A DNA stretch of 64,000 bases. Origin: Polytrichum commune (lineage: Eukaryota > Streptophyta > Polytrichopsida > Polytrichales > Polytrichaceae). The stretch spans positions 19,052,527 to 19,116,526 of the forward strand of contig OX485808.1 in the NCBI GenBank assembly GCA_950295325.1, read 5' to 3'. Below the pieces are notes generated by a model. That model saw only the letters and a list, made by a program, of their open reading frames with translations, did not search any database and was not told the DNA's origin. Below are positions 1 through 64,000 of the stretch, piece after piece. A program made the translations under genes and the position numbers. How positions within the stretch are numbered: position 1 is the first letter of the stretch; every line of letters starts with the position of its first letter.

Positions 1-935
1 CGCGCACCTCTCCATGAGGAGTGCCCGCAACACCATGGGCACAAGGGGGACCCCGGAGTGACACCCGGGACTTGTGGCGCCATTGGTGAGAGGGCCCAAG
101 TATTCTTAGTGTGGGTGAGGGCCCCGGGCGTTGAGAACGCCTCTCACCCATGGGGACTAAGAGTCATGAGGGTAAGGCCATAAGTTGTGAGTAGCTTATG
201 GCGGTGGAATTCTAGAATGCTAAGGAACACCTCAATCGGAGGTGCTAGCTAGGAGATATGGCCATTTGAGTGGGGCGCTGTCCCGGGACAGCACCCTGGG
301 ACAGCAGTGACCTGGGAGTGGTGCCCGGGACTGCCAAGATTTGAAGAGCCATAACTTCCTCAATACTTGCCCGAATGAGGCAAGTGAGGGGTCCATCGGC
401 ATCTACGCAAAGAGTAGGTGACGATAGAGTGGTCGCTTGAGAGCATCTGACATCATATGTAGAAGTTATTGTGGTCTGAAGCTGCTGGGGGGGTTCCAGC
501 CCCAGCGGCTAAGGAAAAATGTCCACTTGGCCCCAACCCTTGTAGAGAGACAAAAGGATACTTGATGGTGGGGTAGGGGCCCCGCCCAAAGTCCTAGAGG
601 CTTATATGGGTGAGGCGGCTTAGCCGACCGACCCCCCCGGAGCATACTTGGCAATGTGCTCCGGGTAGTTGTAGTGTTGTTTTGGCAACACGATGATCAA
701 CTCAAGAGTGGACTTCCATGGATGGAAGTCCACCTTAGCCATTGGCTACCTATTAAGGGGAGAGTCCCGAATGCATGTGTAGGAGGGTTTGGTGACCTAG
801 CCATGAGTTTGAAGGTCCACGGTTTTGGGAGCTAACCATGCATGTGCGTGGGATGTGCAGGTTAGCGCTCGTGGCACTTGCTAGGTTGGAAAGGCGGTCA
901 AGCTAAGTGAAGGAAAACTAGCAAGGGTTGCGACA
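1..935 (-). mobile_element. LTR of family 1, cut by the window edge
   Basis: This is the same LTR as at 1210-2183, in inverted orientation. It lacks only its first three bases (TGT) because the window starts inside it, and it ends with TTGCGACA at 935. It carries the family's internal palindrome at 273-296 with one mismatch. It may be a solo LTR or the end of a longer element; the left flank is outside the window. Apparent reading frames in it are not genes. Confidence 0.85.
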
Positions 936-1209
936 TAGGACCAACGCCAATCCAAGGGTATGGATAATGACGGATTGCTCTACAACCAACTAGCGTGGCG
1001 AACGTCATCCCAAGGAACTGTAGGTTGGGTGCAATGTGAGCCCCATCCTTAATCGCCTCTGATGGTTGGCCATCAGATTCCACAGAATTAATTTCACCGC
1101 CTCATATCGATTGCGTCTCTAAGCCATAACTCCTCATCTTCCATTTGGGCAGGCACAAGATGATGAAAACCACACATGATCATTCAGTACGATTGGTAGA
1201 AGCACCAAG
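936..1209 (-). other. 3' flank of the host Gypsy element, no gene seen
   Basis: This stretch lies between two family 1 LTRs. Read on the minus strand it continues directly from the PHD-finger coding region at 2184-2641 once the solo LTR is removed. A stop follows within a few codons of the junction, so it is probably the 3' untranslated region or the LTR of the Gypsy element. I see no conserved domain. Confidence 0.45.
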
Positions 1210-2183
1210 TGTCGCAACCCTTGCTAGCCCCCTTAACAATCTTGCTAACTTTCAATTCTAGCAAAGGTTACGAGTGGCTAACCCTTCGCATACCGCCATG
1301 CTAATGGTTAGCTCCTCTCACCCCGGACCTTGTAGTTCATAGAAGGGGAACCAACCCTCCTACTTTGCTTTCGGGACTCATCCCTTAATCGGTAACCAAT
1401 CCTTAGATGTGGACTTCCATCCATGGAAGTCCAATCTTATGTTGATCATCGTGTTGCCGGAGCAACACTACAACAACCCGAACCATACTAGGCAACTATG
1501 GCCTCACATTAGGCAAATGCCAATGGAGGCCGTGCCGTTCGGCCTCGGGTGGGTGAGGCCACACCACCTCACCCATATAAGCCTCTAGGACTTCACGCGG
1601 GGCCCCTACCCCACCGTCAACCAACCTCTTGTCTTTCTACCAAGAGTTGGGGCCAAGTGGACATTTTCCTTTAGCTGCTGGGCCTAGAACCCCCCCGCAG
1701 CTTCAGACCATCATAACTTCCTTGTATGATGTCTGATCATAACAACCAACCACTCCATCTTCATCTACGCGTCATGTAGATGCCGATGGACTCCTCACTT
1801 GCCCCATTCGGGCAAGTATTGAGGAAGTTATGCCTGTTTGAACCTTGGCAGTCCCGGGAATCACTCCCAGGCACTGCTGTACCAGGGCGCTGTCCCGGGA
1901 CAGCGCCCCACTCAAATGGCCATAACTCCTAGCTCACACCTCCGATTGAGGTGTTCTTGAGCTTTCTAGAATCACCACGCCATGAGCTACGCATAGCTTA
2001 TGGCCTTACCCTTGTGCCTCCTAGTCTCCGTGGGTGGGAGGCGTTCCCAACGCCCGGGGCCCTCACCCACACTAGGATCACTTGGGCCCTTTCACCAACG
2101 GCGCCACAAGTCCCGGGTGTCACTCCGGGGTCCCCCTTGTGCCCATGGTGTTTCGGGCACTCCTCATGGAGAGGTGCGCGACA
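1210..2183 (+). mobile_element. Solo LTR, family 1 (974 bp)
   Basis: It starts TGTCGCAACC and ends GGTGCGCGACA, giving TG...CA termini. It is flanked by a perfect 5-bp duplication, CCAAG, at 1205-1209 and 2184-2188. There is no internal region, so it is a solo LTR left by LTR-LTR recombination. A TATAAG box candidate occurs in this orientation, which is why I call it plus. The internal 24-bp palindrome is at 1885-1908. It interrupts the 3' end of the Gypsy element. Confidence 0.93.
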
Positions 2184-2641
2184 CCAAGTACCGAAGATCC
2201 TCGACAGCGAGGACAACTCCACTGTCCAGATGGTAGAGAAGTCAAGGGTGGCCTCAAGCATGCCATGTGCCAACCACGTTGACATTGATCACACAAGAGC
2301 ATAGTAACCGCTTCTTTCTTCTCTCCACACACAAAACATGGAAGACCCTCTGGCACGACGGCCAGTTCAGGATGAACTGTACCCTCAATGGGTAGATGAT
2401 ATGGGGCACAGTTTTTGGAATGCTCGCGACATTCCCTACCATCATTGCCTTCCAACAACAACAAACCACTCAGCAACACCTCCTTCACCCGAAGGATAGT
2501 GCGCCCCGCCCTGACATCCAATGTCGTAGGCGCCTTGCGTTGGAGATAAACATAATCCCCTTGCCGGAATCTCCGCAACTGAGGTTGGTAAGCACCACTG
2601 CGAATGCGTGCATAACGCAATGTGTCACGGTGCTGAGCAAT
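2184..2641 (-). pseudogene. Gypsy polyprotein C-terminus with PHD finger
   Basis: Read on the minus strand, this is the tail of a Ty3/Gypsy integrase polyprotein. A segment reading AQHRDTLRYARIRSGAYQP leads into a GDYVYLQRK segment, the usual region after the integrase core. A PHD zinc finger follows, with the spacing C-x2-C, C-x2-C, H-x2-C and C-x2-C (CFVCGEK, LLCDQCQRGWHMAC, WSCPRC). PHD fingers read histone tails, so the domain may guide integration to particular chromatin; that role is inferred. The frame is open over this stretch. The upstream coding sequence is displaced by the LTR at 2642-5904 and continues at 5905. The solo LTR at 1210-2183 cuts the end of the protein just after the PHD finger. 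Confidence 0.8.
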
Positions 2642-2992
2642 TGTCGCACCCCTTGCTAGCCCCCCTTGACAATCTTGCCAATTTTCAATTCTAGCAAAGG
2701 TTACGAGCGCTAACCATTCGCATTCCGCCATGCTAATGGTTAACTCCTCCTACCCCGGACCATATAATTAAAAGGAGGGGAACCAACCTTCGTACTTTGC
2801 TTTCGGGACTCACCCCTTAATCGGTAACCAATTCCCAAATGTGGACTTCCATCCATGGAAGTCCAATCCCATGTTAATCATCGCGTTGCCGGAGCAACAC
2901 TACAACAACCCGAACCATACTAGGCAACTATGGCCTCACAATAGGCCAAAGACCATGGAGGCCGTGCCGTTCGGCCTCGGGTGGGTGAGGCA

Positions 2993-5154
2993 TGTTCAGT
3001 AGCAACATTGCAGAAGAAGAAAAGAGACACATCGACATTCAAACGGCACTTAATCAACGAGCATGCAACTTGACAAGAAGGATTCATGGAGAAAGAGAAG
3101 AGCAACACCGAAGAAAAACGCCGAAGAAGCTTTCGACCATAGAGCTCGGCCACGGCCTTAGGGTCCCTTTCCCACGGCTTTACACACCTTACGCGCGGTT
3201 ATAGGTCCTAGTACCCACGGCAATGGGTACTCAGCGGGTTTATGAAGGAAACTTAGGACTTAAGAATAAAAGGACACTAAGTAAGCATGTAAGGACTTAT
3301 AGGGGAAATATATAGGGGTATATAGGGGATTATTAGAGAAGCATATTATGACTTATAGGAAGAATATATGAGGACATATAGGGTATAAGATTTTGAGGAT
3401 CAATGACTATGTGAGAAGACATTAGGAATATAAGATTTTGAGGATCAACGATTATGATAAGAGGCATTATGACGGAGTATATAGGAATGTGGCAATTTTA
3501 AGAACATGATATTAAATGTAGAACAATTTTGAAGATGCATTATGAGCATATAGAACAAAGATAGATTTTACTAGTATGTTTTTAATACAAACCATTTAGA
3601 ATCAATCAATTATGAAGACTTGATTGGATTCTCAAAAGAATTACAATGTAGCCACGACAAAGATATAGTAAAATCTTCATACTACGAACATTAGGGTAGT
3701 GAAACGGTTATAACCGTTTAAGATATAAATCATCTACATATATTGAAGATAGATAGCTATTTAGAAAAGTGGAGATCACAACCACTCTTAATATAGATTT
3801 TAGATTAGGAAGAAAAGACTATATAAGGGAAGAAAATTAGGAGACTTACACCTCATTTTCTACACAACGAAGTTATCTTAAATTTGAATGTCAAGAATCA
3901 CTTGAAGCTTTTGTAACTCTCCTCTCGAGGAACTTTTGCAATACACTTATCTTTTCTACAATATGAGTGATCTCTCTTACCTCTCCCTCTCAATTTGAAC
4001 TACGAGTCGTCAATGGTACTTTGTAGCTTAAGTGATTGATCAACCGAGAGTAGAGTAGATTGAGTAGACTCTTTTGAGAAAGAACTCAAAAGATAGTGTG
4101 AGGGTGAAAACAAAGCGCTCAAGACAATTTGGAGAATCAATGGAACTTTGAGAGAGATTGATATGAGAAAGCAATTGTCAATTTATACAACTTGAGTGAA
4201 GGAAGCACGATTATCTTTCAAAGCGGAACTTATCATTGATCTCCTCAAAAGGGAATTATAAATATATATGTGATTGAATGCTTGAAGAATTATATTGCAT
4301 GAATGATTAAAGTGAAACCTCTTAACGATTACAAACTCCTTCAAAAGAGGAGGAGCTTATTATTATAACTACATAATCGACTTATAAGTATTATACATAT
4401 TATCCTACATATTGATTGTTGAACTTATGATTGACAAGAATGATGAAGACATTAATTCACATCAAAGTTTGAATACATATGAATGAAGTAATATTGATAT
4501 AAGATAATCTACTTATTACATTTGTTATTGAACCTCTTTCCTTTAAGATACTTTGTGAGTTGTTGGATGTCATTAACAATTGAAGAAGAGTTCTTTTCTC
4601 TTGAGTAAATCTCAAGAGTATTATAATTATTTCTCGTCATCAAAACACTTTGAAGTTAAACGTGACATTGCAAAACAATTAATGAAGTGCTCATGAACTT
4701 ATAACTACCATATGTATATTTGTCAAAGTTACAATGTTATAAGTAGTAACACTTGAGCTTAAAAATGAAGACTCAAGAATATGAGATCTTCTTCGTCATT
4801 ATAAGATGACTATCATTTAGGTGATTGATGTTATGAACTACGAATCTTAAGAATTCATACAACTTATTGAAACTATATTGTTATCATGCATATTATACAC
4901 CTCTTGAAACCTTTTCTAATCTAATGATTCTTATTATCGATGATGCCTTACATTGAGGGTGAGAATTAAGATTATGAGATTGTGTTCACTCCAATAATAT
5001 ATTCATATCATAAGGAGAAGAGAAGAATTATTAATTAGAGGACCGAACATATTAATGAGGCACGGTAGTTCTCAAGCGAATATAAATTTACGTGATGTCT
5101 CACCGTGAGTCTTCTTGAACTAAATTACAAAGGAACGACCCACGGGGTGCATCA
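2993..5154 (+). mobile_element. Solo LTR, family 2 (2162 bp), nested
   Basis: This AT-rich element starts TGTTCAG and ends GGGGTGCATCA. It is closely related to 10847-13075 along its whole length. Its flanks AGGCA (left) and AGGCC (right) fit a 5-bp target duplication with one later change. It is inserted in the family 1 LTR and is therefore younger than it. No protein-coding region is visible. It could instead be a terminal-repeat-free non-autonomous element, but the TG...CA ends and a second copy with a perfect 5-bp duplication favour an LTR. Confidence 0.85.
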
Positions 5155-5782
5155 AGGCCACACCACCTCACCCATATAAGCCTCTAGGACTCTACACGGG
5201 GCCCCTACCCCACCATCAAGAAACCTCTTGTCTCTCTACCAAGAGTTGGGGCCAAGTGTACACTTTCCTTTAGCTGCTGGGCCTAGAACCCCCCAGCAGC
5301 TTCAGACCATCATAACTTCCTTGTATGATGTTTGATCATAACAACCAACCACTCCATCTTCATCTACGCTTCACGTATATGCCGATGGATTCCTCACTTG
5401 CCCCATTCGGGCAAGTATTGAGGAAGTTATGCCTGTTTGAACCTTTGCAGTCCCGGGAATCTCTCCCAGGCACTGCTGTACCAGGGCGCTGTCCCGGGAC
5501 AGCGCCCCACTCAAATGGCCATAACTCCTAGCTCACACCTCCGATTGAGGTGATCTTGAGCATTCTAGAATCACCACGCCATGAGCTACGCATAGCTTAT
5601 GGCCTTACCCTCATGCCTCCTAGTCTCCGTGGGTGGGAGGCGTTCCCAACGCCCGGGGCCCTCACCCACACTAGGATCACTTGGGCCCTCTCACCAATGG
5701 CGCCACAAGTCCCGGGTATCACTCCAGGGTCCCCCTTGTGCCCATGGTGTTTCGGGCACTCCTCATGGAGAGGTGCGCGACA

Positions 5783-5904
5783 CTCACGCACACTAGGATC
5801 ACTTGGGCCCTCTCACCAACGGCGCCACAAGTCCCGGGTGTCACTCCGAGGTCCCCCTTGTGCCCATGATGTTTCGGGCACTCCTTATGGAGAGGTGCGC
5901 GACA
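5783..5904 (+). repeat. Partial duplication of the LTR 3' end
   Basis: This 122-bp segment repeats the LTR end from the CTCACNCACACTAGGATC point to the GCGACA terminus. The LTR therefore has two consecutive 3' ends, at 5782 and 5904. The target duplication fits the outer end, so the duplication was probably present at integration or arose by unequal exchange without losing the flank. Confidence 0.8.
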
Positions 5905-6003
5905 TCAATGGACAAATTCTCCATGGCCATAGGCATGGCCCTCTGGAAGAATTGGGCCCGCTCCTGCAAACACTCTGCCCAAATGTTTGGGTCATCCAAG
6001 TCC
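5905..6003 (-). pseudogene. Gypsy integrase C-terminal fragment
   Basis: The minus strand reads LDLDDPNIWAECLQERAQ and then QRAMPMAMENLSI. This joins seamlessly to the IAQHRDTLRYARIR segment at 2641 when the LTR is removed. Upstream it joins to the KKLAPVVDL segment that ends at 29020-29028 when the MULE is removed. Bases 5995-6003 are the left copy of the 9-bp MULE target duplication. Confidence 0.8.
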
Positions 6004-6046
6004 AGGACGACACTCCTATGTGAGCGTAGAGCGGAGAGCGGAGAGC
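6004..6046 (+). repeat. Left terminal inverted repeat of MULE 1
   Basis: The shared inverted motif GTGAGCGTAGAGCGG begins at 6020 and is followed by two GGAGAGC steps. It pairs with the right end at about 28976-29004. The first 16 bp do not match the right end well. Confidence 0.7.
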
Positions 6047-6465
6047 AAATAAAAATAGCAAACTTGATAGACTAAAATAAAGTTTTTTAAAAATAGACAG
6101 GAATATACATGGAATATTCCACGATTCTACCAAAAATAGTAAAAAATTTGGACCTATATCTGTGGGATGTATAGGTCCTAAAATAAAAATAAAAGGCCCT
6201 GAATTTGAAATGGTCTCATTAAGTTTGGAAATCGTGAGGTCGTTAATTATTAAAACCAAGGATGATTACAAGAAAAAATCAATGAAAATGAATTTTCTGA
6301 GATTGGTATAATTGAAGAATGAGTCAATCAAAATAATCAACTTGCTTCGTTTTTATTCCATCACTTTTTTCTTTGTCCTATATGTGAGTCAACTCTATAG
6401 CTTGGATTGCAGCAATTATTATTTTTGGCCGAATAGATTATAAATTGAACTCATACCCAACATGA

Positions 6466-6954
6466 TTGTATATACAATTGCACACAATGGGAGATGAGAG
6501 AGACATGTTTGCTGGACTAAGATGGGAGAAGGAAATTAAAAGTCTAGGAGATCCTCATATTCCCTTTAATCCATCGCCGGAATTTGAGTTTGCTGCTGGA
6601 AATCGAAGTAGTGATGACTACGAACTGACTCCATTTTTGCAGTCTACACAAGCATGGAGGTGGAGGGTGCAGGAGGAGCAGAAACAATATGAGAAAAATG
6701 AAAAGAGGCATGCAGATGTGCCGGAGAAGGACGCTGATATGGATGAAGACAAACTGAGCGAAACGGAGCAGGAGGTGAAGGTGGTAGGCGAATCTTCGAA
6801 GTCTCTTTCATTTCGCGAAAGGATGAGAGGATTGTCGCCGCATCGTCGTCCGCTGAAGGATCGAATGAGAGATAAAACAGTTTCTTATATTGATTTGGTT
6901 AGACCGGGTCCACCTCCCTCGGAATCATCCAAGAAGTATGCAAAACAGAAATAG
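6466..6954 (+). CDS. Unknown charged protein, 162 aa
   Basis: This is an uninterrupted frame with ATG at 6466 (a second ATG at 6487 could be the real start, giving MGDERD). The product is hydrophilic. The middle is acidic (EKDADMDEDKLSETEQE). The C-terminal half is basic, with RERMRGLSPHRRPLKDRMRD, and ends in lysines. There is no signal peptide or membrane segment and no family I recognise. It lies between the left MULE end and the 3' end of the MULE transposase, convergent with it. It may be an accessory protein of the element, an exon of a longer gene, or chance. Confidence 0.4.
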   Translation: MYIQLHTMGDERDMFAGLRWEKEIKSLGDPHIPFNPSPEFEFAAGNRSSDDYELTPFLQSTQAWRWRVQEEQKQYEKNEKRHADVPEKDADMDEDKLSETEQEVKVVGESSKSLSFRERMRGLSPHRRPLKDRMRDKTVSYIDLVRPGPPPSESSKKYAKQK

Positions 6955-7115
6955 AGTTGATAGACATAGGAAGCAATGTAATACAAAATTTTGAAGTAAA
7001 TAAAAACAATCCAAGAGATTATATATTTATTATATCAATCAATTATGAGTTCACAAGAGGTCCAAAAATGGACACATATATCATAGTCTAATGTAGTGCT
7101 AGGCTGAATGGAATT

Positions 7116-10100
7116 CTAGGAAGTAGATTGTATCAAGAGGCCTCCCTCTAGGATGAGTTTGACTTCATTGAAGCTAAAGGTAGGGGCGTGTATGACCAAA
7201 TCAACTTCAGGGTCTGCATTAGACACCTTAACAAATATGAAGCACAAGTGTTTGCAATGGAGGAACGAATTTCGTTTGCGACCAAACTTTGATATCATAT
7301 CCTTGAAGGCCGGGCAATTACACTCGGGCAGGGAACTGACTGTCAGTTGGTAAATAGATTGTGTAGGTGCAGGTTTGGATTGCAACGTGAGCACGCAACC
7401 AAATCCAGGGCGTGGAATCATGGTGACCTTCAAAATTGTCCCGTCCATAGCTCGTGCAGATGTGACCATCTGCATTTGTTTTGTTGACGGTGCAGTAGCA
7501 GAACGTCTCGTAGACTTGGACTGCTTGGATGAAGGATAAGAGTCGGGGTTGGCAGGAACATCTACTCCGGAGAGGTCCAGGGGAGGAGCTGAAATGTTGA
7601 AGAGGCGAGTGGGCGCGATGCGTTCTTTCTACGGGAGCTGGAAACCTGCATTTTCAAGCTTCAGGATCTCCGGACAAATGAGGTTGGTACCAATCTTGAC
7701 AGGCCACACGGGAGGAATCGGAGGTCGTTCTTGGTCAGCAGAGAATTTGTCGACCCACTTGCGTCGTGAACCTTTGAGACAACACTCAATGTCGTCGGGG
7801 CAAAAAAAGAACTTCTCGACCTTAGGTGCTGTGAATTTGTAATAGTTCCAAACTCCAAGGTATGCTGGTGCAGGGGTGCTCTTGGAGTTGGAGACAATTT
7901 TGGCAGTGCATTTCTTCTTGGTGATAGCATGCATGGCCCAACATGCCTTTGAGGAATTGTAAGGAACACGAGCAATATGCCAGAGCTTCTCGTCCACTTC
8001 AGATTCTTGGACAGCAGTGACACGGCGAAAATCAAGACCAATGGGAGGGGGTGGGGGAACCTCGAGCACAGACGGAGAGGACTCCTCAACGATGGTAGGA
8101 AGAGGTGAAACATGAGACCTTGTGGTTCTTTGAGCGACACGAGGGCGAGAGAAGTTGAGGGTGTCGGGGCGGTGGGTCTCATCGTCAGCTCCAATGGGGG
8201 TGTCAGGCTTGCGTTTCTGCGAGCCGAAGACCTCGGCACCCTCGAGGTGGGGACTACGAGTACAAAAATCGTCCACACCTTCAAAGTCAAGAACCTTCTG
8301 TAGAACTGCGGGGTCACCGGTACGTTGAGCATGACATTGTGCGCATCGAAGCTTGAGTTCTTCTTTAGTAGGGCCACCACCTCCAGCGCCACCCTTTAGA
8401 AATTGATGGTAAGCCACGACTTGGAGGAAGGCTCGAATGTAGTCATCCATAGTGGCCACATAAAGATCGCCACCTTTGTTGCTGGACGCTTGAAACCATT
8501 TGTTGTGAATAGATTCGGCGAGGTTGCAATTGGGCATTTCTACGAATTCCTCTGCGGTCCTGATTTTCTCTTGCAAAATGGAATGGCAATATAAGAAATA
8601 AGCAAAGAACCAGAAAAAACAAAAAACAAACAAACAAAACAGTAATAAGAATAAAGACGCACCAATTCCATGAAGCCACCCCATTGTCGATATCGAAAGT
8701 GCCAGTAGGCCAGCCAAAGTTGAAGGTGTTTCAACCCCTCCTCGGAGGTGCACTTCGAAGAAGCCCACCAGGCCTTGATGGCGAGGTACCTTGTTTCCGC
8801 CTCGAGCATAGAGGATGCGTCGCGATACTGGAGGCAGAGACGCTTGTGTTGGTCCTGCAAATCGTGTTTGATATACAGTTTGGTGTGTTTCTCCAAAGAC
8901 TGGGTCCAATGGAAGTAGCAGGTTCTCTCGCGTCCATCGATGGGAACCTTAGGATCTCCAGACCCGTAGACAATCCTGACAGCATTCCAATTAGCTTGCG
9001 CACTATCAGCCATGAATCCTTTGAAGTGAGGCTTGGGAATTCCATGCCTAGCCATCACGTGGTTGAGATTGTGCCAAAAAAACACTTGCGCATCCTTGTC
9101 CTCCGATTGGAAGTCGCAGCAAGCAATAGTCATGATGCGCTGGTAGGTCCTGTCGTAAACGTGGCAGGCCATGGTGGTCCACTTGGCGACGCGTTTGACA
9201 TGGTCGGACATGATCCAAGCATGCTCGAGATCTCCGCCAGGTTGCATGCGTTTAACCAAGTCTACCCCACTTCCAGGGCCGACCTCGGACATCTTGAAAA
9301 CGAAAACTTTGTCCGTATCGTCACCTTGTCCTGGGAATTGATTCCGCTGGACATAGGCCCAGGTGCTGACACCTCTAAGTTTGGCGATTCCATCCATAAC
9401 TCCTAATCTACGTAAGTATTTGAAGGTGGTAACCTTGTTTCGCAGGTGGGGGGAATTCAACTCCTTGCAACGATAAAAAACGGGCTCAAATTCTTTCAAG
9501 GAAAGGAGTTGATGAGGATCAGTATCATTGCGGAGGAGGAACTCACCCACAAGGTCCTTGCTGGCCTCAAGAACAATTTTGCTATGAGTGGCTTGGGGCG
9601 TTCACTCGACGTGCTCCTCGATAAGGGCGTCGATGCGCTTGCGACTATCTCTGCAGTTGCTGACTTTGACCGGGTGGCGATGGTTACCCAGATGAATGCA
9701 CGCACGCTGAGTGGTACCATTGCCGTGGACGTAGAAGATTTTGGCATGGCATGGGGCAATGCACTTGGGAGGCTCCTTACAGATTCTGCAAATAAGAGTG
9801 GAGCCCAAAGGAAAAGGGCCACCAACGGTAAACGGCTCCTTTGTGAAGCCGTCGAAATCAGTATCATTGACAGTGGAGGTACGATGAGCACGTTGAAGGT
9901 AGTCGCAAGTAGGATTATGACACTCCAGGTGGCCAACGCAGGTGGACGAACGAAAAGCAAGGCCCAAGTCATTGCTAATGTTGGTGGTTTGGGTTTTGGT
10001 CCAGACATGGCCGTCATAGCGTTTACCCATGCCGTCCATGGATTTGGCCTTCGTATGAAATGACGAGACGCCTACTGGGGGGAGGACAAACATACAATTC

Positions 10101-10774
10101 CCATCAAAGCGAGGAGGCAGGAAATTGACCACCTCAATGTGTAAGGTGTCATAATCTAGCTTTTTAAGGATGTTTTTCCTACCGGGCATCGAAGCAAGTT
10201 TACGTAGACATTGAAGAATGGAAATGGGGGGTTTGGCAGGGGATTGAGGAAGAGGAGACACAAGAGGCGGGGTAACAAAGGGGGAACGGAGGGAGGATGG
10301 GGATGGCTTGTGAATGGGAGTGGATACAGGGGGATCATCACCATCGGAGGAATCAAAAAGATGGATGACAGTGTGTATACCGGGTTCAATCTTAACTTTG
10401 ACCAGGGGAGGAGTGTTGAAAGTGGAAGCAGAGGAATGGAGAGGGGTACGGAATTTTGTGGATACATTCGTGGAAGGACTTGGGAGTCCGTACACCCTGT
10501 ATTTACCAGCGCAGAGTTCCCACGTTGAGGATCCGTTGTCGGCAACCCTAGGAATCTCACGCATGGTCAATGACAACAAAGAAGTAGCAGTATCATAAAT
10601 CTCGCGTTCGACCCATATAGTACTATCTTGTAATGAAAACCTGAGACTAAGGAGAAGAGAAGAGACAGAAGCAAAACCATTTGCATCTACGAGGAAAAGA
10701 ATAGGGATTCCGATGCCATTGGCACGGAGCTCAACCATGTCTGACACAGAGGGCACAGTGGATGAGGAAGCCAT
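7116..10774 (-). pseudogene. MULE-type DDE transposase with SWIM zinc finger
   Basis: This is the transposase gene of MULE 1, ATG at 10774-10772. Its middle part carries a DDE-type core, with MADSAQANW in the position of the second catalytic region and a CYFHW motif after it, as in MULE transposases. The C-terminus has a SWIM zinc finger (CNCPAFKD, then HCKHLC). The N-terminal half contains a Cys/His region (CHNPTCDYLQRAH, CRICKEPPKC) likely to bind DNA. One intron fits at 8568-8662, with exon ends reading MEL then KIRTAEEF. Two in-frame stops break the gene: TGA at 9602-9604 and TAG at 7626-7628. Each is one C-to-T change from CGA or CAG, and the frame is otherwise kept. It is therefore probably inactive unless the stops are allelic. 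It could have mobilised this element. Confidence 0.75.
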
Positions 10775-10846
10775 GGGGATATAGAGAGGGCACAGTAAAA
10801 GGGGTCATGTAAGGGAACTTAAACCCTAGGCATCGGGAAACCCTAA

Positions 10847-13075
10847 TGTTAAGCAACAACATTATAAGAGAGGAAGAGGCAAGTTAGAGTGCATAACAAC
10901 ATCAAAACAACCCTGGAGATGAAGAGGAAGAATGCCGAAGAAGAACGCCAAAGAGCTCTCGGCCACGGTAATAGGGTCACTGTCACGGAAATACGTACCT
11001 TACGCGCGGTTATGGGGTCCCTTACCCACGGGTATAGGGCCATCAGCGTTTTAATGAAGGAGAACTTAGGAATTGAGTAGGAGGACACTATACTAGCATG
11101 GAGGAGTTAGTATTGAGCATTAGGAGGCATAAAGAAGTATAAGATTTTAAAGGACTATTTTGAAAAAGCATTATGAAGCCTTTAGGAGATAGATAGAATA
11201 TAGGATTTTGAGGATAAATGATTATCCGAAGAGACATGTTTATGGAATATTTTGAAGAAGCATGAATTATGTAAGAATTTTAGATTCTTATACATTATGA
11301 AGATGCATTATGAGCATATAGGCCAAGGGTAGATTCTACTAGTATGTTTAAATACAAATCATTGGAATCAAGCAATGGTGGAGATTTGATTACATTCTCA
11401 AAAGGAACTACAATGTAGCCACGACAAGGATATAGTAGAATTTTAGTAATTTGAACATTCAAATAGTAAAACGGTTATAACCGTTTAGGATAGATGGCAT
11501 CTACATATATCAAAGATAGCTAGTATCTATGGAAGTGGAAGTTAACAACCACTCTTAGTATAGATTTTGGATAGGGAGAAAAGACTATATAAGGGAAGCA
11601 AATTAGGAGACTTATACCTCATTTTCTACACAACGAAGTTATCACAAATTTGAGTGTCAAAAACACTTGAGTTTCTTTGTATCTCTCCTCTCGGAGCTCT
11701 TTTGCAATACAATATCTTTTCCACAAATGTGTGTGACCTTTCTCTTTCTCTTTCTCAAGTCGAACTACGAGTTGTCAATTGGTACTTGTGACTCAAGAGA
11801 TTATTAAACGAGAGAAGAGTAAGCACTTTGAGAAAGAACTCAAAGTATTAGTGCGAGGGTGAGAACAAAGCGCTCAAGAAGAGTTGGAGTATCAATGGAA
11901 CTTTGAGAGTAGTTGTTGTGAGTAGTAACGACAATTTGACTTGAACGTCGGAATTACGATTGACTCTCTAAAGTGGAACTTATCATTGAACTCCTCAAAA
12001 GGGAATTATAAATATACATGTGATTGAATGATTGAAGAATTATATGCATGTTTAAAGCAAAACCACTTAACGATTACAAACTCCTTCAAAAGAGGAGGAG
12101 CTTATTATTGAAAACTACATAATTGACTTATTAGTATTATACATATTATACTACATATTGATTGTTGAACTTGTGATTGACAAGAATGATGAAGACATTA
12201 ATTCACATCAAAGTTTGAATACATATAAATGAAGTAATATTGATATAAGATAATCTACTTACTACAATTGTTATTGAACTTCTTTTAAGATACTTTGTGA
12301 GTTGTTGGATGTCATTACAATTTGAAGAATTACTCATTAAAGAGAAGATCTCTCTCTCTCTTTTGAGCAAAACTCAAGAGAGATAGGTTTACTTATCGTC
12401 ATCAAGAAACACTTCGTAGTAAAAGTGTTTTCTCTCTTAAGATACTTTGTGAGTTGTTGGATGTCATTACAAGTAAAGGATTAACTATTGAAGAGAAGAG
12501 TTCTCTCTCTTGAGAAAAACTCAAGAGAGTTATAATTACTATCGTCATCAAGAAACACTTTGAAGTTAAACGTGATATTGCAAAACAATCAACGATGTGT
12601 TCATGAAATTTCAAACTACTATATATATATATATGTCAAGTTACAATATTATAAGTAGTAACACTTGAGCTTAAAAAGGAAGACTCAAGAACATGAGATC
12701 TTCTTCCTCACTATAAGAGTAATATTAACAATTGTGTGATTGATGTTATGTACTACGAGCTCTAAATTGCTCACATATAACTTATTAGAAAATATATTGC
12801 TATCAAGGATATTGTTACACCTCTTGAAACCTTCTCTAATCTAAGGATTCTTATAATCAATGATGCCTTACATTGAGAATGAGAATTTAAGATAATGAGA
12901 TTGTGTTCACTCTAATAATATATTCATATCATAAGGAGAAGAGAGGAATTATTAATTAGAGGACCGAACATATTAATGAGGCACGGTAATTCTCAAGCGA
13001 ATATAAATTTACGTGATGTCTTACCGTGAGTCTTCTTGAGCTAAGTTGCAAGGGAACGACCCACGGGGTGCATCA
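10847..13075 (+). mobile_element. Solo LTR, family 2 (2229 bp)
   Basis: It starts TGTTAAGCAAC and ends GGGGTGCATCA, with a perfect 5-bp target duplication CCTAA at 10842-10846 and 13076-13080. It is AT-rich with no coding region and is related end to end to 2993-5154. It lies about 70 bp upstream of the transposase start codon and may have separated the gene from its promoter. Confidence 0.92.
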
Positions 13076-13207
13076 CCTAAATATCATGCATGGATAGTAT
13101 AAATATAATAGAAGGTGAATGAAGGGTCTTAGTGGGTGTGGAGTAAAGCGATGCCTAAAGAGTAAAGAGCAAGATTAAGGGAATTACTGGGGGACCGGGA
13201 CGTACAC

Positions 13208-13498
13208 ATGAAGGAACTAAGTGACAATACAGTTCCCACAATCGATGTAGCGACAAAGCGGAAGAGGAGAAAGGAAGGCACGAGTTTCAGCAATTCGAAA
13301 CAAAGGAAACGGAGAGAACTAAAGAAAAAAGATCTAACGAGCATAGAGGGAAGAGGGACTCCTTCAGACTTGAGCAAGCCATTTGCTATAGATGAGACAG
13401 GGTACACAGACGAACTTGCACCCAATAGAGGAAGAAAGGGAGGACAGTGGTTCACGCGCACCATCAATGGCAGGGAGCGGGCACCGCACCAATTCTAA
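13208..13498 (+). CDS. Small basic ORF, 96 aa
   Basis: The frame opens at ATG 13208 and has nuclear-localisation-like clusters (TKRKRRKEG, KQRKRRELKKK). I do not recognise a family. It lies in the right position to be a 5' exon of gene A, whose first clear exon begins at 16482, with the tandem arrays as intron. I see no decisive donor site, so this is only a suggestion. It may also be a stand-alone fragment. Confidence 0.3.
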   Translation: MKELSDNTVPTIDVATKRKRRKEGTSFSNSKQRKRRELKKKDLTSIEGRGTPSDLSKPFAIDETGYTDELAPNRGRKGGQWFTRTINGRERAPHQF

Positions 13499-13619
13499 TC
13501 AAAGCGGTTCTTGCGAAGATACAAGAAAAGATTCCATTAGCACTGTAAGATTGTCTTGGGTATTATCGCCACTAGGGATAGAACAAGATTTTAGATGTTG
13601 GGTTTAGGGTTTTGGAAAT

Positions 13620-14115
13620 ACATATCTCTTAATATGGATGTGATTGCTGATATGTGTGGGGGGGTCTCGGAACCGAGAGGGGGGGGGGGAGAGGTCAATG
13701 TTGTGAGGGAATTTGATTTGAGATTTAAATATTTTTGGTTGAATTCTGGTGTGATTTCTGAAATGTGGGGGGGGGTCTCGGACCCGAGAGGGGGGGAGAG
13801 GTCAATGTTGTGAGGGACTTTGATTTGAGCTCTAAATATTTTTGGTTGAATTTTGGTAAGATTAATGAAATGTGGGGGGGTCTCGGAACCGAGAGGGGGG
13901 GAGAGGTCAATGTTGTGAGGGAATTTGATTGGAGCTTTAAATATTTTTGGTTGAATTCTGGTGTGATTTCTGAAATGTGGGGGGGGGGTCTTGGAACCGA
14001 GAGGGGGGGAGAGGTCAATGTTGTGAGGGACTTTGATTTGAGCTTGAAATACTTTTGGTTGACATGTTATTTCTGAAATGTGGGGGGGGGGGGGTCTCGG
14101 AACCGAGAGGGTGGA
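13620..14115 (+). repeat. Palindrome A array, first block (5 units)
   Basis: There are five units of about 105 bp, each with the core TCTCGGAACCGAGA set between G-tracts, separated by a segment ending GTGATTTCTGAAATGTGG or a variant. A sixth variant core, CTCGGATCCGAG, follows at about 14223-14240. It lies upstream of gene A in the same orientation as the intronic array at 17.4-21.8 kb. Apparent glycine-, valine- and arginine-rich frames are repeat translations. Confidence 0.9.
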
Positions 14116-14139
14116 GGTAGTGTAGAGTACTTGTGTTTG

Positions 14140-15053
14140 ATAGAAGATAAGGAAGTGGGTGACATTGATGTATGCTCCAAGACCCAAGATTAAGATTTGT
14201 GTGAAATCTGGTGTGGGGGAGTCCTCGGATCCGAGAGGGTGGAGGAAGCGAAGATTGGAAGTGCTTGAGAGAAGACAAGGTTATGGGAGACATTGAAGTA
14301 AGCACCAAAACACAAGTTTGAGGTTTGTGTGAAATCTGATGTTGCCAAGTTTGGAAGTTGTGTGAAATCTGGTGTGGAGTGGGGTTGTGGAATGGATAGG
14401 GTGGAGGTAGTGAAGCTTGAATGTGCTTGAGAGAAGACGAGGTTGTGGGTGGTTAGGATGCAAGCACAAAAATCAAAGTTTTAGAGTTGTGGGAAATCTG
14501 GTGTGGCCAAGTTTGAAAGGTGTGTGAAATATGGTGTGGAGTGGGGTTGTGGAATGGATAGGTTGGAGGTAGTGAAGCTTGAATGTGCTTGAGAGAAGAT
14601 GAGGTTGTGGGTGATATTGATGCAAGCACCAAAACCCTAGTTTGAGATTTGTATGAAATCTGGTGTGGCCAAGTTTGATAGGTGTATGAAATCTGGTGTG
14701 GAGTGGGGTTGTGGAATGGATAGGGTGGAGGTAGGGAGGCTTGAATGTGCTTGAGAGAGGAGAAGGTTGTGGGTGATATTGATGCAAGCACCAAAACCCT
14801 AGTTTGAGATTTGTATGAAATTTGGTGTGGCCAAGTTTGATAGGTGTGTGAAATCTGGTGTGGCCAAGTTTGATAGGTGTATGAAATCTGGTGTGGAGTG
14901 GGGTTGTGGAATGTATAGGGTGGAAGTAGTGAAGCTTGAATGTGCTTGAGAGAAGATGAGGTTGTGGGTGGTTAGGATGCAAACACAAAAATCCAAGTTT
15001 GAGAGTTGTGGGAAATTTGGTGTGGAGTGGGGTTGTGGAATGGATAGGGTGGA
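14140..15053 (+). repeat. Tandem repeat with AAGCTTGAATGTGCTTGAG units
   Basis: Units of about 150-240 bp contain GAAATCTGGTGTGG, GGATAGGGTGGAGGTAGTG and AAGCTTGAATGTGCTTGAG in the same order. The array is interrupted by the solo LTR at 15054-16129 and resumes to about 16440. It shares the GAAATNTGGTGTG element with the palindrome A units, so both probably derive from one ancestral unit. Confidence 0.8.
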
Positions 15054-16129
15054 TGTGAGCCCAAAATTGATGCCCACATTGGTTGTTAACACTTGTAAAA
15101 CATTACAAGTGGTGTTTTGGTGATTTATGATTATTCACAAAAATATAAAAAGAGTGAAGCTTGAAGAAAGCTTAGTTTGAAGCATTAGGCTTTTATGGAG
15201 TAGATTTAAATAGGAGAAGGACAAACCTTGGTAAAGTGTGGTAGGTAGAAAGCCAAGGTTAGTTAAATGTTCGAATTAGGATCCTTGTTGATCATTTGAG
15301 GGAGGAAGGCTTAGGAGATAGGATAAGAGCCTACAAAGTAGGAGGAAATCTCGAGGGCTTATCGTGAGCCTTGAGGGTGCTCACCCCCTCAAACTCACTA
15401 TATAATCCCTCATTCTTCCCTCACTCATCCTCTCTTTCCTTCGTGCTCCTTGGCACTCCACGTGTTATAAGTGTGGGTGCGTGGGAAGCAAGATAGGAGC
15501 ACGTGTGTGTGCATGGATGTAAGGTTAGGAGCCAAGGCTAGTTGGCCTTGAAGAGGGCTTGACCTCTTGTTAGTAATAGTTGGGCATGAATGATTTAAAG
15601 TTCAATTTATGGCTTTGTTTGAATACTTGGATTTACATTGATTAGCCTTATACTTATGCGGATGTGCAAAGTCTCTTATTGGAGCATTTAGTTTTGTTGG
15701 ACTTCATATGAATTTTTGAGAGCCAAAAAACCGAGACTATGTCCAAACTTCCAAAAACTAGTGAAAAAGTGTAGGTTCAAAGGGAACAGCGTAGAATTGC
15801 GACCATATACTTTGTGGCAGTAGAAATATTATTGCATATTCATGTAGAGGACTTCATTACCTATCCATGGATACCAGCAACTCATTTTTTGGACTTCATA
15901 TGAATTTTTGAGAGCCAAAAAACCGAGACTATGTCCAAACTTCCAAACTTCCAAACTTCGAGATTAAGGAGTGTAAGAAGACATAGTATAGACTTGGCTA
16001 AGTTGCGTATATTCCAACGATAGATTGGAATCATACATTGTGTTACAAAGAGAGAAATCTCTACATGTCATTATAAACTTCTCCATTCGGGCTAGGACGA
16101 AATTGAAGGGTGGAGGCTTTTTGGTGACA
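15054..16129 (-). mobile_element. Solo LTR, family 3 (1076 bp)
   Basis: In plus orientation it starts TGTGAGCCC and ends TTGGTGACA, with a perfect 5-bp duplication GTGGA at 15049-15053 and 16130-16134. It is the reverse orientation of the LTR at 36586-38714, with which it shares the AAAATATAAAAAGAG region and the CTCCTTGGCAC segment. Two near-identical copies of about 55 bp (AGAGCCAAAAAACCGAGAC) sit near its right end. Confidence 0.9.
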
Positions 16130-16440
16130 GTGGAGGTAGTGAAGCTTGAATGTGCTTGAGAGAAGATGAGGTTGTGGGTATTTAGGATGCAAGTACCAAA
16201 ACCCTAGTTTGAAATTTGTATGAAATCTGGTGTGGCCAGGTTTGATAGGTGTGTGAAATCTGGTGTGGAGTGGGGTTGTGGAATGGATAGGGTGGAGGTA
16301 GTGAAGCTTGAATGTGCTTGAGAGAAGATGAGGTTGTGGGAGATATTGATGCAAGCATAAAAATCTGAGTTTTAGAGTTGTGGGAAATCTGGTGTGGCCA
16401 AGTATGAAATTTGTATGAAATCTGGTGTGGCGGTAAATAT
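16130..16440 (+). repeat. Continuation of the tandem repeat after the LTR
   Basis: The GGTGGAGGTAGTGAAGCTTG unit resumes directly after the target duplication and runs for about one and a half further units. It stops before the first clear exon of gene A. Confidence 0.75.
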
Positions 16441-17369
16441 AAGCTAAGGTTGTGAGTGACTTTGTTTCGTGTATGCAGGCATCGCAGTCTTTGGATCTTA
16501 CCGGATCACAAAGGCATTCAATGGAGGATCACGATGTTGAGTTGTTGCTTCCTTTGGTTCCCGTTGTGGCTAGTGGGGACGTTCCACAGGCAGAGTTGAT
16601 CGATTCATGGAACTTTGATTGAAATGTTATGACATTTGAAATGTTTGGCAAAAGTTCATATATTCGGTTGTTGTGGTCTATTCTTATTATTTGCTTCACT
16701 TGTTTTCTCAGATTGATGTACCGGTTATGATGGAATGCGTGCAACCTCTTGATGAGTCGAATCCGGATGAGACTGAGCTCCATATTAGAAGATCACAGAA
16801 GGAGGACTCCAATAGCGTGATTAACCGGGTTCGAATGAAACCAATTGGGAAGTCCCGATTCCCGATTCCCGATTCCATTATGTCGTTTGCATTGTCTACC
16901 TCTTGTTAGACCCATCAACGAGGTTGATGTGGCTCGATTGGAAAATGAGTTCGTGATGGGTTATCGTGATGGTGATCGAGCTTTGTATGTTTCTCCATAC
17001 AACAACCTCGATGAGGTCCTTTATGTAACGGATGATATGAAGGCTTCATGGAGTCCATTATGGCAGGAGGCCAATAAAGAGTTTGATGCATTTCTCGTAA
17101 AAGACCCCGACCTCTCTCACCTAGTTGGCAAGATGTTCTTTGTGTGGGAAGGCAATCATCGATTGACAGCTTGGTTTAGGCACATTAACAAGCACCATTC
17201 CATGGACAAAGATTGGTACATATCCGTGGACTGCATTGTTGTGGACCCAAGAAACTGCACCGCAGTCTTCCTTAATGCGATGAATGACATCAACTGGTGA
17301 GTTTTTGGATTTTGAAAGTGTCTGACTTTGAGTTTAGGATGAAGTAATTGTGTTTGAAATCTGGTCTGA

Positions 17370-20300
17370 TTTATTAAATTGGGGGGGGCTCGGAACCGAG
17401 AGGAGGGGGGAGGTGTATGTTTTGAGGGATATTAGAGTTATCCTTTAACTCAACCAGAGTTTTAGTAGGGAGTTGGTTGTTTCGCATGCATAACTTTCCA
17501 TGTTCGGTAAGTTGTGGGTGCATGCTTGGAGTCAATGTGGAGGTTTGAACGAAGAACCTTCCATATTAGTTCATTGGGTACCAAACTCATTTTGGCGTCT
17601 CTTGGCATGCCAAAATGAATTTGATACCCAATGAACTAATATGGAAGGTTCTTCGTTCAAACCTCCACATTGACTCCAAGCATGCACCCACAACTTACCG
17701 AACATGGAAAGTTATGCATGCGAAACAACCAACTCCCTACTAAAACTCTGGTTGAGTTAAAGGATAACTCTATTGATTTTAGTTTGAAATATGCTTTGTT
17801 GAAATATGGTGTGATTTCTGAAATGTGGGGGGGGTCTCGGAACCGAGAGGGGGGGGGGGAGGTGTATGTTTTGAGGGAGATTGTTTTTAGTTTGAAATAT
17901 GCTTGGTTGAAATATAGTGCGATTTCTGAATGTGGGGGGGGGGTCTCGGAACTGAGAGGGGGGAGGGAGGTGTATGTTTTGAGGGATATTAATTTAGTTT
18001 GAAATATGATTTGTTGAAATATGGTGTAATTTCTGAAATGTGGGGGGGGGGTCTCGGAACCGAGAGGGGGGGGGAGGTGTATGTTGGGAGGGAGATTGTT
18101 TTTATTTTGAAATCAATTCAGTGTATATATGGTGTGATTTCTGAAATGTGGGGGGGGGGGGTTCTCAGAACCGAGAGGGGGGGGGGGAGGTGTATGTTTT
18201 GAGGGAGATTGTTTTTAGTTTCAAATATGCTTGGTTGAAATATAGTCTGATTTCTGAAATGTGGAGGGGGGATCTCGGAACCGAGAGGGGGGGGGGGGGG
18301 GGAAGTGTATGTTTTGAGGGAGATTCATTTTAGTTTGAAATATGGTGTGATTTCTGAAATGTGTGGGGGGGGGTTCTCAGAACCGAGAGGGGGGGGGGAG
18401 GTGTATGTTTTGAGGGAGATTGTTTTTTGTTTGAAATATGCTTGGTTGAAATATAATGTGATTTCTGAAATGTGGAGGGGGGGTCTCGGAACTGAGAGGG
18501 GCGGGGGAGGTGTATGTTTTGAGGGATATTGATTTTAGTTTGAAATATGCTTTGTTGAAATATGGTGTGATTTCTGAAATGTGGGGGGGGGGGTCTCGGA
18601 ACCGAGAGGGGGGGGGGAGGTGTATGCTTTGAGGGAGATTCATTTTAGTTTGAAATATGCTTTGTTGAAATATAGTGCGATTTCTGAATGTGTGGGGGGG
18701 GGTCTCGGAACTGAGAGGGGGGGGGGGGAGGTGTATGTTTTGAGGGAGATTGATTTTAGTTTGAAATATGCTTTGTTGAAATATGGTGTGATTTCTGAAA
18801 TGTGGGGGGGGGGGTCTCGGAACCGAGAGGGGGGGGGGTGTATGTTTTGAGGGAGATTGTTTTCAGTTTGAAATATGCTTTGTTGAAATATAGTGTGATT
18901 TCTGAAATGTGGGGGGGGGGGGGGTCTCGGAACCGAGAGGGGGGGGGTGTATGTTTTGAGGGAGATTGTTTTCAGTTTGAAATATGCTTTGTTGAAATAT
19001 GGTGTGATTTCTGAAATGTGGGGGGGGGGTCTCGGACATGAGAGGGGGGGGGGGAGGTGTATGTTGGGAGGGAGATTGTTTTTATTTGGAAATCAACTCA
19101 GTGTATATATGGTGTGATTTCTGAAATGTGGGGGGGGGGGGTCTCGGAACCGAGAGGGGGGGGGGAAGGTGTATGTTTTGAGGGAGATTGATTTTAGTTT
19201 GAAATATGCTTTGTTGAAATATGGTGTGATTTCTGAAATGTGGGGGGGGGGGGTCTCCGAACCGAGAGGGGGGGGGGAGGTGTGTGTTTTGAGGGATATT
19301 AATTTAGTTTGAAATATGATTTGTTGAAATATGGTGTAATTTCTGAAATGTGGGGGGGGGGGTCTCGGAACCGAGAGGGGGGGGGGGGGAGGTGTATGTT
19401 GGGAGGGAGATTGTTTTTATTTTGAAATCAACTCAGTGTATATATTGTGTGATTTCTGAAATGTGGGGGGGGGGGGTTCTCAGAACCGAGAGGGGGGGGG
19501 AGGTGTATGTTTTGAGGGAGATTGTTTTTAGTTTGAAATATGCTTGGTTGAAATATAGTGTGATTTCTGAAATGTAGAGGGGGGGTCTCGGAACTGAGAG
19601 GGGGGGGGAAGTGTATGTTTTGAGGGAGATTCATTTTAGTTTGAAATATGCTTTGTTGAAATATGGTGTGATTTCTGAAATGTGGGGTGGGGGGGTGTAT
19701 GTTTTGAGGGAGATTGTTTTTAGTTTGAAATATGCTTGGTTGAAATATAGTGTGATTTCTGAAATGTGGAGGGGGGGTCTCGGAACCGAGAGGGGGGGGG
19801 GGGAGGTGTATGTTTTGAGGGAGATTCATTTTATTTTGAAATATGCTTTGTTGAAATATGTTGTGATTTCTGAAATGTGGGGGGGGGTCTGTGAACCGAG
19901 AGGGGGGGGTGTATGTTTTGAGGGAGATTGCTTTTAGTTTGAAATATGCTTTGTTGAAATATAGTGTGATTTCTGAAATGTGGAGGGGGGGTCTCGGAAC
20001 CGAGAGGGGGGGGGAGGTGTATGTTTTGAGGGAGATTCATTTTAGTTTGAAATATGCTTTGTTGAAATATGGTGTGATTTCTGAAATGTGGGGGGGGGTC
20101 TCGGAACCAAGAGGGGGGGGGGAGGTGTATGTTTTGAGGGAGATTCATTTTAGTTTGAAATATGCTTGGTTGAAATATTGTGTGATTTCTGAAATGTGTG
20201 GGGGGGGTCTCTGAACCGAGAAGGGGGGGGGGGGGGGTGTATGTTTTGAGGGAGACTGTTTTTAGTTTGAAATATGCTTGGTTGAAATATAGTGTGATTT

Positions 20301-21805
20301 CTGAAATGTGGGGGGGGGGGTCTCGGAACCGAGCAGGGGGGGAGGTGTATGTTGGGAGGGAGATTGATTTTAGTTTGAAATATGCTTTGTTGAAATATGG
20401 TGTGATTTCTGAAATGTGGGGGAGGGGGGTCTGTGAACCGAGAGGGGGGGGGGGTGTATGTTGTGAGGGAGATTGTTTTTAGTTTGAAATATGCTTGGTT
20501 GAAATATTGTCTAATTTCATAAATGTGGGGGGGGGGGTCTCGGAACCGAGAGGGGGGGGGGAGGTGTATGTAGTGAGGAAGTTTCATTTTAGTTTGAAAT
20601 ATGCTTGGTTGAAATATGGTGTGATTTCTGAAATGTGGGGGGGGGGGTTCTCGGAAATGAGAGGGGGGGGGGGGAGGTGTATGTTGCGAGGGAGATTGTT
20701 TTTATTTTGAAATCAACTCAGTGTATATATGGCGTGATTTATGAAATGTGGGGGGGGGGGGTCTCGGAACCGAGAGGGGGGGGGGGGAGGTGTATGTTTT
20801 GAGGTAGATTGATTTTAGTTTGAAATATGCTTTGTTGAAATATGGTGTGATTTCTTAAATGTGGCGAGGGGGGTCTCGAAACCGAGAGGGGGGGGGGGGG
20901 GAGGTGTGTGTTTTGAGGGATATTAATTTAGTTTGAAATATGATTTGTTGAAATATGGTGTGATTTCTGAAATTTGGGGGGGGGGGGTCTCGGAACCGAG
21001 AAGGGGGGGGGGAGGTGTATGTTGGGGGGGAGATTGTTTTTATTTTGAAATCAACTCAGTGTATATATGGTGTGATTTCTGAAATGTGGGGGGGGGGGGG
21101 TCTCGGAACCGAGAGGGGGGGAGGGGAGGTGTATGTTTTGAGGGAGATTGATTTTAGTTTGAAATATGCTTTGTTGAAATATGGTGTGATTTTTGAAATG
21201 TGTGGGGGGGGGGGTCTCGGAACCGAGAGGGGGGTGGGTGTGTGTTTTGAGGGAGATTGTTTTTAGTTTGAAATATGCTTGGTTGAAATATAGTGTGATT
21301 TCTGAAATGTGGGGGGGGGTCTCGAAACCGAGAGGGGGGGGGGGGGAGGTGTATGTTTTGAGTTAGACTTATTTTAGTTTGAAATATGCTTGGTTGAAAT
21401 ATAGTGTGATTTCTGAAATGTGGGGGGGGGGGTCTCGGAACCGAGAGGGGGGGGGGAGGTGTATGTTTGGAGGGAGATTGTTTTTATTTTGAAATATGCT
21501 TGGTTGAAATATTGTGTGATTTCTGAAATGTGGGGGGGGGGGGTCTCGGAACCGAGAGGGGGGGGGGGAGGTGTATGTTGGGGGGGAGATTGTTTTTATT
21601 TTGAAATCAACTCAGTGTATATATGGTGTGATTTCTGAAATGTGGGGGGGGGGGTCTCGGAACCGAGAGGGGGGGAGGGGAGGTGTATGTTTTGAGGGAG
21701 ATTGATTTTAGTTTGAAATATGCTTGGTTGAAATATGGTGTGATTTATGAAATGTGGGGGGCGGGGGGTCTCGGAACCGAGAGGGGGGGAGGTGTATGTT
21801 GTTCT
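17370..21805 (+). repeat. Palindrome A array inside a gene A intron (about 40 units)
   Basis: The array fills the 17297-21825 intron. Units of about 100-110 bp repeat GTGTGATTTCTGAAATGTGG, a G-tract, the core TCTCGGAACCGAGA, a second G-tract, then AGGTGTATGTTTTGAGGGAG and AGTTTGAAATATGCTT. The core and its AA centre are nearly invariant, while G-tract length varies from about 6 to 17. A second unit type carries GAAATCAACTCAGTGTATATATGG. The 14-bp core has arms TCTCGG and CCGAGA. On this copy the left flank is GGG rather than CCC, so the palindrome is shorter than in the 45-49 kb array. Open frames here are repeat translations, not proteins. Confidence 0.93.
17435..17770. mobile_element. Foldback MITE, 336 bp, near-perfect hairpin
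   Basis: The two halves are reverse complements over about 160 bp each, from GAGTTATCCTTTAACTC at the left to its complement at the right, with a short loop around 17595-17612. It is inserted in one palindrome A unit. The uninterrupted unit reads GGGATATTGATTTT and the flanks here are GGGATATT and TATTG, so 3-5 bp were duplicated. The near-identity of the arms suggests recent origin. The transcript would form a long hairpin inside a gene A intron. Confidence 0.85.
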
Positions 21806-24612
21806 CTCACGTTTTGTTTAATTAGGTCCACGGAGCATTACCATGTTAAGGACAACCTCCCCGCGAAGTTGCTTTGCATTCGGACGTTTGGAAAGATGAA
21901 GCTGGAGGAGTTTAAGGACCTCCTTTCCATGGCGGACTACAAGATGTGCGAGACCAAGATGGTCAATGGTCCTACTTGGTATCCCTTGACATTAGACGTC
22001 TTTGTCAAATTCCTATACAAGGTAATTTGCTTTCTTTATTTTCCTTAATTCCCCTTCCCCCTTGTTTATGCCCGTTCCTTATTTTGTTCTTGGTTTGTTC
22101 CAAAGGAAGATATCCGCCGCGGCTGATACCGCAGGTCCGCAGCAAGGTTGTACCGTGAGAAAACTCCCGAGGCTCTCAGGTCCGCTCCTGAAATTTGGGA
22201 TGCTATGACAAAAGCCCAAGATAGGTTGATCAAAACCATTCGATCTCGAAACTTTGAGAAGTTTATTTCCGTCGCCCACAAGGACAACGGTGATGACTTC
22301 TTCCTCGAGGTGCCTCTCCTATCTTTGCTTATTCATTTTTTTTCTCGCTTTTCTATACACGTGGTTGTACTTAATGTTTCTTTCTTTTTCTTTCTGTGGC
22401 AGATTGACCGTCATTTCTCCACCTTCCTCGTCACGGACATGACAATACAGAAACTCCAAAAGGTGGCCACCACACATGTGGATGCCCATTTCAAGGCCAA
22501 GTGGCTTAGGTGGTGGAACTCCTCTGCCGAGGTCAAAGAACACAACAAATTTCCTTCGGCTCTCCCTCTCAGAGAGAAAATCCTCGAAAACTGGCTTAAC
22601 AAAGCTTCTTTTTGGGCTCAGGTGCATCTCTATCTTTTTCCTCCTTCATTTTCATTCCTTCCTCTACTTGTAGTTTCTAATCATTCTTTTTCTGTTCATA
22701 GTTGGAGAAGGGCGTCGGGGCAGAAATTGCTTCGTTTGAAAATGAGAGTTCCGTCGAATCGATTGGGGTTCTACTCAGGATATTTTGCAACCCGCCAATT
22801 ATGTTGAGCATTGGAGGCTCATTTTGTGGGACAAGGCTTTCCGGGTGTATTTTGACGACAAAGGCGATTTGAAATTTGTTAAAGACATTGATCTCATGGA
22901 GTTTGACGAGGGCCCCATCGCAATCAAACGCGTCGCATACCGGTAATTGTTTGAGTTTTCATTTGCTATAAATGTTCTTCATTTCCTATCCCCGCAAATT
23001 TCTTCTCTCATGTTCTTCATTTTCCAGGTACATTCACCGGGAGCTTGTTGTGAAGAATGCTTTGCCTTCTTCGTGTTTGCCCACTTCCCTTCTAGATTGG
23101 GTCGATGTCAACTCCAATCTTTGTGTGTATATGGCCATGCAACTTGCCAAATTCCCCCACGTGCACTTGGTAGCCGGTGGTTGGTACTTGGATTGCTCCC
23201 GTGGATTTGCGCCCGATGTAGAAGAATCCCTTTACAATAGCCTTGTTACGTCTGCCCCTGAGGTGGTTGAACTAGAGAAAGAGCCAGAAGAAGATAATCC
23301 TGCTCCTCCATCCATTGAGAAGGATGTTGCGCCTGTCAAAGCTAAGGCCAAGGGTAGGAAGGTTGTCCCCCTTGCCTCTTCTCAAGTTTCTACTCGTTCT
23401 TACACTAAGGCTTCCGTTCCACTCATTGTTGCTCCAGCCACCACCGTGGTTGGAAGTCCTTCCGCCACCCCTTCTGCCCCTTCCCCCGATCCTGTTGCTG
23501 CTCCTTCCCATAGCGGTGGTACCATCCCGTCTGTGCCTCGCAAGAGAAAGGCTGTTGCACCGGCTACTTCTGCGACTTCGTCGGAGAGGTCATCTAGTCT
23601 TTCATTGATTGAGAATGTGGACATGGGAGACCTCATTGAGGATCTCATGAAGACCAAGGTTCCCCCTCCCGCCTATCGCCGCATACAAGACTTCCTAACT
23701 AAGGTTTGTATGCCTTTCTCTTTCTTTATCCATTCATTGATTGTGTTTCATCATTCGTTGTTTTTTATTGATGTTATTGGGGTTTTCCCTTCTCAGGTTG
23801 GAGCGGGCCGAACTCATCCAAACACTAAGCCTAATCTTCATACAGGCATTGACCTAATCTTTGCCGATGTACCTGAGAACTTGCGTGTGCCGAACATCCC
23901 GGCCTCATCCTCGGATGTTCCTCACTGGAACAAGCGCTCTTCTTCTTATTTCGAGGTTTTGTTCGCTTTTGCCAATGTCAACCTCCATGACGACGGCGTC
24001 ATCGTCTTTGCTCACGCCGCAAATCCTAAGGTCTCTAGATCAATTCACGACTGGGCACACACGGAGGAATTTTATGTTGCCGAAGATTGTTTTGGCATGA
24101 GTGACCTCGATCTCCAATCGCCTACTAATCCATCTGAATTGGTAATTCCTTCTAGGCTTCATCGATTTTCATTCCTACCTTATTTCTTTCATTTGTGTTT
24201 TCCTAATTCTTGCGTTTAAAATTTCTGTAGACTCGCAAGTTCTTCATCCAGGTGTTTGTGCGTAATCGGTCCGTTTTAAATGTCCGCACCTCGGACTTCG
24301 AGGACATGGGTTACAATCTCAAACGACATGGTTGGCTCAACAGCTTCACCGATGTGAAGAACCAATCCGTGAGGGATGACGGGGTGCCTTGGAGAGGTGC
24401 TCAAGAAAAGTGCCCCGAATTTTTCTCGATCATTTTCTCCGCCCTCACGGACAAAGACGACATTATATTGAATTGGCAGTATGGCGTTGGTTCGTTCTTC
24501 TTATTTTAGTTTTACATTTCATTGTTTTTTATGTTTTATTTTCTTTGAATTTCATTCGTTGCCCATTCATTTTTTTATCCTCACCTATTCGCATTTTGTT
24601 GTTCTAGGAGGT

Positions 24613-25582
24613 TGTCGCGCACCTCTCCATGAGGAGTGCCCGAAACACCATGGGCACAAGGGGGACCCCGGAGTGACACCCGGGACTTGTGGCGCCGTTG
24701 GTGAGAGGGCCCAAGTGATCCTAGTGTGGGTGAGGGCCCCGGGCGTTGGGAACGCCTCCCACCCACGGAGACTAGGAGGCACAAGGGTAAGGCCATGAGC
24801 TATGCGTAGCTCATGGCGTGGTGATTCTAGAATGCTCAAGAACACCTCAATCGGAGGTGTGAGCTAGGAGTTATGGCCATTTGAGTGGGGCGCTGTCCCG
24901 GGACAGCGCCCTGGTACAGCAGTGCCTGGGAGTGATTCCCGGGACTGCCAAGGTTCAAACAGGCATAACTTCCTCACCACTTGCCCCAATGGGGCAAGTG
25001 AGGAGTGCATCGGCATCTACGTGAAGCGTAGATGAAGATGGAGTGGTCAAGTGTTAGCATCAGACATCATACAAGGAAGTTATGATGGTCTGAAGCTGTG
25101 GGGGCTTCTAGGCCCAGCGGCTAAGGGAAAATGTCCACTTGGCCCCAACTCTTGGTAGAGACAAGAGGTTGGTTGACGGTGGGGTAGGGGCCCCGGGTAG
25201 AGTCCTAGAGGCTTATATGGGTGAGGTGGTGTGGCCTCACCCACCCGAGGCCAAACGGCAAGGCGTCCATGGGCATTGGCCCATTGTGAGGCCATAGTTG
25301 CCTAGTATGGTTCGGGTTGTTGTAGTGTTGCTCCGGCAATGCGATGATCAACATAGGATTGGGCTTCCATGGATGGAAGTCCACATCTAAGGAATGGTTA
25401 CCGATTAAGGGGTGAGTCCCAAAAGCAAAGTAGGAGGGTTGGTTCCCTCCTATGAACTATAAGGTCCGGGGTAGGAGGAGCTAACCATTAGCATGGCGGA
25501 ATGCGAATGGTTAGCGCTCGTAACCTTTGCTAGAATTGAAAATTGGCAAGATTGTCAAGGGGGCTTAGCAAGGGTTGCGACA
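24613..25582 (-). mobile_element. Solo LTR, family 1 (970 bp), inside gene A
   Basis: It is inverted relative to 1210-2183: it starts TGTCGCGCACC and ends GGTTGCGACA. It interrupts a gene A exon in the glycine turn of the proposed methyltransferase motif I. The flanks are GAGGT and CTTGT. Removing the LTR plus exactly five bases restores the frame (GG then SIIACR, matching GG-SITACR in the second gene copy). A 5-bp duplication with a decayed right copy is therefore likely. Confidence 0.88.
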
Positions 25583-26329
25583 CTTGTTCCATCATTGCTT
25601 GCCGCTTCATTCAACGCCATATTGTGGCGCTTGAATAAGACATTGATGTCTTCAAGTCCATCCTCCTCCCCATTCGTGAGCCTGAGCAAAAACACACCTC
25701 TCAACACGCCGCCCCTCAACGATGCTCCGTTTTTGCTCCTCCTCCCCGAAAGATGGCGAAGCGCAATTTCGATTTGCTGTATGCGTAAGTTTGATTTGCT
25801 GTATGCGTAAGTTCGTTCTTAGCTTCTAACTCGTTTGAATTTCTATATTTTAGTTTTGAACATGTTCTCATTTTTTTCTCTCCCTATATGTGCAGAGTTC
25901 AAAATAAGAGCTCCATCCGCATCCTTAATTCGGACATGTTTGCAACGCCTTCGATGACGTTTGACCTTCCTTCCTATGCTGCTGAGTTTGCCCATCTCTT
26001 GGCAGAATCACCCTCTCCAGCTCCTATTCGCACCCGCCCTTTCAACAAACTAGTGTTGGATTTCCTAGATATAGAGGCCGAGCAAGGCGAGGATAGTGAT
26101 AGACTTGGTAGTCCAAGTATTTGACTAAGCCCCGTAAGTTAGAAACTTCCATTTTATATGTATTGGTTTTCATTAAGTCTTTTATGAGTTTATGTGTTGA
26201 ACTAGTTTGGTTGTACTAAAGAACCACAGGTATTGTGTTACTTTGATATAAGCCTAAAAAACATTTTGGAAATGTTATGAGTGTCTTTGATTTGTCTCCA
26301 ACATATGTGTTGTAATTTTTCTTAAAATC

Positions 26330-26372
26330 TGGTATGGGGGGGGGGTCTCGGAACCGAGAGGGGGGGTTTTTA
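26330..26372 (+). repeat. Single palindrome A site after gene A
   Basis: One isolated core, TCTCGGAACCGAGA, with flanking G-tracts and a GAAATCT-like lead lies just downstream of the gene A stop, beside an assembly gap. Confidence 0.8.
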
Positions 26373-26418
26373 GTTTAGTTGGACTTTGGAGAAGGTTTGG
26401 TAGTAAATGATTTTGCTT

Positions 26419-26618
26419 NNNNNNNNNNNNNNNNNNNNNNNNNNNNNNNNNNNNNNNNNNNNNNNNNNNNNNNNNNNNNNNNNNNNNNNNNNNNNNNNNN
26501 NNNNNNNNNNNNNNNNNNNNNNNNNNNNNNNNNNNNNNNNNNNNNNNNNNNNNNNNNNNNNNNNNNNNNNNNNNNNNNNNNNNNNNNNNNNNNNNNNNNN
26601 NNNNNNNNNNNNNNNNNN
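26419..26618. other. Assembly gap (200 N)
   Basis: The run of 200 unknown bases is flanked by a palindrome A site on one side and a tandem repeat on the other. Its round size suggests a placeholder of unknown true length. Confidence 0.99.
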
Positions 26619-27075
26619 AAAATTTCAAATTGTATGCTCTTGTATGTGAGGTTAAGGCCTTGGCCACAAATTTCAGATTGTTGGCTCTTGTGTGTGAGGT
26701 TAAGGCCTTAGCCAAGAATTTGTGATTGTAGGCTCTTGTATATGAGGTTAAGGCCTTGGCCACAAATTTCAGATTGTATCCTCTTGTATGTGAGGTTAAG
26801 GCCTTGGCCACAAATTTCAGATTGTTGGCTCTTGTGTGTGATGTTAAGGCCTTGGCCAAAAATTTGTGATTGTATGCTCTTGTGTGTGAGGTTAAGGCCT
26901 TGGCCAAAAATTTGTGATTGTTGGCTCTTGTGTGTGAGGTTAAGTCTTTGGCCAATGGCCAAACATATCAGATTGTTGGCTCTTGTGTGTGAGGTTAAGG
27001 CCTTTGCCAAAAATTTCAGATTGTATGCTCTTGTATGTGAGGTTAAGGCTCTTGTGAATTTTAAGCATTCTTGAG
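26619..27075 (+). repeat. Tandem repeat of about 53 bp (8-9 units)
   Basis: Each unit reads roughly GTGTGAGGTTAAGGCCTTGG, then CCAAAAATTTCAGATTG, then TTGGCTCTT. The last units are degenerate. It contains the near-palindrome AAGGCCTTGGCC but no palindrome A core. The frame rich in ALTSHTRAN on the minus strand is a repeat translation. Confidence 0.88.
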
Positions 27076-27176
27076 TCTTTGGGCTGAGGTTAAGTTCTTG
27101 GCCAAAATTTACTTAATTTTTGAGTTCATTTGTGTGCCTCATCATTTGTTCATCAGGTTGTGGAAGATCGCTCTAA

Positions 27177-27686
27177 TTGCACGTCATGGAGCCACTCGTA
27201 TTGCATCTAGACCTAGATGTACAATTGTCAGTCTTAGTTCCCAACTTATTGGTGGGTGCCGCAAATGTGGATACGGGCCGGGAGACGGTATTGGACACCC
27301 AACGTCGTTTGTCGCTAATCCACGATTTGAGGCTATGTTGCAAATCATGGAAAAATGTTGTGGATAAAAGTGTGGAGTACAATGCTCTTCGTTTGGCTCA
27401 ATATGAATACGCCATAGGTCCCAATGTAGACTTAAGGGTGTGTTTGCCACGCGAACATAACCTCATCACACAATTTCAAATGAACATGATGTGGTTCTCT
27501 CATAGCCGCCACGTCAGCTCAAAAATTTCGCGGAGGATTTTTATGTCGGACTTGGGGGATTTGTCATTGCGTTCATTGGCTAAGCTAAGGGATGAATTGG
27601 AGAGCTGCTGGTGTGCGGAGGAGTTCTATGGCATGATCTTTGAATCCTTTTACCCATATTGGACATGCCTGGCCGATAGGGTGTAG
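27177..27686 (+). CDS. F-box-like C-terminal fragment, 169 aa
   Basis: The frame opens at ATG 27177. Residues about 45-75 read RLSLIHDLRLCCKSWKNVV, which resembles the second half of an F-box (L...VCKSWRxxV). F-box proteins recruit targets to SCF ubiquitin ligases; nothing else in this ORF confirms that role. The rest has no motif I recognise. It lies between gene A and the right MULE end in the same orientation as gene A. It may be captured host sequence, a last exon of another transcript, or a decayed remnant. Confidence 0.4.
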   Translation: MHVMEPLVLHLDLDVQLSVLVPNLLVGAANVDTGRETVLDTQRRLSLIHDLRLCCKSWKNVVDKSVEYNALRLAQYEYAIGPNVDLRVCLPREHNLITQFQMNMMWFSHSRHVSSKISRRIFMSDLGDLSLRSLAKLRDELESCWCAEEFYGMIFESFYPYWTCLADRV

Positions 27687-27824
27687 ATGGAACTAAAGTA
27701 GAGGATGGTTGTATATAGCTACTTTAACTGAATACACATTTTTGTAAGTCTTGAGTTTGGCACCTAACTTCATGAACATTTTCTCGGCCAATCAAATATT
27801 TTGTGTATGGGAATTATTGAAATC

Positions 27825-28620
27825 CAGGGTTGTCTATTGTGTCGTGACGGAGGCTAATCCCGACATAATGTCGTGGCGTCACGACACGTATCTGTCACGA
27901 CATTATGCCGGATGCCGTTTTTATCCTGACGAACTTGAATTTTACCGTATTTTTTTTGTGTAATTACATTACCCCAATCAGGACACGTAGGATTTACGAT
28001 GTTCACGTATGGTGCCATGTCAGCAAAGTAGAGGTAAAGTGGGAAAAAAATTACTAGCGCCCGTCCCCCCCCCCCCGTTCCCCTCCCCCATCCGGCACCC
28101 ATCCGGCCCCCCATCCGGCCTCCATCCGCCCCCCCCCCCCCCAATCCGGCACCCGGCCCCCCCTAATCCGAACCCCCTCCCCCCCATCCGAACCCGGTCC
28201 CCCCTAATCCGAACCCGGTCCCCCCCCAATCCGAACCCCAATCCGGCCCCCATCCGGTACCCCATCCGGCCCTCCATCCGGCGTTCCCCCCGTCCGCATC
28301 CGTTCCCGCCCCCGTTCCCGTCCCCGTCCGCTCTGTTCCCCTCCCCCCCACACCCTCATTTGTCATATTTTACTACTTTGATTTTAACAGAATGATAAAC
28401 ACAAAGGCAAAATGATTTACCTGGCAAGGGAAATATGCACATCCACGTCGGATTTTTCTGCCACATTGGATGCCACCTTGGCAAGAAGGTAAGTATTTTA
28501 CCCACCCTACTAGCTTCCCCCTAGTATGACCCTACGTAGACCCTATTATGTCGTGACAGAGGGGTCCGCACCGACACGACACGTCATGACGGTGGCAGGA
28601 CGTCGCGATAGACAACCCTG
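27825..28620. mobile_element. Non-autonomous hAT element, 796 bp
   Basis: The ends are CAGGGTTGTCTATTGTGTCG and, inverted, CAGGGTTGTCTATCGCGACG. It is flanked by a perfect 8-bp target duplication TTGAAATC at 27817-27824 and 28621-28628. CAGGG termini with an 8-bp duplication are diagnostic of hAT. No transposase is present. The centre (28060-28345) is a C-rich minisatellite of CCCATCCGGC-type units with long C-tracts. Confidence 0.93.
28060..28345 (+). repeat. C-rich minisatellite inside the hAT element
   Basis: Irregular repeats of CCATCCGGC, AATCCGAACCC and CCCGTTCC are separated by runs of up to about 16 C. The opposite strand is G-tract rich and could form quadruplexes. Proline- or glycine-rich frames here are not genes. 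Confidence 0.9.
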
Positions 28621-28699
28621 TTGAAATCTAATCATACTTGGAAATAGTACCCTACCTACTTGGGGCAATTTATCACTTTGTGGAAATCATTTATGTACA

Positions 28700-29019
28700 C
28701 TTAAGTTGTTCATCATATGTTAATGTTTGATTTCAATTGCTGACATCAGCCCTAATTTAATATGAAACATTTGAAACCTAGACTATAGGATGTTTGAGAA
28801 CAAATGGAATCTTCCACGCCTATAGGATCCGTTGGTTTCTCGAACAATTCAGGGTTCTTATGTCTACGGGAATGGAGTGCCTTTCCAACAAATTGAATTC
28901 AAACTACCCCTAAATCCACGGAAATAGGCACGGCTTCTCCTAAAATTACCCAATAAAATCTAAATTTTCCCCTCTCCAATCACCGCTCTCCGCTCTACGC
29001 TCACACTACTAAGTTTCCC
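28700..29019 (-). repeat. Right end of MULE 1 (terminal and subterminal region)
   Basis: Read inward on the minus strand it runs GGGAAACTTAGTAGTGTGAG, then CGTAGAGCGGAGAGC, then about 270 bp. The same sequence, at roughly 85-90 percent by eye, starts at 39533 on the plus strand. The shared stretch includes GGGTAATTTTAGGAGAA and TCCTATAGGCGTGGAAGATT. It marks the end of MULE 1 and identifies the second copy. Confidence 0.85.
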
Positions 29020-29972
29020 TCCAAGTCCACAACAGGAGCTAACTTTTTCCGAATAGAACTCGGGGGAATATTAGGCTCACGTCCATACAATAACTGATAC
29101 GGGTTGTAGGATGCCAAAGAGGCTTGCCTACTAAATCGATAGCCCATAGCAATTCAAGGCAACATAAGGTCCCAATCCCGGTGGCTTCCCCGAAGTAATC
29201 CATACTTCCTCAAGCCATGCTTGGTTGTCTGAACAACCCGTTTAGCCAAGCCATCTGCCTCCGGATGATCCCGAGAGGTGGTACGGTGATCTATGAGCGC
29301 CTTAGTGCACAACTCCTCAAAAGCACCAAGGAACTCCCTCCCTTGGTCCGTCAACACCTCAGCCGGTGCTCCAAAACGTGCTAACACACGATCCAAAGAG
29401 GCGGCCGCGGCCAACTCTGCCGAGTTTTGGGGTAGAGCCACAAGCTCAATCCACTTGCTAAAATGCTCTACCATCACCAAAACGTACTTTGCTCCACGTG
29501 GTGTAACCACCAACGGCCCTGCAAAGTCCAGCGACCAACGGTAGCCCAATCCCATGATAGGTAAGGGCTATAACTGAGGTGATAAGGTGTTAAAGCTAGA
29601 CCTGACCTGGTCACAAACTTCACACCTCCCGACATAGGCAGCCACCTGCTGATACATGCCAGTCCACCAATATTAGCCACGCAACATCGAATGTGTCATG
29701 CGTATGCCAAAATGGCCAAGTTCCTCGTGCACTTGTCGCACCAAGGAGGCCCTCTGATCCGGCCTAGGAACAATACGCCTTGTCCCATCTGGCCACAATC
29801 GAAATAACAAACCGTTCTCCCAACGGAACCTTGTTATTCGATGTCCAATCCTATCCCTTTCCATTGCCGAAATAGACAAAGGAAATGTACCCTGTTGAAG
29901 CTTATGCAATACGGGAAGATCCTCCCATATATCCGCAATAGCTTGAGGCCGATCAGTCTCATCATCCGAGCC
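29020..29972 (-). pseudogene. Gypsy integrase (zinc-binding and catalytic core)
   Basis: This part reads H-x-L-GHFGIRMTHSML...CEVCDQ (HHCC zinc-binding), then SLDFAGPLVVT, VEHFSKWIELV and VLTDQGREFLGAF. A DHRTTSRDHPEADGLAKRVV segment continues the core; the usual glutamate of the D,D35E triad lies near the position reading EADG. A YNPYQLLYGREPNIP segment follows and the frame ends at the MULE junction. Stops at 29673-29675 (TAA), 29568-29570 (TAG) and 29154-29156 (TGA) are each one C-to-T change from CAA, CAG and CGA. The frame is otherwise continuous. The remaining C-terminus is at 5905-6003 and 2184-2641. Confidence 0.88.
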
Positions 29973-31604
29973 CTATATCGGAATCTCAACAAATGAACCA
30001 GAAAATAAAGTGAGGTAGGCAGCCGCATGCCAACCTGGAACCGCCTCTCGACCACAATCTCCATGCCACCTGGCCCCGGTCAAGTCCTCATCTGAAGGTC
30101 TTGGATTGCGTGAGAATCTATCTGCATCCATGCTGGTAATCCCAGCACAGTGTACCACCTCAAAGTCATACTCCTGGAGCAATAAAGCCCACCTGGCAAG
30201 CTTGCCATTAAGCTTATCCGACTCCATGAGCCACCGTAACGGCTGATGGTCAGTCACTAAAGTAAAGTGCTGACCATAAAGATACGGCCGAAAATGAGCA
30301 ATAGCCCATACCACCGCCAATGCTTCTCCCTCGTATGATGAATAATTAGCCTCCGCCGTGTTATTGCTTCGCGAAGCGTAAGCAACAACGTACTCCCAGC
30401 CAAAATCATCCTTCTGAGTGAGAACTGCTCCCAAACCCAATGAACTCCAATCCATATGCAACTGGAAAGATTTGGAGACATCTGGACGTCGAAGCACCAG
30501 AGCCGTACCCAGTTTCTGCTTCAATGTCTCAAACGCCTGTTGTTGCCCACGACCCCAAGTCCACGGTTGATCCTTACTCGTGAGAATGGTGAGAGGCTTG
30601 GCGATCAAGCTAAAGTTCTTGACAAATCGACGATAGTAATTCGCCAAGCCCAAGAAAGCACGAAGTCTCGGCACATCGACCGGTGCCGGGATCTTCTACA
30701 AGGCGTCCATCTTAGTTTGTTGTACACCAAGACCTCCTGGAACAATCATATGTCCCAGATATGCCAGCCGGTCATGGAAAAACTTGCACTTGCCATGGTG
30801 CAAGCGCAATCCCCACCGCCGTAATCCCTAAAAAACGGCTTGAAGATGCCTTACATGCTCCTGAGGTGTTTTGCTAAAGATGATCACGTCATCAATATAA
30901 CACCGAGCAAAAGGCAAGCCAGAGAGGACTTGGTCCATCACTCTCTGAAACTCAGCAGGCGCATTCTTGAGGCCAAATGGAAGAAACTTCCAATGGTATA
31001 GTTGATCTTTCCCATCATGATCAACTCCCCAAAATGCGGTCTTCACCCAATCTCCCGTAAGTAATGGAAGTTGGTGATATCCGGATCTCAAGTCCAAAGT
31101 GTTAAAGACCCGAGAAAATCCGATGGCATCGAATAACTCCTCCGGGATTGGCATGGGATATCGATCTGACTTGGTCTTCCGATCAACTAGACGGTAATCC
31201 CCACATATCCGTTTCTCCGTCCAATTGCCAAAGATATCCTTCTTTGATGGCATAACCGTAGCACAAGCATACTCCCCGTTGGAAAGTTCGATTAGTTTTG
31301 CTGCCAAAAGCTCTCGACAACGGGCATGAACGCCAATCCGCTCGGAAACACTGAGTCTATAAGGTCTCCGAAAAATGGGATGGTCGTCCTCCAACTGAAT
31401 GTGGATGGGTTTTCTTTAATAACCTTCAAGATCTTGAAGGCTAAAAACAAAACACCTACGGTACAAGCGAATAAATGCTCGTACCTTCCGGGCCTCAGCA
31501 CCAGTGAGATGAGGGCCCAATTCCAATGGCCAATCATCAAACTTTGTGGTCTCCCTTTCCACTAGAAGAGAGCCACTTGGTGCTGGCACGGACTCTAACT
31601 GCTA
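29973..31604 (-). pseudogene. Gypsy reverse transcriptase and RNase H
   Basis: The RT reads FNTLDLRSGYHQL, WKFLPFGLKNAPAEFQRVMD and the catalytic box CYIDDVIIFS (YxDD, here YIDD). RNase H follows with AYASRSNNTAEANYSSYEGE, TDHQPLRWLM and the tether region (LRAFLGLANYYRRFV). The order RT, RNase H, integrase is that of Ty3/Gypsy. Nonsense codons lie at 31602-31604, 31416-31418, 30828-30830, 30696-30698 and 29973-29975. Each is TAG or TAA where related elements have Gln, and I see no indel in the frame. The preserved frame with many stops suggests substitution decay without indels. Reverse transcription of element RNA in cytoplasmic particles was its original role. Confidence 0.92.
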
Positions 31605-32876
31605 ATGAGAGGAGGGGGCATTAACCATACCCCCAACCTCCGTGCTAGCAATAGAGTGCATTCCCTCTTCATCACCACCAATATGTGATGATGAAGCCAC
31701 CACCGGAGGTGAAGAAGCCAAAGCAGTATAAACTCGTTGAGCTCGGAGCTCCTCAATTACCTGCTGCTCGAATCGAAAGATTCGTTTGGCTTCTCCAACC
31801 CTGACATCAATTCCCTCTTTCATGGATGTGGACCGTTGTGCCCCCTGACCAGAATCCTCTGCCCCCAGAGACAATAACTGGTCACCATGATGTCGTTGCA
31901 ATGCAAGGCATAAACTAACAGTCCACACCATGGTATGGAGATCCATGGCTTGGCCCAATACGAAGCGTCGTTGGCCCTCAGAAAGGCCAGGAGCTGCGGT
32001 GGTACCAGTGCGGAAGCCCATGGCACGCTCTCGTTCATTAGCCAAGGGTTCGGCGTGGGTTTTGGTGTTAGCATTCCACACCATACCCGGCCCCCGATCG
32101 CGGAAGACGAATGACTGTGGAAACGTCATAAAGGTGGGAAAGGCCCTCCGTGGTGCCCCCACTTTGTTGACTAATGCCAACGGGGGTAAATCATCTCGAA
32201 CAACCGGCAAAGAGGTCCGGTTTGGATCCAAGATGTTATCCACCTTCTGATCAAAAGGTGGAGGTACTGCAAAAATTGCTGCAGCCAAAGTAGATGACGG
32301 TGCGAGGTTGGTCCAAATCCACCGAGGCCAGTGGACATAAGAACCAATGCTCGCGGCATCCACAAAAATGGGATCTCCAAGGTGTTGACGAACAAAATGA
32401 TCGCCTTCCAACACCTTGTCCCGAGAGTCTCCCAACAATGGTACATTCTCGAAGATATACCCTGGAGGGGTATGTTGGTGGGAAAACCACCACTGCATGA
32501 GGCGGATGAGGTCCCAAAATAGACTAGACCTAGGATCCTCTAGACCTCGGCCGGCTCCAGCACGTGAATGGCCCTAGCACGGCCATCCTACAATTACCAT
32601 ATCCACCGGACCCAAGTGTCGTAAGTCAGCCTCACTGATGAGTGTAACATCACGACGGAGACGTGAAAAACACCCACGAATGGCAGTTGGAGGTAACTGC
32701 TGGGGGTACAATACCATCAATTGGTGAATATGGTGACGAGCCACACGGGTGGACACTTGAGAGTTGTCCACATAGAAATACTGTCTAACCGTGAGGCCAG
32801 CCTCCAATACGGCCGCTAAGCCTGTGCCAATGCCCCCAAACAGTTCCACCAAAGTAATCCCCGCGTCTGGCGGTTG
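31605..32876 (-). pseudogene. C5 cytosine DNA methyltransferase domain inside the Gypsy polyprotein
   Basis: Motifs appear in canonical order, unlike the permuted DRM enzymes. Motif I is ELFGGIGTGLAA, the SAM-binding segment near YFYVDNS follows, motif IV is DMVIVGWPC with the catalytic PC, motif VI is ENV (YIFENVPLLG), motif VIII-like is HWPRWIWTNL, and the end reads ERERAMGFRTGTT and GQAMDLHTMVW (IX-X). It lies between protease and RT and is in frame with both apart from TAG codons at 32877-32879, 32574-32576 (directly after the catalytic PC, where Gln is expected) and 31602-31604. The enzyme class transfers a methyl group from SAM to cytosine C5. Retrotransposon-encoded cytosine methyltransferases have been described in dinoflagellates and the alga Klebsormidium. 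Whether this is the same family needs a tree. Confidence 0.87.
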
Positions 32877-33617
32877 CTATAAAATGGGATGAGCCAATGC
32901 CGAGAGGGCATCCGGTATGACCGGTGTCCTAGGAGTGAGAGAGTGAACAATATCCTCGCACCTCCGAAATAGCTCGGCGGAATCACGCCAAGGAGGAAGA
33001 GGATCCTTGGGATGGCGCACCAATGCACTCTTAGGTGTCATATCCCGTTGATCGTCTGTACTCCCCAAGAATGCCAATGACTCCTCCAACAATGCGGAAC
33101 CATAAGGCAATGTGTCCACCATAGCACTATAGCCAGAAACCATAGATAATGGTGCTATGGTCGCGGCCGCCGCGAAAGCCACGGGAATAAGTTCCCTGCG
33201 GCCATCCCCAGCCGACCAACCTAGTCGGATCCACGCCTCCTCAGTCCAGTTGTCCAAACCAAAACCAAGAGGGTAAAGTGCTTGCTGACCAACTAAAATG
33301 TCATAGTTGGTCGCATCCGTCACCGCACACCTAAGAAGAAGAGGTGTGGGTGAATCTTCAGGCTTCACTTGGAAGCTAAGCTGTAATGGCTCGCGAGTAT
33401 AGCCCGTGGCCCGTTCCACGTGACCAATGGATGTGACAATGGTGAATGGACAGGGAGCCAAATCCTCGGCCGCCAACCCCAACTCTTCGGCAAGCCTCTT
33501 ACCGATCATAACTGGCTGTGCCCCTAAATCCATCATCACACAACGGGGAGCAACCCGAGTAGCATTTCTCCCAGTGCAACTAACATCCAAAATGCCAGTA
33601 TCATTCACCATACGCAC
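32877..33617 (-). pseudogene. Gypsy aspartic protease region
   Basis: The segment reads MMDLGAQPVMIGKRLAEELG, matching the retropepsin active-site region (D-S/T-G-A...), then ILVGQQALYPLGFGLD typical of the protease end. The active site is DLG where DSG or DTG is expected. TTA for Leu is one C-to-T change from TCA for Ser, so this may be a further decay mutation. It would normally cut the Gag-Pol polyprotein. The frame starts upstream of the ATG at 33617 and overlaps the end of the gag frame. Confidence 0.78.
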
Positions 33618-34156
33618 AACGCCGGGTCGAATGCAGCGGCGCTCGCGGGCAGGTCTAGCAGCGACACCAGACAGATAAGCTGCTCCCGCGGATACTGGTG
33701 AATCATAAGACGTGTCGGTGCCCTGTCATCTAAGGTGTGTGCGTCAAAAGACGCAATGGTCTCTGCGGCAAGTCTCGCTCGCCGTTTGGCCATTTCCTCG
33801 AGATCTTCAGGAGCAGGGATGTCCGTAATGGCTTGAGCCACGGTCAGAAAAGGTAAGGACGCCTTCCCTTCCAAAATCCTACCCGCTAAGTGAAAAACCT
33901 TAGCAGGTTGGAACTCTGGCAACGACCACTCCATTGCCGTGAACAAAGGTATGTGCAACACCTTAGATACCAACGTTTGAACCACATCGGTCGCTGAATT
34001 TAAAACCTCATCGTTCGGATGACGACCACTGACAGATGGGACGGCATCAGCCAATCCAAAAAAATAATGGTAGTCGTACCTCACCAATCTGGTCCGCGGG
34101 AGGCCAAATCCACCACCCTTTAGCGTCCTAGTCCGGGTGATGGCTTTGAGCATCAC
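33605..34156 (-). pseudogene. Gag-like N-terminal region of the Gypsy element
   Basis: This is an open frame of 183 aa upstream of protease, in a different frame and overlapping it by about 13 bp. It reads RLVRYDYHYFFGLADAVPS and VLHIPLFTAMEWSLPEF, with APEDLEEMAKRRARLAAET and APTRLMIHQYPREQLI further on. I see no CCHC zinc knuckle. Position before protease is the main reason for calling it gag. The frame change to pol could be a natural ribosomal frameshift or a single indel. The start is uncertain because another LTR element abuts at about 34.15 kb. Confidence 0.6.
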
Positions 34157-34689
34157 ATGTATCTACTACAACCTTGAACCATGTGTAAGGCAATTTTCAT
34201 GTTCAAAGGAACACATATTGTTTCACTCATTGTGCTTTATTAATGTTAGCCTCTTGGCTTGTGGTAGAATTGGCTTTCTCAAGAGTCCAACCCGCGGCTT
34301 TAGCCACGCATGCCCTTAAGGACACTCCCCTCACTCTTTTAATCTTTACTTCCTTCTTCTTGCTATTGCAAGAATCCTCCACATTCTCCATTAACTGTGC
34401 ATGTGATTTATGGTGACTTGAGAGTGTGCAAGTGTTGAAAAACACTTTACTCCATAGTCAAGGTTACATTCACTCACATGTGACTTCCACACACACATCG
34501 CCTATACTATTGAGCTTAACACTTTTCTAGGAACTATTTTAATCTACGATTGGTCTAACACCCTCATGGCTAGTTTAGTGGCACCCTCTACACAATCTTA
34601 GCCTTAGCTTGCTAAATCTGCCAACTGGCTAATTAACCCATTGGTACAACTCCGGCCTGGTTACCGGCAGTCCCTTGGTTACCCCGGGT

Positions 34690-34862
34690 TCCAACAGCTA
34701 GTTGGTGCAGTCTCGGCTGCCCAGCAGCCTAATTCCACACAGTTCCAGCAGCTAGTTGGTGCAGTTTCGGCTGCCCAGCAGCCTAATTCCACATAGTTCT
34801 AGCAGCTAGTTGGTGCAGTCTCGGCTGCCCAGCAGCCTAATTCCACACAGTTCCAGTAACTA
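34690..34862 (+). repeat. 58-bp tandem repeat in the left LTR (3 units)
   Basis: Three copies of a unit reading CAGCTAGTTGGTGCAGTCTC, then GGCTGCCCAGCAGCCTAATT, lie in tandem. The GCTGCCCAGCAGC segment is a short hairpin. Confidence 0.85.
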
Positions 34863-35061
34863 CATGGTCAACCCAGCTACTAGCTACACCTTAATACAAC
34901 CCCTCTCATCCACTAATCAAATGTTTTCTAGGTTCTTCTTTTCTTTTCTTTTCTTTGCTCCTAAGTCATGAACTAATCTAACACACTACTTTCACTAACT
35001 ACTACCTAATCACCACATGCAATCTTAAGCTCTAAGAGCTCACTCACTTGGGAGGCATTGA

Positions 35062-35160
35062 GAGAGAGAGCAAAAATGAGAGAGGGAAGCCTTAAGTAGC
35101 AAAGAGAGAGAGAGCAAAAATGAGAGAGGGAAGCCTTAAGTAGCAAAGAGAGAGAGAGGT
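35062..35160 (+). repeat. Two-unit duplication with GA-rich core
   Basis: The unit of about 43 bp, containing AGAGCAAAAATGAGAGAGGG and AAGCCTTAAGTAGC, is present twice in tandem inside the left LTR. Confidence 0.8.
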
Positions 35161-35530
35161 CATGAGGTAAGGATAGGGTGAGAGGATTAGCACCTCCAAT
35201 CACAACCCCTTAATCCCTTCCTCCTAAGTAAGGACTCATCCCATCCACAAGGCCTTTCCCTTCCTAAACTAACAAGGTGGATCCTAATGTGGGCATTTAA
35301 CCCGCGGAGCTCACCTTGCCTCACCTTGCTCCACGCTCACCTAGTCAAGGCTTTCCCTAATTGAACTTAAACCTTGAAACATTCACACAACACCCCCTAA
35401 TGTCTAAACTTCAATCCACACCACACTTCACTCTTTTTATATTTTGTGAACAATCATAACACTTCAAAGTCTAACTAAAATTGGTTTCAAAGAGTTAATC
35501 ACCACATGTGGGCACCATTTTGGGCTCACA

Positions 35531-36585
35531 TAATTGACGACCATCGGGGGATCGATCCCAAATTCACTTGCTTCGAAGGTAAGTGCCGATTAAGCACGGT
35601 ACTCCTTACACCTACTTCCGAGGTCCGCGTCGGAAAGAGCTCTCCGTTAAATAAAGTTTAATTAAAATGAGTTGTTGAAAAACACCTCATTCACAAGTGA
35701 GAGAGTAACTAAACCTCCAGTTTTAATTATTTAATTAAATTAAAATTTAGAAAAATTCCGTTTTTAATGAATTAATTCACTAAAAACAAATTTAAAACAA
35801 AAAAACAAAAACAAAACAAAAACAAAAACAGTAGCTGCTTGCTGCTACTGTATCTGTTGTCCAACCTGTTGCCAAGCCCGCCGCCGACCCTGACGCCGAC
35901 TGCTGCTGACCCCGACGCCGACTGCTGCCGACCTCGCCACCGACTGCCGCCAATCGACGCCGACTGACGCGACCAGAAGGGGGAAGGCAGACAGGAGCTC
36001 TGCTCCGGAGCCGGTGCCTCTCCCCCCTTCTAATTTTGTTTTTTGTTTTTTTGAATCAATTTCTTCTTCACTTAGCGTGAAGAATCCGTTTCAAACAAAC
36101 AATGGCGCGAATTTTAGCTTGCAAGCGACCAAATGGTACTAAATTCCGTGGGAAATTTAGAAATTTCTCACCATAATTCAAAATGATGTGCACACATCAC
36201 AAGCACACATTTTTCCTCCTTGTTTCTCTATGAATCCACAATGTTTGTCTTCCTCCATTCCAAAATCTTGCAACCACTTGTCCTTACACTCTTTCTCGAG
36301 TGTTGGAGCTCAAGATTTGAAGAAAAGAGAAGGAATCATCCACATTCTTGCAAAGTGAGAAGGAGGAGAGTAGAACACTCATAATAGCTCTAAATCTCTC
36401 CTCAAATGCATACAATTAGTCAAACTATCTTTCACTCCACCAAGGGAGTATCCAAAAGTGTAAGTAGAGGGAGAAGAACTTAAGATTTATTGCAAAATCA
36501 TGCAATCTACACCCCATACAAGTTCTCTCCACACACTAATTCACAAGACTTGACTTGGCAAGAATGCCAAGCAAAGGAGGAGGTT
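35531..36585 (+). other. Internal region of the non-autonomous element
   Basis: It begins with the primer-binding-like segment and contains a stretch of CGCCGAC and GCTGCTG repeats at 35835-35960. No reading frame of note is present. It ends in the polypurine tract. Confidence 0.6.
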
Positions 36586-37542
36586 TGTCATCCAAAGTCC
36601 CTCACCCTTGATTTCGTCCTAGCCCGAGTGTGAAATGTTGGACTGACACATAATAACTCCCTCCTCGGTAGTTCAATGTATAATTATTTCAACCAAAAGA
36701 ATGCAAGTGTTTAAAAACACTTACCTCAATGGTCAATCACCAATACATTCAAAAGTTACACACACCCCTTCCTACCTAATGAATCCAACACTTTAAGTCT
36801 AAACATCATAAGTCAAAAAACTATAAGAGTGAATACTATAAATCCAAATACTATAATTCCAATACTAAAAATCTAGATGCTAGAGTTAGGCACTTGTTCA
36901 TGAATGCCTTGAGTCTAAACCATATCTAATAATGTAAGGCTAATCTTCAAGACTAATTGATCTTGACTCTTCACCTTATAACCTCGCATACCTACGTGCC
37001 TCTCTCTTACTCCACACACACACAAGCTCACTTACTTCAATAATGTAACTTTATAAGTCCAACAAAACTAAATGCTCCAATGTTTCACAAACATAACCTT
37101 GTAAGTCTAAATAATTATAAGTATGGATATCATGAATCCAAGTACTACAATTTGAAGACTATAAATCACACCCTAAATTATTCCAACCCAAGCTACTCCT
37201 AATAAGAAGTCAAGCTCAACTCAAGGCTAACTAGTCTTGGCTCTTCACCCTAAAACGATGCACACACACGTGCTCCTATCTTGCGTCATACACACCAACA
37301 CTTATAACATGTGGGGTGCCAAGGAGCACGAAGGAAAGATGATGAGAGAGGGAATAGTGAGGGTTTACATAGTAAGTTGAGAGGGAGTAGGTGAGCACCC
37401 TCAAGATAAGCCTTCGTAATCCTCCCCTACTTTGTAGGCTCTCATCTTATCTTCTAAGCCTTTGTCCCTCAAACGAACAACCTAGATCCTAATTCAAATT
37501 TTTAACTCAAAGAACTACCCTTGGTTCTCCACCTACTACGCT

Positions 37543-38516
37543 TGTCGCAACCCTTGCTAGCCCCCCTTGACAATCTTGCCAATTTTCAATTCTAGCAAAG
37601 GTTACGAGCGCTAACCATTCGCATTCCGCCATGCTAATGATTAGCTCCTCCTACCCCGGACCTTATAGTTCATAGGAGGGAACCAACCCTCCTACTTTGC
37701 TTTCGGGACTCACCCCTTAATCGGTAACCCATTCCTAGATGTGGACTTCCATCCATGGAAGTCCAATCCCATGTTGATCATCGCATTGCCGGAGCAACAC
37801 TACAACAACCCGAACCATACTAGGTAACTATGGCCTCACAATGGGCCAATGCCCATGGAGGCCTTGCCGTTCGGCCTCGGGTGGGTGAGGCCACACCACC
37901 TCACCCCTATAAGCCTCTAGGACTTCACGCGGGGCCCCTACCCCACCGTCAACCAACCTCTTGTCTCTCTACCAAGAGTTGGGGCCAAGTGGACATTTTC
38001 CCTTAGCTGCTGGGCCTAGAACCCACCCTGCAGCTTCAGACCATCATAACTTCCTTGTATGATGTCTGATCATAACCACCAACCACTCCATCTTCATCTA
38101 CGTTTCACGTAGATGCCGATGGACTCCTCACTTGCCCCATTCAGGCAAGTCTTGAGGAAGTTATGCCTGTTTGAACCTTGGCAGTCCCGGGAATCACTCC
38201 CAGGCACTGCTGTACCAGGGCGCTGTCCCGGGACAGCGCCCCACTCAAATGGCCATAACTCCTAGCTCACACCTCCGATTGAGGTGTTCTTGAGCATTCT
38301 AGAATCACCACGCCATGAGCTACGCATAGCTCATGGCCTCACCCTCATGCCTCCTAGTCTCCGTGGGTGGGAGGCGTTCCCAACGCCCGGGGCCCTCACC
38401 CACACTAGGATCATTTGGGCCCTCTCACCATCGGCGCCACAAGTCCCGGGTGTCACTCCGGGGTCCCCCTTGTGCCCATGGTGTTTCGGGCACTCCTCAT
38501 GGAGAGGTGCGCGACA
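37543..38516 (+). mobile_element. Solo LTR, family 1 (974 bp), nested in the right LTR
   Basis: It starts TGTCGCAACCC and ends GCGCGACA, with a perfect 5-bp duplication ACGCT at 37538-37542 and 38517-38521. Its length is the same as that of 1210-2183. The internal palindrome lies at 38218-38241. Confidence 0.94.
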
Positions 38517-38714
38517 ACGCTCCCCAATTAAGGAGCTTCCTCATACTACTAATCTTCTAATCAATCCACTCCACACAAGCCTAATGCTTAAACATAACTT
38601 CCTTCAAGCTTCATTCTTTTTATATTTTTGTGAATAATCAATAAACATTAAAACATCACTTTTAATAGTCTCAAAAGACTTAAGAACACATGTGGGCACC
38701 ATTTTGGGCTCACA

Positions 38715-39532
38715 AGGCTCCTCACTTAGGAACCTCACTTTCCAAAACTAAGGTTCATCCATCCAACTCTAAATGGATGAAGCCCAATGGATAAGGTGCG
38801 GCCGCCGACGCCGCATACCGTGACAGGCCCGTAAACAATGGAGTTGGGTATTCCCTTGGCGGTCAAGTGGTCAAGTCATTTGACCTTACGAGATAGGTGA
38901 GTGGGTTTAGATATGCATACCTTGGCCGCGCTCTCTTGTCAGCCACAAACCCCCACCCTTAAGCGTCGTAGTCCGAATGAGAGCTCATGGCTCACATATA
39001 CTCAATTAATTGCTTCACCCTCCAGCCCCAGCCACAGGTACCAACGCCAATGACTGAACTCACAACTTTATTTATGCTTAAGGTCGCGAGCATTCAGAAC
39101 TGCTCCCTTCCCATACAACCCTTGGCCAACACTCAAATCCGGATGAGCATTAACATTCTCTACTGTTATTCAAATCCACCATCCAACTAATCCAAACTAA
39201 CTACCGGTCCTACGCTTAACATTCAAGCTTGGCCCCTCCTAATAATTTAGGTTGCCACTCTCTCCATCCATATAAATGACATCACCTAATACTACCCTCA
39301 TGTATTTCCAACCTAGGGCTAACTGCCACTCCTTCCCTTGGCTTCTGTTATCACCCTGCCCATTGCCTAACCGGGAAGTCCCCTGTTCCGGTCATCAGTC
39401 CTTATCCTAACCACCCTTGTGGCTCCTAGTTCAGATGTCCTTACCCGGGGGCCCAGCCTCCGAGCTTTGGGGCTAACTCTTCGATTCCCTGCAAACTGAT
39501 TGTGGCTCCGACTCAGCTGCTGGCAGTCCAGC
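38715..39532 (-). other. Probable 5' leader or LTR part of the Gypsy element
   Basis: No convincing coding frame is present. Read on the minus strand, CGGACTACGACGCTTAAGGG at about 38970 matches the start of the gag ORF at about 34130 (CGGACTAGGACGCTAAAGGG). This supports that both belong to the same or a related element. The segment ends where the second MULE begins. Confidence 0.4.
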
Positions 39533-39960
39533 GGGAAACTTAGTAGTGTGAGCGTAGAGCGGAGAGCAGATAGCGGATAGCGGAGATTGGGGAGCAGAAA
39601 ATTTAGAATTTGTTGGGTAATTTTAGGAGAAACAGTGCCTATTTCCGTGGAATTAGAGATAGTTTGAATACAATTTGTTGGAAAGGCATCCCATTCCCAT
39701 GGACATAATAACCTAAAAGTGTTCGAGAAACCAACAGATCCTATAGGCGTGGAAGATTGCAATTATTATCAAACATCTTATAGTATAGGTTTCAAATACT
39801 TTCATATTAAATTAGGGCTGACGTCACCAATTGAAATCAAACATCAATAAAACATATAGAAGGAGATGAATGGGAATTTGCAAAATGCACATGGAAATTC
39901 AACAAATGAACCTAGGAAATATATAAAAAAAACCAATACATATAAAATAGAGTTTCCAAA

Positions 39961-42900
39961 CTATCCTCTATCACTATCTTCGCCCTCTATATCTAGGAAA
40001 TCCAATACTAGCTTGTTGAATGGTCGGATGCGACTAGGAGGTGGAGACGGAGCTTCCGCTAAAACATTGGCAAGCTCAGCAGCATACGGAGGGAGCTCGA
40101 ACGTCTTGGAAGGACTCGAACACATGCCTCGACGAAGGACTGCGTTCTCCCCTGGCACTCTGAACCCCCAAGCAAGTAGATTAGAAACAAGAAGACACAT
40201 GAAGATGGGAAAATGACATGAAGGTAAACATGACAAAACATATAAAGCAAACTTACACACAAAGAAAACCGAATGCCCGTTTGGTCATCTTCTGAGGCGG
40301 ATCAAAAATAGAGGTAGACGGTGGGGCAACTGAGCGAGGAGTACGCGAAGGTTGGGAATCGCGCATGGGGAGAAGGATTGCATTGAAAATAACGGGGTCA
40401 CTCTCAAGCGCCACAATATGCCGCTCAAGTGAGCGACATGCTGTAATCGAACCACCTAAAAAAAAAATGTTAGTATGAAAGTAATGAAGAAAAAATAACG
40501 GAAAATTCAAAGTAAGGATGATGCTGAAAGATAATGCGTACCTACACCACACTGCCAGTCCATAATAACATCATTCTTGTCGGTGAGAGTAGCGAGGAGG
40601 ATAGAAAAGAAAACATGATGCTTTTCTCGAGCACCTCGCCAAGGTACCCCATCACTGCGCATCGCCTGGCTCTTCTCATCGGTGAAAGCATTCAACCATC
40701 CATCACGCTGGAGGTTGTAACCATACTCTTGCATAGCCTCCTCACGCACTTTGAGAACGGAGTTAGCACGAACAAGAACCTTGATGTTGAATTTCCGAGC
40801 CTGAAAAACTCAAAACAATTTCAGAAGACCCTACATCTTATTTCAGAAACTCAAAACATGGCCCCGAAACCATATAAACTGAAAAACAGACTGTACACTT
40901 CATTTCAGATAATCAAAAGTGTTAAATGATACTTTCAAATCAGAAACTCGAACGTACACCTGATTTCAGATGTCTCAAAAATGGCCTCGTAGACCGTACA
41001 CCTGATGTCAGACCCAACCGAGAGGGTGACCCCCTCACACCTGATTTCAGAAACTTCAAATATGGCCCCGAGAACTTGTAAACTAAAAAGCCGATGCTAC
41101 ACCTGATTTCAGAAAACCTCAATTATGGCCCCTGGAAATTCATGTACTTGAAAGCCGAATGTATACCTGATTTCAGAATCCTCTAATATGGCCCCTGAAA
41201 ATTTATGCAATTTGAAAAACATTTATGAACTTAAAAGCCTAGTCTATACCTGATTTCATAATCATCTTTTATGGCCCCGAACACTTGTAAACTAAAAATC
41301 CGAATCTACACTTGATTTCAGAATCCCCTAATAAGGCCCCTAAAAATTTATGAAATTTGAAAAAACTTTATGAACTTCAAAGCATAGTCTACACCTGATT
41401 CCAGAATCCTCTAATATGGCCCCTAACAATTTATGAAATTATGAAAAACATTTATGAACTTCAAAGCCTAGTCTACACTTGATTTCATAATCATCTAATA
41501 TGGCCCCAAACACTTGTAAACTATAAATCCGACTCTACACTTCATTTCAGAAAATATCAAATACGGCCCCGAACACTTTTAAACCAGAAACACCACTCAG
41601 CCTTATTTCAGAAACTTCACTATATGGCCACTGTGCCCACTGTGAAATCTTGGTTCCGAGAGGGTGCACCATTTCAGATATATATCAAACCCAAATCTAC
41701 ACCTCAAATCTGAAACCTCACAAATTGGCCACCTAGCCCACCCTAATATGGCCCCTAAAAATTTATGAAATTTGGAAAAACTTCAAATCCTAGTATACAC
41801 CTGATTTCAGAATCATCTAATATGGCCCCGAACACTTTTAAACAAAAAAATCCGAATCCACACCTGATTTCAGAATCCCGTAATAAGGCCCCTAAAAATT
41901 TATGAAATTTGAAAAACATTTATGAACTTCAAAGCCTAGTCTATACCTGATTTCAGAAAATTAAAATATGGCCCCGAACACTTGTAAACTACAAAGCCGA
42001 CACCACCTGATTTCAGAAAATTTTAATATGGCCCCGAACACTGTAAAACCAGAAACATCACTCTAAACTTGATTTCAGAAACTTCAAAATCTGGCCACCG
42101 TGCCCACCCTCTCGGTTCCGAGAGGGTGCCACACTCAAACATATTGAAATTCATAACCACACTAAATGTTTAAATCCTCAAATATGGCCCCACATATATA
42201 ACCAAATACCAACCCTACACCTCATTTCAGACAATCAAATCTGTTCAAAATACTTTCAATTCAAAAACTCGAGCCCACACCTGATTTCAGATTTATCATA
42301 ATTGGCCACCTAGCCCACCCTCTCGGTTCCGAGAGGGTGCCCATTTCACACTAATATACATATTGAAACTCAAATATACACAACATTTTGGAATCTCCAA
42401 ATATGGCCCTCCCACGTATAACCAAAAACCAGACTCTACACTTGATTTCAGAAAATATCCAATATGGCCCCGAACACTTGAAATAAGGCCCTTAACAATT
42501 TATGAAATTTGAAAAAACTTTATGAACTTCTAAGCCTAGTGTACACCTGATTTCAGAATCATCTAATATGGCCCCGAACACTTGTAAACTAATAATCCGA
42601 ATCTACACCTGATTTCAGAATCCCGTAATAAGGCCCTTGAAAATTTATGAAATTTGAAAAACATTTATGAACTTCAAAGCCTAGTCTATACATGATTTCA
42701 GAAAATTAAAATATGGCCCCGACCACTTGTAAACTACAAAGCCGACAGTACATCTGATTTCAAAATTTTTTAATATGGCACCGAACAATGTAAAACCAGA
42801 AACATCACTCTAAACTTGATTTCAGAAACTTCAAAGTTTGGCCACAGTGCCCAACCTCTCGGTTCCGAGAGGAAACTCAATACTACACTAGATTATAGAA

Positions 42901-44962
42901 TCTTCAAATATGGCCCCCCCACGTATAACCAAACACCGACCGTACACCCGAAACAGAAACCAGACTCTACACTTGATTTCAGAAAAAATCAAATATGGCC
43001 CCAAACACTTGTAAACTAGAAAGCAGACACTACACCTGATTTCAGAAAACCTCAATTATGGCCCCTCGAAATTCATGTACTTGAAAGCCGAATCTACACC
43101 TGATTTCTGAATCCTCTAATATGGCCCCGATAAATTGTAAACTAAGAAGACAACACTACACTGAATTAAGAATTACAAATATGGTCCAAATATTGTAGTT
43201 TTTGGAGTTGCTTACCACTCCAAAGGGGACCACAGGGGATTGAAGGTCCAAATTATTCATCCCAAACCAATCTTCAGCGATGTAGAAATCGTAAGTGTGT
43301 GCCCAATCAAAAACAGTTCTGGAAACAGAGGCACTAGCACAATGGGCAAGCACAAGGACACCATGATCATAGAGGTTAGATTTCGCAAATGCAAAAAGAC
43401 ACTCATAGTATGATTCATGGAGCTTGTTCCAAGCAGGAACATCGGTGGAGATGTTGGGCACCGGAAAATTCTCGGGAACGTCTGCGAAGAGCAAATCGAG
43501 GCCCTTGTGAGTTGTAGTCGAGGTGTTCACACGGGAACGACCTGCCTCAACCTGCAATTAAAATCTCATGAGAGAACAAGACGAAAGAAAATAAGAACCA
43601 AACCAAAAGAGAAGTTTGAAAAATGACGAAAGGAAAGATACAAACCTTGGCAATGAACTCCTGGATGCGGGTATATGCTGGGAGGGGACCTCCTGCAACC
43701 TCAAAATCCAGCATGAGTTGCACCATGTCCACATTTTCGATGAGGGAAAGAGTGTTAGGGGAACCCGAAGATGTGGCACTCGTATCCAAAAGGGCGGCCT
43801 TCCTTTTGCGAGGCAAGGAGAGAAGAGAAGTGCCACTGTGAGAAGGAGTAGCAACAGTTTGTGGACGAAAGGCTGAGGGAGTGTCAGAGGGGGCAGCTGA
43901 TGGAACAACAGAAGGAGTCCTAGATGGACTCCGTATGAAGGTGGATGGCTGAATGGGGGTCTTTGAAACAAACCGAGTGACAAGTTGTGAAGTTGCTTGA
44001 ATGGCCGTATTCTTTGGTCTGCCCTTTCTTTTTGGTGCCTTGGGCGGAGGAGGAAGAATCTCAACGATGTCGGGCTCCTCAAAGGGATAATGCTCAGCTC
44101 GGGAGCAGTACTCACAATGCTGGCAAAAAGACTATTCTCTTCCGCAGGCACAAATCCTCCAGAACAATCCAAGTACCATCCCCCAGCCTGCAAGTGAGAC
44201 TCTGGAAACTTTGCAACTTGAATGGCCGTATACACACAAAGAATGGAGTTGACATCCACCCAATCTACAAGGAAAGTTGGCAAGCAGGAAGAAGGCAGGG
44301 CATTCTTCACAACGAGCTCACGGTGAATGAACCTGGAAAATAAAGAAAATCAGAAACTAAAAAGGTGGCGGAAAGGAAATGAAATGAGAACAAAACGGAC
44401 TAAATGAAAACTCAAAATATTACTGATAAGCGACGCGTTTGATTGATATGGGGCCTTCATCAAATTCCATGAGATCAAGGCCTTTGACAAATTTGAGGTC
44501 TCCTTTGTCGTCAAAATAAACCAGAAATGCCTTGTCCCATAAAATCAGCCTCCAATGCTCAACATAATTCGCCGGTTGCAAAATATCCTCCGTGGAACCC
44601 CAGTCGATTTCAGCGGAACACTCATTCTCAAATGAAGCAATCTCAGCCTCAACCCCCTTCTCCAACTATAACAAGAAAGAAAAATGGTTAGAAATGTAAA
44701 GTAGAGAAATGAACAAATAGATGGAAAAAAGTTGTAGATGCACCTGAGCCCAAAAAGAAGCTTTGTTGAGCCAATTTTCGAGGACTTTCTCCCGAAGAGG
44801 GAGAGACGAGGGAAATTTGTTCTTCTCTTTGACGTCGGGAGTGGAATTCCACCACCGAAGCCACTTGGCCTTATAATGAGCATTCACATGTGTGGTGGCC
44901 ACCTTCTGGAGTTTCTCTATTGTCATATCTGTGACGAGGAAGGTGGAAAAATGACGGTCAAT
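39961..44962 (-). pseudogene. Gene A, copy 2: methyltransferase-like part, 5' truncated
   Basis: Exons by comparison with copy 1 are 44744-44962, 44424-44665, 43646-44332, 43216-43551, 40542-40800, 40257-40455 and 39961-40159, all with GT-AG borders and compatible phases. It has the same domain order from the IDRHFSTFLVTDMT exon onward: a Pro/Ser-rich stretch with PRKRKA, then DLLFADVPEN, NLYDHGVLVLAHC and AEDWFGMNNLDLQSP. The next exons give DVIMDWQCGVG and GSITACRSLERHIVALE, the clearest match to motif I of a beta-class amino-methyltransferase. The ParB-like exons are absent. A 1-bp deletion near 44085 breaks the Pro-rich exon. The intron at 40801-43215 is 2.4 kb here but only 89 bp in copy 1, because it holds palindrome A repeats. 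Confidence 0.65.
40801..43215 (-). repeat. Repeat array with sparse palindrome A sites in a gene A intron
   Basis: Units of about 50-75 bp repeat ACACCTGATTTCAGAA, AATATGGCCCCGAACACTTG and TAAACT. Palindrome A cores occur at about 41020, 41650, 42107, 42318 and 42856, some partial. The array fills one intron of copy 2 and is absent from the same intron of copy 1. The unit TGATTTCAGAA is the reverse complement of the TTCTGAAATCA-like segment in the 17-21 kb array, so the arrays are related. Confidence 0.85.
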
Positions 44963-45014
44963 CTGCAACATATAAGAGTGAGTTGTTAAGAAGAATTAAG
45001 TCAACCATGTTACC

Positions 45015-48000
45015 GACTTACACCTGATTTCAGAAATCTCCTAATCTAGCCCCGAACACTTGCATACAAATATGGCCCCTACACTTATAACCAAACACCG
45101 ACCCTATACCCGATTTCAGAAACTCAAAACATGGCCCCAAAACAGACTCTACACTTGATTTCAGAAAATATCAAATATAGGCCCGAACACTGTAAAACCA
45201 GTAACACACTCGAAACCTGATTTCAAAAATTTCAAAATATGGCCACAGTGCCCCCCTTGACACATATTGAAACTCAAAACTAGACTACATTCTAAGCTCA
45301 TCAAATATGGCCTCACATTTATAACCAAACACCGTCCCAACACTTCATTTCAGAAACTCAAAACATGGCCCAGACAACATGAAAACGAGAAACCCGACCC
45401 TACACTTCATTTCAAAAAATCAAATATGTACAAATTACTTTCAATTCAGAAACTCGACCCCACACATGATTTCAGATTTGTCAAAAACGGCCACCTAGCC
45501 CACCCTCTCGGTTCCGAGAGGGTGCCCATTTCAGATATATATCAAACCCAAATCTAGACTTGAAATTTGAAATCTCACATAATGGCCATGTAGCCCACCC
45601 TCTCGGTTCCGAGAGGGTGCCCCATTTCACAGTAATGTCAAACTCGAAACCACACTTAATCACCTACACTCGATTTGAGAAACTCAAAATTAGGGCCCCA
45701 AATATTTATAAACTGAAATTAGACTCTAGAGTTGATTCAAGAAAATGTCAAATATGGCCCCGAACACTGTAAAAACAGAAACACCACTCAAAACTTGATT
45801 TTAGAAACTTCAAAATCTGGCCACCGTGCCCACCCTCTCGGAACCGAGAGGGTGCCACACTCAAACATATTGAAATTCATAACCACACTAAATGTTTAAA
45901 TCCTCCAATATGGCCCCACATATATAACCAAATACCGACCCTACACCTTATGTCAGACAATCTAATATGTTCCAAATACTTTCAATTCAGAAACTCGAGC
46001 CCACACATGATTTCAGATTTGTCAAAAATGGCCACCTAGCCCACCCTCTCGGTGCCGAGAGGGTGCCCATTTCACACTAATGTCAAACCAAAATCCACAC
46101 AATCGCCTACACCTAATTTCAGAAACTACACTATTTGGCCACCTAGCCCACCCTCTCGGTTCCGAGAGGGTGCCCCATTTCACACTAATGTCAAACCCAA
46201 ATCCACACAATCGCCTACACCTGAATTTTGAATCCTCACAAAATGGCAACCTAGCCCACCCTCTTGGTTCCGAGAGGGTGCCCCATTTCAGATAAATATC
46301 AAACCAAAATCTAAACCTGAAATCTCAAATCTCAAATAATGGCCACCTAGCCCACCCTCTCGGTTCCGAGAGGGTGCCCATTTCACACTAATGTCAAACC
46401 AAAATCCAAACACTCGCCTACACCTGATTTCAGAAACTACACTATTTGGCCACCGAGCCCACCCTCTCGGTTCCGAGAGGGTGCCCATTTCACACTAATG
46501 TCAAACCAAAAGCCAAACACTCGCCTACACCTGATTTCAGAAACTACACTATTTGGCCACCTAGCCCACCCTCTCGGTTCCGAGAGGGTGCCCATTTCAC
46601 ACTAATGTCAAACCAAAATCCAAACACTCGCCTACACCTGATTTTAGAAACTACACTATTTGGCCACCTAGCCCACCCTCTCGGTTCCGAGAGGGTGCCC
46701 CATTTCACACTAATGTCAAACCCAAATCCACACAATCGCGTACACCTGAATTCTGAATCCTCACAAAATGGCAACCTAGCCCACCCTCTCGGTTCCGAGA
46801 GGGTGCCACATTTCAGATATATATCAAACCAAAATCTAAACCTGAAATTTGAAATCTCAAATACTGGCCACCTAGCCCACCCTCTCGGTTCCGAGAGGGT
46901 GCCCATTTCACACTAATGTCAAACCAAAAGCCAAACACTCGCCTACACCTGATTTCAGAAACTACACTATTTGGCCACCGAGCCCACCCTCTCGGTTCCG
47001 AGAGGGTGCCCATTTCACACTAATGTCAAACCAAAAGCCAAACACTCGCCTACACCTGATTTCAGAAACTACACTATTTGGCCACCTAGCCCACCCTCTC
47101 GGTTCCGAGAGGGTGCCCATTTCACACTAATGTCAAACCAAAATCCACACAATCGCCTACACATGATTTCAGAAACTACACTATTTGGCCACCTATCCTA
47201 CCCTCTCGGTTCCGAGAGGGTGCCCCATTTCACACTAATTCACATTTCAGATATATATCAAACCAAACTTTACACCTGAATTCTGAAATTCCAAATAATG
47301 GCCACCTAGCCCACCGTCTCGGTTCCGAGAGGGTGCCCCATTTCAGATATATATCAAACCAAAATCTAAACCTGCAATCTCAAATTTCAAATAATGGCCA
47401 CCTAGCCCACCCTCTCGGTTCCGAGAGGGTGCCCATTTCACACTAATGTCAAACCAAAATCCACACAATCGCCTACACCTGATTTCAGAAACTACACTAT
47501 TTGGCCACCTATCCTACCCTCTCGGTTCCGAGAGGGTGCCCCATTTCACACTAATTCACATTTCAGATATATATCAAACCAAACTTTACACTTGAATTCT
47601 GAAATTTCAAATAATGGCCACCTAGCCCACCCTCTCGGTTCCGAGAGGGTGCCCATTTCACACTAATGTCAAACCAAAATCCACACAATCGCCTACACCT
47701 GATTTCAGAAACTACACTATTTGGCCACCTCGCCTACCCTCTCGGTTCCGAGAGGGTGCCCCATTTCAGATATATATCAAACCAAAATCTAAACCTGAAA
47801 TCTGAAATCTCAAATAATGGCCACCTAGCCCACCCTCTCGGTTCCGAGAGGGTGCCCATTTCACACTAATGTCAAACCAAAATCCAAACACTCCCCTACA
47901 CCTGATTTAAGAAACTACACTATTTGGCCACCTAGCCCACCCTCTCGGTTCCGAGAGGGTGCCCCATTTCAGATATATATCAAACCAAAATCTAAACCTG

Positions 48001-48900
48001 AAATCTCAAATCTCAAATAATGGCCACCTAGCCCACCCTCTCGGTTCCGAGAGGGTGCCCCGTTTCAGATATATATCAAACCAAACTTTACACCTGAATT
48101 CTGAATCCTCACAAAATGGCAACCTAGCCCACCCTCTCGGTTCCGAGAGGGTGCCCCATTTCAGATATATATCAAACCAAAACCTACACCTGATTTCAGT
48201 AACTACACTATTTGGCCACATAGCCCACCCTCTTGGTTCCGAGAGGGTGCCCATTTCACAGTAATGTCAAACCCAAATCCACACTAATTCGTCTGCACCT
48301 GATTTCATATTTATCATTATTGGCCACCTAGCCAACCCTCTCGGAACCGAGAGGGTGCCCATTTCAGATGTATGTCAAACCAAACTCGACACCTGAAATC
48401 TGAAGTCTCAAATAATGGCCACCTAGCCCACCCTCTCGGTTCCGAGAGGGTGCCCATTTCACACTAATGTCAAACAAGAATCCACACTAATTCGACTGCA
48501 TGTGATTTCAGATTTACTTCATTTTAGACAATCAAATCTGTTCAAAACACTTTCAATTCAGAAACTCGAGCCCACACCTGATTTCAGATTTATCATAAAT
48601 GGCCACCTTCCAACCCTCTCGGTTCCGAGAGGTTGCCCATTTCACACCAATGTCAAACAAGAATCCACACTAATTCGCCAACTCCTGATTTCAGAATTAT
48701 CATAACTGCCCACCTAGCCCACCCTCTCGGGTCCAAGAGGGTGCCCAATTTCACACTAAAATAAATATCGAATCCCGCTTAATCGCATACACTTGATTTC
48801 AGAAACTTGAATTATGGCCCTGAACACTGTGAAACTAGAATCACCACCCTAAACCTGATTTCAGAAACCTCAATATCTGGCCACCGTGCCCACCCTCTCA
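45015..48900 (-). repeat. Palindrome A array upstream of gene A copy 2 (about 30 sites)
   Basis: Units of about 100-110 bp repeat CACCTGATTTCAGAAACTAC, ACTATTTGGCCACCTAGCCC, then ACCCTCTCGGTTCCGAGAGG and GTGCCCATTTCACACTAATG. The core here is the full 20-bp form CCCTCTCGGTTCCGAGAGGG, nearly invariant from 45.5 to 48.7 kb. Rare variants include GGAACC and TCTTGG arms. It lies where copy 1 has only a 93-bp intron (22310-22402). In gene-sense orientation the core reads CGGAACCG, as in copy 1. Frames rich in SEPRGWARWP are repeat translations. Confidence 0.93.
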
Positions 48901-49068
48901 AACATATTGAAATTCATAACTAACACTATATTCGTTAATTTGAGACTTTTTGGGCATTTTGAGACATTCACATAAATAAGAACAAGGATAAATGGAACAC
49001 ATATTGGAGAAAGTTGTAAGATGCGAACACTTTGAAGCAGGTGTTTAGACCAAGAACCCCATAAATAA

Positions 49069-49360
49069 CTCATATTTGTGATGGTTTAGGGTGGGCAATC
49101 CAAATCTTAGACCACATTTAAGGGGAAACCTTAAAACATTCATATTATTGCACACAAAATATTAGAGCTTGTATGAATATGGTTTAGGTAGGGCAATCCA
49201 AACCATAGATCTTATTGAAGGGTTAATATGTTAACCAATATAATATTGCATACAAAATATTCCAAACTCATATTTGTGATGGTTTAGGTAGGGCAATCCA
49301 AACCTTAGACCATATGGAAGGGGAAATCATGTCTAACTTGTATTATTGCAAAAAAAAACA
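49069..49360 (+). repeat. Tandem repeat of about 100 bp (3 units)
   Basis: Three units share ATGGTTTAGGTAGGGCAATC, CAAACCTTAGACC and a TATTATTGCA-ACAAAATATT segment. It contains no palindrome and no gene, and marks the transition between the two element families. Confidence 0.8.
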
Positions 49361-49469
49361 TACAAAGTGTGGCATGTAAAATGCATATCATGCTAACACC
49401 ACACATGCATTGGATAGTGCGACCCAAAATGTTCTTGCCTATGGCCCAAAACCCTACGCCTACTATGGC

Positions 49470-51231
49470 CTATCTAGCCTCGGATACTACCTCTTTTTCT
49501 TTTGCTTCATTTTCTTTTGCTTTTTTTTCTTTTGCCTCTTTTTCTTTTGCTGCAGCTTCTTTTGCTCGCATTGCTTCAACATTCCTGAAAATCTCCGCCC
49601 CGCGACTATAGCCATTCTTGGGGTGAACGCCATCAATAACACATTTTGTATTCCGTCGGCCGCCCGAATTATACGACGAAGAATTCGAATACGATGAAGT
49701 GGACTGTCTTGCATTTCTGGTCATGGAGTAGAAACGCTCCAACTCGATGGACGCACTAGACCGCATAGGTTTACGGGTGGGAGCAACCTGCAACGCGTCA
49801 ACGCAAGAACACATGTGTTAGTTTAGGGAGGAAGACCCAAACGTGTCACACGTTCATTTTTTAAGTGCTAAATGATTGTAATGCGCGGATAACCATGTTT
49901 TTTTTTTGGGGGGGGGGGGTTCACCTTGTCACCGGGGGCGTTCCCGTCGGAGTTGGCGAGGAGGGGCAAGGCATCCCGCAAAGGAATAGGAAGGGTTCCA
50001 CTCTTCGTAGGCCGAGCGTCCATCCGCAGCCGCCGTTGAGGTGTACTACTGCCGCCGGGCCGAGAGGGGGATGTTCGGACGCATTTGCGATTTATGCCTT
50101 TGAGCGGTGCCGGGGACGCAGATCGCCGGAAGATTTGCTTGGGTGGGGGGCTATCGACGACGCCGGCGTCAAGAGGCTCCTTGGAGTAGTCGATGGTTGA
50201 CGCAGCGTCGTAAACGGTCTCGTAGAAGAAGCTCCCCAAGTCTGACTCGCTGACGATGTCAATCGAGGGCTCCAAACGCTGGAGCCAAAATTGGAACAAA
50301 ACAAAACCCAAGGAAAAGGGGGGAGATAGAGCGCGTGAAAATCAAGATACATATGAAGCGTAAATTACACAAAATGGGCGGGCGCATACACACACACACA
50401 TACAAACACACGTACTGTCTCAAATGAGCTTGTTAAATTTCGCGTGAGATAACAACTCTCTGTACAAATGGTCTCGTGGATCCAAGTATCTCTCGCCTAT
50501 GGGATTATTCCTAACAAAATTGTTTACGGGAGTCCGCTTCCCCAGAGCGCCTGGAGGTATTTACCAAGGTCTAACAAAAATCGGTCCCGGACCTTCTCGA
50601 CCGTCCACGTAGGGCACACTATGAAGTTGGCCGTCGGGTTCAACATGTTCTTTGCGGCGCTGTCGTCCACCATGAGCGTGTTCTCGCGGGTGGGGCGGAC
50701 GTCGTAGGGGACGCCTATCAAGGACGGTCGCTGGTCCCAAAAAATGGGCTTCAAGACCTTGAGGTATTGGGGGGAAGCGGGGTTGTTTGGTTTTTTGACG
50801 ACTTTGCCGTCCTGTGTGTACAATATTCTACAGGCTTCCTGTGCTAGGACCATGCAGGGGGGCTCGATGCCCTTGAAGATGAACTCCACGACGGCATTGG
50901 TGTTCTCGGCCGTCATGGAGCTCCACACGACCACCCACCATCGTTGTTGGGCCATCTGGAGGAAGGTCCGAAGCCACGGGCGGAGGTGAACTAGCTTGCT
51001 CTTTATGAACGTGGGCGGCCCGTCGTAATTAGCGTCCTCGGGCTTGCAAAAGGGCACTGTGGGGGCCCTAGGGCAATGAACGCACTGCACGAGGACACCG
51101 TTCAGGTCTAACACCAGGAATCATTTCTTCGGCAGCGGGGGCGGGGCGGGTAAAACCGGGGGGGCCGCCGTGCTGCCCTCTGCGCTCCTTGGAGAAGAGC
51201 GTCGGGGAGCCGCTACGCTATGCTCCGAGCC
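49470..51231 (-). pseudogene. FCP1/NIF-like HAD phosphatase
   Basis: Three exons fit: 51231 to about 50528, 50278-49925 and 49787-49470. The first has the HAD-type order of the FCP1/NIF family: FLVLDLNGVLVQC (motif I), LRPWLRTFLQM and WWVVVWSSMTAENTNAV (motif II region), then LMVDDSAAKNMLNP (motif III). Members dephosphorylate serine in proteins such as the RNA polymerase II tail. Motif I reads D-L-N where the family has D-x-D, so the general acid is missing and catalysis is doubtful. A TGA at 51121-51123 just before motif I would be Arg if CGA. The C-terminal exon ends in a long Lys/Glu/Ala helix (AKEKEAKEKKAKENEAKEKE). It lies downstream of gene B on the same strand and may be cargo of that element. 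Confidence 0.68.
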
Positions 51232-51701
51232 CTGCGGATACGATCGAGAGAAAACGGTGGGTGACTTATGTCATGCTATGTCCAAACGAAGCATTAAGGA
51301 AACGAGTGTTCTTGGTGCAAACACAAAACCAATTGATTCATTTTGGAGGGGGGTGCAACAAAGGATACAAGAGAGACAAGAGCATACAAAATACATTCAA
51401 ACACAATATACAAGTATATAGGAGTCAAAAATGGTGATTGTATTGTATACAATGCTCTATGTACATTTTGATTGGGGGGAGCCGCGTTGAACGATGCGTT
51501 CAAACTAGCCTACTTCTACATCTAGAAAAATTTGAAGAGACGGGCCGCCGTGATGAAGACTTCGTCGCAAGCCGGGGTAGGTGGACGAACGAATGGTCGG
51601 GGGGATGTGGCGAAGGGCGCGAGTGCCGGGGGGGCGACGTGTGTGTGAGTTTAGGGTAGCTAGGGGACACGACCAAGGCAAGAAGACAAAGACCCATGGA
51701 G

Positions 51702-52094
51702 TTTGGGTCGACCGACCCAAACTGAGTGGGGTCAGTGCATTACCTCGCCTTGGTCGTGCCTTGACGACGTTGATGCCGGCATCGCGTGCGCTGCCCCACC
51801 TCTGTCACTGCCGCCTCCGACGACGACGTCAGCCGCAACCTGCTCCTGCAAAGGCTGACTGTCAGGCCTTTGTCCCAACCCAACCTCCGCATGCGCATCA
51901 TGCATTGGTTCATCGACTGGGTTAGGAGTAGAGGTATCACCAGGCCCTTGCGGGCCTTCAACATCTAACATGGGCTCGTCCACCGGGGTCTGGTCGGGGA
52001 CGGGGTTTGGGTCGGCCGACCCAAACCCTGCTGCTTGGCGAGCGTCGCTCTGGGACGCAGCAACGTCGGCACTGTTTGGGTCGGACGACCCAAA
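51702..52094 (-). repeat. Palindrome B sites at the 3' end of gene B
   Basis: Three copies of TTTGGGTCG-NN-CGACCCAAA lie at 51702-51721 (centre AC), 52006-52025 (centre GC) and 52075-52094 (centre GA). The latter two fall inside the apparent coding C-terminus of gene B. There they encode FGSADPN and FGSSDPN in one frame. Confidence 0.9.
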
Positions 52095-53279
52095 CATGTG
52101 GGGGTCGTCCCGCTCGTGGTGTGGGGGCAAGAGGATGGGAGGCCAGAGCGGCGGGGGCGCCAACGAGCTGGCCGCTCCGGGGACGCGCCAAAGGTTGGGG
52201 TCGTCCACCTGCTGGACGGGCGTGCGGCTGCAGCAACTGTGCGAAGCTGAAGGAATGCTGCAGCGTGGGCCGCGGGGCGATATCCTGTGGCGGGAAGCCT
52301 GTGGGCAAGTGCGGGAATGAACTCGGGGGAGCCATCACCAATCCCTGCGCCAGCATGCCCTGGATCACTTGCGTGATGAGCTCCGCTTGGGACGGAGTTT
52401 GGGCCATCGCCCTTTGCCGCTCCTGCTCCAACAGGAGAGCCCTCAACTCCGCGACTTCGTTGCGGGCCGAGGGTTCCTCGGCGGCAGCCCTCTGCAGTCG
52501 CACACGCTGCTCCTCGTCTCGGAGCATTTTGCGTTCGCTTCCTCCACGGTGAGGACCTCTGGTTTCACCCTCACATTCCCGGCGAACGCTCTGGGGGAGG
52601 CAGGATCAGACCTCAGCCTCTTGGCGAGTTCCATGTCGTCCTCGTCCTCGGAGCTTATTGCGATCGTCTCCTCCACCGCATAGTCCCCGTACAGCTTCTT
52701 CCCCTTCATCCTTCTCCGCTCCCTGAAGGTGGCCGTCGCGTCCCTCGAGTACATGTCCTTCGCGTCGTCCACCGTCAACGCGGGCACCAGCCTGCTTTGC
52801 GGCGTGGCAGCCCGCATGGCCTTCTTCCGCTTAGGGGCCTCGGATTCTTGAGTGAATCCTGTTGCCCCTTCCTCCACCTCCCCCTCCACTTTCTTTGCTT
52901 CCTCCTCCTCCTCCTCCCCCTCCTCCCCAACCTCGCCACCTGCTCCCATCGACGGATTGCCCGGATGCAACCCGATGAGCGGCTCTGGCAATTGAACGGG
53001 GGCACGCATGGCGAATTCACCCGGGTTGATTCGCCTCGCCATATCCAAAGGATTCTCGCCCCCCTCGACGATCTCTTCAACGTAGGATCCGGGTATCCAA
53101 TCAAGGATGTCCATTTTCTTGGCCAATGCCTTCTGGGTCCTGTAAAATTGAACATCGGCATCCTCCACATAGGAGTAGATGTTCAACCCATACATCTGTA
53201 CAATCCAAATCAATAGTATTAATATAAACTAATGAAGAGTAAGGAAAAATGACATCCAAAATAAAATAAGAATAGTTAG

Positions 53280-53334
53280 TTTGGGTCGAGCGACCCAAAC
53301 TAGGGCATGCACAGTTTGGGTCGAGCGACCCAAA
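53280..53334. repeat. Two palindrome B sites in a gene B intron
   Basis: There are perfect copies at 53280-53299 and 53315-53334, both with centre AG, in the 53196-53369 intron. Confidence 0.92.
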
Positions 53335-54764
53335 CCGTCCGTATAGGGCTTTCAGGGTTCTTTGCTTACCATTGCTGCAAAAATCAGTTTGGATCCCCCG
53401 AAAACGTTGAAGATGCAGTCCCCTCTCTTGGTGAGGGTCCTCATCATCCGCAGGTAGAACTCCATGCGCAGCTCATCCGCGGGGTAGTTGGCGTATTTCG
53501 CCTCGTCATACAAGCTCCTGCTGGTACCCAACCCTTCTTGGACTTGGAAGAGCTTTTCCATCCTGGCTATAGGATGGTTGGGCACCTTAAGTAGATCAGC
53601 TTTGTACACGAAGTACAAGCACAACACGTTGACGATCTTCGTCTTCTTGTCTTTTAACGTGCTGTACGCCCCCTCCGCCGGTGCAGCAACGTAGTGAGAT
53701 TTCGAGACGGCATACTCCGGCTGCAATTTGCGCACGATCTCGTAAACCTGCTCTGCCCTCCTGTCCTCGACAATCCAGAGCCAGACGTCGACCTCCCTGA
53801 ATTTGGGGCTGGCGTAGTCCACGAACTTCGACAAGAAAGGATCGTAAAAAAGGGTGCTCATAGTCCCCTCGAATGAGGCTCCAGGGATATTCCTGAAGTC
53901 TATCATTCCGAAGGGGAAGCGGTCCCCGGCTTTAGTCCTGATCGCCTTCCTGGACTCAGAGCCCGGCCAACCTTGGATCCTAAGAGGCTCGACGGTGACC
54001 ATGTTGAATTGCGCATCGCCTTCGAAACTGACGATCTTCTTCTCCTTTATGAAGTTGGAGAAGGCCCGCGCTGAATGTTCAGGAAGCACCCGGTTCCTCC
54101 CCCCCTTCACGAGCTTGGATCTGAGGAAGTCGTCTCCCGCCTCCCTCATGAGTGCCGCCATGGACGCACTGGTGAACTTATATTCGGCTTTGAAGGCCCT
54201 CCAGTGCGCCTCATCGACCTCTCCGTCCACGATGAGCTTCTTCTCAGGCACCAGCTTGTGCAGCTCTTGGACGATGGTCGTCTTCTTCTTCCTGTTCTCC
54301 GTCCATTCCTTCATGGTGTAGCATGAAGGGACGAAGATCTTGGGTTTGGTGAAGACGATCTTGGGGTGGACCCAGCATCTCTTCGCCGTCGTCTCCACGT
54401 GTAGGATGTGGGACGCCGCTTTTCCCATCTCTGTCTCGGAAAGACCTTGAAGCGCTCTGAAGAACTCCCTCACCAGAGGCTTCATTTGCTTGAAGCGCGT
54501 AGTCTGGTTGAAGAGCATGCCGGTGTCGGGGTCCATAAGGTCCCCCGTCTCGTGTTTTTCAAAAACACTCCTCCATTTTCCCCACACGGAGTCGGACGCG
54601 GTGATCAAATATATTTCTCCTCGCAACTCGTTATATTTTTTTTGCTTGTGGCTAGCATTGTCTATCGAGGAGAATTTATTGATCATCTGATATTTGAAGT
54701 CCTGCACACGTAGCCAACAATTCATGTTAGACAACATCTCATGGAATAACAAATGTAACAGCAG

Positions 54765-54898
54765 TTTGGGTCGATCGACCCAAACTATAAACCTGGTAAA
54801 GACAACAAAGCCATGCAAGAGTTTGGGTCGAGCGACCCAAACTATGAATTTATTGAAGACACTAAAACAATGAAAGAGTTTGGGTCGGTCGATCCAAA
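54765..54898. repeat. Three palindrome B sites in a gene B intron
   Basis: Copies lie at 54765-54784 (centre AT), 54822-54841 (centre AG) and 54879-54898 (one mismatch, GATCC). They have about 57-bp spacing and fill most of the 54702-54907 intron. Confidence 0.92.
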
Positions 54899-56249
54899 CA
54901 TACTCACCACCCATTTGGGGTTCTTATCTTTAGCATTCTCCCTTTCCCTGGGAGGCCTGCCATAAAACTCCCACACCTCCCTCGAGGCCATGATGTTTCT
55001 GATCCACGATGCCTGATAGGCCCTCTTTTTGTTCCCCATGTTGAAGAACCTGGAGATGTCGCTGAGGACCGTCTCGTTGTCCGACCAAACCACCAAAGCC
55101 TTCCAAACTTTTAGTTTCTCCTTCTGGTTGTTCGGGTCGTTCCACTCGGTCATTAGCTGGATTTTTTTTGATGCCTCCACACTGTGCTGCCCGTCAATCA
55201 ACCAGAAGTCTCCGTTGGAGATTGTCGGCCACATATCAGGCGTCGGCATTCTCTTCAGCCCTTGTGGCATGACAACAATCGTCCTTGAACTGCCCGCCCA
55301 AGATTTGAGCGACCATCCAGTCGACGTAGGCGTCCTCCTTGGCTCGGACACATTTCTCGGGTGGCGCAAGGTGGCACTGCGCAATGTTGACCTCGAACTT
55401 GAAGTCCCTGCCCATGAAGAAGCAGTGCAGGCATTTTGTTTCGAAGTTGGTGTTTATTTTTTGTATTTCGCCTACATCCACCTCCTGGCCAGGCTTCGGC
55501 ATCCGGAGCTCCGGGGAAACAGGCTCGTCAGTCATCACCGATGACTCTCTTCCCCTTTTGGAAGGGGTCGTTTGACGGCTTGTTGATGGCGTTGGCGTCT
55601 CGCTGTCAGCCGGCGTTGTTGTAGTACTTGTCCGTCTCGACTCCACAGGGACCGCCTGCGGTTTCCTCACAGTTTGTGGTCTTGAGGACCCTGCGCCTTC
55701 TTCCGTCGTTGCCTTCCGCCTCACAGGCTGCTGTGTCTTGGGTTTGCTTTGCAGCGCCTTGTTTAGAACCGTGATGGCTTGTTTTAACTTCGTGAACCTG
55801 CTCACAACCTTCGTGTTGGTTACACTGCCATCTATGAATATGGCCTCCGGTTGTATGGTTTCAGGGTCGACGCAGGTCTCCTTGGCGTACAGGGGGTCGA
55901 AGGGCTCGGAGAACTGGTGCATGAACATGTGGACGTTCTGCACGGCGGAGTTCTCCAGTATGACGTCTACATAGTCCCCGAGAGACTGGACAGACGCAAC
56001 CTCCCATCCCGTCAGCGTTGCCCAGGTGTGTTGCTCGTGGGTCCCCACCTTCACCACGAATAGCAGCTTGAACATGGATGCCTTCACCACCTGAACGGAC
56101 CATGCCAGAACGACGCCATCTTTTGGGACGTAAGAATCGTCCTGTGGAGTTTCATACTCTTGCCAAAGGTGGTCTGGCGCGAGCATGAACCACCTTTCAC
56201 CTGGTCTCTTTTTAGGGGCCATCTGCAATCCAAGAAATCGAAACTGTGA

Positions 56250-57030
56250 GTTTCGGTCGATCGACCCAAAGTATTGCAATGTGCATTTAACATTTGGAGG
56301 ATTGATCCAAACATTACTCAATTTTCAAAGTCGTTTTAAAAGATCTTTTAAATTTTAAATTGTGGTTTAGGTGGTCACCCTGCAATGTTTGGATCGAGCG
56401 ACCCAAACATGATGAGGCTGCAAATTTAGATAGTTTAACCCATTCATTTCAGACTGCAATGTTTGGGTCGAACGATCCAAACATTTACTTAATTTTCAAA
56501 GTTCTTTTATATTTTACAATGTGCTTTAGTTCTTCTCCGTGTAATGTTTGGGTCGACCGACCGAAACATATTAGGCTGTAAATTTAGGTAGCTCAACCCA
56601 ATCATTTCAGACTGCAATGTTTGGGTCGAACGACCCAAACATTTACTTAATTTTCAAAGTTCTTTAATATTTTACAATTTGGTTTGTTCTTCTCCCTGTA
56701 ATGTTTGGGTTGAGCGACCCAAACATGATGAGGCTGCAAATTTAGGTAGCTCAACCCATTCATTTCAGACTGCAATGTTTGGGTCGAACGATCCAAACAT
56801 TTACTTAATTTTCAAAGTTCTTTTATATTTTACAATGTGGTTTAGTTCTTCTCCCTGTAATGTTTGGGTCGAGCGACCCAAACATAATGAGGCTCCAATG
56901 TTTGGGTCGCTCGACCCAAACAAGAGGCTGCAATGTTTGGGTCGAACGACCCAAACATTTAGTTCATTTTAGGTTGCAATTCAAATATTTATTATATTTT
57001 AATATGAGTTTGGGTCGTCTCCCCAAACTA
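56250..57030. repeat. Palindrome B cluster in the gene B 5' intron or leader
   Basis: About ten copies of TTTGGGTCG-NN-CGACCCAAA lie between 56252 and 57026. Centres are AT, AG, AA, AC and CT, and several have one mismatch. Spacing is about 75-85 bp on the left, with a unit containing TTTACTTAATTTTCAAAG, and 36 bp on the right. The cluster lies between the first coding exon of gene B and a donor-like site at 57145, so it is probably in a 5' intron. Confidence 0.88.
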
Positions 57031-57144
57031 CTGTGTTTCCAGATGCATGTTTAATGCTTGGGCAACATATACAATGCTTATGCATTGTATATGTAACAGG
57101 AACCTAAAGGGAATGATGCAAATTGTATGCACTGATGCAAATTG

Positions 57145-57780
57145 CTTACCTTGTCTTTCAAACTCTTGAAAGCTGCTCTCACAATCTGCTTCTTACAACC
57201 AGACTCAGAAACTCTGTTGTGGCACTAAAGAACAACTCTCACAAAGACCTCAGAAACACAATGAATCTCTCGAGCACCCTAAAACTTTCTCACAAACCCC
57301 CTGATACTTGCAAACTCAGGCCTAATTTGAAAGACCTCTACCTTTCTATCACACTCGACCGTGCTCACTTCTACTCAACCTAAAATCACTCCATGCATGA
57401 AATTTACAAAACAAGTAAGGAGTTCAACACAATAAACCGCTCCGAACTCACTCAAAGCTAACACTCTGGACCAAGAAGAGAGAATAACAAGAGGAAGACA
57501 ATAACAAGAGGAATAGAATGAGAGAAGAGGAGGAGAAGCATCAGAGAGGAGGACAGGAATGAAGGAGAAAGAAGAATGAAAGGAAGCGGCGCGACGAAGA
57601 CAAAAGCAAGCGGTGCGAAAGGAAGCGCTTGGCGCGGCGCTATGGAAAGCGGCGGCGGCGTTTCCAAGAGTGGCGCTTGGCGCGGAGGAAGAGAGGAAGA
57701 AAAAGAGAGAAAGAAAAAAGAGGAGGGGAGAGAAGGAGAGAGCGGAAGGGGTCACCCTAAACCCTCGAATCCGGGCCATT
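57145..57780 (-). promoter_or_regulatory. Candidate promoter and 5' exon of gene B
   Basis: A good donor (AAG then GTAAGC, minus strand) at 57145 faces the acceptor just before the gene B ATG at 56222. Two matches to the E2F consensus TTSSCGSS (TTGGCGCG) lie at 57629-57636 and 57677-57684, in a purine-rich plus strand. This fits an untranslated first exon with S-phase control, but no TATA box is clear. The open frame here (MARIRGFRVTPSALSFSP) is low complexity and may be only leader. Confidence 0.35.
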
Positions 57781-57802
57781 AGATTGCGCCGGGCCCATCA
57801 AC

Positions 57803-57893
57803 GGCTCAGAAGCCTCGCGGGCCAACACCCTGCCAGGTGTCGACACCTCCTTGGTTAAGGTGGTTGCCCGCGAGGCTTGTGGTGTTGACACCT
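57803..57893. repeat. Inverted repeat around GCCTCGCGGGC
   Basis: GCCTCGCGGGCCAACACC at 57813 and its inverted relative GCCCGCGAGGC at about 57867 enclose CAGGTGTCGACACCT and GTTGACACCTG. It could form a hairpin or be the remnant of a small MITE. Confidence 0.5.
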
Positions 57894-58527
57894 GCCACCC
57901 TAGGCAGATTGCCTTCCTGGTTGTCCTTGCCCCTAGGTGCGGGACATAGGAGGGCCGGCGCCTCTCTTGGCCGCCCGACCCCGGCCTTCTAACCCGCTAT
58001 TCATTAGCGGCAATTCAATACCACTCAAAAACCTACGTGGACTAAGGTATTCAACAAAATTAACACCATCGCCAACTCATATTTTAATGGTGTTCAATTG
58101 AATGATCACCCGTTGGATTTGATAACATCGTAGAATGTAGCCATTATCGTTTTGGTGTATGAATAATGTAATTTATGGAATCATATGAGAGTGTTACAAA
58201 GTCTAAGAGGAGTAAGTCATAATTATATTGCAATCCACAAAGGCAATTACACGGTGCAATAATATAAATATGGTAACCATTCACATGGTTAACAGTTTAG
58301 GATTATGTATTGTAATTTATATGATGGTTGTTGGTAGAGGACAATGCTCTAGTCTATAATGGATACCCTAACAAGTAGCATTAGAGTGAACATTAATATA
58401 TGTACTTAGAAGTTCACATTTGAAGTACATGGGAGAAACAAATGATTACAAATGTATCTACTGCAACCCCATGGAGTTCACATATCATATGAAGTCATTT
58501 AAACATTCAATTTGATGTTTGATGATG

Positions 58528-58555
58528 CCTAAACCCTAAACCCTAAACCCTAAAC
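58528..58555 (+). repeat. Interstitial telomere-type repeat (CCTAAAC x4)
   Basis: Four perfect copies of the plant-type telomere heptamer lie in tandem, flanked by ordinary AT-rich sequence. Confidence 0.95.
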
Positions 58556-59372
58556 AACACAAACCATAACTGGATGGCACATAGGTCAAATGACATGGGC
58601 CTTGGTGCTTGTAGTTTCCAATACAAATGTATAATGTCATCACAACATCCTAATTCACAAACGTGAAAGATGGATGTGTGGTTTTTCACGAATGAACGCA
58701 CTAAAGGAAATAAATGATATTGTGCTCACAAGTAGGTGATACAATATTAACCTATAACCTTGTCACCTGGTAAGAAGAGCATAAGAACTAGATTATAATA
58801 GATAGGATGTTGTTCATGTTAACATGTTATTTGGAATAGTGAAATATTATATATTAATTTAAGGTAGATTTCATGTTGTGAATGATATGAGGACATACCT
58901 TTTGAACTTTGCATGTTTTGCTCACACACATTGCTAGAGTTCAAGGGACTTCACGATAGGTTCAAACATCCTTGAAAGATTGAACGTGCCAAATGTCATT
59001 TGTGGTTTATGGTTCCATTAATGACTTCCACATAGGTACTAGGTTATTGTCACACTTGGAGCCTTGAGGATGAAGCAATATTGGGTGCACACATTACAAC
59101 ACAACAGATGTTCTTTTAACTAGCGGAAATTGAAAGTTGGCCAAATTATTCAAGTTTGTCATGGCATTAATTATTTGTTTTCAAAATATAAGTCCTCATG
59201 TGAGAGTGTAAGTAATTGCATTAACTATTCTATTTAGTGACTTTTAGTGACTTTTAGTATATGAAGTTTTGTAATACATGCACATCTTTTGTCAATATAT
59301 TGTTTGAAATATACCATAATGTTTGACTACAAGTAGAGTAAAACCCCTTAATAGATATAATCTTACATATTG

Positions 59373-59508
59373 TCATAGGGTTATTGGTATTCAGTGTATG
59401 CGTTCATATGTAGTGTATCAAAATCTTTATATCCTTTTTAGTTATATGATAGTTAGTGTTTGATACACTTAAAACGAACGCATACACTTCCTATTACTAA
59501 CCCTATGA
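59373..59508. mobile_element. Small MITE, 136 bp
   Basis: The termini TCATAGGGTTA and TAACCCTATGA are inverted. Further inverted blocks are AGTGTATGCGTTC and AGTGTATCAAA, so most of it folds into an imperfect hairpin. The flanks do not show a clear target duplication. Confidence 0.7.
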
Positions 59509-59815
59509 GAGTAAGTAACATTAAATGTAAACTCAAACACTAAATATCCACTGTGGTGATATATGGAAGTTACATATAGGAATTTAGTATTAGTAAGGAT
59601 GTGAGAAAAAAATACAACAATGATAAAAGGAGAAAGGAGATGGCAATAGGGAAGGTGGTGGTGTATTCATGTATAAAACTAATTATGAAAGAGTTGAAGA
59701 ATAGTGTTGACCAAGTTAGGGTGGTAACAACTTTAAATATATGTTGAATTATTCATTTGATGGTTGGGGCAACGAAGAGCCAAGCTAAATATACATTGTC
59801 TATTATTGACAAGAA

Positions 59816-59915
59816 GCGGGAAATTGAGTCAGAAGGTTTGAATTAACGTCCAAAGGAGACCAGGCGGGAAAGGCATCCAAAAAGGATGCCCAAAGCGGAG
59901 GCGGGTAGTATAAAG
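59816..59915 (+). promoter_or_regulatory. Promoter of the DUF7869-type transposase, with E2F-type sites
   Basis: GCGGGAAA occurs at 59816-59823 and again at 59864-59871 (in GGCGGGAAA). This is the reverse of the canonical E2F element TTTCCCGC. A TATAAAG box at 59909-59915 follows. The spacing (sites 40-100 bp upstream of TATA) and orientation toward the gene at 61462 make this the likely promoter. E2F control would place expression in S phase, which suits a transposon; that is inference. Confidence 0.6.
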
Positions 59916-60128
59916 AGCCCAACCCCCCCAAATGCTGGTTCTTTCTTTCATGTCCCAATCCTGAGATTGCTGCAAGCTCTCTAAGTTGGAGCTGTAATAC
60001 ACGGTTTGTGTACGCTTCCATTCATGAGCAGCTAATTACAACAAATATCTACGAGTTCAGTTGTTCCAAATAGGTTATATATAGATTAATAGAGAATCAC
60101 CCGAATAAATAGGCGGATTTTGCGGAAT

Positions 60129-61247
60129 TGTTTGGGTCGGTCGACCCAAACCCAGCCTTACAGTGTGGGTGCTCTCTGTTGTGAGCCTGAACCCATCCTG
60201 CCTCAAGGTTTGGGTCGATCGACCCAAACCCAGCCCTACAGTGTGGGTGCTCACTGTTGTGAGCCTGAACCCATCCTGCCTCAAGGTTTGGGTCGATCGA
60301 CCCAAACCCAGCCCTACAATGTGGGTGCTCACTGTTGTGAGCCTGAACCCATCCTGCCTCAAGGTTTGGGTCGATCGACCCAAACCCAGCCCTACAGTGT
60401 GGGTGCTCACTGTTGTGAGCCTGAACCCATCCTGCCTCAAGGTTTGGGTCGATCGACCCAAACCCAGCCCTACAGTGTGGGTGCTCACTGTTGTGAGCCT
60501 GAACCCATCCTGCCAAAAGGTTTGGGTCGGTCGACCCAAACCCAGCCCCAAAGTGTGGATGCTGTGTGTAGTGAGCCTGAACTCATCCTGCCTCGAGGTT
60601 TGGGTCGCTCGACCCAAACCCAGCCCTCTAAGTGTGGGTGCTCTCTGGAGTGACCCTAAACCCATCCTGCCAAAAGGTTTGGGTCGCTCGACCCAAACCC
60701 AGCCCTCTAAGTGTGGGTGCTGTCTTTAGTGAGCCTGAACCCATCCTGCCAGAAGGTTTGGATCGATCGACCCAAACTCAACCCTACAGTGTGGGTGCTC
60801 ATTGTTGTGAACCTGAACCCATCCTGCCAAAAGGTTTGGGTCGCTCGACCCAAACCCAACCCTCTAAGTGTGGGTGCTCTTTGGAGTGACTCTAAACCCA
60901 TCCTGCCAAAAGGTTTGGGTCGCTCGACCCAAACCCAGCCCCCTAAGTATGGGTGCTCCTTGTCGTGACCTTAAACCCATCCTGCCAAAAGGTTTGGGTC
61001 GCTCGACCCAAACTCAGCCCCCTAAGTATGGGTGCTCTCTGGAGTGACCCTAAACCCATCCTGCCAAAAGGTTTGGGTCGCTCGACCCAAACCCAACCCC
61101 CTAAGTATGGGTGCTCCTTGTCGTGACCTTAAACCCATCCTCCCAAAAGGTTTGGGTCGCTCGACCCAAACCCAGCGCCTAAGTGTGGGTGCTCTCTGTA
61201 TTGAGCCTGAACCCTCCTCCCAAAAGGTTTGGGTCGCTCGACCCAAA
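60129..61247 (+). repeat. Palindrome B array in the 5' leader (15 units)
   Basis: Fifteen units of about 78 bp each hold one TTTGGGTCG-NN-CGACCCAAA followed by CCCAGCCCTACAGTGTGGGT, GCTCACTGTTGTGAGCCTGA and ACCCATCCTGCC. Left units have centre AT, right units mainly CT, a few GT, so the array grew by local duplication. It lies between the TATA box and the ATG of the transposase gene, hence in a leader or first intron. Long open frames across it are repeat translations. Confidence 0.95.
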
Positions 61248-61461
61248 CCCAGCCTCTAAGTGTGGATGGGATCTGGATGACAGTGTGGCCACTGGCCATC
61301 CGAAACCTTTACGAACCCAATGGCATATCAGTCATATGAACTTGTATGAGCACTGAGTATTTGCAATTTTGTTTATATATGATGGTTTTTGTGTTCTTCG
61401 ATTTGAACCTACAATTTTTGTGATTTTTTGACAATGTTCAATGTTCATGTGTGTAGGCAGA

Positions 61462-64000
61462 ATGGATGGGTTTAGTGAAATAGGGGATTGGTCATCTGAT
61501 GACATGGCCACTTGGCCATCTGCATCTGATGATGACTTAGACATTGTCGGGGAGGCTACTATGGCTGACAGTGCGGATGAAGATCATTTGGATTTACCTT
61601 CGTCTTCCGTACCGCAGTGTCCCATTGTTGAATGTACGGGACTTTCAAGGGCTTCGTGGGTGAATTTGGAGGTGATACTTCTTAACGATAGTGGAGTTGT
61701 TATGGCGGAGGGGATTTGCCGTAACACCCATCCGCAAGATTGCATTGATGAAAACCCGCTTGGCACCGAGGACGTTGGGGTTGTCATATTGGAGTCGGTC
61801 GTTCATTCCGAGGTGGATCCCACTCATAGGTTCTCCCTCCGCAGGTGGCCATTGAGGAATGTCACAATTGATGGAGTTAGCTTGCGTGAACATGAGCAAC
61901 AACACATGCAAATCGAAAAGGAGGTGCAAGCAAACATGCGGCCGCGCAAGGGTCAAAGAAAGTACGATACATTGGCACGTCCTGCTCCGTCTGCAACTGA
62001 TTGTAAACGTCAAAGGTTGCTCGGGGAGGAGTCCATTAGAGAAGTTGCCACAAAGGATTGTTGTGTGCATCGTTGTTGCCAATTGTTTCCAAGGGATAAA
62101 TTGAAGGCCATCTGCGAAGAAATGTGGCTTGGAGATTTCCGTCTAAGATCCACAAGAAAACTTGATGTCCATAGGGCGATACATGTGAATGGGATGGGTC
62201 GCAAGGTCATCACCATTGAAAGCATAGACGTGTGTTGTAAGGCATGGTACACCATTCACGGTGTGTCGAAAGCGGACTTTTATCGACAAGCTGCTTATGC
62301 CAAGGAAGGCCGCCGGTCCCATTACCATGGTAATGTGGGTTTAAAGAAGCCTAGGGAAGCAACAAGGCAAGCAACGACCACTCTAGCAACCATCATTGTC
62401 CCCCTTGCCGATGCAATGCCGCACAAAACACGCACACTCACAACCGGTGAAAAGGTTGTGGAGAAAGTTCTTCCCACAGGCACAAAATGGAAAGACATAT
62501 TGTTGGACGTGAATGCAGTTGGCGAGAAGATTGGGTTGGAGCCAATTTTATTGTCAAAATTGAGTGCAATCAAGAAACAAAATTTTAGCGAATACATTAC
62601 AAAAAGACGAGGGGACAAATTTGCCAGGTGCTCTAATTGCGAGAAGTTGAAGCGCCTCCGGGATGCACACACGATGGGTACCGAGTCATATGCAGCGCAT
62701 CAATTGAACTATTTCAAGCACGTAAACATGCAAGAGGCACACCGTAATGATTACTACACAAATAGAGCTTTGTCCATCTCCAGGCCCTTGGAGGTTCTTA
62801 CGGTCATCCATGACAAAATGGACCATGCCAAAACAGCCTCCCCATGTTTTGCAAATCAAATCAAGGCCACGGATGGGTTTTTTAAGTTGCATGTATCGGT
62901 TACAGGTGATCTTCGAAACAATGTTATGACATACCCTAAATGTTGTGGTTTTTTATTCCGTGATGTACTTGAGAACATGCATTCACTCAAAATGGTTTAA
63001 TTATATCTAATCACGTTGGGTTGGCATTGCAGGAATGATTGCACATGGACACGGTGATGTCAAGTTTGCTCATTATGCTCTTGATTTGTATCCAGCGGAT
63101 TCAAACCACACGATAGGGTCATTTGCAAAGCTTTTACGTGATTTAGAGAAACCGCCAGCCTATTCTTCAGGATTGTTATTTGAAAACACGGGTTCAACAC
63201 CTCTATATGAAGCGTTGTTGGATGGAAAAGATGTATGCTTTCATTCGTTGCCAGAGCCACCCAGTGATCCCGTGATTGCCAAAAAGTTGCCTCCCACTTT
63301 GCGTGTCCAATTGGACAATTGTGCCAAGGACAATAAAAGTAGATATGTTTTTGCATATTGGTCGTTGTTGGTTGCGAAAGGCATTTTCAAGGAGGTTTTT
63401 GTGTCCTTCCTATTGGTAGGTCACACGCACGATGATATTGATGCATCTTTTGGGCGGTGGAGCATGAAGTTGCGGGAGGAGGATTTTCCTACAATCCCGT
63501 TATTGATGAAGTCGTACATGGATTTGGATAACGTTCCGGCCATCCCCCATATGATTGAGGAGGTGCCAGACTTCAAGGCATTTATAGAACCTTATATTCG
63601 AAGTGGAGCTCACCGATTGATCGGGCATACGAAGGCACAACAATTCCGCTTCTATATGCGTGACGATGGTGTCCCGGCCATGCAATACAAGTTGTTGTGC
63701 ACGACACAAGACTGGAGCCCGCCGGAGGGTCTTCTTGTGTGGCGCGTGGATGCGGATGGAAATACCATGTTACCGGATGGGGAGCCTAGGCCTTGCAAGC
63801 CAATAGCTATGAAGAATTTGGAGGATATTTTGAAAGGTATATCAGGCTTCATACAATATTGGGAGAGTTTGAAAATAGCGGATGTTGGCGGATCATGTTG
63901 GCATCGTTATGGGAGTTGGATACATTATTGGACACGTGTTCGTGCGGCCTTGGCAGACCTCCACCAAGATAGCCCTCATACTTTGAGGCATGGATTTTGG
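61462..64000 (+). CDS. DUF7869-type putative DDE transposase, intact, runs off the window
   Basis: ATG at 61462 (MDGFSEIG; an in-frame ATG at 61441 also exists). Exon 1 is 61462-62905; the intron 62906-63032 joins HVSVTG to MIAHGHGDVKFAHY in frame; exon 2 stays open to the window end. The N-terminal part is acidic. A Cys/His part (DCCVHRCCQLF, later RCSNCEKLKRLRDAH) may bind zinc and DNA. The core has LDNCAKDNKSRY and VGHTHDDIDASFGRW, the hallmark of the DUF7869 family common in plant and animal transposons and thought to be an RNase H-fold nuclease. Unlike all other genes here it has no stop or frameshift over about 800 codons. It is divergent from gene B and shares palindrome B arrays with it, so both probably belong to one element. 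Confidence 0.78.

Follow-up and report, generated by a model that had tools for sequence, protein, structure and literature searches.

The proteins of two multi-copy gene families, A and B, are predicted to combine a ParB/Srx-fold domain with an adenine-methyltransferase-like domain further downstream, and the non-coding DNA of each family contains arrays of a private palindrome. The palindrome of family B is also amplified upstream of a neighbouring DUF7869 gene. The analysis, carried out on a stretch of 64,000 nucleotides (the window), suggests that A and B elements recognise their own DNA.

Two private palindromes in the window

Palindrome A (CTCTCGG-NN-CCGAGAG) occurs at 77 sites when up to 3 mismatches are allowed, against 0-1 per first-order Markov shuffle (n=5), and palindrome B (GTTTGGGTCG-NN-CGACCCAAAC) at 36 sites with up to 4 mismatches, against 0 in each of five such shuffles. 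The A sites are confined to 13.6-26.4 kb and 40.8-48.8 kb and the B sites to 49.1-61.3 kb, with none elsewhere in the window. The two palindrome families claimed in the preliminary description of this DNA are thus where it had placed them, and both lie far above shuffle expectation. A mismatch-tolerant site search gave the following groups (palindromic, unstranded):

13664-14237: 6 A palindromes, 5' of gene A copy 1
17387-21783: 37 A palindromes in repeat units of ~110 bp, in the E2/E3 intron of gene A copy 1
26345-26360: a single A palindrome, 3' of gene A copy 1
41647-42871: 4 A palindromes, between exons E8 and E9 of gene A copy 2
45505-48739: 29 A palindromes in units mostly of 95-108 bp, in what we read as the intron immediately 5' of exon E5 in copy 2 of gene A
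49182-49842: 3 degenerate B-like palindromes, with a 98-bp tandem repeat containing two of the three
51701-56956: 18 B palindromes across gene B
60130-61248: 15 B palindromes in units of 77-79 bp, upstream of the DUF7869 gene

Genes A and B and the DUF7869 gene

Gene A is present in two spliced copies, 16712-26124 (+) and 44962-39961 (-); in an alignment of 731 columns their proteins are 62% identical. Comparison of copy 2 with copy 1 over 475 codons gives an omega of 0.18 (95% 0.13-0.24), a sign of selection on A.

16712-17296 (+): gene A copy 1, exon E2, encoding the ParB/Srx-fold domain, with one frameshift close to the start
21826-26124 (+): gene A copy 1, exons E3-E11, the middle part and then a permuted adenine-methyltransferase-like domain (E8-E10)
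21826-22021, 22106-22309, 22403-22621 and 22702-22942 (+): gene A copy 1, exons E3 to E6
23028-23703, 23797-24141, 24231-24486, 25562-25785 and 25896-26124 (+): gene A copy 1, exons E7 to E11
39961-44962 (-): gene A copy 2, exons E5-E11, one frameshift in E7
54908-56222 (-): gene B, exon E1, encoding the N-terminal region with the ParB/Srx-like domain; one frameshift
53370-54701 (-): gene B, exon E2, encoding the central region plus most of the adenine-methyltransferase-like domain
51744-53195 (-): gene B, exon E3, encoding the last part of the methyltransferase-like domain and then a low-complexity tail, with frameshifts
50524-51231 (-): gene B, exon E4, NIF/FCP1-type phosphatase-like domain (PF03031, 3.4e-15), one internal stop
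61432-64000 (+): DUF7869 gene, an ORF at 61432-63000 and then a frame from 63032 that runs off the window

All window copies of A and B are damaged by frameshifts, stops, an inserted repeat or an absent 5' part. Copy 1 of gene A has a stop in E4, a frameshift in E6 and a stop in E10, and a dispersed repeat is inserted at about 24607-25582; upstream of E5 in copy 2, exons E2-E4 were not recognised. Gene B spans 56222-50524 (-), and its exon E4 probably belongs to the same transcript, judging from the splice sites. Ten of the 18 palindromes across gene B lie in the putative 5'UTR intron (56223-57149); introns 1, 2 and 3 contain 3, 2 and 1, and the remaining 2 are in frame within the coding sequence of the E3 tail. 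Sixteen of 18 are therefore intronic, though introns make up 27% of the length (p 8.8e-8), and in introns 1, 2 and 3 the nearest palindromes come 8, 34 and 21 nt past the 5' splice sites.

The array at 60.1-61.2 kb stands directly 5' of the + strand DUF7869 gene. The frame 63032-64000 matches DUF7869 (PF25273, 3.9e-42), the ORF 61432-63000 has no Pfam match, and the two would form one gene, a candidate transposase of the gene B element. No DUF7869 match was found among the ORFs scanned near gene A. The phosphatase-like domain of gene B, its two palindromes in coding sequence and the placing of this array before the DUF7869 gene are absent from the preliminary description.

A predicted ParB fold followed by a methyltransferase-like domain

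Structure comparison predicts a ParB fold for the gene A region at high confidence. For gene B we obtained a low-confidence model (overall pLDDT 41.1, which is poor; alignment A2, 14 of 15 homologues, P0004 left out, plus one window exon) together with weak profile matches, which fall in the same order as in A, ParB at residues 260-392 and then adenine methyltransferase at about 721-928. The alpha+beta fold of the ParB/sulfiredoxin superfamily was recovered, and KorB is a structural neighbour of the ParB-like domains of both A and B. The ParB-like assignment, previously made by eye and open to refutation had the region lacked a ParB fold, is thereby supported, for B more weakly than for A.

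It was the fold comparison that settled the ParB question, sequence-only family searches having failed for both genes. Neither A nor B matched a Pfam ParB family above cut-off; gene A gave weak Pfam matches to DUF6551 (0.19, in 2 of 55 members) and ddrB-ParB (0.19, in 1 of 55), and phrog_1033 was matched at best at 0.0082 by B (8 of 9 members) and at best at 0.33 by A (2 of 55). Pfam gave no ParB or methylase match for single exons, B homologues or the B ParB core, and the ParB regions of A and B showed no significant similarity to each other when their profiles were compared. A PDB sequence search returned nothing for alignments A3 and A5 (the latter with 54 of the 120 listed A homologues, hand-picked for spread, plus the window exon) and unrelated weak matches for A4, A7 and A8 (A7 with 9 of the 11 homologues having the aligned region, P0005 and P0015 left out). 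ParB proteins read parS through a helix-turn-helix domain; neither a ParA nor an HTH-type parS reader turned up in general domain scans of ORFs in the window.

The C-terminus of gene A resembles methyltransferases, with matches to DpnA (E 0.0039), to a phage methyltransferase family (E 0.0015, in 1 of 2 members) and, below cut-off, to Pfam N6_N4_Mtase (E 0.079, in 1 of 2 members). A Rossmann methylase domain with motif I, as expected of an N6-adenine DNA methyltransferase, was recognised, and profile and structure matches bear out the by-eye assignment in A, with weaker support in B. The catalytic motif IV of these enzymes has the consensus (D/N/S)PP(Y/F/W), for example DPPY. At its place, located by inspection, we find ADVPEN in both A copies and DFRNIP in all seven B sequences covering the region, neither of which fits the consensus, so that motif IV appears to be lost in both methyltransferase-like domains. 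This loss would make DNA reading or occlusion likelier than methylation for the methylation-related domain noted earlier.

Palindrome signatures in most gene B homologues

Among 15 metagenomic homologues of gene B, 12 carry the palindrome B signature in intron read-through, as read from translations rather than DNA, and 11 of these are compatible with the exact palindrome. P0007 has the signature with one arm substitution; of the homologues lacking it as searched, P0012 has none, P0013 a half-site and P0015 one substitution. The B signature is found in 0 of 120 listed A homologues. A full-length gene A query gave no metagenomic homologue, probably because metagenomic ORFs correspond to exons, which in gene A are short, and a single-exon query gave 180, including the 120 listed, which mostly end before the introns and provide no test of A pairing. 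The co-occurrence of gene and palindrome proposed previously therefore holds for B in 12 of 15 homologues and for A in the two window copies. In viral contigs neither palindrome occurs in exact form, no relative of A exon E2 was found and, of 62 stretches fitting a pattern for the B N-terminal half, none was confirmed; prokaryote species genomes contain no exact B palindrome. These viral and prokaryote scans may omit records close to the genome from which the window comes.

In the 78-bp B array (13 units), 1 of 260 arm positions is changed against 82 of 728 in the unit remainder (p 1.3e-10), a 41-bp false unit having been dropped; with it the values are 19/280 against 104/784 (p 0.003). An ungapped version gave 112 of 600 flank positions changed, a number inflated by indels. 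The B leader array (3 units) shows no clear difference (0.967 against 0.946). Between separate B contexts the common 12-mers lie mostly within the palindrome; none is common to all five, partly because the palindrome centre varies. For A, within-array conservation is not decisive: when arrays are cut on their flanks, the palindrome core is barely better conserved than the remainder in copy 1 (0.922 against 0.915), and in copy 2 the values are 0.988 and 0.881. Tests on picked sites gave p 0.011 for copy 1 and p 4e-5 for copy 2, both biased since the sites were selected by palindrome match.

Proposed self-recognition and other explanations

We consider it on balance probable that the ParB-methyltransferase-like protein binds its own palindrome, with the methyltransferase-like domain as reader, and that this serves self-recognition of the element. 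The protein, probably as a dimer, would bind the two half-sites; the methyltransferase-like domain would read DNA without acting as an enzyme, while nucleotide-dependent retention or spreading of the protein along DNA may fall to the ParB domain. Both in cis and across sister copies, the element would thereby regulate its genes or maintain them in an open state, leaving the rest of the genome untouched. The logic would be that of VANDAL/VANC elements, achieved through a different, prokaryotic-type protein. The low omega of gene A, the uniform replacement of motif IV, the intronic bias of gene B sites, the conserved arms of the 78-bp B array and a VANDAL21-like layout also favour this reading; the damage to the window copies, the poor gene B model, the B homologues lacking the signature and the even conservation within the A copy 1 array weigh against it. 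Self-recognition as originally put forward is thus partly supported, through the ParB fold and the B pairing, while its methylation part needs changing.

A ParB-type protein might instead repress or activate its own genes at palindromic operators, like KorB on plasmid RK2, with no anti-silencing role. The structural proximity of KorB to both domains, the many sites in leader introns and the short distances to the 5' splice sites in gene B introns 1-3 agree with such autoregulation, but operators would hardly need sites by the dozen (37 in one intron, 29 in another) or their amplification in several unit contexts, and we regard it as unlikely. Slightly less likely again is that a transposase (the DUF7869 protein for B) binds or recombines DNA at the palindromes, the ParB-methyltransferase gene being cargo or an accessory. 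DNA transposases often use subterminal repeats and 15 B sites stand directly 5' of the DUF7869 gene, but gene B palindromes are scattered in introns and even coding sequence, self-comparison revealed no long inverted repeats flanking the genes, and ORFs scanned near gene A lack a DUF7869 match. The adenine-methyltransferase-like domain of both proteins, and the association of 6mA with permissive chromatin in several eukaryotes described in the available text of PMC12695648, would fit proteins that methylate adenine at or near their own palindromes as a self mark; the apparent loss of motif IV in 2/2 A and 7/7 B sequences makes this quite improbable.

In the RNA of introns and leaders the palindromes could also form stem-loops with a part in splicing, RNAi or stability. 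Most sites are non-coding and probably transcribed, and some one-sided pair changes remain capable of G-U pairing on the + strand (4/9 in B, 10/28 in the A core). Two-sided, compensatory changes are found in none of 9 changed pairs (33 B sites) and none of 28 (core, 77 A sites), and the arm sequence is nearly fixed while the centre varies, so we give hairpins very little credence. We see just as small a chance that the palindromes are neutral satellites, expanded by slippage and in these genes by accident: tandem arrays do expand readily and the units of A copy 1 are conserved about uniformly, but one palindrome recurs in five B contexts with little else in common, its signature persists in 12 of 15 diverged homologues, and B arms are more conserved than the unit remainder.

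Relation to known systems

The self-recognition we favour has its closest parallel in the VANDAL MULEs of Arabidopsis, as described in the available portions of PMC5735166 and PMC10398659: an element-encoded protein acts with short motifs that are private to, and different between, families, and tandem repeats of the motif occupy introns and the region upstream of a second (transposase) gene. In VANDAL21 the motif repeats lie in the VANC21 and VANB21 introns and upstream of VANA21 (PMC5735166), and here likewise a private motif is amplified in tandem repeats of the element's non-coding parts. The VANC21 motif has 9 bases and is arrayed in a single orientation, and the term 'palindrom' does not occur in the available text of PMC5735166; the A and B proteins differ in combining ParB/Srx and methyltransferase-like domains and in having palindromic motifs. 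Motif binding and methylation loss have been demonstrated for VANC, whereas A and B are known from sequence. The A and B proteins scanned have no Pfam match to VANC or MULE transposase domains, and the ORFs scanned beside either gene include none recognisable as a MULE transposase. At 7.1-10.8 kb, away from both genes, a MULE-like ORF set was noticed by eye.

Bacterial and phage ParB-methylase fusions, such as Bce_0392 (PMC5512222, available text), likewise join a ParB-superfamily domain to an adenine methylase, and the ParB domain of Bce_0392 is reported there, by citation, as a non-specific nicking enzyme. A and B differ from them in being eukaryotic (with introns), highly diverged, apparently catalytically dead and equipped with their own palindrome array. 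With ParB-parS and KorB they share a ParB CTPase-type fold and clustered palindromic sites; parS sites, however, are of 16 bp and few per replicon, and in A and B the palindromes lie in introns of the protein's own gene, with no ParA or HTH identified. The Dnmt-type methylase retrotransposons of charophytes and dinoflagellates (PMC5890265) are also mobile elements with a DNA-methylation gene, perhaps from the same broad lineage, but they are retroelements with C5-cytosine methylases, and the available text of PMC5890265 contains neither 'palindrom' nor 'ParB'. One such methylase-bearing retroelement may lie at 29-34 kb, apart from A and B. This candidate and the style of the introns would fit a plant-like genome, perhaps of a streptophyte alga.

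A search of titles and abstract openings found no ParB-based system of eukaryotic mobile elements, and VANC as the only sequence-specific anti-silencing kind for a mobile element. As a tentative and rather doubtful extension, eukaryotic mobile elements may have taken up prokaryotic-type ParB-adenine-methylase fusions and disarmed the methylase, giving a parS-like system in which nucleotide-gated ParB clamps would load on intron and leader palindromes and shield chromatin, in at least two lineages with separate palindromes and independently of VANC. The pairing of protein and DNA is directly testable, since the two protein families have been delimited along with the half-sites and centre of the palindromes. 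The use of a ParB fold by eukaryotes outside sulfiredoxin is, to our knowledge, rare, and self-recognition by A and B, if true, would be one such case. It would also constitute a second anti-silencing kind, based on an unrelated prokaryotic-type protein and clean palindromes, and would suggest that self-recognition codes arise repeatedly in mobile elements.

Gene structure, selection and relatives

The features of gene A and gene B, the two families with ParB/Srx-like and methyltransferase-like domains, are as follows, all rebuilt exon by exon.

16712-26124, + strand: gene A copy 1, exons E2-E11
44962-39961, - strand: gene A copy 2, exons E5-E11, each preceded by AG
56222-54908, 54701-53370 and 53195-51744, - strand: gene B, three exons
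51231-50524, - strand: gene B, probable last exon, which holds a NIF/FCP1-type phosphatase-like domain (3.4e-15)

In gene A copy 1, AG stands before 9 of the 10 exons, the border of E10 being masked by an inserted dispersed repeat of ~0.98 kb (24607-25582), and GT directly follows exons E2-E8, whereas the ends set for E9 and E10 fall one base beyond a GT. An uncertain candidate for exon E1 was found upstream, at 16479-16625. The phosphatase-like domain (50524-51231, - strand) is apparently fused to gene B.

The two gene A copies have 62% of their residues in common (450/731 aligned columns), with dS of 1.06, dN of 0.19 and omega of 0.18 (95% bootstrap 0.13-0.24) over 475 codons in six exon parts. 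This comparison omits E10, the initial portion of E6 and the later portion of E7, as well as E2-E4, which were not recognised in copy 2. The gene A protein was therefore formerly under selection, despite the present damage in both copies of the window. Gene B carries frameshifts and one stop as well. BLASTP found no match between the A and B proteins (best E 2.2).

Using the first two exons, read through, as query, we found 15 relatives of gene B in the protein collection (jgi, ena and lgn sources), at 66-81% identity. Exon E2 of gene A gave 180 relatives at E up to 10, from 185 candidates; the 120 listed are 53-88% identical, and some of their contigs are hundreds of kilobases long. A and B are thus each a family with diverged copies, whose relatives are annotated solely as 'hypothetical protein'.

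Downstream (3') of gene A copy 1, an ORF at 27177-27686 (+) weakly resembles an F-box (E 0.067, short of the cut-off) and is possibly a second gene of the gene A element. The non-palindromic word GAAATC[A/T]GGTGT occurs in 11 exact copies upstream of copy 1 (14198-16430) and in 10 (40801-43215) and 9 (44963-48800) in two introns of copy 2; these three clusters account for all 30 in the window, with none in the palindrome intron of copy 1. This word may be a further motif private to gene A.

Placement and conservation of the palindromes

Palindrome A has 77 sites in the window, in clusters of 6, 37, 1, 4 and 29, and palindrome B has 36, three of them degenerate (49.2-49.8 kb). Of the remaining 33 B sites, 15 precede a DUF7869 gene and 18 belong to gene B: 10 sit in its inferred 5'UTR intron, 3 in intron 1, 2 in intron 2, 1 in intron 3 and 2 within coding sequence. 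The placement in introns and leaders proposed in the preliminary description holds, since 16 of the 18 palindromes inside gene B are intronic (p 8.8e-8) and no palindrome A site falls within the 5317 bases of A exons. The closest palindrome starts 8, 34 and 21 nt inside introns 1-3 of gene B and 193 nt inside its 5'UTR intron. A 98-bp tandem repeat (49067-49326) contains two occurrences of GTTTAGGTAGGGCAATCCAAAC, a decayed palindrome resembling B that may represent a third type of motif.

Between pairs of the separate contexts that hold palindrome B, the 12-mers in common lie inside the palindrome in 22/25, 21/23, 11/13, 11/16, 16/19, 11/11, 7/11, 11/15, 4/8 and 0/2 cases, and none is common to all five contexts. 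Six 12-mers occur at least 19 times in both the copy 1 and the copy 2 introns of gene A, all of them palindrome core. In the 78-bp B array (13 units), the arms are changed at 1/260 positions, versus 82/728 elsewhere in the unit (p 1.3e-10), and the first centre base varies (C, A or G); in the array of A copy 1 the palindrome has no excess conservation. No compensated change was seen among the 9 changed pairs of B or the 28 in the core of A, and a G-U pair was retained on the + strand in 14 of these 37 changed pairs.

Pairing of palindrome and gene family

Translated in three frames, palindrome B reads VWVxRPK, LGRxTQT or FGSxDPN. Judged from translations rather than DNA, this signature is present in 12 of the 15 metagenomic B homologues, where the ORF extends into an intron, and in none of the 120 listed A homologues, which bears out for the gene B clade the earlier claim of co-occurrence with a private palindrome. 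An exact palindrome is compatible with 11 of the 12 signature-bearing homologues, P0007 having one arm substitution; of the other three, P0015 differs by one substitution, P0013 has a half-site and P0012 shows no signature. The signature appears in 9/11 intron-1 tails and 4/6 intron-2 tails (that of P0002 being a few residues), and in P0004 one of the two palindromes in coding sequence persists, reading FGSTDPN. The A signature is absent from the 15 B homologues, and from the 120 listed A homologues, whose ORFs barely extend into introns. At the level of sequence, these results demonstrate a private pairing of the palindrome with the gene B family.

The 15-site B array (60130-61248) ends ~200 bp before the DUF7869 gene (+; 3.9e-42), which is divergent from gene B. 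A TATAAA at 59909, upstream of the array, suggests that the array may lie within the leader or first intron of that gene. An imperfect inverted repeat (59352-59529; 178 bp, 71% identical to its own complement) lies between the two genes. The name 'DUF7869' was not found in the literature searched; its protein is putatively a transposase. In VANDAL21 (PMC5735166), VANC21 and VANB21 have motif repeats in their introns and VANA21 has them upstream, a layout that gene B and the DUF7869 gene would resemble if the DUF7869 protein is a transposase.

The methylase-like domain

The methyltransferase-like domain of the preliminary description stands as a resemblance: the C-terminal part of gene A (two sequences) matches DpnA across the motif I region (E 0.0039), and one of the two members matches a phage methyltransferase family (E 0.0015). 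The match to CcrM in the motif I region was not significant (E 0.37), and Pfam N6_N4_Mtase was sub-threshold (E 0.079, one of two members). The catalytic motif appears to be lost. Its consensus is DPPY; at the corresponding place, whose position in A and B is inferred, both A copies have ADVPEN and all seven covering B sequences DFRNIP, which suggests a DNA-reading domain without activity.

Other elements in the window

An LTR-type retroelement (29154-33725, -) encodes an integrase (PF00665) and an RT RNase H (PF17917), together with a stretch resembling a C-5 cytosine methylase (PF00145; E 0.00094, which falls short of the cut-off); it is similar to Gypsy elements bearing Dnmt3 that are described from a charophyte (PMC5890265). 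A dispersed repeat of up to ~980 bp (1-935, 1206-2991, 5155-5904, 24607-25586 and 37543-38523), whose longer copies are 79-96% identical and one of which disrupts gene A copy 1, carries the palindrome GCTGTCCCGGGACAGC at 277, 1889, 5488, 24892 and 38222. An ORF at 2120-2749 (-), adjoining a dispersed repeat, contains a PHD finger (PF00628, 5.4e-12). The ORFs at 7116-10804 (-) are by eye MULE-type transposase-like with a SWIM-like zinc finger; Pfam gave nothing above cut-off there.

Relation to known systems

The literature searched, with incomplete coverage, yielded no description of a ParB-based system of eukaryotic mobile elements. VANDAL/VANC is the closest analogue in logic (PMC5735166, PMC10398659) and bacterial ParB-methylases such as Bce_0392 are the closest in protein architecture (PMC5512222); the A and B elements are assigned to neither. 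We are nearly certain of the anatomy of genes and palindromes, and the domain assignments are established, for B less firmly. Binding, self-recognition and an effect on silencing are what we infer: the proteins probably recognise their own palindrome, and an anti-silencing outcome is a tentative suggestion.
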